NCBI RefSeq assembly: GCF_038039215.1
Contig: NZ_JBBPCL010000001.1
Span: 5,704,001 to 5,768,000, forward strand
Reading direction: 5' to 3'
From: Pseudonocardia sp. T1-2H
GTDB lineage: Bacteria; Actinomycetota; Actinomycetes; Mycobacteriales; Pseudonocardiaceae
DNA length: 64,000 bases
Shown: one piece after another, positions 1-64,000 of the stretch
Layout of the letters: every line of letters begins with the position of its first letter
Position numbering within the stretch: the first letter of the stretch is position 1
The notes under the pieces: model-generated
The model's database searches: none
What the model saw: only the letters and a program-made list of their open reading frames with translations
Told to the model about the DNA's origin: nothing
Program-made: the position numbers and the translations under genes

Positions 1-240
1 GATCACGTTGATCATCCCGAAGGCGATCGCGATGACCAGGATGACCGAGTCCAGGACCGACGGGTTCTCGAGCTCGCCGAGCACGATCAGCCCGCCCAGC
101 AGCACGATCCCGTGGATCGCGTTGGTGCCGGACATCAGGGGCGTGTGCAGCGTGTTCGGCACCTTGGAGATGACGGCGAACCCCACGAACCCGGCCAGCA
201 CCAGGATCGCGATGTTCGCGAGCAGACCACCGGACTCCAT
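1..240 (-). CDS. pntAB: NAD(P) transhydrogenase subunit alpha, membrane part (partial)
   Basis: This is the N-terminal 80 residues of the small membrane subunit of proton-translocating transhydrogenase; the rest lies beyond the window edge. It starts at ATG 240 with MESGGLLANIAIL and carries the family signature NTLHTPLMSGTNAIHGI around residues 30-46, followed by a second hydrophobic helix. The enzyme couples hydride transfer from NADH to NADP+ to proton entry and supplies NADPH. The ATG overlaps the TGA of pntAA by one base (TGATG), so the two are translationally coupled. A split alpha subunit (soluble plus membrane part) is usual in actinobacteria. pntB is expected just outside the window. 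Confidence 0.92.
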   Translation of the reverse strand, partial: MESGGLLANIAILVLAGFVGFAVISKVPNTLHTPLMSGTNAIHGIVLLGGLIVLGELENPSVLDSVILVIAIAFGMINVI

Positions 241-1373
241 CAGGCGTCCCCTTCCGTGCGGGTCACGCAGGACTTCGCGAGGACCTCGTCGCCGAAGTCC
301 GGCGCCAGGGCGCCCTCGTCGTCGAGCATCAGTTCCAGCAGCGAGGAGACGTTGCGGGAGTAGAGCTCGGAGGCGTGCTCCGGCATCGTCGCCGGGAGGT
401 TGAGCGGGGACGCGATCGTGACGTCGTGCTTGACGACGACCTCGCCGGGCTCGGTGAGCGCGCAGTTCCCGCCGCTCTCCCCCGCCATGTCGACGACCAC
501 GCTCCCCGGCCGCATGCCCTCCACGGCCTTGGCGGTGACGAGCGTGGGTGCGGTGCGGCCCGGGACGTTCGCCGTGGTGATGACGACGTCGAAGCCGGTG
601 ATCGCCTCCTCGAGGCGTGCCTGCTGCTCGACCCGCTCGTCCTCGGTGAGCTCGCGGGCGTAGCCGCCCTCGCCGACCGCCTCGATCCCGAGGTCCAGCC
701 ACTGCGCGCCGAGCGAGCGGACCTGGTCCGCCACCTCGGGCCGCACGTCGTAGCCGGTGGTGCGGGCGCCCAGCCGCTTGGCGGTTGCCAGTGCCTGCAG
801 GCCCGCGACGCCGACCCCCAGGATCAGCGCCTGCGCCGGCTTCACGGTTCCGGCGGCGGTGGTGAGCATCGGGAAGAAGCGGGTGGAGCGCTCGGCCGCG
901 AGCAGCACGGCCTTGTAGCCCGCCACGTTGGCCTGCGAGGAGAGCGCGTCCATGGACTGCGCGCGGGAGATCCGCGGGACGGCCTCCATCGCGAACCCGC
1001 TGACGCCCGCGCCGCGCAGCGCCTCGACGGTCTCCGGGGACGTGAGCGGCGCCAGGAAGCCGATGTAGCTCGCCCCGGACCTGAGCCGGCCGATCTCCTC
1101 GGCCGTCGGTGGGGCGACCTTCACGACGACATCGCACCCCCACGGGTCCCCGACGGTGGCGCCCGCCTCGAGGTACACCTCGTCGGGGATCAGCGCGCCC
1201 AGCCCGGCCCCGGACTCGACGACGATCTCGACCCCGCGGGAGACCAGCTTCTCGACGACCTTCGGGACCAGCGCGACCCGGCGCTCCCCGGCACCCGACT
1301 CCCGCGGCACCCCGACGGTCGTCCGCCCCGGGGGCCGGTTCTCCGGCCGCGGCCCTGCGGCTTCTGCACTCAT
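240..1373 (-). CDS. pntAA: NAD(P) transhydrogenase subunit alpha, soluble part
   Basis: A 377-residue NAD-binding subunit of the proton-translocating transhydrogenase (AlaDH/PNT family). The N-terminal domain has the motif VGVPRESGAGERRVALVP (about residues 20-37). The Rossmann domain has GVGVAGLQALATAKRLGA near residue 190, and SQANVAGYKAVLLAA precedes it. The length fits the split alpha-1 form. It is first in a pntAA-pntAB(-pntB) operon, joined to pntAB by a TGATG overlap. The first 18 residues are low in conservation, so a slightly later start is possible. The 130-nt gap upstream, towards map, contains a hairpin that probably ends the ribosomal/map transcript. Confidence 0.93.
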   Translation of the reverse strand: MSAEAAGPRPENRPPGRTTVGVPRESGAGERRVALVPKVVEKLVSRGVEIVVESGAGLGALIPDEVYLEAGATVGDPWGCDVVVKVAPPTAEEIGRLRSGASYIGFLAPLTSPETVEALRGAGVSGFAMEAVPRISRAQSMDALSSQANVAGYKAVLLAAERSTRFFPMLTTAAGTVKPAQALILGVGVAGLQALATAKRLGARTTGYDVRPEVADQVRSLGAQWLDLGIEAVGEGGYARELTEDERVEQQARLEEAITGFDVVITTANVPGRTAPTLVTAKAVEGMRPGSVVVDMAGESGGNCALTEPGEVVVKHDVTIASPLNLPATMPEHASELYSRNVSSLLELMLDDEGALAPDFGDEVLAKSCVTRTEGDA

Positions 1374-1448
1374 GGGCAGAACCTAGACCAGCGAGGCGCC
1401 CGGTGGCCCCCTTCGAATCACCCTGACACACCGGACGAACGGCCGGTT

Positions 1449-1472
1449 CCCGCCGGGCAGGGTCCCGGCGGG
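1449..1472 (-). terminator. Hairpin downstream of map
   Basis: A perfect 9-bp GC stem (CCCGCCGGG / CCCGGCGGG) with a 6-nt loop lies about 30 nt beyond the map stop codon. No U-tract follows, as is common in actinobacterial terminators. It probably separates the secY-adk-map transcript from pntAA. Confidence 0.5.
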
Positions 1473-1503
1473 CCCGATCCGAGGTCGGGTGCGGGTGGGT
1501 GGG

Positions 1504-2331
1504 TCAGTCCGGGAGTGCGGTGAGGATCCGGTACCCGTCGTCGGTGACGGCGACGGTGTGCTCCCAGTGCACGGCGCGCCCACCGTGTTCGGTGACGACG
1601 GTCCAGCCGTCCGCGAGCTCGCGGGTCTCGGGGTCTCCCGCGGTCAGCATCGGTTCGATGGCGAGCGCCATCCCCGTGCGCAGCCTCGGGCCGTGGCCCG
1701 GGTCCCCGTGGTTCGGCAGGAACGGGTCCATGTGCATCGACGTCCCGATGCCGTGGCCGCCGTACTCGGCGACGATCCCGTAGTCCGCGCCGTCCTGGTT
1801 CGCCGCGGCGCGGCAGGACTCCTGGATCGCGTAGGAGATGTCGGTGAGCCGGCCCCCGGGCCGGACCGCCTCGATCCCGGCGTACATCGCGTTCTCGCAC
1901 GCCCGGGAGAGCGCGAGGTCCGCGGCCGAGACCGTCCCGACCGGGATGGTCACGGCGGAGTCGCCGTGCCACCCGTCGAGGATCGCTCCGCAGTCCACCG
2001 AGACGAGGTCGCCGTCAGCCAGGACCTGCCGGCCCGACGGGATCCCGTGCACGATCTGGTCGTTCACCGACGCGCAGATGCTGCCCGGGAACCCGTGGTA
2101 GCCCTTGAACGACGGGACGGCGCCGGCGTCGCGGATGGTCTGCTCCGCCAGCGCGTCAAGCTCCGCGGTGGAGACGCCCGGCTTCGCCAGGTCGACGACC
2201 GCGGCGAGCGTGGTGGCCACCAGGGACCCGGCCGCCCGCATCGCCTGGATCTCACCGGGGGACTTCAGCTCGATGTCCCGCCCCCGGATCCTGGCCAGTG
2301 CGCCGCGTACGCCGCCTCTCGTCCCGGTCAC
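1504..2331 (-). CDS. map: Type I methionine aminopeptidase
   Basis: A 275-residue metal-dependent aminopeptidase that removes the initiator Met from nascent proteins. Metal-ligand motifs are present in order: [17 protein letters not shown] (two Asp), [12 protein letters not shown] (His), AIEPML (Glu) and WEHTVAV (Glu); the substrate His lies in QIVHGIPS. The GTG start at 2331 follows a good GAGGGAGG ribosome site. It sits 61 nt after adk in the classical secY-adk-map order, so these genes are probably one transcript. The N-terminal [19 protein letters not shown] matches the short (MetAP-Ia) form without an SH3-binding extension. Confidence 0.95.
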
Positions 2332-2392
2332 CGCCGGCCTCCCTCTCGATTCGGTGCCCCGACCCCAGGCTCGGGGCGGGTTCGCCGCGAAA

Positions 2393-2944
2393 CTACTTCG
2401 CGGCGTGCAGGGCGCCGGTGACCCGCTCGGTGATCTCCTCGACCTCGCCGACGGCGTCGACGGTCACGAGGCGGTCGGAGTAGAACTCCAGCAGCGGGAA
2501 CGTCTCGTCCCGGTAGACCTGCTGGCGGCGCCGGATGACGTCCTCGGTGTCGTCGGACCGGCCGCGACCCATCAGCCGGTCGACCACGACGTCGTCCGAC
2601 ACGGCGAACTCGACGACCGCGTCCAGCGCGGTGTCCTGCTCGGCCAGGATCTTGGCGAGCGACTCGGCCTGGGAGACGGTGCGCGGGAAGCCGTCGAGGA
2701 TGAACCCGGCCGCGGCGTCCGGCTGCGCGAGGCGGTCCTTCACCATCGCGACCGTCACCTCGTCCGGGACGAGGTCCCCGGCGTCCATGTAACGCTTCGC
2801 CTCGACCCCCAGCGGGGTCTCCTCCTTGAGGTTGGCACGGAAGAGATCTCCGGTGGAGATGTGCGGGACGGAGAGCGTCTCCGCCAGGCGCACGGCCTGG
2901 GTGCCCTTACCCGCGCCCGGCGGACCGACAAGAACGAGTCGCAC
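2393..2944 (-). CDS. adk: Adenylate kinase
   Basis: A 183-residue enzyme catalysing ATP + AMP to 2 ADP. The P-loop [10 protein letters not shown] is at residues 7-16 and the AMP-binding HISTGDLFR around 29-37; the LID segment is short and lacks a zinc tetracysteine. I chose GTG 2944 because GGGAGG lies about 9 nt upstream and the protein then begins [14 protein letters not shown], as in the family; an in-frame ATG 93 nt earlier would add non-conserved residues. It follows secY by 129 nt. Codon 5 is CTT followed by G, read in frame. Confidence 0.95.
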
Positions 2945-3073
2945 GCGAACCCGACCTCCCTGATGATCGACTGCTGCACCGCCCACGATGGCGGCAGCGA
3001 GGTGAATTTTCCCCGAAGGCCGGTGGGCCGGGGTCACACGGAACGGAGTTCCGATTGGATCCCCACCCGCACC

Positions 3074-4384
3074 TTAACGCAGGAATCCCTCGTAGTTGCG
3101 CTGCATGAGCTGGCTCTCGATCTGCTTCACGGTGTCGAGGCCCACTCCGACCATGATCAGAACGGCGGTGCCGCCGAACGGGAAGTTCTGGTTCTGGCCG
3201 CTGCCGGTCACCCCCAGGAAGAAGTTCGGGAGGACCGCGATGATGCCCAGGTACAGCGATCCGGGCAGCGTGATGCGGCTGAGCACGTAGTTCAGGTACT
3301 CCGCGGTGGGCCGGCCCGGCCGGATGCCCGGGATGAAGCCGCCGAACTTCTTCATCTCGTCCGCCCGCTCGTCGGGGTTGAACGTGATGCCGACGTAGAA
3401 GTACGTGAAGAAGACGATCAGCCCGACGTACAGGAGGATGTGCAACCAGTTGGACTGGTCCACCAGGTAGGTCTGGACGAACTGCTGGAAGCCGCCACCG
3501 CTCGTCCCGATGAGGCGGGAGATCAGGTCCGGAAGGTACAGCAGGGAGCTGCCGAAGATGACCGGGATGACGCCGGCCTGGTTCACCTTGAGCGGCAGGT
3601 AGGTCGAGGTGCCGCCGTACATCCGCCGGCCGACCATCCGCTTGGCGTACTGCACCGGGATCCGGCGCTGGCCCTGCTCGACGAAGATGACGCTGACGAT
3701 GATCGCCAGGCCGAACACGCAGACGCCGGCGAAGACCAGCCCGCCCGCGGTGTCCAGGATGTTCTTGCCCTCGGCCGGGATCCGGTGGGCGATCGAGGCG
3801 AAGATCAGCAACGACATGCCGTTGCCGACGCCGCGCTCGGTCACCTGCTCGCCCAGCCACATCACGACCGCCGTGCCCGCGGTCATCACGACGACGATCA
3901 CGGAGAGCGCGAACACCCCGTCGTCCGGGATGACGGGCAGCGAGCAGTTGCCGAACAGCTGGCCGCGCTCCGCGAGCGCCACGATGCCGGTGGACTGCAG
4001 GATGGCCAGCGCGATCGTCAGGTACCGGGTGTACTGGGTCAGCTTGTTCTGACCCGACTGCCCTTCCTTCTTCAGCGCCTCGAACCGCGGGATGACCACG
4101 GTGAGCAGCTGGACGATGATCGATGCCGTGATGTAGGGCATGATCCCGAGCGCGAGGATGGACAGCTGGAGCAGCGCGCCACCGGAGAACAGGTTGATCA
4201 GCGAGTAGACGCCGGAGTTGTCCCCGCCCTCGACCTGCCGGATGCACTCCTGCACGTTCGGATACGAGACGCCCGGGGCCGGGATGTTGGCCCCGAGGCG
4301 GTAGACGGCGACGACGCCCAACGTGAAGAGGATCTTCTTCCGCAGGTCGGGCGTGGTAAAGGCCGCCCGGAAAGCGCTCAGCAC
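3074..4384 (-). CDS. secY: Preprotein translocase subunit SecY
   Basis: A 436-residue multi-pass membrane protein, the channel of the Sec translocon. It begins VLSAFRAAFTTPDLRKKILFTLGVVAVYRLGANIP with ten or so hydrophobic segments. YLPLKVNQAGVIPVIFGSSL (plug and pore region) and the cytoplasmic loop FNPDERADEMKKFGGFIPGIRPGRPT are diagnostic. GTG 4384 is preceded by AGGAGG at a good distance and gives the usual length. It partners with SecE, encoded at 57892-58245. It is separated from rplO by 269 nt, so it may have its own promoter. Confidence 0.96.
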   Translation of the reverse strand: MLSAFRAAFTTPDLRKKILFTLGVVAVYRLGANIPAPGVSYPNVQECIRQVEGGDNSGVYSLINLFSGGALLQLSILALGIMPYITASIIVQLLTVVIPRFEALKKEGQSGQNKLTQYTRYLTIALAILQSTGIVALAERGQLFGNCSLPVIPDDGVFALSVIVVVMTAGTAVVMWLGEQVTERGVGNGMSLLIFASIAHRIPAEGKNILDTAGGLVFAGVCVFGLAIIVSVIFVEQGQRRIPVQYAKRMVGRRMYGGTSTYLPLKVNQAGVIPVIFGSSLLYLPDLISRLIGTSGGGFQQFVQTYLVDQSNWLHILLYVGLIVFFTYFYVGITFNPDERADEMKKFGGFIPGIRPGRPTAEYLNYVLSRITLPGSLYLGIIAVLPNFFLGVTGSGQNQNFPFGGTAVLIMVGVGLDTVKQIESQLMQRNYEGFLR

Positions 4385-4515
4385 CTCAGGTGTCCTCCTA
4401 CACAGGGGGCGGCTGCTGCCGCCGCGGACCGGGGGCACCGGCCGTCTGGCTGTCCCGGCCGCCATGCGAGACGGCGCCGGGCGGGTGACGCGACTTCTCT
4501 ACGCGAGCGCGACCG

Positions 4516-4521
4516 ACTCTA
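4516..4521 (-). promoter_or_regulatory. Possible -10 element upstream of secY
   Basis: The minus strand reads TAGAGT here, matching the actinobacterial TANNNT -10 consensus, about 130 nt before the secY start in the 269-nt rplO-secY gap. No convincing -35 is present, so this is a weak candidate for a separate secY-adk-map promoter. Confidence 0.3.
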
Positions 4522-4622
4522 ACAGCGGCCCCAAACGCGACGACGCCGCCCGTGAGCCCGGGTCACACCCTGTGCGGACACAAGGGGCGAACGGGTCGAC
4601 ACGGACGGCGTCGGCTGTGGGA

Positions 4623-4640
4623 CGGCCCCTCGCGGGGCCG
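4623..4640 (-). terminator. Hairpin after rplO
   Basis: A 7-bp stem (CGGCCCC / GGGGCCG) with a 4-nt loop lies 13 nt after the rplO stop. No U-tract follows. It may partially terminate or protect the spc transcript before secY. Confidence 0.4.
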
Positions 4641-4653
4641 CCCCGGTGTGTTC

Positions 4654-5103
4654 CTACAGCTCGGTGACCGAGCCACCGGCAGCGGCGATCTTCTCGCGGG
4701 CGGACCCGGAGAAGGCGTTCGCGCTGACGGTCAGCTTCACGCCGTCGAGGTCGCCGGTCCCCAGCACCTTGACCGGCTGGTTCTTCCGGACGGCGCCGGC
4801 CGCGACCAGCTCCTCCGGTCCGACGGTGCCGCCCTCGGGGAAGAGGACCGCGAGGTCGCCGACGTTCACGACCTGGTACTCGACCCGGAAACGGTTCTTG
4901 AAGCCCTTGAGCTTGGGCAGCCGCATGTGCAGCGGCATCTGCCCGCCCTCGAAGGCCGGAGACACGTTCTTCCGGGCCTTGGTGCCCTTGGTACCACGAC
5001 CGGCGGTCTTGCCCTTGCTGCCTTCACCGCGACCCACACGGGTCTTCGCGGTCTTGGCTCCGGGGGCCGGACGCAGGTGGTGGACCTTGATGGAGTCGGT
5101 CAT
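4654..5103 (-). CDS. rplO: 50S ribosomal protein L15
   Basis: A 149-residue large-subunit protein. It starts [17 protein letters not shown], continues with the glycine/lysine-rich [21 protein letters not shown] typical of L15 and then [21 protein letters not shown] 5103 overlaps the rpmD TGA (TGATG), which fixes the start. It is the last ribosomal gene of the spc cluster. It ends about 270 nt before secY, a wider gap than those between the preceding spc genes. Confidence 0.97.
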
Positions 5104-5303
5104 CAGGAGCTCACCTCCTCCACCGTCACGAGGTGCCGGACGGTGTTGATCATGCCGCGGACCTGGGCGTTGTCCGGCCACTCCGAGGACTGGCGGATCT
5201 TGCGCAGGCCGAGGGCCTTGAGGGTCTCGCGCTGGTTCGCCTTGCCACCGATGGCGCTGCGGACCTGCGTGACCTTGAGCTTGCCCGTCGTCGAGTCAGC
5301 CAT
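5103..5303 (-). CDS. rpmD: 50S ribosomal protein L30
   Basis: A 66-residue protein with the L30 core [27 protein letters not shown] and the C-terminal [17 protein letters not shown] 5303 overlaps the rpsE stop in a TGATG, and its own stop overlaps rplO in the same way, so translation is coupled on both sides. The length is normal for the family. Confidence 0.96.
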
Positions 5304-5929
5304 CACGACCTCGCAGCCTGAGCGGCGGCCGCACGGGCCCGCATCATCTGCGCGGGGGCCACGTCCTCGAGCGGCAGGCCGCGGCGGGCCGCGACCTCCT
5401 CGGGACGCTGGATCATCTTCAGCGCGGCCACCGTGGCGTGCACGATGTTGATCGCGTTGTCGCTGCCCAGGCTCTTCGACAGGATGTCGTGGATGCCGGC
5501 GCACTCCAGGACGGCGCGCACCGGACCGCCGGCGATGACACCGGTACCGGGGCTGGCCGGGCGGAGCAGGACGACGCCCGCGGCCGCCTCACCCTGGACG
5601 CGGTGCACGATGGTGCCGCCGATGCGGGGGACGCGGAAGAAGTTCTTCTTCGCCTCCTCCACGCCCTTGGCGATCGCCGCCGGCACCTCCTTGGCCTTGC
5701 CGTAGCCGACGCCCACCAGGCCGTCGCCGTCGCCGACGATCATCAGCGCGGTGAAGCTGAAGCGCCGACCACCCTTGACGACCTTGGCGACGCGGTTGAT
5801 CGTGACCAGCCGCTCGATGTACGGGGTCTTGTCCTGGGCCGCCCCGCCACGGCCTCCGTCACGGCGGTCCCGACGGTCGTTGCTTCCGCCACCGGGCCCT
5901 CCGCCTTCGCGCCGTGTACGTCCCGGCAT
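5303..5929 (-). CDS. rpsE: 30S ribosomal protein S5
   Basis: A 208-residue small-subunit protein involved in decoding fidelity and mRNA unwinding. It has a low-complexity Gly/Arg N-terminus (residues 1-32) typical of actinobacterial S5. The double-stranded RNA-binding domain follows ([21 protein letters not shown]), then the [19 protein letters not shown] helix. ATG 5929 has GGAAGG upstream and overlaps the stop of a 10-codon reading frame (5929-5961) that separates it from rplR. That spacing differs from the other direct TGATG junctions of this operon. Confidence 0.96.
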
Positions 5930-5961
5930 CAGACGGTCCCTTCCATCTCGAACTTGTCCAT
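5929..5961 (-). CDS. Possible 10-codon coupling minigene between rplR and rpsE
   Basis: The reading frame ATG 5961 to TGA 5931-5929 encodes [10 protein letters not shown]. Its start overlaps the rplR stop (TGATG) and its stop overlaps the rpsE start (TGATG). A GGGAGG lies about 12 nt before its ATG, inside rplR. It could carry terminating ribosomes across the gap to rpsE, or be a chance reading frame. The peptide resembles nothing I recognise. Confidence 0.3.
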
Positions 5962-6365
5962 CAGAACTCGAGGCCTCCCTCACGGGCGGCGTCCGCGAGC
6001 GCCGCGATGCGGCCGTGGTAGTCGTAGCCACCCCGGTCGAACACGACCGCGCTCACGCCGGCCTCCTTGGCGCGGCCGGCGATGAGCTCGCCGACCTTCG
6101 CCGCCTTGGCCTTCTTGTCGCCGTCCAGCGTGCGGATGTCCGCATCCAACGTCGACGCCGAGGCCAGCGTGTGGCCGGTCAGGTCGTCGATCAGCTGCAC
6201 GAACATGTGCCGCGAGCTGCGCTTGACGGCCAGCCGCGGGCGCTCGGCGCTGCCGCTGATCTTCTTGCGGAGCCGTGCGTGGCGGCGGGTCACCGACCGG
6301 CGACGGGTGGCGGACACCCGCGAGGCGGCGCGCTTCTTCGCCTTGGCAGAAATCGTCTCGGCCAT
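5961..6365 (-). CDS. rplR: 50S ribosomal protein L18
   Basis: A 134-residue 5S rRNA-binding protein. A basic N-terminal tail ([25 protein letters not shown]) precedes the conserved [23 protein letters not shown], and the C-terminal [27 protein letters not shown] is diagnostic. ATG 6365 overlaps the rplF stop (TGATG); a GTG one codon upstream is possible but less likely. Confidence 0.96.
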
Positions 6366-6904
6366 CACTTACCCGTCTTTCCGACCTTGCGGCGGATCGT
6401 CTCGCCGGAGTAACGCACACCCTTGCCCTTGTACGGGTCGGGCTTGCGCAGCTTCCGGATGTTGGCCGAGATCTCCCCGACCAACTGCTTGTCGATACCC
6501 GAGACGGAGAACCGGGTGGGCGACTCCACCGTGAAGGTGATGCCCTCCGGCGCCTCGATCACGACGGGGTGGCTGAAGCCGAGCGCGAACTCGAGGTTCC
6601 CGCCCTTCAGCGCGACGCGGTAACCGACGCCGTGGATCTCGAGCTTCTTCTCGTAGCCGCTGGTGACACCAACGACGAGGTTGTTCACGAGCGTGCGCGA
6701 GAGGCCGTGGTAGGCCTTCGTCTTGCGCTCGTCGTCCGGCCGCTTGACCAGAACCGTGCCGTCGTCCTCGCGCTCGACCGTGATCGGCTCGATCACGGTG
6801 TGCGACAGGGTGCCCTTGGGGCCCTTGACGGTGACCGTGCGGCCCTCGATCGACACGTCGACGCCGGACGGAACGGCGATCGGCAGCTTCCCGATACGGG
6901 ACAT
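6365..6904 (-). CDS. rplF: 50S ribosomal protein L6
   Basis: A 179-residue protein of the GTPase-associated region of the large subunit. It starts [24 protein letters not shown] and ends with the signature [24 protein letters not shown]. Two repeated alpha/beta domains are evident. GGGGAGAAG precedes the ATG by about 8 nt, and the gene follows rpsH after 15 nt. Confidence 0.97.
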
Positions 6905-6919
6905 CGCTACTTCTCCCCT

Positions 6920-7318
6920 CTACCAGACGTAGGCGAGGACTTCCCCGCCCACGCCGCTCCGGAACGCCTGCTTGTCGGTCATGAGGCCGTGGGACGTCGA
7001 GATGATCGCGACACCCAGGCCACCCAGAACGCGCGGCAGGTTGGTGGACTTTGCGTACACGCGCAGACCGGGCTTGGAGACCCGGCGCAAGCCGGCGATG
7101 CTCCGCTCACGGTTGCGCCCGTACTTCAGCTCGACGACCAGGGCCTGGCCGACCTCTGCGTCCTCGGTGTGGTGGGCCGAGATGTAGCCCTCCTTCTGAA
7201 GGATCTCCGCGATGGCGACCTTCAGCTTGGAGTGGGGCATCACGACCTGGTCGTGATAGGCCGAGTTCGCGTTCCGCAGACGAGTCAGCATGTCTGCGAT
7301 CGGATCGGTCATCGTCAT
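6920..7318 (-). CDS. rpsH: 30S ribosomal protein S8
   Basis: A 132-residue 16S rRNA-binding assembly protein. It starts [23 protein letters not shown] and has the C-terminal [26 protein letters not shown]. The start could equally be the second ATG at 7312, since both are in frame. Unlike its neighbours it is preceded by a 196-nt non-coding gap holding a strong palindrome. In E. coli S8 is the spc-operon autoregulator, so a structured leader here is worth noting. Confidence 0.96.
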
Positions 7319-7461
7319 GGTGGTGTCTCTTTCCCGCCGTGGTTCCCGTGAGGGCCTGCGGCGACTGGTGCCACTTCGTGGCCTGTGCGCGGTACGTGGT
7401 GCGACCGCTCCGCGGCGCGGAGCGGGCGCTGTCCACCGCGCAGAGGGTGGATCTCCCGTGT

Positions 7462-7493
7462 GCGGTGAGTGGCGCCGTGGCACCACTCACCGC
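7462..7493. repeat. Perfectly positioned palindrome between rpsN and rpsH
   Basis: The sequence GCGGTGAGTGG-N10-CCACTCACCGC has 11-bp perfect arms. Allowing one G-U pair, the RNA stem extends to about 13-15 bp around a tiny loop. It lies 20 nt downstream of the rpsN stop on the minus strand, inside the only large gap in this stretch of the operon (7319-7514). A second GC palindrome (GCTCCGCG / GCGGAGC) lies near 7408-7424. It may be an attenuator, an RNA-processing site or a dispersed palindromic repeat. Confidence 0.6.
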
Positions 7494-7514
7494 ATGGGGA
7501 CAGCGTAGCCGCAG

Positions 7515-7700
7515 CTACCAGCTGCTCTTGTGCACACCCGGCAGCTCGCCCGCGTGCGCCATCTGGCGCACGCAGATGCGGCACAGGCCGAACTTGCGCA
7601 GCACGGCGCGGGGCCGGCCGCACTTCTGGCAGCGGGTGTAGCCGCGGACCTTGAACTTCGGCGTCTTCTCCGCCTTGATCCGAAGCGCCTTCTTCGCCAT
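7515..7700 (-). CDS. rpsN: 30S ribosomal protein S14, zinc-binding type Z
   Basis: The 61-residue short S14 with a zinc ribbon: CQKC at residues 24-27 and CRIC at 40-43. It ends [13 protein letters not shown]. This is the zinc-containing (C+) form in the spc operon; a 101-residue cysteine-free paralogue lies at 61744-62049. It follows rplE by 1 nt. The Zur-linked cluster suggests this copy is replaced on ribosomes when zinc is scarce. Confidence 0.97.
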
Positions 7701-7701
7701 G

Positions 7702-8265
7702 TCAGGCCTCCTTGAAGGGGAAGCCGAGCTGGCGCAGGAGCGCCCGGCCTTCCTCGTCCGTGGTCGCGGTGGTCACGACGGTGATGTCCATGCCCCGCGG
7801 CCGGTCGATCGAGTCCGGGTCGATCTCGTGGAACATCGACTGCTCGTTGAGACCGAAGGTGTAGTTGCCCCGGCCGTCGAACTGGGTGGCCGAGAGCCCG
7901 CGGAAGTCACGGATACGCGGCAGCGCGATCGTCAGCAGCCGGTCCAGGAACTCCCACATCCGGTCGTTGCGCAGGGTGACCTTCGCGCCGATCGGCTGTC
8001 CCTCGCGCAGCTTGAACTGTGCGATGGACTTGGTCGCCCGGCGCATCAGCGGCTTCTGGCCGGTGATGGTGGCCAGGTCGCGCAGCGCGCCGTCGATCAG
8101 CTTCGAGTCACGGGCGGCGTCTCCGACACCCATGTTCACGACGACCTTCACGACGCCCGGGATCTGCATGACGTTCGAGTACTCGAACTGCTTCTGCAGC
8201 TCCGGCTTGATCTCGGCGACGTAGCGCGCCTTGAGGCGCGGCGTCGTCTTTTCGGCGGTGGTCAT
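7702..8265 (-). CDS. rplE: 50S ribosomal protein L5
   Basis: A 187-residue 5S rRNA-binding protein. Motifs: [44 protein letters not shown], and near the C-terminus [24 protein letters not shown] 8265 ([12 protein letters not shown]) was preferred over an ATG 39 nt upstream that would overlap rplX. It lies 1 nt after rplX and 1 nt before rpsN. Confidence 0.96.
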
Positions 8266-8266
8266 C

Positions 8267-8593
8267 TCAGATCTCCTTCCCGGACTTGCGGGAGATCCGG
8301 ACACGCTTCGCCTTGCCGTCCTCGGTCTCGACGACGGACTTGCCGACGCGAGTCGGCTTCCCGTCGGCGTCGACGACCATGACGTTGGAGACGTGGATTG
8401 CCGCCTCCTGGGTCACGATCCCGCCCGACTGGGCGCCGCGCTGGTTCTGGCTCACCCGGGTGTGCTTCTTGATCCGGTTGACGCCCTCGACCAGGACGCG
8501 GTCGCGCTCCGGGTAGGCCTGGATGACCTTGCCCTTCGCTCCCTTGTCCTTACCCGCGATCACCAGGACGGTGTCGCCCTTCTTGACCTTCAT
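8267..8593 (-). CDS. rplX: 50S ribosomal protein L24
   Basis: A 108-residue assembly-initiator protein with an N-terminal KOW motif ([21 protein letters not shown]). The continuation [27 protein letters not shown] is family-typical. It begins 1 nt after the rplN stop. Confidence 0.96.
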
Positions 8594-8594
8594 G

Positions 8595-8963
8595 TCAGAG
8601 CACCTCCGGGGCGAGGGAGATGATCCGCATGAACTTGCGGTCGCGCAGCTCGCGCCCGACCGGGCCGAAGATGCGGGTCCCTCGCGGCTCGCCGTTGTCC
8701 TTGATCAGGACGGCGGCGTTCTCGTCGAACCGGATGTAGCTGCCGTCCGGCCGACGCCTCTCCTTGACCGTGCGCACGATGACCGCCTTGACGACGTCAC
8801 CGCGCTTCACGCCGGCCGCGGGGATGGCGTCCTTCACGGTGGCGACGATGACGTCGCCGATCCCCGCGTAGCGCCGCGCCGAACCGCCCAGCACCCGGAT
8901 GCACAGGATCTCCTTGGCACCGGTGTTGTCCGCGACGCGCAGTCGCGACTCCTGCTGGATCAC
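8595..8963 (-). CDS. rplN: 50S ribosomal protein L14
   Basis: A 122-residue, highly conserved protein: [27 protein letters not shown] at the N-terminus and [24 protein letters not shown] at the C-terminus. The GTG start at 8963 shares GTGA with the rpsQ stop (4-nt overlap) and gives the canonical length of 122. Confidence 0.97.
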
Positions 8964-9229
8964 TTCGCCTTCTCCAGGATCTCGACCAGCCGCCACCGCT
9001 TGGTGGCCGACGTGGGTCGGGTCTCCATCAGCCGGACGCGGTCGCCCACGCCGGCCGTGTTGGCCTCGTCGTGCGCCTTGACCTTGCTGGTCCGGCGGAT
9101 GACCTTGCCGTACAGCGGGTGCTTCACGCGGTCCTCGAGAGTGACCACGATGGTCTTGTCCATCTTGTCGGACACGACCAGGCCCTCGCGGACCTTCCGC
9201 TCCCCGCGCGTGCTGGTGTTCTCACTCAT
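8960..9229 (-). CDS. rpsQ: 30S ribosomal protein S17
   Basis: An 89-residue OB-fold 16S rRNA-binding protein: [44 protein letters not shown]. Its start overlaps the rpmC stop by 4 nt (ATGA) and its stop overlaps rplN by 4 nt. Confidence 0.97.
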
Positions 9230-9462
9230 GCCGCGCCCTCATCGTCGCTCGGGGCGGCCGAGAGGCCCAGCTCGCGCTCACGCATGATCGTGTAGACCCG
9301 CGCGATGTCGTGCCGGACGGTACGCAGCCGCCGGTTGTTGTCCAGCTGCCCGGTCGCCATCTGGAAGCGGAGGTTGAACAGCTCCTCCTTGGACTCCCGG
9401 ACCCGCAGCACGAGCTCCTCGTCGCTCAGCTCACGCAGCTCGGCAGCAGTCGTGGCGGCCAT
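9226..9462 (-). CDS. rpmC: 50S ribosomal protein L29
   Basis: A 78-residue two-helix protein near the peptide exit tunnel. Family motifs are [51 protein letters not shown] (residues about 8-58). Its ATG overlaps the rplP TGA (TGATG). The acidic C-terminal tail is common in actinobacteria. Confidence 0.96.
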
Positions 9463-9881
9463 CAGATGTCACCACCCTCACGGGTCACGATCCGGCACTT
9501 CATGGGCAGCTTGTGGATGGCGCGACGCAGGGCCTCGCGCGCGGTCTGCTCGTTCGGGTAGCTCATCTCGAAGAGCACCCGCCCGGGCTTCACGTTGGTC
9601 ACCCACTTCTCGGGGGAACCCTTACCGGAACCCATGCGGGTCTCGGCGGGCTTCTTGGTCAGGGGGCGGTCCGGGAAGACGTTGATCCAGACCTTGCCAC
9701 CACGCTTGATGTGCCGGTTGATCGCGATACGCGCCGACTCGATCTGGCGGTTGGTGACGTAGGCCGGCTCCAGCGCCTGGATCCCGAAGTCACCGAAGGT
9801 GACGCGGGTCCCACCGGTCGAGGCGCCCGTCCGGTGCGGACGGTGCTGCTTGCGGTGCTTGACTCTGCGTGGAATCAGCAT
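9462..9881 (-). CDS. rplP: 50S ribosomal protein L16
   Basis: A 139-residue protein at the A-site finger/P-site region. It starts [15 protein letters not shown] and contains [32 protein letters not shown] and [22 protein letters not shown]. It begins 3 nt after the rpsC stop. Confidence 0.97.
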
Positions 9882-9884
9882 GAC

Positions 9885-10721
9885 TCAGGACTCCCCACCG
9901 GCGTTCTCGGCCGGGGCCGAGTCCGCCTGCACGGCCGTCGCGCTGCCGCCACCGGACTGCTCCGCGGCGGCGCGCCCGGCGTCCGTGCTCGTGGCCGTGG
10001 TGCCGGACGAACCGGAACGGCGACGGGCGGGACGCTCGCGGCGGGGGCCACGGTCGCCGGACGGCGCGGCGGCGGGCGCGCCCTCACGGCGGCCCCCCAC
10101 GACGTCACCCTTGTAGATCCAGACCTTCACGCCGATGCGGCCGAAGGAGGTACGGGCCTCGAAGAGGCCGTAGTCGATGTCCGCGCGCAGCGTGTGCAGC
10201 GGGACCCGACCCTCGCGGTAGAACTCCGAGCGCGACATCTCCGCGCCGCCGAGGCGACCGGAGCACTGCACCCGGATCCCCTTGACCTGCGGCGAGCGCA
10301 TGGCCGACTGGATCGCCTTGCGCATCGCGCGCCGGAAGGCGACACGGTTGGACAGCTGCTCGGCGACACCCTGTGCCACGAGCTGCGCGTCCGACTCGGA
10401 GTTCTTGACCTCGAGGATGTTGAGCTGGACCTGCTTCTTGGTCAGCTTCTCGAGGTTGCCGCGGATGCGGTCCGCCTCCGCGCCGCGCCGGCCGATCACG
10501 ATGCCCGGACGCGCGGTGTGGATGTCCACCCGCACGCGGTCCCGGGTGCGCTCGATCTCGACCTTGGAGATGCCGGCCCGCTCCATGCCCTTGGAGAGCA
10601 TCTTGCGGATCTCGACGTCCTCCTTGACGTACTCGGCGTACTGCTTGTCCGCGTACCAGCGGGACTTCCAGTCCGTGGTGATGCCCAGACGGAACCCGTG
10701 CGGGTTGATCTTCTGCCCCAT
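9885..10721 (-). CDS. rpsC: 30S ribosomal protein S3
   Basis: A 278-residue head-domain protein. It starts [22 protein letters not shown] and has a type-II KH motif ([20 protein letters not shown]); the C-terminal domain includes [18 protein letters not shown]. About 65 extra Arg/Ala/Ser/Gly-rich residues follow, a lineage-typical tail of unknown role. The start overlaps the rplV stop (TGATG). Confidence 0.97.
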
Positions 10722-11146
10722 CAGCGGGCCCTTCCCTTCGCACCACGTGCGCCGCGTCCGGCCTTGGCGGGCCGCGACTCGAGCTCGACGGTGATGTGGC
10801 TCGTCCGCTTGCGGATGCGGTACGCACGCCCCTGGGCGCGCGGCCGGATCCGCTTGAGCGTCGGGCCCTCGTCGACCATGGCCACGGCGATCACGAGGGT
10901 CTCCGGGTCCAGGTCGAGGTTGTTCTCTGCGTTGGCCGCGGCGCTCGCCACGACCTTGGCCACGGGCTCCGCGGCGGCCTGCGGCGAGTACCGCAGGATC
11001 GCGAGGGCCTCGGCGACCGGCAGGCCACGGACCAGGTCGATCACACGCCGCACCTTCGTGGGCGACATGCGGACGAACCGGGCCTTGGCACGCGCACGAG
11101 GCAGCTCGAGCGCGGCGCCGGCGGTGTCCTGGGCTGTGTCAGCCAT
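10721..11146 (-). CDS. rplV: 50S ribosomal protein L22
   Basis: A 141-residue exit-tunnel protein. The core [41 protein letters not shown] and the hairpin [25 protein letters not shown] are diagnostic; macrolide-resistance changes map to the latter in other species. It lies 35 nt after rpsS. Confidence 0.96.
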
Positions 11147-11181
11147 TGTTCTCCACCTCTCCTAGTCGCTACTCGGGCCGC

Positions 11182-11463
11182 TCAGCGCCTGCGCGCTTTG
11201 CGGTCGTCCTTGATGTGGCCCCGGAACGTGCGGGTGGGAGCGAACTCCCCCAGCTTGTGGCCGACCATCGAGTCCGACACGAACACCGGCACGTGCTTGC
11301 GGCCGTCGTGCACCGCAATCGTGTGGCCGATCATGTCGGGGATGATGGTGGACCGACGGGACCAGGTCCGGATGACGGTCTTCTTGCCGGACTCGTTGAG
11401 AGCGTCCACCTTCTTGAGCAGGTGGTCGTCCACGAACGGGCCCTTCTTCAGGCTGCGCGGCAT
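11182..11463 (-). CDS. rpsS: 30S ribosomal protein S19
   Basis: A 93-residue protein: [24 protein letters not shown] at the start, then [43 protein letters not shown]. It contacts S13 and the intersubunit bridge in other bacteria. It lies 15 nt after rplB. Confidence 0.97.
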
Positions 11464-11478
11464 CTCTTACCTCCCTGC

Positions 11479-12312
11479 TCAGCGCTTCTTGCCGGTACGA
11501 CGCCGGCGGACGATCAACTTGTCGGACGGCTTGGTGCGGCGGGTGCGGCCCTCGGGCTTGCCCGCGGGGTTGACCGGGTGGCGACCACCGGAGGTCTTGC
11601 CCTCACCACCACCGTGCGGGTGGTCGACCGGGTTCATGGCGACACCACGGACGGTCGGGCGCTTGCCCTTCCACCTCATGCGGCCGGCCTTGCCCCAGTT
11701 GATGTTGGAGTGCTCGGCGTTGCCCACCTCGCCGACGGTGGCGCGGCAGCGCACGTCGACGTTGCGGATCTCGCCGGACGGCATGCGCAGCTGCGCGTAG
11801 GGGCCGTCCTTGGCGACGAGCTGCACACTCGAGCCGGCGGACCGCGCGATCTTCGCGCCGCCACCGGGGCGGAGCTCGATCGCGTGGATCACGGTGCCGG
11901 TCGGGATGTTGCGCAGCGGCAGGTTGTTGCCCACCTTGATGTCGGCCTTCGGGCCGGCCTCGACGACGTCGCCCTGCTTGAGCTTCGCCGGCGCGATGAT
12001 GTAGCGCTTCTCGCCGTCGGCGTAGTGCAGCAGCGCGATGCGGGACGTGCGGTTGGGGTCGTACTCGATGTGAGCGACCTTGGCCGGCACGCCGTCCTTG
12101 TCGTTCCGCCTGAAGTCGATCAGGCGGTAGGCGCGCTTGTGACCGCCACCCTGGTGACGCGTGGTCACCTTTCCGTGGGCGTTACGGCCACCCTTGTTGT
12201 GCAGCGGGCGAATCAGCGACTTCTCGGGCGTCGACCGGGTGATCTCGGCGAAGTCGGAGACGCTGGAGCCGCGACGGCCGGGGGTGGTCGGCTTGTACTT
12301 GCGGATTCCCAT
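11479..12312 (-). CDS. rplB: 50S ribosomal protein L2
   Basis: A 277-residue protein needed for subunit association and peptidyl transferase function. It starts [21 protein letters not shown] and carries the conserved [16 protein letters not shown] loop (about residues 223-238) with the functionally important His. The usual basic tail ([22 protein letters not shown]) ends it. Confidence 0.98.
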
Positions 12313-12328
12313 GGGTCTGCTCCTTTCC

Positions 12329-12628
12329 TCAGCTCACCCGGCCACCGAACACGTCGATGTCCTTGCTCTCCGCGGAGAGAGTGACGATCGCGCGCTTGGT
12401 GTCCTTGCGCTTGCCGTAGCCGGTCTTCGAACGCTTGCGCTTGCCCTGGCGGTTCAGCGTGTTGACGCTGACCACCGTGACTCCGAAGACCTTCTCCACG
12501 GCGATCTTGATCTGGGTCTTGTTGGCGTCCGGCTTGACGACGAAGGTGTACTGGCGCTGATCCAGCAGCCCGTAGCTCTTCTCCGACACAACCGGCGCGA
12601 GCAGCACGTCGCGCGGGTCGGGGATCAC
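12329..12628 (-). CDS. rplW: 50S ribosomal protein L23
   Basis: A 99-residue protein at the tunnel exit, the docking site for trigger factor and SRP. It starts [29 protein letters not shown] and has the loop [25 protein letters not shown]. The start overlaps the rplD stop by 4 nt. Confidence 0.97.
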
Positions 12629-13320
12629 TTGCCCTCCTCCTTCTCACGCTGCGACGCCTCGGCGGCCTTCGACTTCCGGGTCGGCACCGCGACGGGGCCG
12701 GCGAGGAAGGTCTCGAGCGAGGCCGACGTGAACAGCACGACGTCGTTGACGAGCACGTCGTAGGTGTTCAGCTGGTCCGGGGCGATGAGGTGCACGTCCG
12801 GCAGGTTGCGCAGGCTCAGCAGGTTCACCGAGTCGTCGCGGCCGACGACCGCGAGCACCTTGCTCCTGCCCTCGGGCAGGATCGCCGCGAGGATCGTGCG
12901 GGCGGCCTTCGTCGACGGCGTGTCGCCCTCGACCAGGCCGCTGACCACGTGCACCAGCCCGGCGCGGGCCCGGTCCGAGAGGGCGCCACGCAGAGCGGCG
13001 GCCTTCATCTTCTTCGGGGTCCGCTGGGTGTAGTCACGCGGCGTCGGGCCGTGGACGACGCCACCGCCGGCGAACTGCGGGGCGCGGGTCGAGCCCTGAC
13101 GGGCGCGGCCGGTGCCCTTCTGCCGGTAGGGCTTCTTGCCACCGCCGCGAACCTCGCCGCGGGTCTTGGTGTCGTGCGTGCCCTGGCGGGCGGCGGCCAG
13201 CTGGGCCACGACCACCTGGTGCATCAGCGGGACGTTGGCGGTCACGTCGAAGACGTGCGCGGGCAGCTCGACGCTGCCGCTCGTCTTGCCCTCGGGGGAC
13301 CTGACCTCGATCGTGCTCAT
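12625..13320 (-). CDS. rplD: 50S ribosomal protein L4
   Basis: A 231-residue exit-tunnel protein. The tunnel loop is [35 protein letters not shown] (about residues 55-90), followed by [11 protein letters not shown] and [22 protein letters not shown] 13320 overlaps the rplC stop (TAATG), which fixes the start. In E. coli L4 also autoregulates the S10 operon; no equivalent site is evident here. Confidence 0.97.
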
Positions 13321-13976
13321 TACTTGCCACCACCCTTCGCGGCCGTCTTGACGACCACGAGGCCGCCCTTGGCGCCGGGGACCGCACCCTTGATCAGCAG
13401 CAGGCCGCGCTCGGCGTCGACCCGGTGCACGGTCAGGTTCTGCGTGGTCACCCGCGCGACGCCCATGCGGCCGGCCATCCGGAGGCCCTTGAAGACCCGG
13501 CCCGGGGTGGCGCACCCGCCGATGGAGCCCGGCGAGCGGTGCTTGCGCTGGGTGCCGTGCGAGGCGCCGAGGCCCTTGAACCCGTGGCGCTTCATGACAC
13601 CCGCGGTGCCCTTGCCCTTCGTGGTGCCCACGACGTCGACCGTCGTGCCCACCTCGAAGACCTCCGCGGTGATCTCCTGGCCGAGGCTGTACTCGGCGGC
13701 GTCGGAGGTGCGGAGCTCGACGGTGAAGCGCCGGGGGGTGACCCCGGCCTTCGCGAAGTGACCGGTCTCCGGCTTGTTCACCCGGCGCGGGTCCACAGCG
13801 CCGAACGCAAGCTGGACGGCGACGTAGCCGTCGGTCTCCTGGGAGCGGATCTGGGTCACCACGTTGGGTCCGGCCTGGACCACGGTGACCGGAACGATCC
13901 GGTTGTTCTCGTCGAATACCTGGGTCATCCCGAGCTTGCGCCCGAGGATGCCGGTGATCTGCCTGTCAGTCGTCAT
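13320..13976 (-). CDS. rplC: 50S ribosomal protein L3
   Basis: A 218-residue protein starting [23 protein letters not shown]. It contains [45 protein letters not shown], the loop that reaches the peptidyl-transferase centre. ATG 13976 is preferred over an ATG 36 nt upstream because it gives the canonical N-terminus and 13 nt separation from rpsJ. Confidence 0.97.
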
Positions 13977-13989
13977 CGTCTCGTCAGCC

Positions 13990-14295
13990 CTACTGGATGT
14001 TGACGTCGACACTGGCCGGGAGGTCGATGCGCATCAGCGCGTCGACCGTCTTCGGCGTCGGGTCGAGGATGTCGATGAGCCGCTTGTGAGTGCGCATCTC
14101 GAAGTGCTCGCGCGAGTCCTTGTACTTGTGCGGCGAGCGGATGACGCAGTACACGTTCTTCTCGGTCGGCAGCGGCACAGGCCCCACGACCCGGGCACCG
14201 GTGCGCGTCACAGTCTCCACGATCTTGCGAGCAGACGCGTCGATTGCCTCGTGGTCGTAGGCCTTGAGCCTGATGCGGATCTTCTGTCCCGCCAT
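13990..14295 (-). CDS. rpsJ: 30S ribosomal protein S10 / NusE
   Basis: A 101-residue protein starting [46 protein letters not shown]. Besides its ribosomal role it acts as NusE in antitermination and bridges NusG to the ribosome. It is first in the S10 cluster, behind a 488-nt non-coding interval, so the operon promoter should lie there. Confidence 0.98.
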
Positions 14296-14742
14296 GGTCG
14301 TGGGTCGTCCTCTTCTTCCTGCCGCTGCTTCACGGTTCTCCGGGTCGAGCCCCCCGTTCGGGAGCCCCGCATCGCCCGCACCTGCTCACCGGCCTCGGCG
14401 TCGCCGGCCACGTGTCTCCTCGACACGCTCCGGGCGCCGGTCACCGACCGCGGTCCGCGCTCTGTTCAGGTCTCACCCATGTGGGCCGGGGTCCGCCCGG
14501 ATTCGCATCCGTCCGGTTCCTGTCCCACCCAGTGGGCTCCGGTCCACGAGGTCGGGCGTGTCGCCCTGTTACTCGCACACCGGTCCCCGGTTCACCGCTC
14601 CCCCGGGGGGTTCGCTGTCAATCCGGGGCCGGCGCCGGCGGCCCGGGCGCGGAGTCCCGGGGAACCCGGCTTCCGCACGCTCGCCTCCGACGCGCAACCC
14701 GTCAAGGATGCCATACGTGTTTCAGGCACCCCCGACCGGGGT
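14296..14742 (-). promoter_or_regulatory. Upstream region of the S10 operon
   Basis: About 450 nt without a gene lies between rpsJ and the tuf terminator. The minus strand has TTGACA at 14616-14621 and TTGACG near 14700, both good -35 hexamers, but neither has a clear TANNNT 17-18 nt downstream. The region probably holds the promoter and a long leader. I cannot place the start site. Confidence 0.3.
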
Positions 14743-14775
14743 GCGGCCCGTGGACCACGGGGGTCCACGGGCCGC
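14743..14775 (-). terminator. tuf terminator
   Basis: A long GC stem (GCGGCCCGTGGAC / GTCCACGGGCCGC) lies 9 nt after the tuf stop. It ends the str operon before the S10 leader. Confidence 0.75.
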
Positions 14776-14783
14776 GAAAGGTC

Positions 14784-15977
14784 TTACTTGATGATCTTGG
14801 TGACCTGGCCGGCGCCGACCGTCCGTCCACCCTCACGGATGGCGAACTGCAGGCCCTCCTCCATGGCGATCGGCTGGATCAGCGCGACGCTCATGGTGGT
14901 GTTGTCACCGGGCATGACCATCTCGGTGCCGCTGGGCAGCGTCACCACGCCGGTCACGTCCGTCGTCCGGAAGTAGAACTGCGGACGGTAGTTGTTGAAG
15001 AACGGGGTGTGACGGCCGCCCTCGTCCTTCGACAGGATGTAGACCTGGCCCTCGAAGTCCGTGTGCGGGGTGATCGAGCCGGGCTTGACGATGACCTGCC
15101 CGCGCTCGACGTCCTCACGCTTGATGCCGCGGACCAGCAGGCCGACGTTCTCACCCGCGCGACCCTCGTCGAGGATCTTGCGGAACATCTCGACACCGGT
15201 AACGGTGGTCTTCGTCGACTTCTCCTTGATGCCGACGATCTCCACCTCCTCGTTCACCTTGACGATGCCGCGCTCGATGCGGCCGGTGACGACGGTGCCA
15301 CGACCGGTGATCGTGAAGACGTCCTCGACGGGCATGAGGAACGGCTTCGCGATGTCCCGCTCGGGCTCCGGGATGCTCTCGTCCACGGCGTCCATGAGCT
15401 CGAGGAGCTTCTCGGACCACTCGGCGTCGCCCTCGAGGGCCTTGAGCGCCGAGACGCGCACGATCGGCAGGTCGTCGCCCGGGTACTCCTGCGAGGACAG
15501 GAGCTCACGGACCTCCAGCTCGACGAGCTCGAGGATCTCCTCGTCGTCGACCATGTCCGACTTGTTGAGCGCCACCACGATGTAGGGCACGCCGACCTGA
15601 CGGGCGAGCAGCACGTGCTCACGCGTCTGGGGCATCGGGCCGTCGGTCGCGGCGACCACCAGGATGGCGCCGTCCATCTGCGCCGCACCGGTGATCATGT
15701 TCTTGATGTAGTCCGCGTGACCGGGGCAGTCCACGTGGGCGTAGTGCCGCTTCTCGGTCTGGTACTCGACGTGCGCGATGGAGATCGTGATACCGCGCTG
15801 GCGCTCTTCCGGCGCCTTGTCGATCATGTCGAACGCCGAGGCCTCGTTGAGGTCCGGGTACTTGTCGTGCAGAACCTTGGTGATGGCCGCCGTCAGCGTG
15901 GTCTTGCCGTGGTCGATGTGACCGATGGTGCCGATGTTGACGTGCGGCTTGGTCCGCTCGAACTTCGCCTTCGCCAC
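14784..15977 (-). CDS. tuf: Elongation factor Tu
   Basis: A 397-residue GTPase that delivers aminoacyl-tRNA to the ribosome. Nucleotide motifs: GHIDHGKTT (residues 18-26), DCPGH, and NKSD. Domains 2 and 3 follow with [18 protein letters not shown] and [13 protein letters not shown]. It is the last gene of rpsL-rpsG-fusA-tuf. A strong stem-loop at 16051-16094 lies between it and fusA and could set their relative expression. Confidence 0.98.
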
Positions 15978-16050
15978 TGCAGTGTCCTCCTGGACTTGAT
16001 GTTCTTATCCGCCGAGCTGACGGCAGGTCTGGGGTTGGAACGGTCGTGCG

Positions 16051-16094
16051 GAGAGCCGGGCCGCGGACCCTACAGGGCCGCGACCCGGCGCTCT
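16051..16094 (-). terminator. Intercistronic stem-loop fusA-tuf
   Basis: The imperfect stem GAGAGCCGGGCCGCGG / CCGCGACCCGGCGCTCTC begins at the last base of the fusA stop codon. No U-tract follows, so it may act as an attenuator or an mRNA-end protector rather than a full terminator. tuf lies only 75 nt further on. Confidence 0.45.
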
Positions 16095-18193
16095 CACTCG
16101 CCCGTCGCCTTGGCGATGATCTCCTTGGCCACGTTCGCCGGAACCTCGGCGTACGAGTCGAAGACCATCGTGTAGTTCGCCCGGCCCTGGGTCCGCGACC
16201 GGAGGTCACCGACGTAGCCGAACATCTCGGACAGCGGAACGAGCGCCTTGACGATGCGTGCGCCCGACCGCTCCTCCATGGCCTGGATCTGGCCACGGCG
16301 GGAGTTCAGGTCGCCGATCACGTCGCCCATGTAGTCCTCGGGCGTCGTGACCTCGACGGCCATCATCGGTTCGAGGATGGCCGGGCTCGCCTGGCGAGCC
16401 GCCTCCTTGAGGGCGATCGAGCCGGCGACCTTGAAGGCCATCTCGGACGAGTCGACCTCGTGGTAGGCACCGTCGACCAGGGTCAGCTTGACCCCGACCA
16501 GCGGGTATCCGGCGAGGATGCCGTACTGCATGGCGTCCTGCGCGCCGGCGTCGACCGACGGGATGTACTCCCGCGGGATACGACCACCGGTGACCTTGTT
16601 GTCGAACTCGTACAGCGCACCGTCCGCGGTGTCCAGCGGCTCCAGGGTGATGATCACCTTGGCGAACTGGCCCGAGCCACCGGTCTGCTTCTTGTGCGTG
16701 TAGCTGTACTTCTCGACGGGCTTGCGGATCGTCTCGCGGTAGGCGACCTGCGGCTTGCCGATGTTCGCCTCGACCTTGTAGTCGGACTTCATCCGGTTGA
16801 CGAGCACCTCGAGGTGCAGCTCGCCCATGCCGGCGAGAATCGTCTGACCGCTCTCCTCGTCCAGGGAGACCTGGAACGTGGGGTCCTCTTCCGCGAGCTT
16901 CTGGATCGCGATGCCCAGCTTCTCCTGGTCGGCCTTGGTCTTCGGCTCGACCGCGACCTGGATGACCGGGTCCGGGAAGGTCATCGACTCGAGGACGATC
17001 GGCGCCTGCGGGTCGCAGAGCGTGTCGCCCGTCGTCGTGTCCTTCAGACCGATGACCGCGTAGATGTGGCCGGCCATGGCCTCGTCGACCGGGTTCTCCT
17101 TGTTGGCGTGCATCTGGAAGAGCTTCCCGATGCGCTCCTTGCGGTCCTTGGTCGAGTTGACGACCTGGGAGCCCGCGGCGACCCGGCCCGAATAGACCCG
17201 GACGTAGGTGAGCTTGCCGAAGAACGGGTGCGCGGCGATCTTGAAGGCGAGGGCCGAGAACGGCTCGTCCTTGTCGGGCTTGCGGCTGGCCGGGGTCTCC
17301 CCGTCCGGCAGCGTGCCCTCGACCGGCGGCACGTCGTACGGCGACGGCAGGTAGTCGATGACCGCGTCGAGCATGGGCTGGACGCCCTTGTTCTTGAACG
17401 CGGAGCCGCAGAGGACCGGGTACGCCGAGCGGTTCGTGACGATCCGCCGGATACCGGTCTTGATCTGCTCGACCGTGAGCTCCTCGCCACCGAGGTAGGA
17501 CTCCATCAGCGCGTCGTCGGTCTCGGCCACGGCCTCGACCAGCTTCTCGCGCCACTCGGCGACCACGTCGGCCATGTCGGCCGGGATCTCCTCGACGGTG
17601 TAGTCCTCGCCCTTCTGGACGTCGCCGCGCCAGGTGAGCGCCCGCATCTCGACCAGGTCGACGACCCCGATGAAGTCGTTCTCCGAGCCGATCGGGAGCT
17701 GAATCGGCAGCGGCCTGGCGCCGAGCCGGTCCTGGATGGTGCGGACCGTGAAGTAGAAGTCCGCGCCCAGCTTGTCCATCTTGTTGACGAAGCAGATGCG
17801 GGGAACGTCGTACTTGGTGGCCTGCCGCCAGACCTGCTCGGACTGCGGCTCGACGCCTTCCTTGCCGTCGAAGACCGCGACGGCGCCGTCGAGGACGCGC
17901 AGCGAACGCTCCACCTCGACGGTGAAGTCGACGTGCCCGGGCGTGTCGATGATGTTGATCTGGTGGTCTTTCCAGAAGCAGGTCGTCGCGGCGGACGTGA
18001 TCGTGATGCCGCGCTTCTGCTCCTCCTCCATCCAGTCCATCGTCGCCGCGCCGTCGTGGACCTCACCGATCTTGTAGTTGATCCCGGTGTAGTACAGGAT
18101 CCGCTCGGTGGTCGTGGTCTTGCCGGCATCGATGTGAGCCATGATGCCGATGTTGCGGACCTTGGTGAGGTCCGTCAGCACGTCCCGTGCCAC
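16094..18193 (-). CDS. fusA: Elongation factor G
   Basis: A 699-residue translocase GTPase. G1 [19 protein letters not shown] is near residues 18-36, then DTPGHVDF and NKMDK. Domain IV contains [15 protein letters not shown] and domain [38 protein letters not shown]. Size and motifs match the canonical factor, not the FusA2 paralogue. It follows rpsG after 50 nt in the str operon. Confidence 0.98.
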
Positions 18194-18243
18194 TGTCAGC
18201 TCTCTTCCCTCTTAGTGGAGGTTGGCGCGGACGATCGGGCCCG

Positions 18244-18714
18244 TCACCAGCGGTAGTGGGCGAAGGCCTTGTTGGACTCCGCCATCTTGTGCATGTCCTC
18301 GCGCCGCTTCACGGCGGCGCCGAGGCCGTTGCTCGCGTCGAGGAGCTCGTTCATGAGCCGCTCGACCATGGTCTTCTCGCGGCGCTGGCCGGCGTAGCTG
18401 ACCAGCCACCGCAGACCCAGGGTGGTCTGCCGCACGGCGCGGACCTCGACCGGGACCTGGTAGGTCGCGCCACCGACACGGCGGCTGCGGACCTCGAGGG
18501 CCGGCTTGACGTTGTCCAGCGCGCGCTTGAGCGTGACGACCGGGTCGGTGCCGGTCTTCTCGCGGGTGCCCTCGAGGGCGGCGTAGACGATGCGCTCGGC
18601 CAGCGAACGCTTGCCGTCCTGGAGCACCTTGTTCACCAGCTGGGTGACCAGCGGCGAGCTGTAGACCGGGTCGGAGACCAGCGGCCGCTTCGGAGCGGGG
18701 CCCTTGCGCGGCAT
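18244..18714 (-). CDS. rpsG: 30S ribosomal protein S7
   Basis: A 156-residue 16S rRNA 3'-domain assembly initiator. It starts [37 protein letters not shown] and ends [14 protein letters not shown]. It begins 1 nt after the rpsL stop, so the two are coupled. Confidence 0.98.
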
Positions 18715-18715
18715 A

Positions 18716-19090
<375 letters not shown>

Positions 19091-19439
19091 GAACCGTCTA
19101 CTTCTTCCCTTGGTGCTTCTCAGGTGTCTCGCCCGTGCGGCTGCTCGGGCGGGCAGGTCGTGCGCCGGGCTCCGGGGCCGGTGTGAACCGGCCCGCCGGA
19201 CCCCGAGGTCGGGCGTGTCGCGCCCTGCCCGCTCCACGACGAGGTCGTCTCGACTCCGGGGAGCGTCCAGGGTTCCCGCCGCCGGACGGACCCGATCGAG
19301 CGGCACGACGTCCCGGAGGGCGGGTACTGCACGACCCGGGACCGAGAGGCACGCGGATCGGCCCGACCGTGGCGTCCCGACCTGCGAGGATCTGGCGATC
19401 CGCGAAGATCCGGACGCACGCGAACGAGCGCAAGACCCA

Positions 19440-19469
19440 AGAATACTCGGCCCGCGCCATGAGGGTCAA
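19440..19469 (-). promoter_or_regulatory. str operon promoter
   Basis: The minus strand has -35 TTGACC (19464-19469), an 18-bp spacer and -10 TATTCT (19440-19445). This is the best sigma-A-type promoter in the window. Transcription would start near 19432, giving a leader of about 340 nt to rpsL. I see nothing else in 19470-19681 and no gene in the leader. Confidence 0.7.
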
Positions 19470-19681
19470 AACGGGTCCGACCAGGTCTTGCGAAAGTACC
19501 CGCAGAGTGCCGTAGCCCGCCGCGCCGGGGCAAGCCGACTCACCCGCTCGCCGCAGCGCTTCTTCCGCTCGCCGCACGTCCGGAACCGCGTTCCGTCCGT
19601 TCGACGCACCTGGCCCACGCGGGCCCGGAATGCCCCGAGCGGGCCGGCCCGTGCGGACCTCACCTTGGTTACCGTCCGGTA

Positions 19682-22021
19682 ATGCACCTCACGTTGCCGC
19701 GCCCCGTCGTCCGGGCGCTGGTAAGGGCCACCGTCGCCCCCGTGCTGTCCCCCGGGTTCCCGTGGGCGCGCAGCGACGACTGCTCGACCTTTCCGGCCGG
19801 GTGCTCCCGCTCCCCCGTGGGACCCGGAGCACCGCGTCGTCCCTGGGTGGCGTCCCGTCCGTACGGGTCACCACTGCCGGGTCGACCGGCCCCCACGTCG
19901 TGCTGTTCCTGCACGGCGGCGGGTACACGACCGGTTCCCCGGCCTCGCACCTCGGGCTGGGCGCCGGCCTCGCCGAGGCGAGCGGCGCCCCCGTGCACCT
20001 GCTGCACTACCGGCGGGCACCGGAGCACCCGTACCCGGCCGCGGTCGACGACGCGCACGCCGCCTTCCGCGCACTGGTGGAAGCAGGACAAGCACCTCAA
20101 CGCATCGTCCTCGCCGGAGATTCCGCAGGCGCCGGGATCGCCGTGGCGCTGCTCCTCCGGCTGCGGGACGCCGGCGAGGAGCTGCCCGGCACCGTCGGCC
20201 TGATCTCGCCGTGGCTCGATCTCGACCTCACCGACCCCGCCGTCGCGGCGAACACGGGGCGGGACGCGATGCTCGACCCTCGCTGGCTCCGCCGGGCCGC
20301 CGTGGCCTACCGCGCGGGCAGCGACTCCCCGGGCCTGCGCCCGCTCGAGGCGGATCTGTCCGGGCTGCCGCCGCTGCACGTCGTCGCCGGGGCGGACGAG
20401 ATCCTGGTCGGGGACGCGGAACGGCTCGTCCGGGGTGTCACGGCCGCCGGTGGCCACGCCGACCTGCACGTCGCCCCCGGGATGTGGCACGACCACCTGG
20501 TCTTCGCCGGGCTCCTCGGTCAGGCCGCCGCGGACCTCCGCGCGCTCGGTGCGGCCCTGCGCGCCGACGTCGTGGCGCGGCGGCCGCGGGTCGCCGTCGT
20601 CGGGACGGGGTTCGGCGGGATCGGCATGGGCGCCGCGCTGCGCGCGGACGGCCTCGCCGACACCACCCTGTTCGAGAAGGCCGACGGCGTCGGCGGCGTC
20701 TGGCGGGACAACACCTACCCCGGTGCGGCGTGCGACGTCCCCTCGCACCTGTACTCGTACTCCTTCGCGCCCGGCCGCGAGTGGTCCCGGCGGTTCGCCC
20801 CGCAGCCGGACATCCTGCGCTACCTGCGCCGGGTCACCGCCGAGCACGGGCTCGAGCCGGACCTGCGGCTGCACACGGAGATCACGGAGGCCCGCTTCGA
20901 CGAGGAGCGCGCCGTGTGGCGGCTCGCCACGGGCGCCGGCGAGACCGTCGAGGCGGACGCCCTGGTCTCGGCCTGTGGTCAGCTCTCCCGACCCGCCGAG
21001 CCGGACCTCCCCGGGCTCGCGTCGTTCCGCGGCCCGGTGTTCCACTCCGCGCGCTGGGACCACGACGTCGACCTGCGGGGGAAGCGGGTCGCCGTCGTCG
21101 GGACCGGCGCCAGCGCGATCCAGTTCGTGCCCGCGATCGCCGGCGAGGTCGCGGCGCTGACCGTGTTCCAGCGCTCCGCGCCCTACCTGATCCCGAAGCC
21201 CGACCGCCGCTACGGCCCGCGCGCCCTGGCGCTGTTCCAGCGGTTCCCGATGTGGCGCACGGTGTCGCGCGGGTTCTGGGGTGCCTTCTTCGAGTTCGGG
21301 GCGCTGGGGCTCACGTCGGTCCGGGCCGCCGCCACCCCGTTCCGGCTCGCCTACGCCGCGCTCGTCCGCGCACAGCTCCCGGACCCGGAGCTCCGCGCCC
21401 GGGTCGAGCCGGACTACCCGGTGGGCTGCAAGCGGATCCTCATCTCGTCGGACTGGTTCCGCGCCCTGGCGAAACCCCATGTCGACGTGGAGACCGCCGC
21501 GATCGCCGAGGTCACGCCCGACGGCATCCGCACCGCCGACGGCGTCCTGCACCCGGCGGACGTGATCGTGTTCGGCACCGGCTTCCGCACCAACGACTTC
21601 CTGGCGCCGATGAAGGTGTTCGGCCGCGGCGGCGCGGAGCTTCTCCGAGCAGTGGCGCGACGGGGCCCGCGCCCACCTCGGGATCACCGTGCCCGGCTTC
21701 CCGAACCTGTTCCTGCTCTATGGCCCGAACACCAACGTGGGCTCGGGGTCGATCGTGCACATGCTGGAGTGCCAGATCCGGTACGTCCGCGAGGGCATCC
21801 GGCGGCTCGCGGCCGGTGTGCGCACCTTGGAGGTCCGGGAGGACGCCGCGACGGACTACGACGTCGAGATCCAGGACCGGCTCACCGGCAGCGTCTGGAC
21901 CGAGTGCTCCAGCTGGTACCGCGACGCCGAGGGCCGGATCGTGAACAACTGGCCCGGCACGATGACGGAGTACCGCCGCCGCACGCGGACCTTCGACGCG
22001 GAGAACTACCGCGCCGAGTAG
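19682..22021 (+). CDS. Alpha/beta-hydrolase fused to Baeyer-Villiger-type flavin monooxygenase (two frame breaks)
   Basis: After two corrections this encodes about 779 residues. The N-terminal esterase/lipase half has the oxyanion HGGGY, nucleophile GDSAGAG, Asp in ADEILVGD and His in MWHDHL (HSL-like). The C-terminal half has FAD motif VGTGFGGIGMG, GVGGVWRDNTYPGAACDVPS, the BVMO fingerprint FRGPVFHSARWD and NADPH motif GTGASAIQF. The pair could oxidise a ketone to an ester and then hydrolyse it. Frame breaks: one C too few at 19759-19761, and an in-frame CTT-C at 21640-21643 where skipping one base restores SEQWRDGARAHLGITVPGFPNL. ATG 19682 gives MHLTLPRPVVRALVRA. It may be a pseudogene, but other genes here show the same breaks. 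Confidence 0.8.
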
Positions 22022-22033
22022 GCCCGGAAACGA

Positions 22034-22082
22034 CGAACGGGGCCGAACACCGCCACGGGAGAGCGGTATCCGGCCCCGTTCG
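22034..22082. terminator. Bidirectional terminator between the monooxygenase and rpoC
   Basis: A 12-bp perfect stem (CGAACGGGGCCG / CGGCCCCGTTCG) encloses a second short stem. It lies 13 nt after the plus-strand stop and 60 nt after the rpoC stop, where convergent transcription must end. Confidence 0.75.
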
Positions 22083-22098
22083 GGACCTCGCCTTCGGC

Positions 22099-22130
22099 AT
22101 CGGGCCCCCTGCCGTCGCGGGGGGCCCGAT
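22099..22130. terminator. Second hairpin after rpoC
   Basis: An 11-bp perfect stem (ATCGGGCCCCC / GGGGGCCCGAT) lies 12 nt beyond the rpoC stop. Together with 22034-22082 it forms a tandem terminator. Confidence 0.65.
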
Positions 22131-22141
22131 CCGGCTACCGG

Positions 22142-26043
<3,902 letters not shown>

Positions 26044-26096
26044 TTAAATGTCCTCAGTTTCCCCGAAGAAATGAATTCGGTTGGTCGGCGGGCCGG

Positions 26097-29609
<3,513 letters not shown>

Positions 29610-29818
29610 GATGCGTCCTTCCGAGAACTACGCTCTCGTCTGGCGGGCACCGCCCCCGAAGCGCTACCGTCACCTCCGCCGCCACCGGATGCCGATTGCT
29701 CGGTGATCCGGGACGTGGACGTCCGGTGTTGCCGGGGAGCGGGACTCGCCGTTTATTGTCAGGGCGCGGACTCCGACCAGGCCCGGCGAGCACGATGGCG
29801 GACCTTCGGCACCGGCAG

Positions 29819-29848
29819 GGGTCCGTTGACCCTGGGAGGGTCGGACCC
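29819..29848 (-). promoter_or_regulatory. Leader hairpin of rpoB
   Basis: In the roughly 300-nt rpoB leader, GGGTCCG / CGGACCC arms enclose a competing GACCCT-GGG-AGGGTC stem. The two mutually exclusive foldings would suit an attenuator, but no U-tract follows. Confidence 0.35.
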
Positions 29849-29909
29849 TGACCGGCGGAATTTCCGACAGCGTGCACGCGGAACCTGGGCGGAGGCAGCG
29901 CAAAGAGGC

Positions 29910-29938
29910 AGTCTAGCCGCAAAAGCAGCCGCTGTCGA
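29910..29938 (-). promoter_or_regulatory. rpoBC promoter
   Basis: Minus strand: -35 TCGACA (29933-29938), a 17-bp spacer and -10 TAGACT (29910-29915). A second candidate upstream, TTGACT then CACTCT 17 nt later, lies near 29980-30010. The rest of the 29610-30369 interval holds no gene. On the plus strand a TTGACA at 30272-30277 may serve the cyclase gene, but it lacks a clear -10. Confidence 0.5.
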
Positions 29939-30369
29939 GACGGGTCACCGAGCCAAGCATGAAGGCAACCATCGAGACCCAAGAGTGACCTGACAGGCGC
30001 ACCGAGTCAAGACGCTACGCGTCGGTAAGTGGTCCCCCGTGGAGGACGACCGGCTACTCCGGGCGAGGAACGGCGACCGTCCGCCCGTCCGGCGTGGCGT
30101 CCGTCCGCTCCACCCGCCACCGGCGCGAGGTGAACGGTCCACCCGATCGAGGTCTCGCCCGCCGTAGGCGGCGAACGGAACCCGGGGTCGCTCCGACCTT
30201 ACCCGCAGCAGTCCGCGCCCCCGGCCCCCGGCCCCCGCCCCGTCGGTCTCCGGGCGGATCCCGCCCGGCGGTTGACACCCCCTCACACACGACACGACGA
30301 TCGACGCGTGCCAGGCAGCTGTCGCACGACGGCCGCGAGCACGCACCTCGCACGACAAGGGAGTCGACC

Positions 30370-31338
30370 ATGACCGAAGTCCCCGCCATGAAGGACCTGC
30401 TGGGCGCGGACGCCCCGAGCAACTGGGGCAAGTGGGGGCCCGACGACGAGCTGGGTTGCCTCAACTACCTCGACGCGGGCGAGGTGCTGCGCGGGGTGCG
30501 GCACATCAAGTCCGGCGAGGTCTTCACGCTGCAGATCCAGATGGGCCGCACGGACGGCCCCGGGGACCCGCTCTGGCCCGGCCGCGAGGGCATCCAGCGG
30601 CGGAACGAGCTCGACGAGAGCACCTGGGACGGCCCGGACGCCCCGGCCTTCCCGGGCGGGCTGCACTACGCCGACGACACCGCCCGGATCTTCCTGCAGG
30701 GCTCCACGCAGTACGACGCGCTCGGCCACGTCTGGTACGACGGCAAGCTGTGGAACGGCTACGACGCCCGCACCACGATCGGCGCGATGGAGAAGGCCTC
30801 GGTCCTGCCGATCGCCGAGAAGGGCATCGTCGGCCGCGGCGTGCTGATCGACATGGCCCGCCACCGCGGCAAGCAGTGGCTGGACAAGGGCGAGACCTTC
30901 GACCACACCGACCTCGAGGCCGCCGCGAAGAACCAGGGCGTCGAGATCGAGCCGCACGACGTCCTCGTCGTCCGCACCGGGTGGATGAAGTACTGGTACG
31001 AGCTCAACGACCCGAAGGCCTTCTACGACGGCTTCATCGAGCCGGGCCTGACGTACTCGCGCGAGCTGGTCGAGTGGTTCCAGCAGCGGGAGATCCCGAA
31101 CCTGGTCACCGACACCATCGCCAACGAGGTCACCTCCGACCCGAACTCGGGCGTGGCGCTGCCGCTGCACTGCGCGCTGATGCGCAACCTCGGCGTCACC
31201 CTCACCGAGATCGCCTGGCTCGACGACCTCGCCGACGCGTGCGCCGCCGACAACCGCTGGAGCTTCCTCTACGCCGCCGCCCCGCTCAAGGTCGTCAACG
31301 GCACCGGTGCGCCCGTCAACCCGCTCGCCATCCGCTGA
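30370..31338 (+). CDS. Cyclase-family (kynurenine-formamidase-like) metal-dependent hydrolase
   Basis: A 322-residue member of the putative cyclase family (PF04199). The metal-site region is QYDALGHVWYDGKLWNGYDA (about residues 116-135), followed by KGIVGRGVLIDMARHRGK and the ALPLHCALMRNLGV segment near residue 275. Relatives hydrolyse amides or cyclic esters; the substrate cannot be read from the sequence. The ATG follows AAGGGAG. The acyl-CoA ligase starts 14 nt after its stop, so the two are probably one operon acting on a shared carboxylate. Confidence 0.8.
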   Translation: MTEVPAMKDLLGADAPSNWGKWGPDDELGCLNYLDAGEVLRGVRHIKSGEVFTLQIQMGRTDGPGDPLWPGREGIQRRNELDESTWDGPDAPAFPGGLHYADDTARIFLQGSTQYDALGHVWYDGKLWNGYDARTTIGAMEKASVLPIAEKGIVGRGVLIDMARHRGKQWLDKGETFDHTDLEAAAKNQGVEIEPHDVLVVRTGWMKYWYELNDPKAFYDGFIEPGLTYSRELVEWFQQREIPNLVTDTIANEVTSDPNSGVALPLHCALMRNLGVTLTEIAWLDDLADACAADNRWSFLYAAAPLKVVNGTGAPVNPLAIR

Positions 31339-31351
31339 AAGGCCACCCCTT

Positions 31352-33004
31352 GTGAGCATCTACGACGAGAAGCCCTGGCTGGCCCGGTACGCGCCCGGGC
31401 AGCCCCCGGAGATCGACGTCGAGTTCGACAGCGCGCTGGACATGTTCCGCGCCACCGTCGCCCGCAACCCCGACGGCGACATCATCCGGTACTTCGACGG
31501 GCGGATCACCCTGCGCGAGCTCGACGGGCTGACCGACGCGTTCGCCGCCGGCATCACCGACGCCGGCTTCGCCCCGGGCGAGCGGGTGGCCATCTACGCG
31601 CAGAACGTGCCGCAGTTCGTCATCGCCCAGATCGGGACCTGGAAGGCCGGCGGCATCGCCGTGTCGATCAACCCGATGAACAAGGAGCGGGAGCTCACCG
31701 AGCTGCTGACGGACTCGGGCGCCACCGTCCTGGTGGCTCTGGAGAGCCTGTACCGCGACGTCGCGGCGAAGGTCGTCCCGGGCACGGCGGTCCGGACCGT
31801 GATCACCACCTCCGAGCTCGAGTACCAGACGCGCGACGACGAGCGGATCTTCGCCGGGGTGGAGCGGATCCGGAGCGACGACACCCTCGACATGGCGGAG
31901 CTCCTGGAGCGCTTCCGCGACACGGCCCCGCCGGAGGTGACGCTCGGCCCGGACGACATCGCGTTCCTGACCTATACCTCCGGCACCACCGGCCCGCCCA
32001 AGGGCGCGATGACCACGCACCGCAACGTGGTGTTCAACGCCCAGAGCTACCGGGACTGGATCGGCCTCGACGGCGACGACGTCGTGCTCGGCGTCGCCCC
32101 GCTGTTCCACATCACCGGGCTGGTGGGGCACATCGCGATCGCGCTGCTGGTCGGCGCGCCGCTCGTGCTGATGTACCGGCTCGACCCCGAGGCGACGATC
32201 GAGACGATCCGCGACGCCGGGGCCACGTTCACCGTCGGATCGATCACGGTGTTCATCGCGCTGATGAACGCCCCGAACGCCGAGAAGGAGGCGCTCGCCA
32301 GCCTGGTGAAGATCTACTCGGGCGGCGCGCCCATCCCGCCGAGCACCGTCAAGGCGTTCCAGTCGACGTTCGGGCACTACATCCACAACATCTACGGGCT
32401 CACCGAGACCACGTCGCCGTCGCACGGCGTGCCGCTCTGGTCCGAGGCACCGGTGGACACGGCGTCGGGTGCCCTGTCGGTGGGCGTGCCGATCTACAAC
32501 ACGATCGTCCGGATCGTCGGCGACGACGGCCGGGACCTGCCTGCCGGCGAGGTCGGCGAGCTCGTGACGGAGGGCCCGCAGGTCGTCGCCGGCTACTGGA
32601 ACAAGCCGGAGGAGACGGCCAAGGCGCTGCCCGGCGGGGTGCTGCACACCGGCGACGTCGGCTACATGGACGCCCAAGGCTGGTTCTACATCGTCGACCG
32701 CAAGAAGGACCAGATCAACGCGGGCGGGTACAAGGTGTGGCCGCGCGAGGTCGAGGACGTGCTCTACGAGCACGAGGCGGTCCGCGAGGCCGCCGTGGTC
32801 GGCGTGCCGGACGAGTACCGCGGGGAGAGCGTCAAGGCGTTCGTGAGCCTGCGCCCGGGCCGCACGGTGTCCGAGGAGGACCTCATCGCCTTCACGAAGG
32901 AGCGGATGGCCGCCTACAAGTACCCCCGCCAGATCGAGTTCCTCGACGAGATCCCGAAGACGGTGACGGGCAAGCTGCTGCGCCGGGAGCTCCGCGACCG
33001 CTGA
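31352..33004 (+). CDS. Acyl-CoA ligase (AMP-binding, FadD-like)
   Basis: A 550-residue adenylate-forming enzyme that activates a carboxylic acid with ATP and CoA. Motifs: P-loop LTYTSGTTGPPKGAM (about residue 210), YGLTETT, GDVGYMDAQGWFYIVDRKKDQINAGGYKVWPREVE, and the C-terminal PKTVTGKLLRR with the catalytic Lys. GTG 31352 gives VSIYDEKPWLARY, as in homologues, with GAAAGG upstream. It is paired with the cyclase upstream and followed by a strong terminator. The specificity (fatty acid or aromatic) is not evident. Confidence 0.88.
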   Translation: MSIYDEKPWLARYAPGQPPEIDVEFDSALDMFRATVARNPDGDIIRYFDGRITLRELDGLTDAFAAGITDAGFAPGERVAIYAQNVPQFVIAQIGTWKAGGIAVSINPMNKERELTELLTDSGATVLVALESLYRDVAAKVVPGTAVRTVITTSELEYQTRDDERIFAGVERIRSDDTLDMAELLERFRDTAPPEVTLGPDDIAFLTYTSGTTGPPKGAMTTHRNVVFNAQSYRDWIGLDGDDVVLGVAPLFHITGLVGHIAIALLVGAPLVLMYRLDPEATIETIRDAGATFTVGSITVFIALMNAPNAEKEALASLVKIYSGGAPIPPSTVKAFQSTFGHYIHNIYGLTETTSPSHGVPLWSEAPVDTASGALSVGVPIYNTIVRIVGDDGRDLPAGEVGELVTEGPQVVAGYWNKPEETAKALPGGVLHTGDVGYMDAQGWFYIVDRKKDQINAGGYKVWPREVEDVLYEHEAVREAAVVGVPDEYRGESVKAFVSLRPGRTVSEEDLIAFTKERMAAYKYPRQIEFLDEIPKTVTGKLLRRELRDR

Positions 33005-33063
33005 ACAGCTGTGCGCGGGAACCGCTGCTCCCGCTCCGCGGCGTGGAGCGTGGCGCCGGCACG

Positions 33064-33104
33064 CCGAAGGGGCGGGCACCCGGTCCGGGTGCCCGCCCCT
33101 TCGG
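33064..33104. terminator. Bidirectional terminator between the CoA ligase and rplL
   Basis: A perfect 20-bp inverted repeat with a 1-nt centre; its outer stem is CGAAGGGGCGGGCACC. It serves both converging units. The same 16-bp stem recurs at 59924-59960. Confidence 0.9.
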
Positions 33105-33126
33105 CGGTACTACGTGGTGCAGGCGA

Positions 33127-33514
33127 TCAGGCGAGGGAGACCTTCGCGCCGGCCTCCTCGAGCTTCGCCTTCGCGGCCTCGGCCGCGTCCTTGGCGACAC
33201 CCTCGAGGATCGGCTTCGGGGCCGACTCGACGAGGTCCTTGGCCTCCTTCAGGCCGAGGCCCGAGACCAGCTCGCGGACGACCTTGATGACCTGGATCTT
33301 CTTGTCACCGGCGGCGTCGAGGACGACGTTGAACTCGTCCTTCTCGGCCTCGGCCTCGGCCGGGGCACCGGCGGGGGCGGCGGCGGCGACGGCGACCGGG
33401 GCGGCCGCGGTGACGTCGAAGGTCTCCTCGAACTTCTTCACGAAGTCCGAGAAGCTCGATGAGGGTGAGCTCCTTGAACGCGTCGAGCAGCTCGTCGGTG
33501 GACAGCTTCGCCAT
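33127..33514 (-). CDS. rplL: 50S ribosomal protein L7/L12 (one frame break)
   Basis: The stalk protein that recruits translation GTPases, 128 residues after correction. The N-terminus [21 protein letters not shown] and the rest from [15 protein letters not shown] lie in different frames. The break is at codon CTT (33452-33454, minus) followed by C: skipping one base restores ELSDFVKKF and the canonical length. The Ala-rich hinge and the domain [41 protein letters not shown] are intact. L7/L12 is normally essential, so either the sequence has an extra base or the ribosome shifts +1 here. Confidence 0.95.
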
Positions 33515-33565
33515 GGTGGCGGTCCTTTCAGAGAAAACGTATGGGGGTGGAGCGGTGGTGCGGGA

Positions 33566-34144
33566 TCAGCTCTCGGCGGGCGCGTCGGCGTCCGCGGGGG
33601 CGTCGGCGGCCGGAGCCGTCTCGCCACCCTCGGCGGCCTTCTTGTCCGCGAGCGCCTGCGCGAGACGCGCGACCTGCGACGCCGGAGCGGCGAACAGACC
33701 GGCGGCCTTCGACAGGCTGCCCTTCATGGCGCCGGCCATCCTCGCCAGCAGCACCTCGCGGGACTCGAGATCGGCGAGCTTCTCGATCTCGCTGGTGGTC
33801 AGGGCGCGACCGTCCATGTAGCCGCCCTTGATCACCAGACCCTGGTTGGCCTTGGCGAAGTCCTTGATCGCCTTCGCGGCGTCGACCGGCTCACCGGTGA
33901 CGAACGCGATGGCCGTGGGGCCGGTCAGGAGCGCGTCCAGACCGTCGACGCCCGCATCGGCCGCCGCACGCTTGACCAGCGTGTTCTTGGCGACGCGGAA
34001 GTTCGCGTTCTCGCCGAGCGCCCGGCGCAGCTGACCCAGCTGGGCCACGCTGAGGCCGCGGTACTCGGTGACCACCGATGCGGTCGCGCCCCGGAAGCGG
34101 TTGGCGATCTCGTCGACCGCCTCGACCTTGTCGGGTCGAACCAT
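33566..34144 (-). CDS. rplJ: 50S ribosomal protein L10
   Basis: A 192-residue stalk base that binds L7/L12 dimers through its C-terminal helix. It starts [17 protein letters not shown] and contains [41 protein letters not shown], then an Ala/Asp-rich tail. AGGAGG lies 9 nt before ATG 34144. In other bacteria the L10-L7/L12 complex binds the rplJ leader to repress translation; the leader here (34145-34411) has an attenuator-like hairpin. Confidence 0.96.
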
Positions 34145-34194
34145 CGTCGGATGCCTCCTCTCGGGTGTCGGTACGTGCCACCGCTTCGGACCCG

Positions 34195-34232
34195 GGAAAA
34201 GACGAACGCCCCGCGCGCAGGGCACGGGGCGT
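34195..34232 (-). terminator. Attenuator-like hairpin in the rplJL leader
   Basis: On the minus strand an 8-bp stem (ACGCCCCG / CGGGGCGT, 34206-34232) is followed by TCGTCTTTTC. This is the most terminator-like U-rich tail I noted in the window. It lies about 60 nt before the rplJ start. A short GGTGCG/CGCACC hairpin precedes it at 34237-34253. Confidence 0.5.
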
Positions 34233-34411
34233 GAATCGGTGCGTGACGCACCGGCTGCTACCTCGTCCTCCTGCGCGGGCCGTCCGCTGTCGCGGACCTT
34301 CGTACACCGCCCGGGACTCCCGGAGCCGTGCAGACCTGCGGTCTTCGGTGGAACTGAGGTCGAGCATACGCGACGGGCGAGACCCCTCTCCGCGGGGCCC
34401 CGCACCGGACG

Positions 34412-35329
34412 TCAGGCGGCCTGCACGGCCGCGATCCTCCAGCGGCCGTCGACGAGCTGGCCGGTCACCGTGAGCCGGCCCGCGGCGGCGAGCTGCTGTG
34501 GCTGGTCCCCGGACGCGGCCCGGGTGGCCTGCTGGTCCAGGAAGACCAGCACGACGGCGCGGTCCCCGGCGATCTCGCGGACGGCCGACTGCGCGATCGT
34601 CGCCGTGACCACGGCCTGCTGTTGCGGCGCGAGCTGGCGGACCTGACCGAAGAGCTGATCGAACTGGGCGGCGAACTCCGGGGTGATGACGTCGCGCGCC
34701 GCGCGCTCGTTCTCGTCGAGCCGGTTGAAGTCGTAGGAGTAGACGGTCTTCACGGCGTCCCCGAGCTGCTGGGAGACCTGAGCGGTGGCGGCGACGTCGG
34801 TCAGCGCGGAGTTCTGCGCCGCCGGCGTGTGCCGCATCTGGTACCAGCTCACCCCGGCCGCGACGGCGACGAGCGCCAGCACGAGCGTGACGGCGGCGAG
34901 GACGACCGTCCCGCGCTTCGTCCGGGGGCCGGCGGGGAGGTGGAGCCTGCGCGCGCCGGAGAGTCCCGTGGAGGCGCGCGCCGCGGAGACGGTCTCGGTG
35001 CTGGAATCCTCGGACCCGGAGTCCTCGAGCACCGGGTCCGCGACGGTCGGGCGCTCCGCCGCGTCCTGTCCGGCGGCCCGGTTCCGTGCCCGGCGGCCCG
35101 CCCGCGTCTCCGGGCGGCCCGGCCGGTCCTCGGAGTGGTCGTCGCGGGCGCGGTCCTCACGGGGACGGGTCGTGGTGCTGTCGGAGCGGACCTCGCGGCC
35201 CGCGGTGCGGTCGTCGACGGCGACCGAGGCGGTGGCGGCGTCGGCGGCGGTTCCCTCGGGGGCGCGGCCGGCGACGCGGGGACGCCGGATTCCGCTGGTG
35301 GGGCGGCGGCGGGGGCTGGTGGGGGGCAT
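34412..35329 (-). CDS. Mce-associated membrane protein
   Basis: A 305-residue protein. Residues 1-130 are charged, low-complexity and probably cytoplasmic. One transmembrane helix (GTVVLAAVTLVLALVAVAAGVSW) follows, then an extracytoplasmic domain with AVKTVYSYDF and GRWRIAAVQAA, typical of Mce-associated (Mas) proteins that stabilise the Mce complex. AGGAGG precedes ATG 35329. It is the last gene of the Mce operon, 55 nt after the other mas gene. The boundary with the rplJ promoter follows. Confidence 0.78.
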   Translation of the reverse strand: MPPTSPRRRPTSGIRRPRVAGRAPEGTAADAATASVAVDDRTAGREVRSDSTTTRPREDRARDDHSEDRPGRPETRAGRRARNRAAGQDAAERPTVADPVLEDSGSEDSSTETVSAARASTGLSGARRLHLPAGPRTKRGTVVLAAVTLVLALVAVAAGVSWYQMRHTPAAQNSALTDVAATAQVSQQLGDAVKTVYSYDFNRLDENERAARDVITPEFAAQFDQLFGQVRQLAPQQQAVVTATIAQSAVREIAGDRAVVLVFLDQQATRAASGDQPQQLAAAGRLTVTGQLVDGRWRIAAVQAA

Positions 35330-35384
35330 GTCGGTGACCTCCTGGCTGTCGGTCGACCTCGGGGGCGGGCGGGGCGGTGTCTGC

Positions 35385-35948
35385 TCAGCCGCCGGAGCCC
35401 GGGGAGCGGATCGGGGCGAGCTTGCTGACCTTCCAACCCGCGTCGGTGCGGGTCATCTCGAGCTGCAGCCGCTGCCGGGTCTGGATCGGCGCCTGCCCGT
35501 CCGGGGTGACGGTGACGTCCACGCCGACCAGCACGCGCGCGACGCCCGCGCGGTCGTCGAGCTCGCCGACCGCGGCGTCGGACACGGTGGCCCGGGTCGT
35601 GCGCTTCGAGCTGACGACGAACTGCGAGTACTGCGCCCGGTTGGTGCGGAACTCCTCGAGCACCGGGCCGGTGGAGGACTGCTCCCACAGGTCGAGCCCC
35701 GGGTCCGGGTTGTGGAAGTCCAGCGTGTTCAGGTTGATCGCGGCCTGCCGGGCGTCGACGAGCACGGCGTCCCGCTCGGTGGCGAGACCGAGCGAGGCGT
35801 CGTTGCGCGCCGTCAGCCAGAGGACGCCGAACACCACCGCGGCGACCGCGGCGACGGCCGCCGCGACCTGCAGGGCCCGCCCGGCCGAGGGGCGAGCCCG
35901 AGCCGGGGGTTCGGGGGCGGCGGGGGGAGCGTCGTCCAGGACGGTCAT
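35385..35948 (-). CDS. Mce-associated membrane protein
   Basis: A 187-residue protein with a Pro/Ala-rich N-terminus, one transmembrane helix (ALQVAAAVAAVAAVVFGVLWL) and an extracytoplasmic domain ending GWKVSKLAPIR, the NTF2-like fold of Mas proteins. I chose ATG 35948 because GGAG lies 6 nt upstream; ATG 35960 is also possible. It follows mceF by about 50 nt and probably supports the transporter. Confidence 0.75.
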   Translation of the reverse strand: MTVLDDAPPAAPEPPARARPSAGRALQVAAAVAAVAAVVFGVLWLTARNDASLGLATERDAVLVDARQAAINLNTLDFHNPDPGLDLWEQSSTGPVLEEFRTNRAQYSQFVVSSKRTTRATVSDAAVGELDDRAGVARVLVGVDVTVTPDGQAPIQTRQRLQLEMTRTDAGWKVSKLAPIRSPGSGG

Positions 35949-35997
35949 CGGTGACTCCATCTCGGGCCGCGGGGGTCGGCCGTCGCGGGGGTTCGGG

Positions 35998-37234
35998 TCA
36001 GGCGAGCGACTGCAGGATCTGGGCCGGCGTCGCCAGGGGCACCGCGGACGTCGGGCCGGTGGGCGCCGTGCCGGACGGTAGCGGACCGGGTGTGGGGTCG
36101 ACGGTGGCGCCCCGGGCGGGCTTGGGGGTCGCGGAGTTCGGGGCGTTCTGCGCGCCGCGCACGGTCGTGGGGCTGCCCTTCGGCTCGGCGCAGTACGCGT
36201 CGGGGTTCACCTGGGTGTCCGCGAGCTCGTTGCCGGCCCGGTGCGGGGTGCCCTCGTAGCCGCGGGCGCACGGGAACGGGTCGAAGACGTTGAGGACCAG
36301 GCCGAGGTGGGCCGAGCCGTCCGCCGGCGCCGCCGTGTACCCGACGGCGGTGATGCCCGGGTACGTCGTCAGGATCTGCCGCAGGTTGTCCTGGCGGGGC
36401 TCCAGGATGCGGCTGACGGTGAGCAGGTTGGCGACGGTGTCGCCGAGGCCGCCGCCGCTCTCCCGCAGCAGCCCGCGGATCTGCTCACCGGCCTGCGGAG
36501 CCGTCGCGATCAGGTGCCGCAGGTCCGGGTCGGATTGCTTCAGCTGCGACGCAAGCTGCGCGAGGCTCGCGGAGAAGTCCTTGAACTGCCCGGAGACCTC
36601 GTTCTGCGTGGTCAGCACGGTCCGGCCGTCGCGGAGCAGCGCGGTGGTCTGCGGGAGCGCCTCGGTGGCGGCCCGGCTGAACTCGCTCGTGGTGTCGAGC
36701 AGCTTCTGCAGGGGCTCGCCGGTGTTCGAGAAACCCACCCCAAGCTGGTCGACGACGGTCCGCAGGCTGTCCAGCGGGACCGAGCGGACGAGTCCATCGA
36801 GGCTGACGACCAGGTCCTCCACCGGGACGGGGGTGCTCACGTTCGCCACCGGGATGACGGACCCGGCCTCCAGCTCGGCACCGGAGAAGCCGGGGCTGAA
36901 GGTCGACGTACTGCTCGCCGATCGCGGAGAGGTTCCGGACGGCGGCGTCGACGTCGGCGGGGATCTCCGGCGCGCTGCGCTCGATGTCCAGCTGCACGTC
37001 GACACCGTCGGTGGTGAGGGTCAGCGCGCCGACGCGGCCGACGCTCACGCCGCGGTAGGCGACGTCCGCGCCGGTGAAGATGCCGCCGGAGTCCGCCATC
37101 CGCATCGTCACCGGGTAGGTCGTCGCCCCGAAGATCGCGCCGAGGTTCGCATACCGGAAACCGACGTAGCCGACGCCGAGGACGGTGACGAGGGCCAGCG
37201 CCAGCAGCTGCAGGCGCACGGTGCGGGTGATCAC
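35998..37234 (-). CDS. mceF: MceF-type substrate-binding protein (one frame break)
   Basis: About 411 residues after correction. GTG 37234 gives VITRTVRLQLLALALVTVLGVGYVGFRYANLGAIFG, a transmembrane anchor followed by the MCE domain (YPVTMRMADSGGIFTGADVAYRGVSVGRV). The frame breaks at codon CTT (36899-36901) followed by C: skipping one base gives SAIGEQYVDLSPGFSGAELEAGSVIP and joins the helical half. A weaker alternative is one surplus C in the following CCCC. The Pro/Thr-rich C-terminus is extracytoplasmic. The start shares GTGA with the mceE stop. Confidence 0.85.
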
Positions 37235-38537
37235 GAGCCACCTCCGAGAAGACCGCCGAGCACGCCGCCGCCGGGCGCCGGGGTGGTCGTGGGAGCGGGT
37301 GTGGTCGTGGGCGCCGGCGGGGTCGTCGGCGGCGGGTTGCCCGCCGAGTGGCCGCCGGACGGCGTCGGGACGGGGCCGAGCAGCGGGAAGGCCGGCTGGT
37401 CCGGGCGACCGCCGAGCAGCGGGGAGAGCAGCTGCGCGGTGGCCGGCAGCTGGTTGAGGCCAGGGGTGTCCGGGCCGGGGAAGGGCTGGTTGGCGCGGGC
37501 CAGGTTGTCCAGCAGGTTCTTCAGGTCCAGGTCCGCGCGCACGTAGAGGTTCGCGTAGTCACCGGCGAACGCGTCGGTGGCGGCGTCGCTGAAGGGGAAG
37601 CTGCCGAGCAGCTGCAACGAGTCCGGGAGGTCCTGACCGGACTCGGCGAGCTTCTGCAGCGTCGGGCGCAGGGCCCGCAGATCCGCGACGGCGTCCTCCT
37701 GGCTGCGGTTCACCACGTTCGTCGCGACGCCGGAGAGCCGGTCCAGGGACTGCAGCATGTCCACGAGCTGGGTGCGCTGGCTCTCCAGCTCCCGCAGCCC
37801 GGGGCCGAGGTTGTCCAGGGCGTTCGCGATCTGCCCGTTCCGCTCGTTCAGCGTGGCGCCGAGCCGGTTGAGCCCGTCCAGGGCGCGGGTGATCTCGCCC
37901 TTGCGGTCGTCGAGCGCGCCGACCAGCGTGTCCAGGTTGTCCAGCAGCGAGCGGATCTCCGGGGCGCGGCCGTCGAGGGCGTTGTTCAGCTCGGTCGAGA
38001 TGGTCTTGATCTGGGCGACGCCGCCACCGTTGAGGAGCAGGGACAGCGAGCCGAACACCTCCTCGACCTCGACGCCGCGGCCTGCGCGGTCGATCGGGAT
38101 GGTCGCGCCGTCCGCCAGGGTCCCGGCGGCGCTGTTCCCCCGTTCACGGGAGCGGGCGCGGAGAGCTCGACGAACTTCTCCCCCAGCAGGCTCGTCGTGC
38201 GCACCCGGGCCTCGGCGTTCGCCGGGAGCGTCACGTCCCGGTTCACCGCGACGGTGACCATCGCGTTCCACGTCGCCGGGTCCACGGCGATCCCGGAGAC
38301 GGAGCCGACCGGGACGTCGGCGACCTTCACCAGGGACTGCGGCACGAGGTCGACGACGTCCGGGAACTGGATGGTCACCGTGTACGGGTCGTCGCCGAGA
38401 TCCGCGCCACCGGGGAGGGACACCCCGCGCAGGCCGCTGGAGAGCACGCCGCAGCCGCCGGTCAGCAGCGCGACCGTGGTGCCGAGGGCCAGCACCGACG
38501 CGACGCGGCGCGGGCGGGCGGTCCGAGGGCGGATCAC
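37231..38537 (-). CDS. mceE: MceE-type lipoprotein (one frame break)
   Basis: About 435 residues after correction. GTG 38537 opens a lipoprotein signal with lipobox LTGGC (VLALGTTVALLTGGCGVLSS), typical of the fifth Mce subunit. The MCE domain includes YTVTIQFPDVVDLVPQSLVKVADVPVGSV. A run of five G (38137-38141) should be six to join FVELSAPAPVNGG to NSAAGTLADGATIPIDRAGRG. The helical domain and a Pro/Thr/Gly tail follow. An intact GAGCTCTCC lies just before the break. The GTGA overlap with mceD couples translation. Confidence 0.85.
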
Positions 38538-39869
38538 GAGCCACCTCCGAAGAGCCGGGAGAAGAAGCCGCCACCGTCGTCGGCCGGGGCCGGCGGCGTG
38601 GTGGTCGGCGCGGGAGCGGCCGGCGCGGTGGTGGCGTTCTGCGGCACCGGGCCGGGCGTCGGCGTCGTCCCCGGGGCGGGGACGGTCGGCAGCGCCAGGC
38701 CCGGCACCGGGGGTGCCTGTCCTTGGGTCAGCGAGCTCAGGACCTGCGCGGCACTGGGGAGCGGCACCGCGCCGTCGAGCACCGGGGCCAACCCGGAACA
38801 GGTGTCCGCGACGGACCGGAACGGGGCCAGCTGCTCGGGCGTCGCCCGCTTCAGCTGGGTGCAGAGGGTGAGGATCGGCGGGTAGGACAGCTCGTTGATG
38901 TTCGCCCGGGTGTCCAGCGTCCCGGACGAGCCGTTGTAGCTGTTGGCGAGGTTGCCGAGACCCACCGGCGCGACGTCCAGGATCTCGGCCAGCGAGCGCT
39001 GCTGGTCCACGAGCACCTGGGTCACGTCGGTCAGCCGGTCCACGTTCGAGCGCAGGGTGTCGCGGTTGTCCCGGACGAAGGCGGAGACGTCGCCGAGCGC
39101 GACGCCGAGGTCCCGCAGCGCGCCGCCCAGGTTCTCCCGCTCCCCCGCGAGGAACCCGGTGACGTCGGAGACCCGGCCGTTGAACTCGCGGACCTGCGCG
39201 TCGTTCTGCGCGATGGTCTCGGTGAACTTCTGCAGCTCGGTGACGGTGCCGAAGAGGTCGTCGCTGGAGCCGGCGAGGGTGCCGGAGAGGCCACCGAGGT
39301 TCCGGATGGTGTCGTTGAGCGCCTGGCCGTTGCCGTCCAGGTTCTGCGCCGCGACGTCCAGGGCCTCCGACACCGCACCGGTCGAGTTGGCGCCCTGCGG
39401 GCCGAGCGCCCGGGAGAAGCTCGGTCGCGGTCCGGGAGAGGTCGTCCACCCCGAGCGGGACCGCGGTGCGCTCGAGCGGGATGGTCGCCCCGTCCGCCAG
39501 GGTCGGGGCGCCGGGGGCGGCGACCGGGAAGAGCTGCACATAGCGGCCGGTGACCAGGCTCGGCGAGACGACCGCGGCCTTGGCGTCGGACGCGAGCCGG
39601 ACGTCCGGACCCGTGAGGGTCATGTCGACCTTCACCTGGGTGCCCTCGGGGGTGATCGAGTCGACCCTCCCGACCGGGACACCCAGCACCCGGACGTCGT
39701 TGTCCTCGAACAGCGCCGAGGCGTTGGTGAAGTAGGCGGTGACCTTGCGGCCCCCGTTGTTCGTGACCAGCCAGATCGCGCTGGCCAGCAGGATCACGAT
39801 GACGGCCAGCAGCGCGAAGAGCTGCAGCTGACGACGGTCGTTGGACCAGGAACCCACCGGGAGCCTCAT
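38534..39869 (-). CDS. mceD: MceD-type substrate-binding protein (one frame break)
   Basis: About 444 residues after correction. The N-terminal anchor is QLQLFALLAVIVILLASAIWLVT; the MCE domain runs KVTAYFTNASALFEDNDVRVLGVPVGRVDSI. The frame breaks at GAG-CTT (39417-39419) followed by C: skipping one base gives LSRTATELSRALGPQGANS and joins the long helical domain. A Pro/Thr-rich tail ends FFSRLFGGGS. It lies 1 nt after mceC. Confidence 0.86.
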
Positions 39870-39870
39870 C

Positions 39871-40845
39871 TCAGCAGCCCCCCGGGTTGAGCGGGCCGAT
39901 GCTCGGGGTCGGGAGCAGGCCGCAGATGTAGTTGTCGAACCAGCGGCCGTTGCCCGTGGCGTTGGTGAACAGCCGCAGGAAGACGGCCTCGTTCCGCAGC
40001 GTCGCCGCGAGGTTGTCCTGGTTGCTCTGCAGCACCGCGGTGACGCGGTCCAGGGTCTCCAGCGTGGGCCGCAGCTGCTCGCTGTTGTCCGCGACCAGCC
40101 CGGAGAGCTGTGCCGAGAGCGACCGGGTGCCGGTCAGCAGCCGGTCGATCGCGTCCTTGCGCTGCTGCAGCTCGCCGAGCAGCAGGTTGCCGTCGGAGAG
40201 CAGCTTGTCGAACTCCCCCCGGCGGTTGGCGAGGATCGTCGAGAGGTTGCGGGAACCGGCGAGCAGCTGCTTGATCTGCGCGTCCCGGCTGGAGATCGTC
40301 GTGGAGAGCCGGGAGAGGCCGTCGAGCGTGCCGCGCACCTCCCCGGGGGTGTCCCGGAAGGTGTCCGCGAGGGTCCGCAGGCTCTCCGCGAGCTGGCCGG
40401 TGTCCAGCTGGTCGACGGTGCCGGACAGGCCGTTGAACGCCTCGACGACGTCGAACGGCGAGACCGTGCGGGTCCGCGGGATGGTCGTGTCCGGGTCCTG
40501 CTCCGCCTCGCCCTGCGGGTCCAGCGCCAGGTACTTGCTCCCGAGCAGGGTCGCGATCTGGATCGAGACGCCGCTGCGGTCGCCGACCCAGGCGTCGTCG
40601 ACGTGGAACGTGACGAGCACCTGGTCGCCGTCGAGCTCCACGCTGCGCACGCGGCCGACCTCGACACCGGCGACCGTCACGCGGTCGTCCGCCTGCAGTC
40701 CGGCGGCCTCGCCGAAGTAGGCCTTGTACGTGTCGCCGCCGCCGAAGAGCGCGGTTCCGTTGAACGCCACGAGCACGGCCACGAGGATCACCAGGATCCC
40801 GGTGATCGCGAGCGGGACCGGGCGGCGGGCTCCGGGGAGGGCCAT
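39871..40845 (-). CDS. mceC: MceC-type substrate-binding protein
   Basis: A 324-residue protein with anchor PLAITGILVILVAVLVAF, MCE domain YKAYFGEAAGLQADDRVTVAGVEVGRVRSVELDGDQV and a helical domain rich in Leu heptads (residues about 130-280). These domains assemble into a tunnel that carries lipid across the cell envelope in known Mce systems. It is intact and lacks a long Pro-rich tail. It lies 1 nt after mceB. Confidence 0.9.
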   Translation of the reverse strand: MALPGARRPVPLAITGILVILVAVLVAFNGTALFGGGDTYKAYFGEAAGLQADDRVTVAGVEVGRVRSVELDGDQVLVTFHVDDAWVGDRSGVSIQIATLLGSKYLALDPQGEAEQDPDTTIPRTRTVSPFDVVEAFNGLSGTVDQLDTGQLAESLRTLADTFRDTPGEVRGTLDGLSRLSTTISSRDAQIKQLLAGSRNLSTILANRRGEFDKLLSDGNLLLGELQQRKDAIDRLLTGTRSLSAQLSGLVADNSEQLRPTLETLDRVTAVLQSNQDNLAATLRNEAVFLRLFTNATGNGRWFDNYICGLLPTPSIGPLNPGGC

Positions 40846-40846
40846 C

Positions 40847-42028
40847 TCAGTTGCCTCCCGTTCCGAGGTCGCCGAAGAGCGGCAGGGCGGGAGCCCCCGC
40901 GGGCGGCTGCAACGGGTTCCGGCCCGAGACGAGCTGCTCGAGGGCCGGCGGGGGCGCCGGCAGCAGCGGGGACGGCTGCCCGTCGACGCCGTCCGGGTCC
41001 GTCCCGCAGCGCGGTGCGTCCGACTGCCAGAGCGGCAGCTCCTGCGCGGGAACCAGGTCCCCCACGCCGATCGAGCCGGAGAGCCCGCAGAGGTAGAACT
41101 GGAACCAGCTGCCGTAGCTCGCCGCCCGGGAGATCTTGTTCAGCTTGTACGGCGAGAACTCCAGGAAGTGCTCGAGCGTCGGCTTCGCCGCGTCCAGGTT
41201 CGACGAGAGCGCCCCGAGGGCGGCGATGTCGTCCTTGAGCGGCGGCCGGGCGTCCGCGAGGAACCCGGCGGTGACGTCGGTGAGCTCGCCGATGGACGCG
41301 ATCGCGTCCCCGATGGGCTGCCGGTCCTGCGACAGCCCGGACACGAGCTGCTGCAGGGAGACGATGAGGTCGTCGAGCTGCTGGTCGTGCGCGTCGAGGG
41401 TGCCGAGCACGCCGTTGAGGTTGTCGATCACCTGGCCGATGACCTGGTCCTTGTCCGCGATCGTGCTGGTGAGCGAGGCGGTGCTGGCGAGCAGGCTCTG
41501 CACCGTGCCGCCCTCTCCCTGCAGCGTCTGCACGATCTGCATCGAGAGCTGGTTGACCTGCTGCGGGTCCAGCGCCGTGAACAGCGGCTTGAACCCGTTG
41601 AACAGGGTGGTCAGGTTCAGCGGGGGCTTCGTGTGCTCGACGGGGATGGTGTCCCCCGCGGCGAGCGTCGCCCCGGTGGCACCGGCGCCCTGGCCGAGGG
41701 AGAGGAAGCGCTGCCCGATGAGGTTCTTGTAGAGCACCGCGGCGATGGCCGAGGCCGGCACCCGCAGGCTCGAGTCGACACTGAAGTCCACCTGGGCCAG
41801 GCGCCGGTCGACGATCTGGATCTTGTCCACGGCTCCGACGACGACGCCGGCGATCCGGACCTCGTCGCCGGTCAGCAGGCCGTTGACGTCGGTGAAGCGG
41901 GCGCTGTAGGTGGTCTTGTCGCCGCCCTGGCTGTTCGCGATGGTCAGCCCCAGCACCGTGGTGGCCAGCATCGTGACCAGCGCGAACACGCCGAACTTGA
42001 CGAGCGGTCCGATCGGGAGACGGCTCAT
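40847..42028 (-). CDS. mceB: MceB-type substrate-binding protein
   Basis: A 393-residue protein starting MSRLPIGPLVKFGVFALVTMLATTVLGLTIANS (anchor). The MCE domain is TYSARFTDVNGLLTGDEVRIAGVVVGAVDKI, followed by helical repeats and a Pro-rich tail. ATG 42028 overlaps the mceA stop by 4 nt (ATGA), which fixes the start. Intact. Confidence 0.9.
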   Translation of the reverse strand: MSRLPIGPLVKFGVFALVTMLATTVLGLTIANSQGGDKTTYSARFTDVNGLLTGDEVRIAGVVVGAVDKIQIVDRRLAQVDFSVDSSLRVPASAIAAVLYKNLIGQRFLSLGQGAGATGATLAAGDTIPVEHTKPPLNLTTLFNGFKPLFTALDPQQVNQLSMQIVQTLQGEGGTVQSLLASTASLTSTIADKDQVIGQVIDNLNGVLGTLDAHDQQLDDLIVSLQQLVSGLSQDRQPIGDAIASIGELTDVTAGFLADARPPLKDDIAALGALSSNLDAAKPTLEHFLEFSPYKLNKISRAASYGSWFQFYLCGLSGSIGVGDLVPAQELPLWQSDAPRCGTDPDGVDGQPSPLLPAPPPALEQLVSGRNPLQPPAGAPALPLFGDLGTGGN

Positions 42029-43425
42029 GTCAGGGTCACCTCCGCACCCCGGTAGAGCGGGCCGACGAGGACGCTGCCCCACTGCGGGACGTCCTGCGGC
42101 GAGCCGCCGTTCTGCGCCGACACGAGCTCGGCGACCATCTGCTGCTCACCGGGCGAGTTCGGGACGCCCATGTCGACGCCCCGCCACGCGGCCGGGGTCG
42201 CACCCGACGTCGGCTCGTTCTCGCGCGGGCCACCGCCGCGGATCAGGCCCCACGAGTTCGTGCCGTCGTAGGTGCCGAAGGTGTCCGCACCGAACGCCTC
42301 GGGGTCGCCGCGCGGGGTGCCCACCGGCGCGGGCGGCGGGACCGAGCCGTCCCGGAACGGGCCGTCCGGCGGGTACTGCGGCCCCGGGTCGACGATCGGG
42401 TAGCAGCGCGGGCCACGGTCGTCGGAGAACTCGGGCTCGTCCTGGTTCGGGACGTACTTGCCGTTGTTGGCGACGATCTCCAGCGTGATGTGGATGCCGG
42501 GCTGGTCCGTGCCCTTGCCGAACACCTGGTCGACGTTCGGGATGAGCCTGTTCATCTGCTGGAAGAAGCAGGGGAACTCCGGCGCGTAGCGGGCCAGGGT
42601 CTCCAGCGTCGGCCGGCTGCTGGCGGAGAGCTGGATCAGGTTCTCGCCGTTCGCGTCGAGGAAGGCCCGCAGGTCGTCCGACGCGCCGGTGACGGAGCGG
42701 TAGAGGTCGCGCAGCTCGTCCCGCTGCTCGACGATCGTCCGGCTCGTGGTCGTGAGGTCGTCGAGGGCGTTCAGCAGGTCCGGCGCGGCGTCGGAGAGGT
42801 TCTGCGAGAAGTCCGCGAGTTGGGTGATGTCCTCCTGCAGGTCCGGGAGGGACGGGTTCAGGCCCGCGGTCAGCGTGTTCAGCCGGACCAGGGTGTCCCC
42901 CAGCTCCTCGCCGCGGCCGGCGAGCGCCTGGGAGAGCGAGCCCAGCGTCGTCGACAGGTCCTGCGGCTTGACCGCCTGCAGCAGCGGGAGCAGGTCGTCG
43001 AGGACCCGCTCGACCTCCATCGCGCTCTGGCTGCGGTCCTCTCCGATGACGTCCCCGGCGCTGAGCCGGGCCGCGCCCGCCTGCACGGGCGGGACCAGCG
43101 ACACGAACTTCTCGCCGAACAGCGTCTTCGGCAGCAGCCGCGCCGAGACGTCCGCCGGGATCTGTCCGATGAGGTCCGGGTCCAGGCTCATCGACACGGT
43201 GGCGCCGGCGCCCTCCGTGCTGACCTCCTCCACCTTGCCGACGATCAGCCCGCGGATCTTGACGTCCGCCCGCTCGGCGAGCTGGTTGCCGACCCGGTCG
43301 ACCTTGAGCGTGACGGGCACGCCGGACTGGAACGCCCCGACGTACTTCGCGATCGAGAGCCCGATCAGCAGCGCGATGACGGCCAGGAACGCGAGGCCCT
43401 GGACGACCTTCTTCGTGGACGTCAT
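42025..43425 (-). CDS. mceA: MceA-type substrate-binding protein
   Basis: A 466-residue first Mce subunit. The anchor is VVQGLAFLAVIALLIGLSIA; the MCE domain is PVTLKVDRVGNQLAERADVKIRGLIVGKVEEV. FPCFFQQMNRLIPN in the helical/cholesterol-uptake-porter domain is typical of MceA, as is the long C-terminal tail with GTNSWGLIRGGGP. Its start overlaps the second yrbE stop by 4 nt. Confidence 0.9.
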   Translation of the reverse strand: MTSTKKVVQGLAFLAVIALLIGLSIAKYVGAFQSGVPVTLKVDRVGNQLAERADVKIRGLIVGKVEEVSTEGAGATVSMSLDPDLIGQIPADVSARLLPKTLFGEKFVSLVPPVQAGAARLSAGDVIGEDRSQSAMEVERVLDDLLPLLQAVKPQDLSTTLGSLSQALAGRGEELGDTLVRLNTLTAGLNPSLPDLQEDITQLADFSQNLSDAAPDLLNALDDLTTTSRTIVEQRDELRDLYRSVTGASDDLRAFLDANGENLIQLSASSRPTLETLARYAPEFPCFFQQMNRLIPNVDQVFGKGTDQPGIHITLEIVANNGKYVPNQDEPEFSDDRGPRCYPIVDPGPQYPPDGPFRDGSVPPPAPVGTPRGDPEAFGADTFGTYDGTNSWGLIRGGGPRENEPTSGATPAAWRGVDMGVPNSPGEQQMVAELVSAQNGGSPQDVPQWGSVLVGPLYRGAEVTLT

Positions 43426-44264
43426 CCCGCCACCCGCACCGAGGTCTCGGTCCCGTAGATCACCAGGGTCAGGAAGAAGTCCAGGATCGCCGTGCTCACG
43501 ATCGACAGCCGGACCGCGCGGCCCACGGCCACGCCGACGCCCGCCGGGCCGCCCTTGGCCGAGTAGCCGTAGTGGCAGTGGATCAGGATGACCACCGTCG
43601 CGAAGACGATGACCTTGAGATAGGAGTAGAGGATGTCGCTGACCGGCAGGAACAGGTCGAAGTAGTGGTCGTAGGTGCCACCCGGCAGCCCGTTCAGGAA
43701 GGTCACGTTGAGCCTGGACGCCGCGAAGCTCGACAGCAGGCCGATCGTGTACATCGGGATCACCGCGAGGATTCCGGCGATCACCCGGGTGGTCACCAGG
43801 AACGGCACGCTGGGCACCGCCATGACCTCGAGCGCGTCGATCTCCTCGGAGATCCGCATGGCGCCGAGCTGCGCGGTGAAGCCGGCGCCGAGCGTCGCGG
43901 TGAGCGCCGACGCCGCGACCAGCGGGGCGATGTCGCGGGTGTTGAAGTAGGCGGTGATGAAGCCGGTGAGGGCCTCGACGCCGAGTGAGTCCAGGGCCCG
44001 GAAGCCCTGCAGCCCGACGAGCGAGCCGACGAACAGCGACAGCGACGCCATGACGCCCGCGGTACCGAGGATGACGATCAGCGAGCCGGAGCCGAAGCTG
44101 ACCTCGGCCAGCAGCCGGGCGATCTCCTTGGGGTAGCGGCGCAGCGTGCGCGGGGTCCAGGCGATCGCCCGCGCGTAGAGCGAGAGCTGGTCCCCCAGCT
44201 GTTCGAGCTGGTCGACGGGGCCGCGGAGGGCGCGGCGGGCCCGGACGGAGAGCGGGGTGGCCAC
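43422..44264 (-). CDS. yrbEB: YrbE/MlaE-type permease, second copy
   Basis: A 280-residue integral membrane permease. Motifs: LQGFRALDSLGVEALTGFITAY, PLVAASALTATLGAGFTAQLGAMRISEEIDALEVMAVPS (coupling helix for the ATPase) and about five hydrophobic segments. It forms the heterodimeric membrane part of the Mce importer with the copy upstream, 1 nt away. Confidence 0.92.
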   Translation of the reverse strand: MATPLSVRARRALRGPVDQLEQLGDQLSLYARAIAWTPRTLRRYPKEIARLLAEVSFGSGSLIVILGTAGVMASLSLFVGSLVGLQGFRALDSLGVEALTGFITAYFNTRDIAPLVAASALTATLGAGFTAQLGAMRISEEIDALEVMAVPSVPFLVTTRVIAGILAVIPMYTIGLLSSFAASRLNVTFLNGLPGGTYDHYFDLFLPVSDILYSYLKVIVFATVVILIHCHYGYSAKGGPAGVGVAVGRAVRLSIVSTAILDFFLTLVIYGTETSVRVAG

Positions 44265-44265
44265 G

Positions 44266-45057
44266 TCAGATCCCCTTCGGCGGGACGATCTGGAGGTACA
44301 GGGCCGTCAGCACCAGGTTGATCATGAAGACCAGGACGAACGAGATGACGACGGACTGGTTCACCGCGTCCCCGACGCCCTTGGCGCCGGGCGGCGGGTT
44401 GAGCCCCCGGTAGGCGGCCACGACCCCGGCGGTGAAGCCGAACAGCACGGCCTTCAGCTCGCTGACGACGATGTCGGACACCTGGGCGATCGCGGAGAAG
44501 CTCGCGATGTAGGCACCGGGAGTACCGCCCTGGACGATCACGTTGAAGAAGTAGCCGCCCCCGACTCCGACGACCGTGGCCAGCCCGTTGAGCACCACCG
44601 CCGTCGTCGCCATGGCCAGCACGCGGGGCACCACCAGCCGCTGGATCGGCGAGATGCCCAGCACCTCCATGGCCGCGATCTCCTCGCGGATGGTGCGGGC
44701 ACCCAGGTCCGCGCACACGGCCGAACCACCGGCGCCGGAGATCAGCAGCGCGGTGACGATGGGCGCGGCCTGCTGCACGATCGCGAGCACGCTGCCCGCG
44801 CCGGTCTGGCTCTGCGCGCCGAACTGGCGGGTGAGCTCGCTGAGCAGCAGCGCGATCGTCGCGCCGAAGGGGATGGTGAACAGCGCGGTCGGCAGCGCGG
44901 AGACCTTGCAGACGAACCAGGTCTGCTCGATGTACTCGCGCAGCTGGAACGGCGGCTTGAAGGTCTGCCGGATGATGTCGACCATCAGCCCGAACATTCG
45001 CCCGACGGGGGTGAGGGCGCGTGTCACGGGACTGGGGCCGGCCTGGGGAGCGGTCAC
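44266..45057 (-). CDS. yrbEA: YrbE/MlaE-type permease, first copy
   Basis: A 263-residue permease. The family signature is PIVTALLISGAGGSAVCADLGARTIREEIAAMEVLGISPIQRLVVPRVLA, with TPGAYIASFSAIAQVSDIVVSELKAVLFG further on. Its start overlaps the stop of the ATPase gene by 4 nt (ATGA), so ATPase and permease are synthesised together. Confidence 0.92.
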   Translation of the reverse strand: MTAPQAGPSPVTRALTPVGRMFGLMVDIIRQTFKPPFQLREYIEQTWFVCKVSALPTALFTIPFGATIALLLSELTRQFGAQSQTGAGSVLAIVQQAAPIVTALLISGAGGSAVCADLGARTIREEIAAMEVLGISPIQRLVVPRVLAMATTAVVLNGLATVVGVGGGYFFNVIVQGGTPGAYIASFSAIAQVSDIVVSELKAVLFGFTAGVVAAYRGLNPPPGAKGVGDAVNQSVVISFVLVFMINLVLTALYLQIVPPKGI

Positions 45058-46211
45058 GGCGGTAGTCCTCGGGGAAGCTCAGCGGCTGTGGTGCCGGCCG
45101 GAGGGTGGCTCGAACAGGTTGTCGGGTCGGGGAAGGTCTCGGTGGGGGCGCCGTCGCCGGCGAAGCCGGAGTGCGGGGAGGCCGCCGGCTGGCCGTACGG
45201 GGAGGCGCCGGTGACCTGTTCGCGGGTGAGGGTCGTGCCGACCTGCTGCTCGCCGGAATAGGACTCCCGGATGGCGGCCTGGGCGGCGGGCGGGAGCGTG
45301 GGGAGCATCCGCATCACCCGCTCGCGGCGGCGGTGCACCGCCTTGCGGTCCGGGAGCCCGGCCGCCGCCTCGAGCTGCGGCTTGAGCGGCGGCAGCCCCT
45401 CCAGCTCGGTGACCTCGGCCATCTCCCGCGCCGCCTGCGCGGTGTCCTTCTCCTCCGACATCCCGATCGGGCCCTGCCGGCGACCGTTGAGGAACTGCGC
45501 CACCACCGGGTCGTCACTGGTCAGCAACACCTCGCGCGGCCCGAACATGGCCAACTGCTTGCGGTAGAGCATCCCGATGTTGTCCGGGACGGTCTGCGCG
45601 GTGTTGATGTCGTGGGTGACGATCAGGAACGTCGAGTCCGTCTGCGCGTTCAGGTCGATGATCAGCTGGTTCAGGTACGCCGTGCGCACCGGGTCCAGAC
45701 CCGAGTCCGGCTCGTCGAACAGGATGATCTCCGGGTCCAGCACCAGCGCCCGCGCCAGCCCGGCCCGCTTGCGCATCCCGCCGGAGATCTCGCCGGGGAG
45801 CTTGTTCTCGTCGCCCTTGAGGCCGACGAGGTCCATCTTCTCCATCACCACGTCGCGGATCTGCGCCTCGGACTTCTTCGTGTGCTCGCGCAGCGGGAAC
45901 GCGATGTTGTCGAACAGGTTCATCGACCCGAACAGCGCGCCGTCCTGGAACAACACCCCGAACAGCTTGCGCAGCTCGTAGAGCTTGGACTCGCTGCACC
46001 GAACCAGGTCGGTGTCGTGGATGACGATCGAGCCCTTCTCCGGCTTCAGCAGCCCGATCAGCGACTTGAGGAACACCGACTTCCCGGTACCCGACGGGCC
46101 CAGCAACACGCTGACCTCGCCCGGAGGGAGCGTCAGGGTGACATCCGACCAGATGTTGGCCCGACCGAAGGACTTCGTCAGCCCTTCGACCTTCACCTCG
46201 ACACCGGTCAC
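45054..46211 (-). CDS. mkl: Mce-linked ABC ATPase (Mkl/MlaF type)
   Basis: A 385-residue ATPase that powers Mce lipid import. Walker A GPSGTGKS (residues 38-45), signature ISGGMRKRAGLARAL, Walker B IILFDEPDSGLDP and switch His in VTHD are all intact. Residues after about 255 are an extended Mkl-type C-terminal tail. GTG 46211 has AAGGAGG upstream. In M. tuberculosis mkl is an orphan near rplL; here it heads a full yrbE-mce operon beside rplJL. Its upstream region has several symmetrical motifs (46248-46489). Confidence 0.92.
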   Translation of the reverse strand: MTGVEVKVEGLTKSFGRANIWSDVTLTLPPGEVSVLLGPSGTGKSVFLKSLIGLLKPEKGSIVIHDTDLVRCSESKLYELRKLFGVLFQDGALFGSMNLFDNIAFPLREHTKKSEAQIRDVVMEKMDLVGLKGDENKLPGEISGGMRKRAGLARALVLDPEIILFDEPDSGLDPVRTAYLNQLIIDLNAQTDSTFLIVTHDINTAQTVPDNIGMLYRKQLAMFGPREVLLTSDDPVVAQFLNGRRQGPIGMSEEKDTAQAAREMAEVTELEGLPPLKPQLEAAAGLPDRKAVHRRRERVMRMLPTLPPAAQAAIRESYSGEQQVGTTLTREQVTGASPYGQPAASPHSGFAGDGAPTETFPDPTTCSSHPPAGTTAAELPRGLPP

Positions 46212-46247
46212 GTCGCCTCCTTGCGCTCACCGATCCGCCGTGCCAGG

Positions 46248-46310
46248 AACCACACCGCGCGGAGCGCGGAAGGGTCCTGCATCACACAACGAGCAGCACG
46301 CAGTGTGGTT
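46248..46310 (-). promoter_or_regulatory. Long-range stem in the mkl leader
   Basis: On the minus strand AACCACACTGCG pairs with CGCGGTGTGGTT (12 bp including one G-U), enclosing 39 nt with an inner CTGC/GCAG stem. It ends about 37 nt before the mkl start. It may be a structured 5' leader or an operator. Confidence 0.4.
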
Positions 46311-46489
46311 ACCCATCAGTATTCCCGGCGCCTCGAACGGCTCTCCGCCGGGTTCACCGACACGGGAACGCCTAGTGACCATGGATGGCTCTCCGTGACG
46401 ATTTCGTCCGGACACTAGGCCGTATCGAGCACGGGACTGACCCGCTCGGAGGTACGAGCGGGCCAGTCCCGTCAGGTCGTGCATCACAC
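46274..46489. repeat. Direct and inverted repeats upstream of the Mce operon
   Basis: A 14-bp direct repeat GTC(C/G)TGCATCACAC occurs at 46274-46287 and 46476-46489. Between the copies an inverted repeat GCCTAGTG-N35-CACTAGGC spans 46370-46420. These are plausible binding sites for a regulator of the Mce operon; no regulator gene lies beside them. The interval 46212-46539 holds no gene. Confidence 0.45.
46432..46471 (-). terminator. Terminator after the MpaB-family gene
   Basis: An extended stem, CGGGACTG-A-CCCGCTCG with a 6-nt loop and CGAGCGGG-C-CAGTCCCG, lies 68 nt after the stop at 46540. It insulates the ADH-R2lox-MpaB unit from mkl. Confidence 0.7.
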
Positions 46490-46539
46490 CGCGTCCGTCG
46501 AATGTCACTCGATCGGAGCAGCATCCCGTGGCGGGGAAC

Positions 46540-47469
46540 TCAGCCGGCGGCCTCCGGAACCGCCTCGAGCCCCCGGGCCGCGTGCGGCACCGGGCAGCCG
46601 GCCGGGAAGGTGCCCAGCCGGTCCACCTCGTGGCCCTGCGGGTAGCTGCGGACCTGGGGCAGATCCCGGACGAGCTGCGGCTCCGTTCGCACCGGCATGT
46701 GCCGGACGACCTTCGCGCGCAGCCGCATCGCGAACCGGGACGCCTTCTCGAACGCCGCCGGGGGCGCGTCGTAGTGCAGGGCCCGGCGCAGCGGCGGGTC
46801 CATCAGCGCCCGGGAGAACGCGTTGATCAGGGCCTTCGGCGCCTTGTCGTTGGGCGGGAACGTGCACATCAGATCCAGTGTGGAGTCCGCGACGGCGCGG
46901 CCGCCGGCGTCGAACCCGAAGTGCACGTTCTCGTACTCGTCGAGCGCGGCGCCGAACTCCTGCCACGTCGCCGGGATGTCCTTGATGCCCATGTGCTTAC
47001 CGAGCTCGCGGTAGTAGTTCGCGCTCGCGACCTTCTCGGTCTCGGTGAACGGGCGCCAGCCGAACTCCTCCATCCACCGCAGCGGGACGACGACGAACGT
47101 GCACAGCACGTACCGCAGGTCGTCGTTCGTGATCGGGTAGCTGCGGTGCATCTGGTTCATCCGGCGGATCGCCGCGCGTCCGGTCTCGTGCGCGAAGCCG
47201 TGCTCCAGCACCGCCTCGAGGATCAGCCCGGTGTCGTCGTAGCGCTTCTGCACCCGCTCGGTGAACTCGCCGGTCTCCGCGAGCAGCCGCCCGATGCTCG
47301 GCACCGCGTAGGTGCGGAACAGTGCGAACCCGAGGGACTGGTTCATGTCCCAGGGGAACTCGTACATCGTGGTCAGCCGGTAGATCTCGTGGAAGTCGGC
47401 TTCCGGGTCCAGACGCTCGATCTCCGCGCGCCGGTCGAAGCGACCGGCGCGGTCGGGCAGGAGTCCCAC
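46540..47469 (-). CDS. MpaB-family oxygenase (DUF2236)
   Basis: A 309-residue member of the MpaB/latex-clearing-protein catalytic family, heme-containing oxygenases that cleave terpenoid or polyisoprene chains in characterised cases. Visible features include FALFRTYAVPSIGRLLAETGEF, LEHGFAHETGRAAIRRMNQMHRSYPITNDDLRYVLCTFVVVPLRWMEEFGWRPFTETEKVASANYY (conserved His and Arg), and DPPLRRAL. GTG 47469 lies 4 nt after the R2lox stop, so it is coupled to that gene. The substrate is unknown; a lipid or terpenoid is likely from the family and the neighbouring lipid genes. Confidence 0.8.
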   Translation of the reverse strand: MGLLPDRAGRFDRRAEIERLDPEADFHEIYRLTTMYEFPWDMNQSLGFALFRTYAVPSIGRLLAETGEFTERVQKRYDDTGLILEAVLEHGFAHETGRAAIRRMNQMHRSYPITNDDLRYVLCTFVVVPLRWMEEFGWRPFTETEKVASANYYRELGKHMGIKDIPATWQEFGAALDEYENVHFGFDAGGRAVADSTLDLMCTFPPNDKAPKALINAFSRALMDPPLRRALHYDAPPAAFEKASRFAMRLRAKVVRHMPVRTEPQLVRDLPQVRSYPQGHEVDRLGTFPAGCPVPHAARGLEAVPEAAG

Positions 47470-47473
47470 GAGC

Positions 47474-48437
47474 TCAGCTCGCGGTCGCCAGCACGCGCTG
47501 GTCCTCGGCGTGGAACCGCTCCTCCAACGCCTCCGGGGACGCGTCGACGTCGATCGTCAGGAGATCGGCACCCCGCGCGGACTCGATCGCGCCGAGCCGG
47601 CGGCCGAGCTTGTCCATGGCGTACTCGGCCATCTCGGAGATGTCGACGGCGAACGGCGGGTCCTCGCCGTCGTACTTGTCGAACGTCGCCGTGACGACGC
47701 CCATCGCCGGGACCATCAGCTCCTGCATCCGCTCGTCCACGACGTCGAACATCGAGTCGTCGGCGGCGACGTGGCGGCGGCAGGTGAACGTCCCCCAGGC
47801 CATGTGGCGGCGCTCGTCGTCCCCGATGTACTTGATCACCTGCTGGATGCCGGGCAGGATCCCGCGGCTGGAACAGACCTTCTGCCAGGCGAAGTAGCCG
47901 GTCAGCGCCAGGGTGCCCTCGACGATGTGGTTGTAGGTCACCGACGCCCGGATCTGGTTGCGCGGCGACGGGTCCTGCGCCAGGGCGTAGAGGCTGTCCG
48001 GGAAGCTCCTTGGTGAAGATCTCCATGTACGAGTCGTTGAACTCGATGTACTCGTGGAGGTCCCCGGTCATCCCGATGGCGTCGAACCAGAGCCGGAAGG
48101 CCTGCGTGTGCTTGGCCTCCTCGTAGAGGAACTGGGTCAGGTACATCTCGTCCGCGAACCGGCCCTCGGCGGCCATCGCGGCGACGAACGGCTGCAGGTC
48201 CTGGGTCACGGACTCCTCGCCGGCGAGGAACTGGGCGGCGAGCGCGCAGGTCCACCAGCGCTCGTCGTCCGTCATGGCCGCGAAGTCCTTCGCGTCCTGG
48301 GAGAAGTCGATGTCCGCGGGGTTCCAGTGGCGCGCGTTGCCCTTGGTGAACAGGCGCATCGGGAAGGAGTCGTGCTTGATCCCACCCTCGCCCAGGGACG
48401 CGAACCCGTTCCGCTTGCCGTGCTCGATCGTGCGCAT
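47474..48437 (-). CDS. R2-like ligand-binding oxidase, R2lox (one frame break)
   Basis: About 320 residues after correction; homologous to M. tuberculosis Rv0233. Ligands for the Mn/Fe site are seen in AGEESV (Glu74; Val77 of the Tyr-Val cross-link), [16 protein letters not shown] (cross-link Tyr and Glu) and DDERRHMAWG. The reading frame breaks at GAG-CTT (48003-48005) followed by C: skipping one base gives [34 protein letters not shown] as in homologues. AAGGAG precedes ATG 48437. R2lox is a proposed two-electron oxidase of bound lipid-like ligands, not a ribonucleotide reductase. Confidence 0.9.
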
Positions 48438-48465
48438 CGTTCGGCTCCTTCGCCGTGCCGGGGAA

Positions 48466-49572
48466 TCAGAAACGGATGAGGCCGCGGATGTTGCGGCCCG
48501 CCCGCATGTCCTCGTAGCCCTCGTTGACCTGCTCGAGCGTGTACTCCCGGGTGATCAGCTCGCGGAGCTTGAGCATGCCGAGGTTGTGCATCTCCAGCAG
48601 CCGCGGGACGTCGTGCTGGCCGTTGGAGCTGCCGAACAGGGCGCCGCGGATCTGCTTCTCGTAGAGCGTCAGCTCCAGCAGGGACAGCGAGGCGACCTCC
48701 TGCTCCGCCTTGCCGAGCGCGGTCACCACGACCCGCCCCTTCTTCCCGACGAGCTGCAGCGCCGGCTGCAGGTCGTCGCCCTCGGCGATGCCGGTGGTCA
48801 GGATCGCGGCCTCCGCCAGCTGGCCGCGGGTGAGCTCGCTGACGATGCCCCAGGCCTCGTCGATGCTCGCGGCGGCGTGCGTGGCACCCAGCTCAAGCGC
48901 CTTGTCCCGCTTGAACTCGACCGGGTCGACGGCGACCACGTGGCGACAGCCCGCGGCCTTCGCGCCCTGCACGGCGTTGGCCCCGATCCCACCGATCCCG
49001 ATGACGACGGCGGTGTCCCCCGCACGCAGGTCCGCGGTCCGCACGGCCGAGCCGAAGCCGGTGGTGACGCCGCAGCCGACGAGCGCGGCGAGATCGAGCG
49101 GGAAGCCCTCGTCGATCTTCACGACGGACTTCACGGGGGCGACGGTGTGCTTGGCGAAGGTCCCGAGCAGGCACATCTGACCGATGTCCTCACCGCGGGC
49201 GTGGAAACGGTAGGTGCCGTCGAGCTGCGGGCCGAGCGTGGCGCCGGCGCCGTCGTCACAGAGGCTGGTGTAGCCCCGCACGCAGTAGGAGCATCGCCCG
49301 CAGCTGGGCAGGAAGGTCATGACGACCGGGTCGCCGACCGCGACCTCGGTGACCCCGGGCCCGACCTCGATCACCCGGCCCGCACCCTCGTGCCCGCCCA
49401 CCATGGGCAACGCCGCCGGCAGGTCGCCGGTGACCAGGTGTTCGTCGGAGTGGCAGAGGCCGCTCGCCGCGAGCTCCACCAGTACCTCGCCGGGACCGGG
49501 CGGATCGAGCTCGACGTCCTCGACCTCCCACTTGCCGCCGGGTTCCCAGAGCACCGCTGCCGTGGTCTTCAT
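48466..49572 (-). CDS. NDMA-dependent zinc alcohol dehydrogenase
   Basis: A 368-residue medium-chain dehydrogenase. It starts MKTTAAVLWEPGGKWEVEDVELDPPGPGEVLV, the signature of the NDMA-dependent subfamily that holds its NAD tightly and is linked to mycofactocin. The catalytic zinc region is GLCHSDEH and GGHEGAG; the structural zinc has four Cys in CGRCSYCVRGYTSLC. The Rossmann motif is GIGGIGANAV. It lies 28 nt before R2lox, so an ADH-R2lox-MpaB operon is likely. No mycofactocin gene is in the window. Confidence 0.9.
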   Translation of the reverse strand: MKTTAAVLWEPGGKWEVEDVELDPPGPGEVLVELAASGLCHSDEHLVTGDLPAALPMVGGHEGAGRVIEVGPGVTEVAVGDPVVMTFLPSCGRCSYCVRGYTSLCDDGAGATLGPQLDGTYRFHARGEDIGQMCLLGTFAKHTVAPVKSVVKIDEGFPLDLAALVGCGVTTGFGSAVRTADLRAGDTAVVIGIGGIGANAVQGAKAAGCRHVVAVDPVEFKRDKALELGATHAAASIDEAWGIVSELTRGQLAEAAILTTGIAEGDDLQPALQLVGKKGRVVVTALGKAEQEVASLSLLELTLYEKQIRGALFGSSNGQHDVPRLLEMHNLGMLKLRELITREYTLEQVNEGYEDMRAGRNIRGLIRF

Positions 49573-49663
49573 AGCGGCACACGATGCCGTGGATCACCAC
49601 GTCCGGCACCGGGCCGACCGCGCCTCCCCTGGCCCGCCGGTGCCACGCGATCACTCCGACGGG

Positions 49664-50947
49664 TCAGGCGGCGGGGAGGGGCAGCTCGAGGCGGGCGGTG
49701 AGGCCGCCGCCCTCGCGGGGAAGCAGGCTGAGCTCGCCGTCCATCGCTCCCACCAGCGCCTCGACGATCCACAGGCCCAGGCCCGCGGTGCCCCTGCGCT
49801 CCCCGAGCGCGACGCCCTTCGCGGTGACCAGGCCCTGCTGCCCCGGCGGCAACCCCGGGCCGCGGTCCCGGACCTCGGCGACGAGCCGGCCCTCGGCGTG
49901 CTCCATCGCGAGCTCGACGGGCTCGGCGCCGCTGTGCCGGGCGGCGTTCTCGACGAGGTTGGTGAGCACCCGGCGCAGCCGCTGCGGATCGCACCGCACG
50001 GCCGCATCCGGCGGGTCGACCGACGGCCGTCGCCGCGCGGGCTCGACCCCGGCCGCGTCGAGCACGGCGTCCGCCAGCTCCGCGAGGACGACCCGCCGCT
50101 CCCGCACCCGCCCGAGCGGGCTCCCGTCCGTGACGGCCAGGTCCGCGAGCCCGTCGAGCATGTCCCGCAGGTGCACGGCATGCTCCGCCAGCAGGCGCAC
50201 CGCGGTGACCTGCGACTTCTCCGAGAGCCGGCCGGCCGCGAGGTCTGCGGTGAGCGCCGTGAGCGAGGCGACCGGCGTGCGGAACTCGTGCAGGACGACG
50301 CGGACGCCGTCGAGCCGGGCCTGCTGCGCCGCGACGAGCCGGCCCCGCAGCTCCCGCTCGGACAGGAACCGCTCGTGCTCCGCGGCCGCCCGCGCCCGGG
50401 ACACCGCGGCCGCCTGCAGCTGCCGTTCGAGCATCCGCACGAGCACGCCCACCAGCACCGCCGCCGCGACGAGGAAGCCCGACCACCAGGCCCCGGTGAG
50501 CAGCCGTTGCGCGAGCGGCACGGACGGGTCACTGCCGAGCAGGCACGCGACCGTGAACCCGACCCCCAGCGCGAGCGCACCGAGCCGGCCCCGGACGGCC
50601 CCGGTGCGCAGCGACGCCGCGATGGCCACCAGCGGCAGCACCGCCACCATGATCGTGTCCGCGCCGCCGGTCATCCCGCACGCGACCAGGAGCACCAGCC
50701 CGTCGACCACCGTGATCAGCGCGGGCCGCACCGGGAGCCGCTGGCGCCACTCCGCGACGGCGAGGGCCACGGCGTACACCCCGTAGCAGGCGACCAGGAC
50801 CCACGCCGCGGTGAGCCGGCCACGCGCGATCTCCGGCCCGATCACCAGCGCCAGTGCGACGCTCGCCACCACGACGAGCCGGATGACGACCGCCGCCCGC
50901 TCCTCGGAGAGCCGCGTCGTCGGCTCCTCGTCGTCCCCCGTGCTCAC
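49664..50947 (-). CDS. Membrane sensor histidine kinase
   Basis: A 427-residue kinase. Five or six hydrophobic segments fill residues 20-172 without a sizeable extracytoplasmic domain, suggesting it senses a membrane signal. The H-box is VLHEFRTPVASL with phospho-His220; ATP-site motifs are NLVENAARHS, DRGPGLPPG and GTAGLGLWIVEAL. GTG 50947 follows GAGGAGG. It diverges from the response regulator across only 67 nt, so the pair probably share one control region. Confidence 0.88.
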   Translation of the reverse strand: MSTGDDEEPTTRLSEERAAVVIRLVVVASVALALVIGPEIARGRLTAAWVLVACYGVYAVALAVAEWRQRLPVRPALITVVDGLVLLVACGMTGGADTIMVAVLPLVAIAASLRTGAVRGRLGALALGVGFTVACLLGSDPSVPLAQRLLTGAWWSGFLVAAAVLVGVLVRMLERQLQAAAVSRARAAAEHERFLSERELRGRLVAAQQARLDGVRVVLHEFRTPVASLTALTADLAAGRLSEKSQVTAVRLLAEHAVHLRDMLDGLADLAVTDGSPLGRVRERRVVLAELADAVLDAAGVEPARRRPSVDPPDAAVRCDPQRLRRVLTNLVENAARHSGAEPVELAMEHAEGRLVAEVRDRGPGLPPGQQGLVTAKGVALGERRGTAGLGLWIVEALVGAMDGELSLLPREGGGLTARLELPLPAA

Positions 50948-50993
50948 GTCGATCCTCCTCGCGCAGGTCAGGCCGGTGTGCCGGGCCGACCCT

Positions 50994-51007
50994 AGGCCTG
51001 GTTAGGC
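50994..51007 (+). promoter_or_regulatory. Likely leaderless promoter of the response regulator
   Basis: TAGGCT (about 51003-51008) matches TANNNT and lies 6 nt before the GTG start at 51015, which has no ribosome site. This suggests a leaderless transcript. An overlapping CCTAGGCCTGG palindrome in the 67-nt divergent gap could be an operator. Confidence 0.4.
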
Positions 51008-51014
51008 TCGCCCC

Positions 51015-51680
51015 GTGCCGGACGGTCCGCACGTCGTCGTGATCGTCGACGACCACGCCCTCTTCGCCCAGGGTCTCGCGCTGCTGCTCGAGTCCCGGGC
51101 CGGTGAGACGTTCCAGGTCGCGGGCTTCGCCACCGCCGGTGAGGACGCCGTCGCGCTCGTCGGGAAGCACCGGGCGGGCATCGCGATCATCGACCTGGCC
51201 CTGCCCCCGCTCGGCGGCGTGGAGACCATCCGCCGGGTCAAGGCGGCCTACCCGTGCACCCGCGTCCTCGCGCTCTCCGGCACCGAGGACCTCTCACTCG
51301 CCGCAGCCGCGCTGCGCGCCGGCGCGGACGGCTACCTCGCGAAGTCCGCGGACCCGGAGGTGCTGGTCGCGCCGCTGCTCGCGCTGGTCGCCGGGGTGCG
51401 GGTGGTCCGCGCGGAGCTGCTCGACGCGCTGCTCGCGGCCGCGGACCGGACCGCGGACGGGCTCGTCGACCGGCTGGGGCCGCGCGACATCGAGCTCTGG
51501 ACGTTGCTCGCCCGTGGGCTGGAGACCGCCGAGATCGCCCGGCCGATGCTGGTCAGCGAGCGCACCGCGAAGCGGATGATCGCGTCCCTGCTGCACAAGC
51601 TCGGGGTCGCGAACCGGATCGAGGCCGCGGCGCTGGCCGGCCGCTGCGGGCTGCTCGACGGCCCGGACGGGCTGCGCTGA
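51015..51680 (+). CDS. LuxR-family response regulator
   Basis: A 221-residue NarL/LuxR-type regulator. The receiver domain has acidic residues in VIVDDH, phosphoacceptor Asp60 in AIIDLALPP, Ser/Thr in ALSGT and Lys in LAKSADPE. The C-terminal LuxR HTH reads DIELWTLLARGLETAEIARPMLVSERTAKRMIASLLHKLGVANRIEAAALA; the first helix departs from the usual LTxRExEVL. GTG start. Its cognate kinase is divergent. Targets are unknown; the SCP2 gene lies 111 nt downstream on the same strand. Confidence 0.88.
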   Translation: MPDGPHVVVIVDDHALFAQGLALLLESRAGETFQVAGFATAGEDAVALVGKHRAGIAIIDLALPPLGGVETIRRVKAAYPCTRVLALSGTEDLSLAAAALRAGADGYLAKSADPEVLVAPLLALVAGVRVVRAELLDALLAAADRTADGLVDRLGPRDIELWTLLARGLETAEIARPMLVSERTAKRMIASLLHKLGVANRIEAAALAGRCGLLDGPDGLR

Positions 51681-51791
51681 CCGTCCCGGCGGCCACGGGC
51701 CCGCACGGGCCAGACATGGCCCGGTCAGGGTGTCGTCGCGCTCGGGTCCGGTGCGCCAGACTTCGCTCCTCACGACGAGAGGAGCTGCGCC

Positions 51792-52205
51792 GTGGCGGCG
51801 TTCACCAGCGAGGACGAGGTCTACGACTACCTCGGCGGGGTCTTCCGGATGGGAATGGAGGACCCGGCGCTCGTCGAGAAGCTCAAGCCCTCGGGCGTCG
51901 TCCTCCGGATCACCTACACGGATCCGGACGCCGTGATCACGGTCGACATGCCGAATTCGGAGCTCCACACCGGCCCGGGCGTCGGCCCGGAGCCGAACGT
52001 GGAGCTGTTCATGTCCGCGGACACCGGCAACCGCTTCTGGCTCGGCAAGGTCGTCCTCCCGGTGGCCCTGGCGAAGGGCCAGGTCCGGGCGAAGGGCCCG
52101 GTCGCGAAGCTGCTGAAGGTGCTGCCGCTCGCGAAGGGCATGTTCGGCCAGTACAAGCAGAGCCTCGAGGCGAAGGGCCGCACGGACCTGCTCGCGGCGA
52201 AGTAG
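51792..52205 (+). CDS. SCP2 sterol-carrier-domain protein
   Basis: A 137-residue single SCP2-like domain. VVLRITYTDPDAVITVDM forms the beta-sheet, and VELFMSADTGNRFWLGKVVLPVALAKGQVRAKGPVAKLLKVLPLAKGMFGQYKQSL lines the hydrophobic tunnel. Such proteins bind sterols or fatty acyl-CoA in the cytoplasm. The GTG start follows GAGGAG. It fits the lipid theme of the surrounding Mce, R2lox and racemase genes. Confidence 0.82.
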   Translation: MAAFTSEDEVYDYLGGVFRMGMEDPALVEKLKPSGVVLRITYTDPDAVITVDMPNSELHTGPGVGPEPNVELFMSADTGNRFWLGKVVLPVALAKGQVRAKGPVAKLLKVLPLAKGMFGQYKQSLEAKGRTDLLAAK

Positions 52206-52312
52206 CTCGATCGGGTCCTTTCGGCGCGTCCGGCCGGTCCGGGCCACCCGGCACGCGAATACTCCCCGGCACGGTGGTCTCATGATCACCGGAGCCGGGG
52301 AGGGCGGTCGAC

Positions 52313-52576
52313 ATGGACACTGTGTGGCTGGACGTCCAGATGTGGACGCCGATGCGCGGGCGTGTGCACCCCTTCACGACGGTGGTCTGCGACGCGCCCG
52401 ATCCCGCTCCCCGCACCACCGCGGACTGGCAGACCTGGGCCGCCGCCTACCTGGAGATCGTCGCGGGCAAGGACGACTGGCAGCCCGGCCGCTACCACTA
52501 CACGGCCGAGCTGCGGGACGACGGCGGGCGTACCGCCCAGGTCTTCACCCGCGGTCAGTGGAACTGGCGCACCTGA
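52313..52576 (+). CDS. Small hypothetical protein
   Basis: An 87-residue protein I do not recognise. It starts MDTVWLDVQMWTPMRGRVHPF after a good GGGAGG. It is rich in Trp (7) and Asp and has no signal peptide or membrane segment. The C-terminus WQPGRYHYTAELRDDGGRTAQVFTRGQWNW looks like a small beta-rich domain. Its last 22 nt overlap a convergent small gene on the minus strand. Confidence 0.6.
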   Translation: MDTVWLDVQMWTPMRGRVHPFTTVVCDAPDPAPRTTADWQTWAAAYLEIVAGKDDWQPGRYHYTAELRDDGGRTAQVFTRGQWNWRT

Positions 52577-52743
52577 GTACCACCCCGTCCGTGTATCCGG
52601 CGGACGACCGCACGTAGGTCACTCCCGATCGTCGGGCCACGCCGGTGGCGCGCCGCCGGATCGCGGCTGTCCACGCCGTAGCGCGGTGCCAGCAGGGCGA
52701 TGAGGGTGAGCAGAGCCGGGATGACGATCAACATGATGTCCAT
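52555..52743 (-). CDS. Small single-pass membrane protein
   Basis: A 62-residue protein: MDIMLIVIPALLTLIALLAPRYGVDSRDP, one hydrophobic helix at residues 3-20 followed by a short basic tail. It is divergent from a MocR regulator, and the palindrome 52763-52787 lies 20 nt upstream, so it is a likely regulatory target. Its function is unknown. The second ATG (residue 4) is an alternative start. Confidence 0.55.
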   Translation of the reverse strand: MDIMLIVIPALLTLIALLAPRYGVDSRDPAARHRRGPTIGSDLRAVVRRIHGRGGTQVRQFH

Positions 52744-52762
52744 GTGAGGAAGCGTGCGCCGG

Positions 52763-52787
52763 ATTGGCCTTTGCAACCATGGCCAAT
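52763..52787. promoter_or_regulatory. Putative MocR operator
   Basis: Perfect 7-bp inverted arms ATTGGCC-N11-GGCCAAT lie in the divergent gap between the small membrane protein and the MocR gene. It overlaps an upstream in-frame ATG of the regulator (52779), favouring ATG 52806 as the true start. Confidence 0.55.
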
Positions 52788-52805
52788 TCGACGAGAGTGG
52801 ACTCC

Positions 52806-54284
52806 ATGGATCGTGACGTGCTGGAGCGCCGGATCGGCCCCCGCAGCTTCGCCCGGCTGCTCGGACCCTGGCGGCCACCGGGCGGCCGCGGGCTGGCCTC
52901 GGCCCTGACCGAGCGGGTCCGCCTGCTCGTCCTCGACGGCCGGTTGCCGCTGGACACCCGGGTTCCGGCCGAGCGCGAGCTCGCCGCCGCACTGGACGTC
53001 AGCCGCACCACCGTCGCCGGCGCCTACGACGCACTCCGCGCCGCCGGCTTCCTGCACAGCAGGCGCGGCGCCGGCAGCTGGACCAGGATTCCGGCCGGGC
53101 CCGCGGTCGGGGCGGACAGCCCCTCCCCGTTCTCCCCGGTCACCGACGACCACCTCGTCGACCTCGCCACCGCCGCCCTCCCCTCGCCGAGCGACGCCCT
53201 GCGCCGCGCGGCCGCCGCCGCCCTCACCGACCTCGACGGCCACCTCGGCGGCCACGGCTACACCCTCGCGGGCCTGCCGGTCCTGCGGGCCGCGGTCGCC
53301 CGCCGGTTCACCGACCGCGGCCTGCCGACGACGCCGGACCAGATCCTGGTGACCTCGGGGGCGCAGCACGCGATCGCGCTGCTCCTGGCCCTGTTCACCG
53401 GGCCGGGCGACCGGGTCGTCGTCGAGCATCCGACGTACCCGAACGCGCTCGACGCGATCCGCGGACGGGGCTGCCGGCCCGTCCCGGTCCCCCTCGGCCC
53501 GGACCCCGAACGGCCCTGGGACCTCGACCAGCTGACGGCCACGGTCCGGGACACCGCACCCGCGCTCGCCTACCTGATCCCGGACTTCCAGAACCCGACC
53601 GGCGCGCTCATGGACACCGCGACCCGCGCCGGCGTCGTCGAGCTGGCCCGGCGCACCCGCACCCCGCTGATCGTCGACGAGACGCTGGCCGAGCTGCCCC
53701 TGGACGTCCCGGGCCCGGTCCCGGTGGCCGCCCACGGCGCCGAGGACGGGTCCCTGGTGATGACGGTGGGCTCGGCGAGCAAGGTCTTCTGGGGCGGCCT
53801 GCGGATCGGCTGGATCCGGGCGTCGCCGGCGGTGGTCCGCCGGCTGGCGGCACTGCGGCCGTCGATCGACCTGGGCGGCGCGGTGCTCGACCAGCTCGTC
53901 GCGGCCCGGCTGGTCGGCGAGGTCGACGCGGTGGCCGACGAACGCCGGGAGACGCTGCGGACCCGGCGCGACGACCTCCGCGCGCAGCTCACCGCGGCCT
54001 TCCCCGAGTGGCACGTGCCGCGTCCGAGCGGCGGCCTGAGCCTCTGGGTGGACCTCGGCGCGCCGGTGTCCAGCCTGCTCGCGGGGGCCGCCCGGCGGCA
54101 CGACGTCCTGCTCGCCGCCGGCCCGCGCTTCGGCCTGGACGGCGCCTTCGAACGGCACCTGCGGCTGCCGTACACGGTGCGCCCGGACCGCGTCCCGATG
54201 GCGGTCGAGCGGCTCGCCATCGCCTGGCGGACGCTGGGCAGCATGCCCCCTCCCACCGAGGCCGAGCGGATCGCCGTGGCGTGA
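52806..54284 (+). CDS. MocR-type GntR regulator with aminotransferase domain
   Basis: A 492-residue regulator: an N-terminal winged helix (RVPAERELAAALDVSRTTVAGAYDALRAAGFLHSRRGAGSW) linked to a fold-type-I PLP domain. The PLP motifs are TSGAQHAIALLL, HPTYPNALDAI, DFQNPTG and GSASKVFWGGLRIGW with the Schiff-base Lys. MocR proteins sense PLP or amino-acid derivatives. ATG 52806 was chosen because the operator-like palindrome covers ATG 52779. It is divergent from a small membrane protein. Confidence 0.87.
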   Translation: MDRDVLERRIGPRSFARLLGPWRPPGGRGLASALTERVRLLVLDGRLPLDTRVPAERELAAALDVSRTTVAGAYDALRAAGFLHSRRGAGSWTRIPAGPAVGADSPSPFSPVTDDHLVDLATAALPSPSDALRRAAAAALTDLDGHLGGHGYTLAGLPVLRAAVARRFTDRGLPTTPDQILVTSGAQHAIALLLALFTGPGDRVVVEHPTYPNALDAIRGRGCRPVPVPLGPDPERPWDLDQLTATVRDTAPALAYLIPDFQNPTGALMDTATRAGVVELARRTRTPLIVDETLAELPLDVPGPVPVAAHGAEDGSLVMTVGSASKVFWGGLRIGWIRASPAVVRRLAALRPSIDLGGAVLDQLVAARLVGEVDAVADERRETLRTRRDDLRAQLTAAFPEWHVPRPSGGLSLWVDLGAPVSSLLAGAARRHDVLLAAGPRFGLDGAFERHLRLPYTVRPDRVPMAVERLAIAWRTLGSMPPPTEAERIAVA

Positions 54285-54362
54285 GACATCCCCCGGCTCG
54301 TCGCGCCGGGGCGCGCCCGCACTCTAGAGTCCGACCGAACGATCGATAAACAAGGAGGACTG

Positions 54363-55460
54363 GTGACCACACGCAGCGGACCGCTCAGCGGGGTGCGGGT
54401 CGTCGAGCTCGCGGGGATCGGCCCGGGGCCGCACGCCGCGATGATCCTGGCCGACCTCGGCGCCGACGTGGTGCGGATCGACCGGCCCGGCGGCCTGCGC
54501 CTCGGCCCGGACACCGCGATCGACCCCACGCTGCGCGGCCGTCGCCGCGTCGCCGCGGATCTCAAGTCCCCCGAGGGCCGCGAGACCGTGCTGCGCCTGG
54601 TGGAGAAGGCGGACGTCCTGCTCGAGGGCTACCGGCCCGGCGTCACCGAGCGCCTCGGCGTCGGCCCGCAGGACTGCCACGCCCGGAACCCGAAGCTGGT
54701 CTACGGCCGGATGACCGGGTGGGGCCAGGACGGCCCGATGGCGGAGCGCGCCGGCCACGACATCAACTATATCTCCCTCACCGGCGCCCTGCACGCGATC
54801 GGCCGGGCCGGCGAGCGCCCGGTCCCGCCGCTCAACCTGGTCGGGGACTTCGGCGGGGGCTCGATGCTGCTGGTCATCGGCGTCCTCGCGGCGCTGCTGG
54901 AGGCCAAGGGCTCCGGCGAGGGGCAGGTCGTCGACACCGCGATGGTCGACGGCGCGAGCATCCTGCTGCAGATGGTGTGGAGCATGTTGCAGTCCAAGAT
55001 CTGGACGGACGCCCCGGAGAGCAACCTGCTCGACGGCAGCGCCCCGTTCTACGACACCTACACCTGCGCGGACGGCCGGCACATGGCCGTCGGCGCGATC
55101 GAGCCGCAGTTCTACGCCGCCCTGCTCGACGGCCTCGGGATCGACGCCGCGGACCTGCCCCAGCAGTTCGACCAGGCCTCGTGGCCGGCCCTCAAGGCCC
55201 GGTTCACCGAGGTGTTCGCGACCAAGAGCCGCGACGAGTGGACCGAGATCTTCGCCGACACCGACGCCTGCACCACCCCCGTGCTGGCCTTCGGCGAGGT
55301 CGCGGCGCACCCCCACATCGCGGCCCGGTCCACGATCGTCAGCCCGGACGGCGTGCCGCAGGCCGCGCCGGCCCCGCGCTTCTCCCGCACCGCCACCCGC
55401 GTCCCGCCGCAGCCGGCGGCACCCGAGGACGTCGACTCGGTCCTCGCCGCCTGGTCCTGA
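54363..55460 (+). CDS. Alpha-methylacyl-CoA racemase (CaiB/BaiF family)
   Basis: A 365-residue class III CoA-transferase-fold protein. [35 protein letters not shown] opens it; [34 protein letters not shown] carries the catalytic His typical of racemases, and [21 protein letters not shown] the catalytic Asp. It epimerises 2-methylacyl-CoA so branched or sterol side chains can enter beta-oxidation. AAGGAGG precedes the GTG start. It is probably monocistronic and ends at a bidirectional terminator. Confidence 0.9.
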
Positions 55461-55475
55461 CCCACGCCACGACAG

Positions 55476-55507
55476 AACGCCCCCGCCGCGAGTGCGGCGG
55501 GGGCGTT
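55476..55507. terminator. Bidirectional terminator between the racemase gene and rplA
   Basis: A 14-bp perfect stem (AACGCCCCCGCCGC / GCGGCGGGGGCGTT) with a GAGT loop sits between convergent genes. Confidence 0.9.
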
Positions 55508-55530
55508 CCGGTGGTGCTGTGCGGCGCGGA

Positions 55531-56250
55531 TCAGGCGGTCGGCTCGTCCACCAGCAGGTTGCGGGTGCGGTTCGGGTCGACCGGGATGCCCGGGCTCGTC
55601 GTGGTGGAGACGGTGATCTTCTTGATGTAGCGGCCCTTGGCGGCCGACGGCTTGGCGCGCAGGATCTCGTCCAGCGCGGCGCCGTAGTTCTCCACCAGCT
55701 TCTCGGTGTCGAACGACGACTTGCCGATCACCAGGTGCAGGTTGGCCTGCTTGTCGACACGGAAGTTGATCTTTCCGCCCTTGATCTCGTTGACGGCCTT
55801 GGTGACGTCCGGCGTCACGGTGCCCGTCTTCGGGTTCGGCATCAGGCCACGCGGGCCGAGGATGCGGGCGATGCGGCCGACCTTGGCCATCTGGTCCGGC
55901 GTCGCGATCGCGGCGTCGAAGTCCAGCCAACCACCCTGGATCCGCTCGATCAGGTCCTCGGCGCCGACGACGTCCGCGCCGGCGGCCTCGGCCTCGGCGG
56001 CCTTGTCACCGATCGCGAACACGATGACGCGGGCGGTCTTACCGGTCCCGTGAGGCAGGTTCACGGTTCCACGGACCATCTGGTCCGCCTTGCGGGGGTC
56101 GACGCCCAGCCGCATGGCGACCTCGACGGTCGCGTCGGTCTTCGTGCTCGCGATCTCCTTGGCCAGGGTCGCGGCCTCGAGCGGGCTGTAGAGCCGCTCG
56201 GCGTCGATCTTCTCCGCCGCCTGGCGGTAGACCTTGCTGCGCTTTGCCAT
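55531..56250 (-). CDS. rplA: 50S ribosomal protein L1
   Basis: A 239-residue L1-stalk protein: [26 protein letters not shown], then [20 protein letters not shown] and [22 protein letters not shown]. It moves deacylated tRNA through the E site. It follows rplK by 124 nt, as in other actinobacteria, and ends at the shared terminator 55476-55507. rplJL is not adjacent: about 21 kb of accessory genes separates them. Confidence 0.97.
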
Positions 56251-56374
56251 TGAACTGTCCTCATGCTTCCCCGGGTGGAGGTCCGCCCGGAAGGTCAGGT
56301 CGTGGTACGAGCCGCGCCCGGCTCTCCCACGCTCTCTGGTGTATCCGTACTGCTGGTGGGTCGGTGTCGGGGAC

Positions 56375-56809
56375 TCAGCCCTTGACGGTGATCCCCATGG
56401 ACCGGGCGGTGCCAGCGATGATCTTCGCGGCCTGGTCCAGGTCGTTCGCGTTCAGGTCGCGCATCTTCGTCTGCGCGATCTCGCGGACCTGGTCCATCGT
56501 GACCGTCGCGACCTTCTTGACGTGCGGCTCGCCCGAGCCCTTCTCGACGCCGGCGGCCTTGAGCAGCAGCCGGGCGGCGGGCGGGGTCTTGAGCTCGAAG
56601 GTGAACGAGCGGTCCTCGTAGACCGAGATCTCGACCGGCACCACGTCGCCACGCTGGGCCTCGGTGGCCGCGTTGTACGCCTTGCAGAACTCCATGATGT
56701 TCACGCCGTGCTGGCCCAGGGCCGGCCCGACCGGCGGCGCGGGAGTGGCCGCGCCGGCCTTGATCTGGAGCTTGATGATCGCGGAGAGCTTCCGCTTCTT
56801 GGGGGGCAT
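56375..56809 (-). CDS. rplK: 50S ribosomal protein L11
   Basis: A 144-residue GTPase-centre protein: [49 protein letters not shown], with the thiostrepton-site proline loop, and a C-terminal rRNA-binding domain. It is needed for the stringent response through RelA in other bacteria. It lies 82 nt after nusG. Confidence 0.97.
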
Positions 56810-56891
56810 CTCTGGTTTCCTCGTTCGTCGGTGCGCAGCATGGCTACTGCGCGCGCCGCGGACCTGCCTCCGCGGCGGAGGTTCGTGTGGG

Positions 56892-57833
56892 TCAGATCTT
56901 CGAGACCTGACTGAAGGCCAGCTCGACGGGCGTCTCACGGCCGAAGATGGACACGAGCACCTTCAGCTTCTGCGCGTCGACGTTGACCTCGTTGATCGTG
57001 GCCGGGAGCGTCGCGAACGGGCCGTCCATGACGGTGACCGACTCGCCGACCTCGAAGTCGACCTCGACGGTGCCGGCGCCGCGGCCGGAGGTGCCGCCGC
57101 CGGGCGCGGCCGCGGCGGCCTTGTCCTTGGCGGGCTCCTGCTTCGGCAGCAGGAACTTCAGCACCTCGTCGACGGTCAACGGCGAGGGACGCGAGGTGGC
57201 GCCGACGAAGCCGGTCACACCCGGGGTGTTGCGGACGGCGCCCCACGACTGGTCGTTGAGCTCCATGCGCACCAGGATGTAGCCGGGCAGCACCTTGCGC
57301 TGCACCTGCTTGCGCTGGCCGTTCTTGATCTCGGTGACCTCTTCCGTGGGCACCTCGACCTGGAAGATGAAGTCCTCGACGTCCAGGGTCTGCACCCGGG
57401 TCTCGAGGTTGGTCTTCACCTTGTTCTCGTAGCCGGCGTAGGAGTGCACGACGTACCAGTCGCCGGGCGCGCGGCGCAGGGCCTGGCGCATCTCCTCGAC
57501 GGGGTCCAGCTCCTCGGCCGGCTCGGCCTCGGCGACCTCGTCGACGGCGCCGTCCGCATCCGCGGTGTCGGCTTCCTCGTCGTCAGTGCCGGCGGCGTCA
57601 GCCTCCTCGGCCTCGATCGTCTCCGCCGCGGCGCCGGGCGTCTCGACGTCCTCGACGTCCGTGTAGGAGTCCGACGCGACGTCCGCGCCGTACGCGGCCT
57701 CGACGTCGTCCTGCTGGACCGAGGTGGTGTCCTCTTCGGCACGGTCGTCGGTGTCCGGGGTGGCGTCGATCGCGGCCTGGTTCGCCTCGATCTCGCTCTC
57801 GGTCAGCCGCTGGCCGCCGTCTGGGGAGGTCAC
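56892..57833 (-). CDS. nusG: Transcription factor NusG
   Basis: A 313-residue factor. Residues 1-115 are a strongly acidic, low-complexity extension (runs such as [12 protein letters not shown] and [20 protein letters not shown]). The NGN domain follows ([39 protein letters not shown]), then a C-terminal KOW ([26 protein letters not shown]) that contacts S10 and Rho. An Ala/Gly-rich linker sits between domains. It pairs with secE 58 nt upstream. Confidence 0.96.
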
Positions 57834-57891
57834 GTGCGTCTCGCTTCCTTCATCGCGTCGTGCTCTTGGTGGGTGGACGGGTCCGGCGGGC

Positions 57892-58245
57892 TCAGGTACC
57901 GAACAGGAACAGCACGCCCTGCCCGAACACCCAGTCCAGCAACGACACCAGAGCCACCATGAACGAGACGAAGACGAGCACGACGATCGTGTAGGTCACG
58001 ACCTGCTTGCGCGTGGGCCAGATGACCTTGCGCAGCTCCGCGACGACCTCGCGGATGAACCGCACCAACCGGCTGAACACCGAGGGCTTGCGCTCGGTAC
58101 GTCCGTCCCGCGACGGCGTCGGACGACCCTTGCGAGGCGTGGCGACCGCGCCCGCACCGGTGGAGGCGGGGGAGACACGCTTGCCCCGCCGGTCCGCGGC
58201 GGTGCTCGGACGTTCCCGCCCGGGCTGCTCCGGCTCCTCGCTCAC
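57892..58245 (-). CDS. secE: Preprotein translocase subunit SecE
   Basis: A 117-residue protein. A charged N-terminal region of about 55 residues precedes the amphipathic helix [47 protein letters not shown], the conserved SecE core with one membrane span. It clamps SecY. GTG start at 58245. It follows tRNA-Trp by about 110 nt and precedes nusG, the order found across actinobacteria. Confidence 0.95.
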
Positions 58246-58358
58246 GCTTCCAGGTCCTCCAGCTGTGACGACGCCGCGGCGCCCTCACTCGTCCGAAAAA
58301 GTTCCGTACTCGTCCTCGTCCGTCATGCCGTCCACGGATGTGCGGGCCGTGAATGTTG

Positions 58359-58431
<73 letters not shown>

Positions 58432-58503
58432 ACGCGTCCCGAACCGTCCGGTGGACGGCGCGGAACAGGCACACCTGAACTTCCGGTGTGCCCGGCTCGA
58501 TCG

Positions 58504-58509
58504 AGTCTA
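58504..58509 (-). promoter_or_regulatory. Candidate -10 for tRNA-Trp/secE
   Basis: The minus strand reads TAGACT (TANNNT) about 72 nt before the tRNA. The -35 region is poor. It lies in the divergent gap with the aminotransferase gene. Confidence 0.4.
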
Positions 58510-58607
58510 CCCCCACGCCGGACGGGGCCGGACACGGGACCTCGATGGAGCCGTCGGGTGCGAAACCCGCTGGCGGCAGCGTACGTGGCGTGCGGGAGAC
58601 TGGGCAC

Positions 58608-59837
58608 ATGGCCACTCCGACAGCCTCCCACGCACCGAAGCCCAGGATCTCCGCCCGGATCGGGGGCATCGCCGAGTCCGCCACCCTCGCGGTCGACGCC
58701 AAGGCCAAGGCGCTCAAGGCCGAGGGGCGCCCGGTCATCGGCTTCGGCGCCGGCGAGCCCGACTTCCCGACCCCCGCCCCGATCGTCGAGGCCGCGCAGG
58801 CCGCCGCCGCGGACCCGAAGAACCACCGCTACTCCCCCGCCGGCGGGCTCCCCGAGCTCAAGGCCGCGATCGTGGCGAAGACGAAGCGGGACTCGGGCTA
58901 CGACATCGCCGCGAACCAGGTGCTGGTCACCAACGGCGGCAAGCAGGCCGTCTACCAGGCCTTCGCCACCCTGGTGGACCCGGGCGACGAGGTCATCCTC
59001 CCGGCGCCGTACTGGACCACGTACCCGGAGGCGATCGCCCTCGCGGGCGGCACCCCGGTCGTCGTCACCACAGGGCCCGAGCAGGACTACATGCCCTCGG
59101 TCGAGCAGCTCGAGGCCGCGCGCACCGAGAACACCAAGGTGCTGCTGTGGTGCTCGCCGTCGAACCCGACCGGCGCCGTCGCCTCCCGGGAGCTGACCGA
59201 GGCCGTCGGCCGCTGGGCCGTCGAGCACGACATCTGGGTCGTCACGGACGAGATCTACGAGCACCTCGTGTACGACGGCGCCGAGGCCGTCTCGATGCCC
59301 GTCGCCGTGCCGGAGCTGGCCGACAAGTGCGTCGTTCTCAACGGTGTCGCCAAGACCTACGCGATGACGGGCTGGCGGGTCGGCTGGATGGCCGGCCCGG
59401 TGGACGTCATCAAGGCCGCGACGAACCTGCAGTCGCACCTGTCGTCGAACGTCGCGAACGTGTCCCAGCGCGCGGCGGTCGAGGCCCTGAGCGGCTCGCT
59501 CGACGCCGTTGCGGAGATGCGGGAGGCGTTCGACCGGCGCCGCCGGCTGATCGTCGAGCTGCTCTCGGCGATCCCGGGCGTCGAGTGCCCCACGCCGCGG
59601 GGCGCCTTCTACGCCTACCCGGCGGTCGGCGCGCTGCTCGGCAAGGAGATCCGCGGGCAGAAGATGGAGACCAGCCTGGACCTGGCCGCGGCGGTGCTGG
59701 AGCACGCCGAGGTCGCGGTGGTCCCGGGCGAGGCCTTCGGCACCCCCGGCTTCTTCCGGCTCTCCTACGCCCTGGGCGACGACGACCTGCGCACCGGCGT
59801 GACCCGCATGGGCGAGCTGCTGGCCGAGGCGAAGTAA
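58608..59837 (+). CDS. Aspartate-type pyridoxal-phosphate aminotransferase
   Basis: A 409-residue class I aminotransferase, of the type usually annotated aspC. It begins [40 protein letters not shown]; motifs are [45 protein letters not shown] and [16 protein letters not shown] with the PLP Lys. C-terminal [15 protein letters not shown] carries the carboxylate-binding Arg. ATG 58608 matches the family N-terminus. It interrupts the minus-strand secE/hadAB block as a separate plus-strand unit. Confidence 0.92.
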
Positions 59838-59843
59838 CCCGCT

Positions 59844-59909
59844 CACGCACACGTTCGCGGGCTCGCGCACAGGTCGGAACCCGTGCGCCGACCCGCGAAG
59901 GTGTGCGTG
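59844..59909. repeat. Nested imperfect inverted repeat after the aminotransferase gene
   Basis: 18-bp arms (CACGCACACGTTCGCGGG and its complement, one mismatch) enclose a second pair, GCGCACAGG / CCCGTGCGC (one mismatch). The 66-bp element lies immediately before a separate terminator (59924-59960), so it is not needed for termination. It may be a dispersed palindromic repeat. Confidence 0.6.
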
Positions 59910-59923
59910 GGCCGCGGGCAGAA

Positions 59924-59960
59924 CGAAGGGGCGGGCACCGTTGCGGTGCCCGCCCCTTCG
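59924..59960. terminator. Bidirectional terminator between the aminotransferase gene and 59988
   Basis: A 17-bp perfect stem beginning CGAAGGGGCGGGCACC with a 3-nt loop. It shares this 16-bp stem with 33064-33104. Confidence 0.9.
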
Positions 59961-59987
59961 TCGCCTGTGCTCTCTGCCGGTGTCGGG

Positions 59988-60197
59988 CTACTTGTCGGTG
60001 TCGGCCAGGTCGACCAGCGCCGCCGCACGCTTCGCGTACTTCCACTTGCCGAGGTCCGCGATCGTCTTGATGCCGAGCGCCGCGAGCTGCTCGTCGTGCT
60101 TCTCCGTCAGCCCCTCGAGGGCCGACGGCGGGGCGGCCAGGATCTCCGAGGCCGTCTTGTCCTCCCACGCCTTGTCCACGAGCTTGCCGAACTTCAC
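59988..60197 (-). CDS. Small conserved-looking hypothetical protein
   Basis: A 69-residue soluble protein, MKFGKLVDKAWEDKTASEILAAPPSALEGL. The segment EQLAALGIKTIADLGKWKY resembles a helix-hairpin-helix element of the kind that follows nucleic acids or mediates contacts. I do not recognise a named family. It is 120 nt downstream of hadB and could be the last gene of that transcript. Confidence 0.65.
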   Translation of the reverse strand: MKFGKLVDKAWEDKTASEILAAPPSALEGLTEKHDEQLAALGIKTIADLGKWKYAKRAAALVDLADTDK

Positions 60198-60278
60198 GCT
60201 GTGCCCCCTTGACGTAGAGATGTGCGATACGCGCGCAGCATCTCGGCATCCGGAGCAGGCGGCAACCGGGGATCACCC

Positions 60279-60316
60279 GGCAGGTGGGGTCGGGCAGGTG
60301 GGGTCGGGCAGGTGGG
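60279..60316. repeat. 14-bp tandem repeat after hadB
   Basis: GGCAGGTGGGGTCG is repeated about 2.7 times in the 3' flank of hadB, ending 2 nt before its stop codon. It is non-coding. Confidence 0.7.
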
Positions 60317-60317
60317 C

Positions 60318-60749
60318 CTAGGGCAGCTGGACCTCGGCCGATGCGCGGCCGAGGACAGTCTTCCCGTCGAACTTCGCGGTGATGTCCACGCGGGCCACGC
60401 GCGTGCCGTCCGTCTCGGTCACGTCGCCGACGACGCCGGTGATGTCCACCGACGCGCCCTCGTCGTCGTCCGGGACGAGAACGGGGCGGGTGAACCGGAC
60501 GCCGAACGTGCGCAGCGCGGTGGGGTCGCCGATCCAGTTGGTGACGAGCCGACCGGCCGTGGCCATGGTCAGCATCCCGTGCGCGATGACGCCGGGCAGC
60601 CCGGCGCCGGTGGCGACGCGGTCGCTCCAGTGGATCGGGTTGAAGTCCCCGGAGGCACCGGCGTAGCGGACCAGGTCGGCCCGCGTGAGGTGCACCTGCA
60701 GCGGGGACGCGTCCCCCTTCGCGACGCGGTTCGGCTCAGGAGTGCTCAC
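60318..60749 (-). CDS. hadB: (3R)-hydroxyacyl dehydratase subunit HadB-like (MaoC)
   Basis: A 143-residue hot-dog protein with the hydratase-2 motif YAGASGDFNPIHWSD, containing the catalytic Asp and His. It is the catalytic partner of HadA in the FAS-II or long-chain acyl dehydratase of mycobacteria. GTG 60749 shares GTGA with the hadA stop (4-nt overlap). Gene order rpmG-hadA-hadB matches Mycobacterium; hadC is absent here. Confidence 0.88.
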   Translation of the reverse strand: MSTPEPNRVAKGDASPLQVHLTRADLVRYAGASGDFNPIHWSDRVATGAGLPGVIAHGMLTMATAGRLVTNWIGDPTALRTFGVRFTRPVLVPDDDEGASVDITGVVGDVTETDGTRVARVDITAKFDGKTVLGRASAEVQLP

Positions 60750-61183
60750 GACGCCGCCTGCGTGACGAGGAGCGCCGTGGTGGTGGCGACCGGGGTGTCG
60801 TCCGCGATCTCGCAGCGGACCGTCAGCATGTGGCTGCCGGCGCGGCTGCGGAGGTCGTCGACGTTCACGGTCGTGAAGAGTTCGTCCCCGGCGTGGATCG
60901 GCCGGTGGAACGTGATGCGCTGGTCGCCGTGGACCATGCGGGTGTAGTCCCACCCGAAGGCGGGATCACGGAGGAACGCCTCGAGCAGCGGCATCGTGAA
61001 GGACACGGAGAAGGTCGGCGGAGCGACCAGGTCCGGGTGTCCGGCTGCTCGGGCGGCCTCGACGTCGTGGAAGACCGGCGAGTCGTCACCGATGGCGGTG
61101 GCGAACTCGCGGATCTTCTCCCGGCCGACCTGGAACGGGCCGGCGGTCGGGAGCGAGCGGCCGACGTAGGACTCGTCGGGCAC
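60746..61183 (-). CDS. hadA: (3R)-hydroxyacyl dehydratase subunit HadA-like
   Basis: A 145-residue hot-dog protein of the FAS1-like dehydratase type (VGREKIREFATAIGDDSPVFHDVEAARAAGHPDLVAPPTF, then VHGDQRITFHRPIHAGDELFTTVNV). It lacks the catalytic Asp/His motif and provides the substrate-binding half of the heterodimer. GTG 61183 starts 3 nt after the rpmG stop with little ribosome site, so it is probably coupled. Confidence 0.88.
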   Translation of the reverse strand: MPDESYVGRSLPTAGPFQVGREKIREFATAIGDDSPVFHDVEAARAAGHPDLVAPPTFSVSFTMPLLEAFLRDPAFGWDYTRMVHGDQRITFHRPIHAGDELFTTVNVDDLRSRAGSHMLTVRCEIADDTPVATTTALLVTQAAS

Positions 61184-61186
61184 GCG

Positions 61187-61354
61187 TCAGCGGGTCTCGC
61201 GGTGCGCCCGGTGAGTCCCGCAGTTCGGGCAGAACTTCTTGACCTCGAGGCGGTCGGGGTCGTTGCGCCGGTTCTTCTTGGTGATGTAGTTCCGGTGCTT
61301 GCACTCCTCGCAGGCCAGCGTGATCTTGGGCCTAACGTCGGTGGCCTTGCCCAT
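61187..61354 (-). CDS. rpmG: 50S ribosomal protein L33, zinc-binding form
   Basis: A 55-residue L33 with two zinc pairs: CEEC (about residue 15) and CPNC (about residue 42). It starts [37 protein letters not shown]. It is the C+ partner of the cysteine-free paralogue at 62537-62701. It follows tRNA-Met, as in Mycobacterium. Confidence 0.96.
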
Positions 61355-61399
61355 CGGAGGTGCCTCCCAGCAGGTACTTCTTGAATCAGTTCGGTGTGG

Positions 61400-61472
61400 T
61401 AGCGGCGGCCGGACTTGAACCGGCGACACAGCGATTATGAGCCGCTTGCTCTACCGACTGAGCTACGCCGCC
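61400..61472 (-). tRNA. metT: tRNA-Met (CAT, elongator type)
   Basis: A 73-nt tRNA. The acceptor GGCGGCG pairs with CGCCGCT (terminal G-U), the discriminator is A, the anticodon loop is CTCATAA and the T-arm is GCCGGTTCAAGTCCGGC. It sits between tRNA-Thr and rpmG. Isoleucine-type lysidine modification cannot be excluded from sequence, but the context matches metT. Confidence 0.92.
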
Positions 61473-61502
61473 ATGCGAAGCCCATCAGTGCCACTTCGCT
61501 GG

Positions 61503-61575
61503 AGCCCCTTTACGGAATCGAACCGTAGACCTTCTCCTTACCATGGAGACGCTCTGCCGACTGAGCTAAAGGGGC
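61503..61575 (-). tRNA. thrT: tRNA-Thr (GGT)
   Basis: A 73-nt tRNA. The acceptor GCCCCTT pairs with AAGGGGC, the discriminator is T, the anticodon stem TCTCC/GGAGA encloses ATGGTAA (anticodon GGT) and the T-arm is CTACGGTTCGATTCCGTA. First in the thrT-metT-rpmG-hadAB order. Confidence 0.95.
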
Positions 61576-61626
61576 GGCATGGCCGTCCCGGGGAGTCTGA
61601 ACCTCTCTCCCCGGTGGGCCTGGGCA

Positions 61627-61632
61627 ACTCTA
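61627..61632 (-). promoter_or_regulatory. Candidate -10 for the tRNA-Thr/tRNA-Met/rpmG transcript
   Basis: The minus strand reads TAGAGT (TANNNT) about 50 nt before tRNA-Thr. No clear -35 is seen. Confidence 0.45.
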
Positions 61633-61700
61633 CACAACGCCGCGTCCGGTGCGGAAATCCGGGGGTGCCCGTCCGCGTTCACGCAGGTCAGCGTACCCGC

Positions 61701-61736
61701 GCGGCGGGTGGTGCGCCGCCACCCGCCCACCGCGCG
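61701..61736 (-). terminator. Terminator-like hairpin after the zinc-free S14 gene
   Basis: CGGGTGG / CCACCCG arms with flanking GCGCG complementarity lie 8 nt after the stop at 61744. It ends the paralogue operon before the tRNAs. Confidence 0.55.
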
Positions 61737-61743
61737 AAGACGC

Positions 61744-62049
61744 TCACCAGCTGGACTTGCGCACCCCCGGCAGGGCACCGGCGTGGGCGAGCTCGCGGAG
61801 CCTGATCCGGGACACCCCGAACTTCCGGGAGTAGGCCCGCGGGCGGCCGTCGACGGAGTCCCGGTTCCGGACGCGGGTCGCGCTCGCGTCCCGGGGCTGA
61901 CGGTCGAGTTCCGCCCGGGCCGCGGCCCGCTCGTCGTCCGGGGTCGTGGGCCGGGCGAGCAGCGCCTTCAGTTCGGCACGCCGCGCGGCGTGCCGGGCGA
62001 CGACCGCCTTCCGCCGCTCGTTGCGGGCGATCTTCGCGGACGTGGCGAT
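61744..62049 (-). CDS. rpsN2: 30S ribosomal protein S14, zinc-free paralogue
   Basis: A 101-residue long-form S14 without cysteines: [28 protein letters not shown] at the N-terminus and [49 protein letters not shown] at the end. The expected start codon overlapping the L28 stop reads ATC (62049-62047) instead of ATG, giving exactly the standard 101 residues. A CTG overlapping one codon earlier is the alternative. GGGGGAG lies about 8 nt upstream. It would replace zinc-ribbon S14 in zinc starvation. Confidence 0.88.
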
Positions 62050-62285
62050 CAGACCTTCTCCCCCTGGCTCCGGATCCGCCCGACCGCCGCCTCGACGCCG
62101 ATCCGGTCCACGGTCCGGATCCCCTTGACCGAGAGCCGGAGCCGGACGAACCGGTTCTCCGACGCCAGCCAGTAGCGGCGGGACTGCACGTTCGGGTCGA
62201 ACCGGCGCGGGGTGCGCCGGTTCGAGTGGGACACGTTCCGGCCGAAGCCGGGTTCGCGTCCCGTCAGCTGACACCTGCGGGCCAC
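62049..62285 (-). CDS. rpmB2: 50S ribosomal protein L28, zinc-free paralogue
   Basis: A 78-residue L28: [40 protein letters not shown]. It has a single Cys, so the zinc tetracysteine is lost (C- form). The GTG start follows GGGGGTGAC. It lies 4 nt after the S18 stop, and its own stop overlaps the S14 start. Confidence 0.92.
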
Positions 62286-62289
62286 GCCG

Positions 62290-62535
62290 TCACCCCCGCC
62301 CGGGGCGCGGGTACGGCAGCAGGGCCATCTCCCGCGCGTTCCGGATGGCGACGGCGACCCGCCGCTGCTGCTGCGGCGTCAGGCCCGTCACCCGGCGAGC
62401 GCGGATCTTGCCGCGGTCGGAGATGAACGTGCGCAGCAGCGCGGTGTCCTTCCAGTCGACCTCGGTGATCCGGCGCTGGTGCAGGGGATTGACCTTGCGC
62501 TTCAGCGGGCGGCCGGGGCGCTCCGGGCGCGCCAT
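62290..62535 (-). CDS. rpsR2: 30S ribosomal protein S18, zinc-free paralogue
   Basis: An 81-residue S18: [64 protein letters not shown]. It has no Cys, unlike the zinc-binding actinobacterial S18. It lies 1 nt after the L33 stop in the four-gene operon. Confidence 0.94.
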
Positions 62536-62536
62536 G

Positions 62537-62701
62537 TCAGCGCTCCTCGCGGAAGTCGACGTGCCGGCGGACGACCGGGTCGTACTTGCGCAGGACCATC
62601 CGGTCCGGGTCGTTGCGGCGGTTCTTGCGGGTCACGTACGTCGTGCCGGTCCCCGCGGTCGAGCGGATCCGCACGATCGGACGGAGCTGGTTGCGGGCCA
62701 T
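62537..62701 (-). CDS. rpmG2: 50S ribosomal protein L33, zinc-free paralogue
   Basis: A 54-residue L33: [54 protein letters not shown]. All four zinc Cys are replaced. It is first in the zinc-free operon. The Zur-like palindrome lies 18 nt upstream of its ATG, so the leader must be short; GGGAGGGG is the ribosome site. Confidence 0.95.
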
Positions 62702-62718
62702 GCCCACCCCTCCCAAAC

Positions 62719-62739
62719 AAATGACATCGATTTTCATTT
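62719..62739. promoter_or_regulatory. Zur-box-like palindrome
   Basis: A 21-bp near-palindrome in the divergent gap: arms AAATGA / TCATTT around an AAATCGATG core (minus strand). It resembles the actinobacterial Zur consensus TGAAAATCATTTTCA. It is placed to control both the zinc-free ribosomal operon and the COG0523 gene. Confidence 0.8.
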
Positions 62740-62787
62740 ACAGTAACAGCGCGACCGACCGCGTTGTTCCCTACCCGAGGAGTACCC

Positions 62788-64000
62788 GTGTCCCCACCCA
62801 CCGAACTCATGGTGCTCGCCGGGTTGCCCCCCGTCGGCGTCGAGCAGGTGATCGCGCGGATCCGCGCGGCGGACCCCGAGGTCGTCGTGCTGCACCACGA
62901 CCTGCGCGACGTCGCGTCCGGCACCGTCCACCGCCGGGTCCGCGGCCCCGGCACGGACACCTGGACCGACCTGCACCTCGCCCACGGCTGCGTCTCCTGC
63001 ACGCTCCGCGAGGACCTGCTGCCCCGGCTCCGGGCGCTGGCCGGGACGGTCCGCCGGGTGGTGCTGCACCTCGATCCGGTGCTCGAGCCCGAGCAGGTCT
63101 GCTGGGCGCTGCGGCACGTGCTCGTCGACGGGGTGGTGCTCACCGACCTCGTGGACCTGCGGGGCGTGCTCACGGTCGTCGATGCCGGGACCTGGCTCGA
63201 CGACGCGACGGGCGACGAGGCCGTCGAGGAGCGGGGGCTGGCGGAGCTGCCCGACGACGAGCGAACCCTCGCGCAGGTCGCCGTGGGCCAGGCCGAGTTC
63301 GCCGACGTGATCGTGCGGACCGGCACCGCCGAGGCCTGGGAGCTCGCCCGGCTCGACGCCGTCCTGGCCCGGCTCGCGCCCGCGGCCGGCCGGATCCCGC
63401 TCGCCGAGCTGGACGCGGGTGTCCTGGAGCTCGACGGCCTGCCCGCGGCCGCCCGTCGCGGCGTCCCGGACGACGTCCACGGGTCCCTGCTCCGCGGCAC
63501 GCCGCCGCTCACGCCGGACTGCGGGGTGCGGCTGCACGTCTTCTCCGCGCGCCGCCCGTTCCATCCCGAGCGGTTCCACGAGGCGATCGACCTGCTGCTC
63601 GACGGCGTGGTCCGGGCCCGCGGACGGATCTGGCTGGCCACCCGCCCCGGCGACGTCCTGTGGGTCGAGTCCGCCGGCGGCGGGCTGCGCGTCGGCCAGG
63701 TCGGCGAATGGCTCGCCGCGCAGGACGCGGACGCCTGGGAGCGCGTTCCCGAGGAGCGACGGGCGCTGGCCTCACTGGGCTGGCACCCGGACTTCGGCGA
63801 CCGCGCCCAGGACCTCGTCGTGCTCAGCCACGACGTCGACGCCGACGGGACCGACGCGCTCGACGCGGCCCTTCGCGGCGCCCTGCTCACCGACGACGAG
63901 CTGGCGGGCGGCCCGGCCGCCTGGCACCGGCTGCCGGACCCCTTCGGCTGGTGGCACACCGATCCCTGCGAGCCCACCCCCGGGGTCCCCGCCTCGACCG
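62788..64000 (+). CDS. COG0523/CobW-family protein with degenerate Walker A (partial)
   Basis: At least 404 residues, running off the window. GTG 62788 follows GAGGAG. VVVLHHDLRDVASGTVHRR and LAHGCVSCTLREDLLPRL match the zinc-starvation branch of COG0523, with CxxC at residues 68-71 in place of the usual CxCC. The C-terminal region RLHVFSARRPFHPERFHEAIDLLLDGVVRARGRIWLATRPGDVLWVESAGG is the CobW_C domain. The G1 P-loop is missing: residues 10-20 read LAGLPPVGVEQ without GK(S/T). It may be a homologue of Mrf, the mycobacterial factor that recruits the hibernation factor to zinc-free ribosomes. Confidence 0.85.
   Translation, partial: MSPPTELMVLAGLPPVGVEQVIARIRAADPEVVVLHHDLRDVASGTVHRRVRGPGTDTWTDLHLAHGCVSCTLREDLLPRLRALAGTVRRVVLHLDPVLEPEQVCWALRHVLVDGVVLTDLVDLRGVLTVVDAGTWLDDATGDEAVEERGLAELPDDERTLAQVAVGQAEFADVIVRTGTAEAWELARLDAVLARLAPAAGRIPLAELDAGVLELDGLPAAARRGVPDDVHGSLLRGTPPLTPDCGVRLHVFSARRPFHPERFHEAIDLLLDGVVRARGRIWLATRPGDVLWVESAGGGLRVGQVGEWLAAQDADAWERVPEERRALASLGWHPDFGDRAQDLVVLSHDVDADGTDALDAALRGALLTDDELAGGPAAWHRLPDPFGWWHTDPCEPTPGVPAST

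Follow-up and report, generated by a model that had tools for sequence, protein, structure and literature searches.

The window, which is the whole 64,000-base stretch of DNA that was analysed, corresponds to C1:5704001-5768000 of the Pseudonocardia sp. T1-2H genome, an assembly of 6,998,239 bases (about 7.0 Mb) in three contigs with a completeness of 96.22%. Pseudonocardia is an environmental genus. The nearest of the 60 relatives searched is G026, which is 98% identical over the rpoB stretch and approximately 95% identical across 264 kb outside this stretch. The mce genes of the window belong to the MCE family and adjoin MlaE- and MlaF-like genes. A frame-model event at 45076 was rejected as a gene break; it is the junction of the MlaE- and MlaF-like genes. 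Matches to mceE were found at six loci, five in Pseudonocardia and one in a distant actinomycete MAG (25% identity). An Rfam search of the window returned three tRNAs and nothing else. In the wider genome, a stretch of about 44 bases (L026:147-200) recurs around the chromosome on both strands, in many places in C1 (47/62 matches), and is perhaps a dispersed palindromic element.

Four genes in the window change frame at an in-frame GAG-CTT-C. The first-pass annotation had described five identical +1 breaks at CTT-C; all five of its four-base strings lie where it placed them, and the breaks in the monooxygenase, rplL, mceD and R2lox genes are real, while the one in mceF was misplaced. The frames were compared using open frames from 11 relatives' loci aligned to the window. 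The motif GAGCTTC at 21637..21643 (+) interrupts a fused esterase/Baeyer-Villiger monooxygenase gene, in which the frame model places the break at 21642. This gene is covered by no relative's frame, and the support comes from the frame model and from two pieces searched separately: the front piece matches Baeyer-Villiger monooxygenases (approximately 540 residues) as far as residue 264 or so, and the same proteins are matched by the rear piece from residue 402-437. The region 19630-21639 (+) is a single open frame in which an alpha/beta hydrolase (hormone-sensitive-lipase-like) is joined to the Baeyer-Villiger-type monooxygenase, an esterase-monooxygenase fusion.

The other three sites are on the minus strand and are each supported by the sequence, the frame model and the relatives' frames, and for mceD and R2lox also by separate searches with the pieces. 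The motif in rplL (ribosomal protein L7/L12) is at 33451..33457, and three relatives match in two frames with a junction at 33452/33450. The longer piece is recognized as L12, the other piece has 25 residues and matches no model, and no repeats were found at this site (33400-33500 searched). The motif in mceD is at 39416..39422, where the matches to L002 and L003 run in two frames and overlap at 39393-39415. In the gene for an R2-like ligand-binding oxidase (R2lox) the motif is at 48002..48008; the matches of six loci fall in two frames, which meet or overlap around 48000-48010 (in L004 the overlap extends down to 47970). The codon after CTT at the four sites is CTC or CCC and never a stop. 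In the aligned relatives the orthologues occupy one open frame (rplL in three loci, R2lox in six, mceD in two).

Three other breaks on the minus strand fall away from the motif. The CTT-C in mceF at 36898-36901 is read in frame, and in four of four relatives aligned the frame changes 5-16 bases downstream, at 36882..36893, which is not a GAGCTTC site. GEQYVDLQP is still in the upstream frame in the alignments of all four, which follow that frame as far as 36893 (36890 for L002) and take up the downstream frame at 36885 or 36882. The length difference at this break is of another size than at the four valid sites, and the motif does not explain it. The first-pass annotation missed two further breaks, neither of which falls at a CTT-C. 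The gene rpoC (22145-26043) is split into two frames at 22982..23012, with the frame model placing the change at about 23006 and the pieces matching the 1147-position rpoC model over positions 2-918 and 929-1146. A probable break in mceE lies beside a G run at 38121..38143; the frame model places it at 38143, and one relative (L002) matches in two frames that meet at 38121-38136. The gene mceE had been cited as a control in which GAGCTCTCC is intact; the probable break, at about 38130, lies approximately 20 bases past GAGCTCTCC.

The genome's own long open reading frames were used to train a hidden Markov model of the coding frame, which was run over 1.254 Mb of the genome in six blocks that include the window. 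It called 88 frame changes of the insertion type and 248 of the deletion type. A start-stop overlap motif lies near 138 of the 248 deletion-type changes, which look like ordinary gene overlaps. Once all events lying about 13 bases or less from a stop triplet were removed, 48 insertion-type and 89 deletion-type events remained. GAGCTTC or its complement is present at 25 of the 48 insertion-type events compared to 20 of 4498 random coding positions (Fisher p = 5e-41). When all events are counted, insertion-type breaks are present at 31 of 270 GAGCTTC sites (22 in sense and 9 in antisense); two of the 31 (369283 and 398784) are next to stop codons and could be gene junctions. A G/C run of at least five is found at 18 of the 89 filtered deletion-type events, compared to 165 of the 4498 background positions.

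The scan over the 1.254 Mb also shows that the unit is not CTT-C, contrary to what was first proposed. Breaks are enriched at in-frame GAG-CTT-C, where 20 of 39 sites are broken and 17 show no frame change, while other CTT-C sites in the coding DNA scanned are nearly always read in frame (3 broken of 166). When no C follows, 1 of 97 other CTT codons and 0 of 13 GAG-CTT are broken. CTT is a rare codon in this genome (315 of 359,594 coding codons). Fifteen three-base prefixes were tried before CTTC-YC; GAG is broken at 24 of 89 sites, GGG at 1 of 37 and TGG at 1 of 6, and the remaining 12 have zero breaks. The unit is instead the palindromic hexamer GAGCTC followed by YC. In the 264 kb alignment with G026, the relative has 27 GAGCTC sites followed by CC, of which 6 are GAGCTTC in T1-2H, 16 are unchanged and 5 are otherwise different; for GAGCTC followed by TC these numbers are 1, 5 and 2.

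The motif breaks do not depend on the strand of the gene. Since GAGCTC is a palindrome, a fault at the level of the DNA or the reads would be indifferent to gene direction, whereas a ribosome would not. For motifs followed by CCG or TCC, broken longer-form sites were set against unbroken shorter-form sites. The broken fraction is 17/50 in sense (17 against 33 unbroken) and 8/23 in antisense (8 against 15; Fisher p = 1.0), a comparison that uses 73 of 109 sites and leaves out 24 unbroken longer-form coding sites (6 sense, 18 antisense), 11 sites that are not clearly coding and one with a deletion-type event. The excess of sense sites among all broken sites (22 to 9) results from there being about twice as many such sites in sense. 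The same comparison can serve more widely as an inexpensive test: frame breaks that are as frequent with their motif antisense to the gene as with it in sense cannot be translational.

The model trained on T1-2H was also applied as a control to 751 kb of four congeners (G026, G034, G017 and G031). None of their 18 GAGCTTC-YC sites is broken, compared to the 31 motif breaks in 1.254 Mb of T1-2H. Insertion-type events without a stop number 6 in the 751 kb against 48 in the 1.254 Mb. Deletion-type events without a stop are a less distinctive class (36 against 89), with 2 in the congeners and 18 in T1-2H at G/C runs of five or more. The T1-2H genome has 78 copies of GAGCTTCCCGG, while each of 40 other genomes has 5-29, and it has 106 copies of GAGCTCCCGG. 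The longer form makes up 42% of sites in T1-2H, compared to 13% in 24 congeners pooled and no more than 23% in any one of them. This share is meaningful within the genus alone, since both forms are rare in some of the 16 genomes of other genera excluded from it, some of which equal or exceed the T1-2H value (8/15 in G045 and 10/21 in G039). The rRNA operons were tried as a non-coding control and gave no test because the loci in T1-2H and G017 share a natural GAGCTTCCC site.

One reading offered for these breaks was that the ribosome shifts +1 at CUU-C, by P-site slippage or a four-base-reading tRNA, and so restores the proteins. At the four sites the conserved protein does go on in frame +1 past an in-frame CTT, as such a shift would produce, and the rarity of CTT also fits. 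However, the mRNA at antisense sites reads GAAGCTC and has no CUU-C, and these sites break at the same rate; therefore, ribosomes cannot be the cause. CTT-C outside of GAG is read in frame at 163 of 166 sites, 17 of 39 GAG-CTT-C sites need no shift, and the four congeners have no motif breaks. The candidate was also rejected as a programmed +1 frameshift: the signal is not confined to the sense strand, no stop codon follows the slippery codon, and the frame change is not conserved among the orthologues of rplL, R2lox and mceD. Ribosomal shifting is thus refuted as a general explanation, in agreement with the first-pass annotation, which had leaned away from obligate recoding, and a false case of widespread recoding is removed. 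Another possibility is that the longer sites are real DNA and that a mutational hot spot at GAGCTC-YC broke many genes of this strain. A DNA fault would likewise be independent of gene direction, but it implies a living cell with a broken rplL and, if the other breaks are counted too, a broken rpoC; it would also have struck about a third of one class of site genome-wide, and it has left no trace in any congener. A hot spot is therefore very improbable.

The breaks are almost certainly systematic consensus errors of the assembly at GAGCTC-YC, most likely from long (nanopore-type) reads. A sequence-specific misreading had also been suggested at the outset, and the motif, its genome-wide excess, the strand symmetry and the absence from congeners support it. 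On this view it is the reads that are at fault, the DNA itself being sound: of the sites at which the chromosome most likely has GAGCTC-YC (Y being a pyrimidine), about a third would appear in the assembly as the longer GAGCTTC, irrespective of strand and gene direction. The deletion-type events at G/C runs are a second class typical of long reads and, together with breaks in both rplL and rpoC, essential genes struck at once, point to an unpolished long-read assembly. The proposed cause is a base modification at GAGCTC on which the basecaller was not trained, in which case all reads would agree on the same wrong call. Against this account, only about a third of the motif sites are affected and YC is needed, a requirement that a simple hexamer methylase would leave unexplained. 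It is also possible, if somewhat short of an even chance, that the error is real and needs no modification, with the basecaller or polisher simply mishandling the GAGCTC-YC signal. The dependence on the following YC in addition to the palindrome favors this; on the other hand, the palindromic core suggests a methylase site, and a plain basecaller fault would be expected in assemblies made alike, whereas the 24 congeners (some in 1-6 contigs, and possibly from other platforms) have no raised longer-form share. With either cause, the phenomenon is of an ordinary kind, a sequence-specific assembly error that might still be of some use as the footprint of a modification. Genes that look broken at GAGCTTC or at G/C runs in this assembly, the essential rplL and rpoC among them, should be treated with distrust.

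A methylase that could be considered for such a modification is found in a Druantia-like locus at C1:1587218-1594428 of T1-2H (L136:11218-18428). The locus encodes an MTaX1 protein, a DruM2-like C5-methylase, a Vsr protein and a DruE2-like protein of 1441 residues. The DruE2 stretch departs from the coding model of the genome, a hint of foreign origin. Two methylase families were searched in the genome; the single C5-cytosine methylase (PF00145) found is the one in this locus, and there was no match to PF01555. A SacI-type endonuclease (PF09566) had no match in T1-2H or in the controls, so that search is uninformative. It is doubtful, but conceivable, that the error footprint is a readout of GAGCTC modification by the DruM2-like C5-cytosine methylase of this locus (C1:1,587-1,594 kb). 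If true, the footprint would give the recognition site of this methylase.

Three known systems can be compared with these breaks. In the cited passages on prfB, an in-frame CTT also precedes the frame change, and the shift site, which is shared between species, combines CTTT with a stop codon and a Shine-Dalgarno-like stretch upstream (PMC12421855, PMC3711429); unlike prfB, the next codon in T1-2H is a non-stop codon and the same breaks also occur antisense to genes. The cited part of a Listeria study describes nanopore errors that are bound to the motifs GCAGC and GCTGG and arise from untrained modifications (PMC10687267). The T1-2H breaks resemble these in being tied to a short motif, strain-specific, genome-wide and able to survive consensus. 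The Listeria errors counted there are mismatches, whereas a base is added in T1-2H, and they were traced with demodified DNA, whereas the present case is built from sequence evidence. In Propionibacterium freudenreichii, the cited portion of the report gives 5mC at GRGCYC, a motif that includes GAGCTC, and native ONT assemblies that differ from the reference by 114-126 bases in two GRGCYC-modified strains and by 2 in an unmodified one (PMC11649196); the modification may be the cause of these differences. A footprint spanning the whole of GRGCYC is unsupported in T1-2H; GGGCTTC-YC is not hot, so the footprint falls short of the full GRGCYC. The likeness to P. freudenreichii, as far as that portion goes, is that a modified motif covers GAGCTC in a high-GC actinobacterium.
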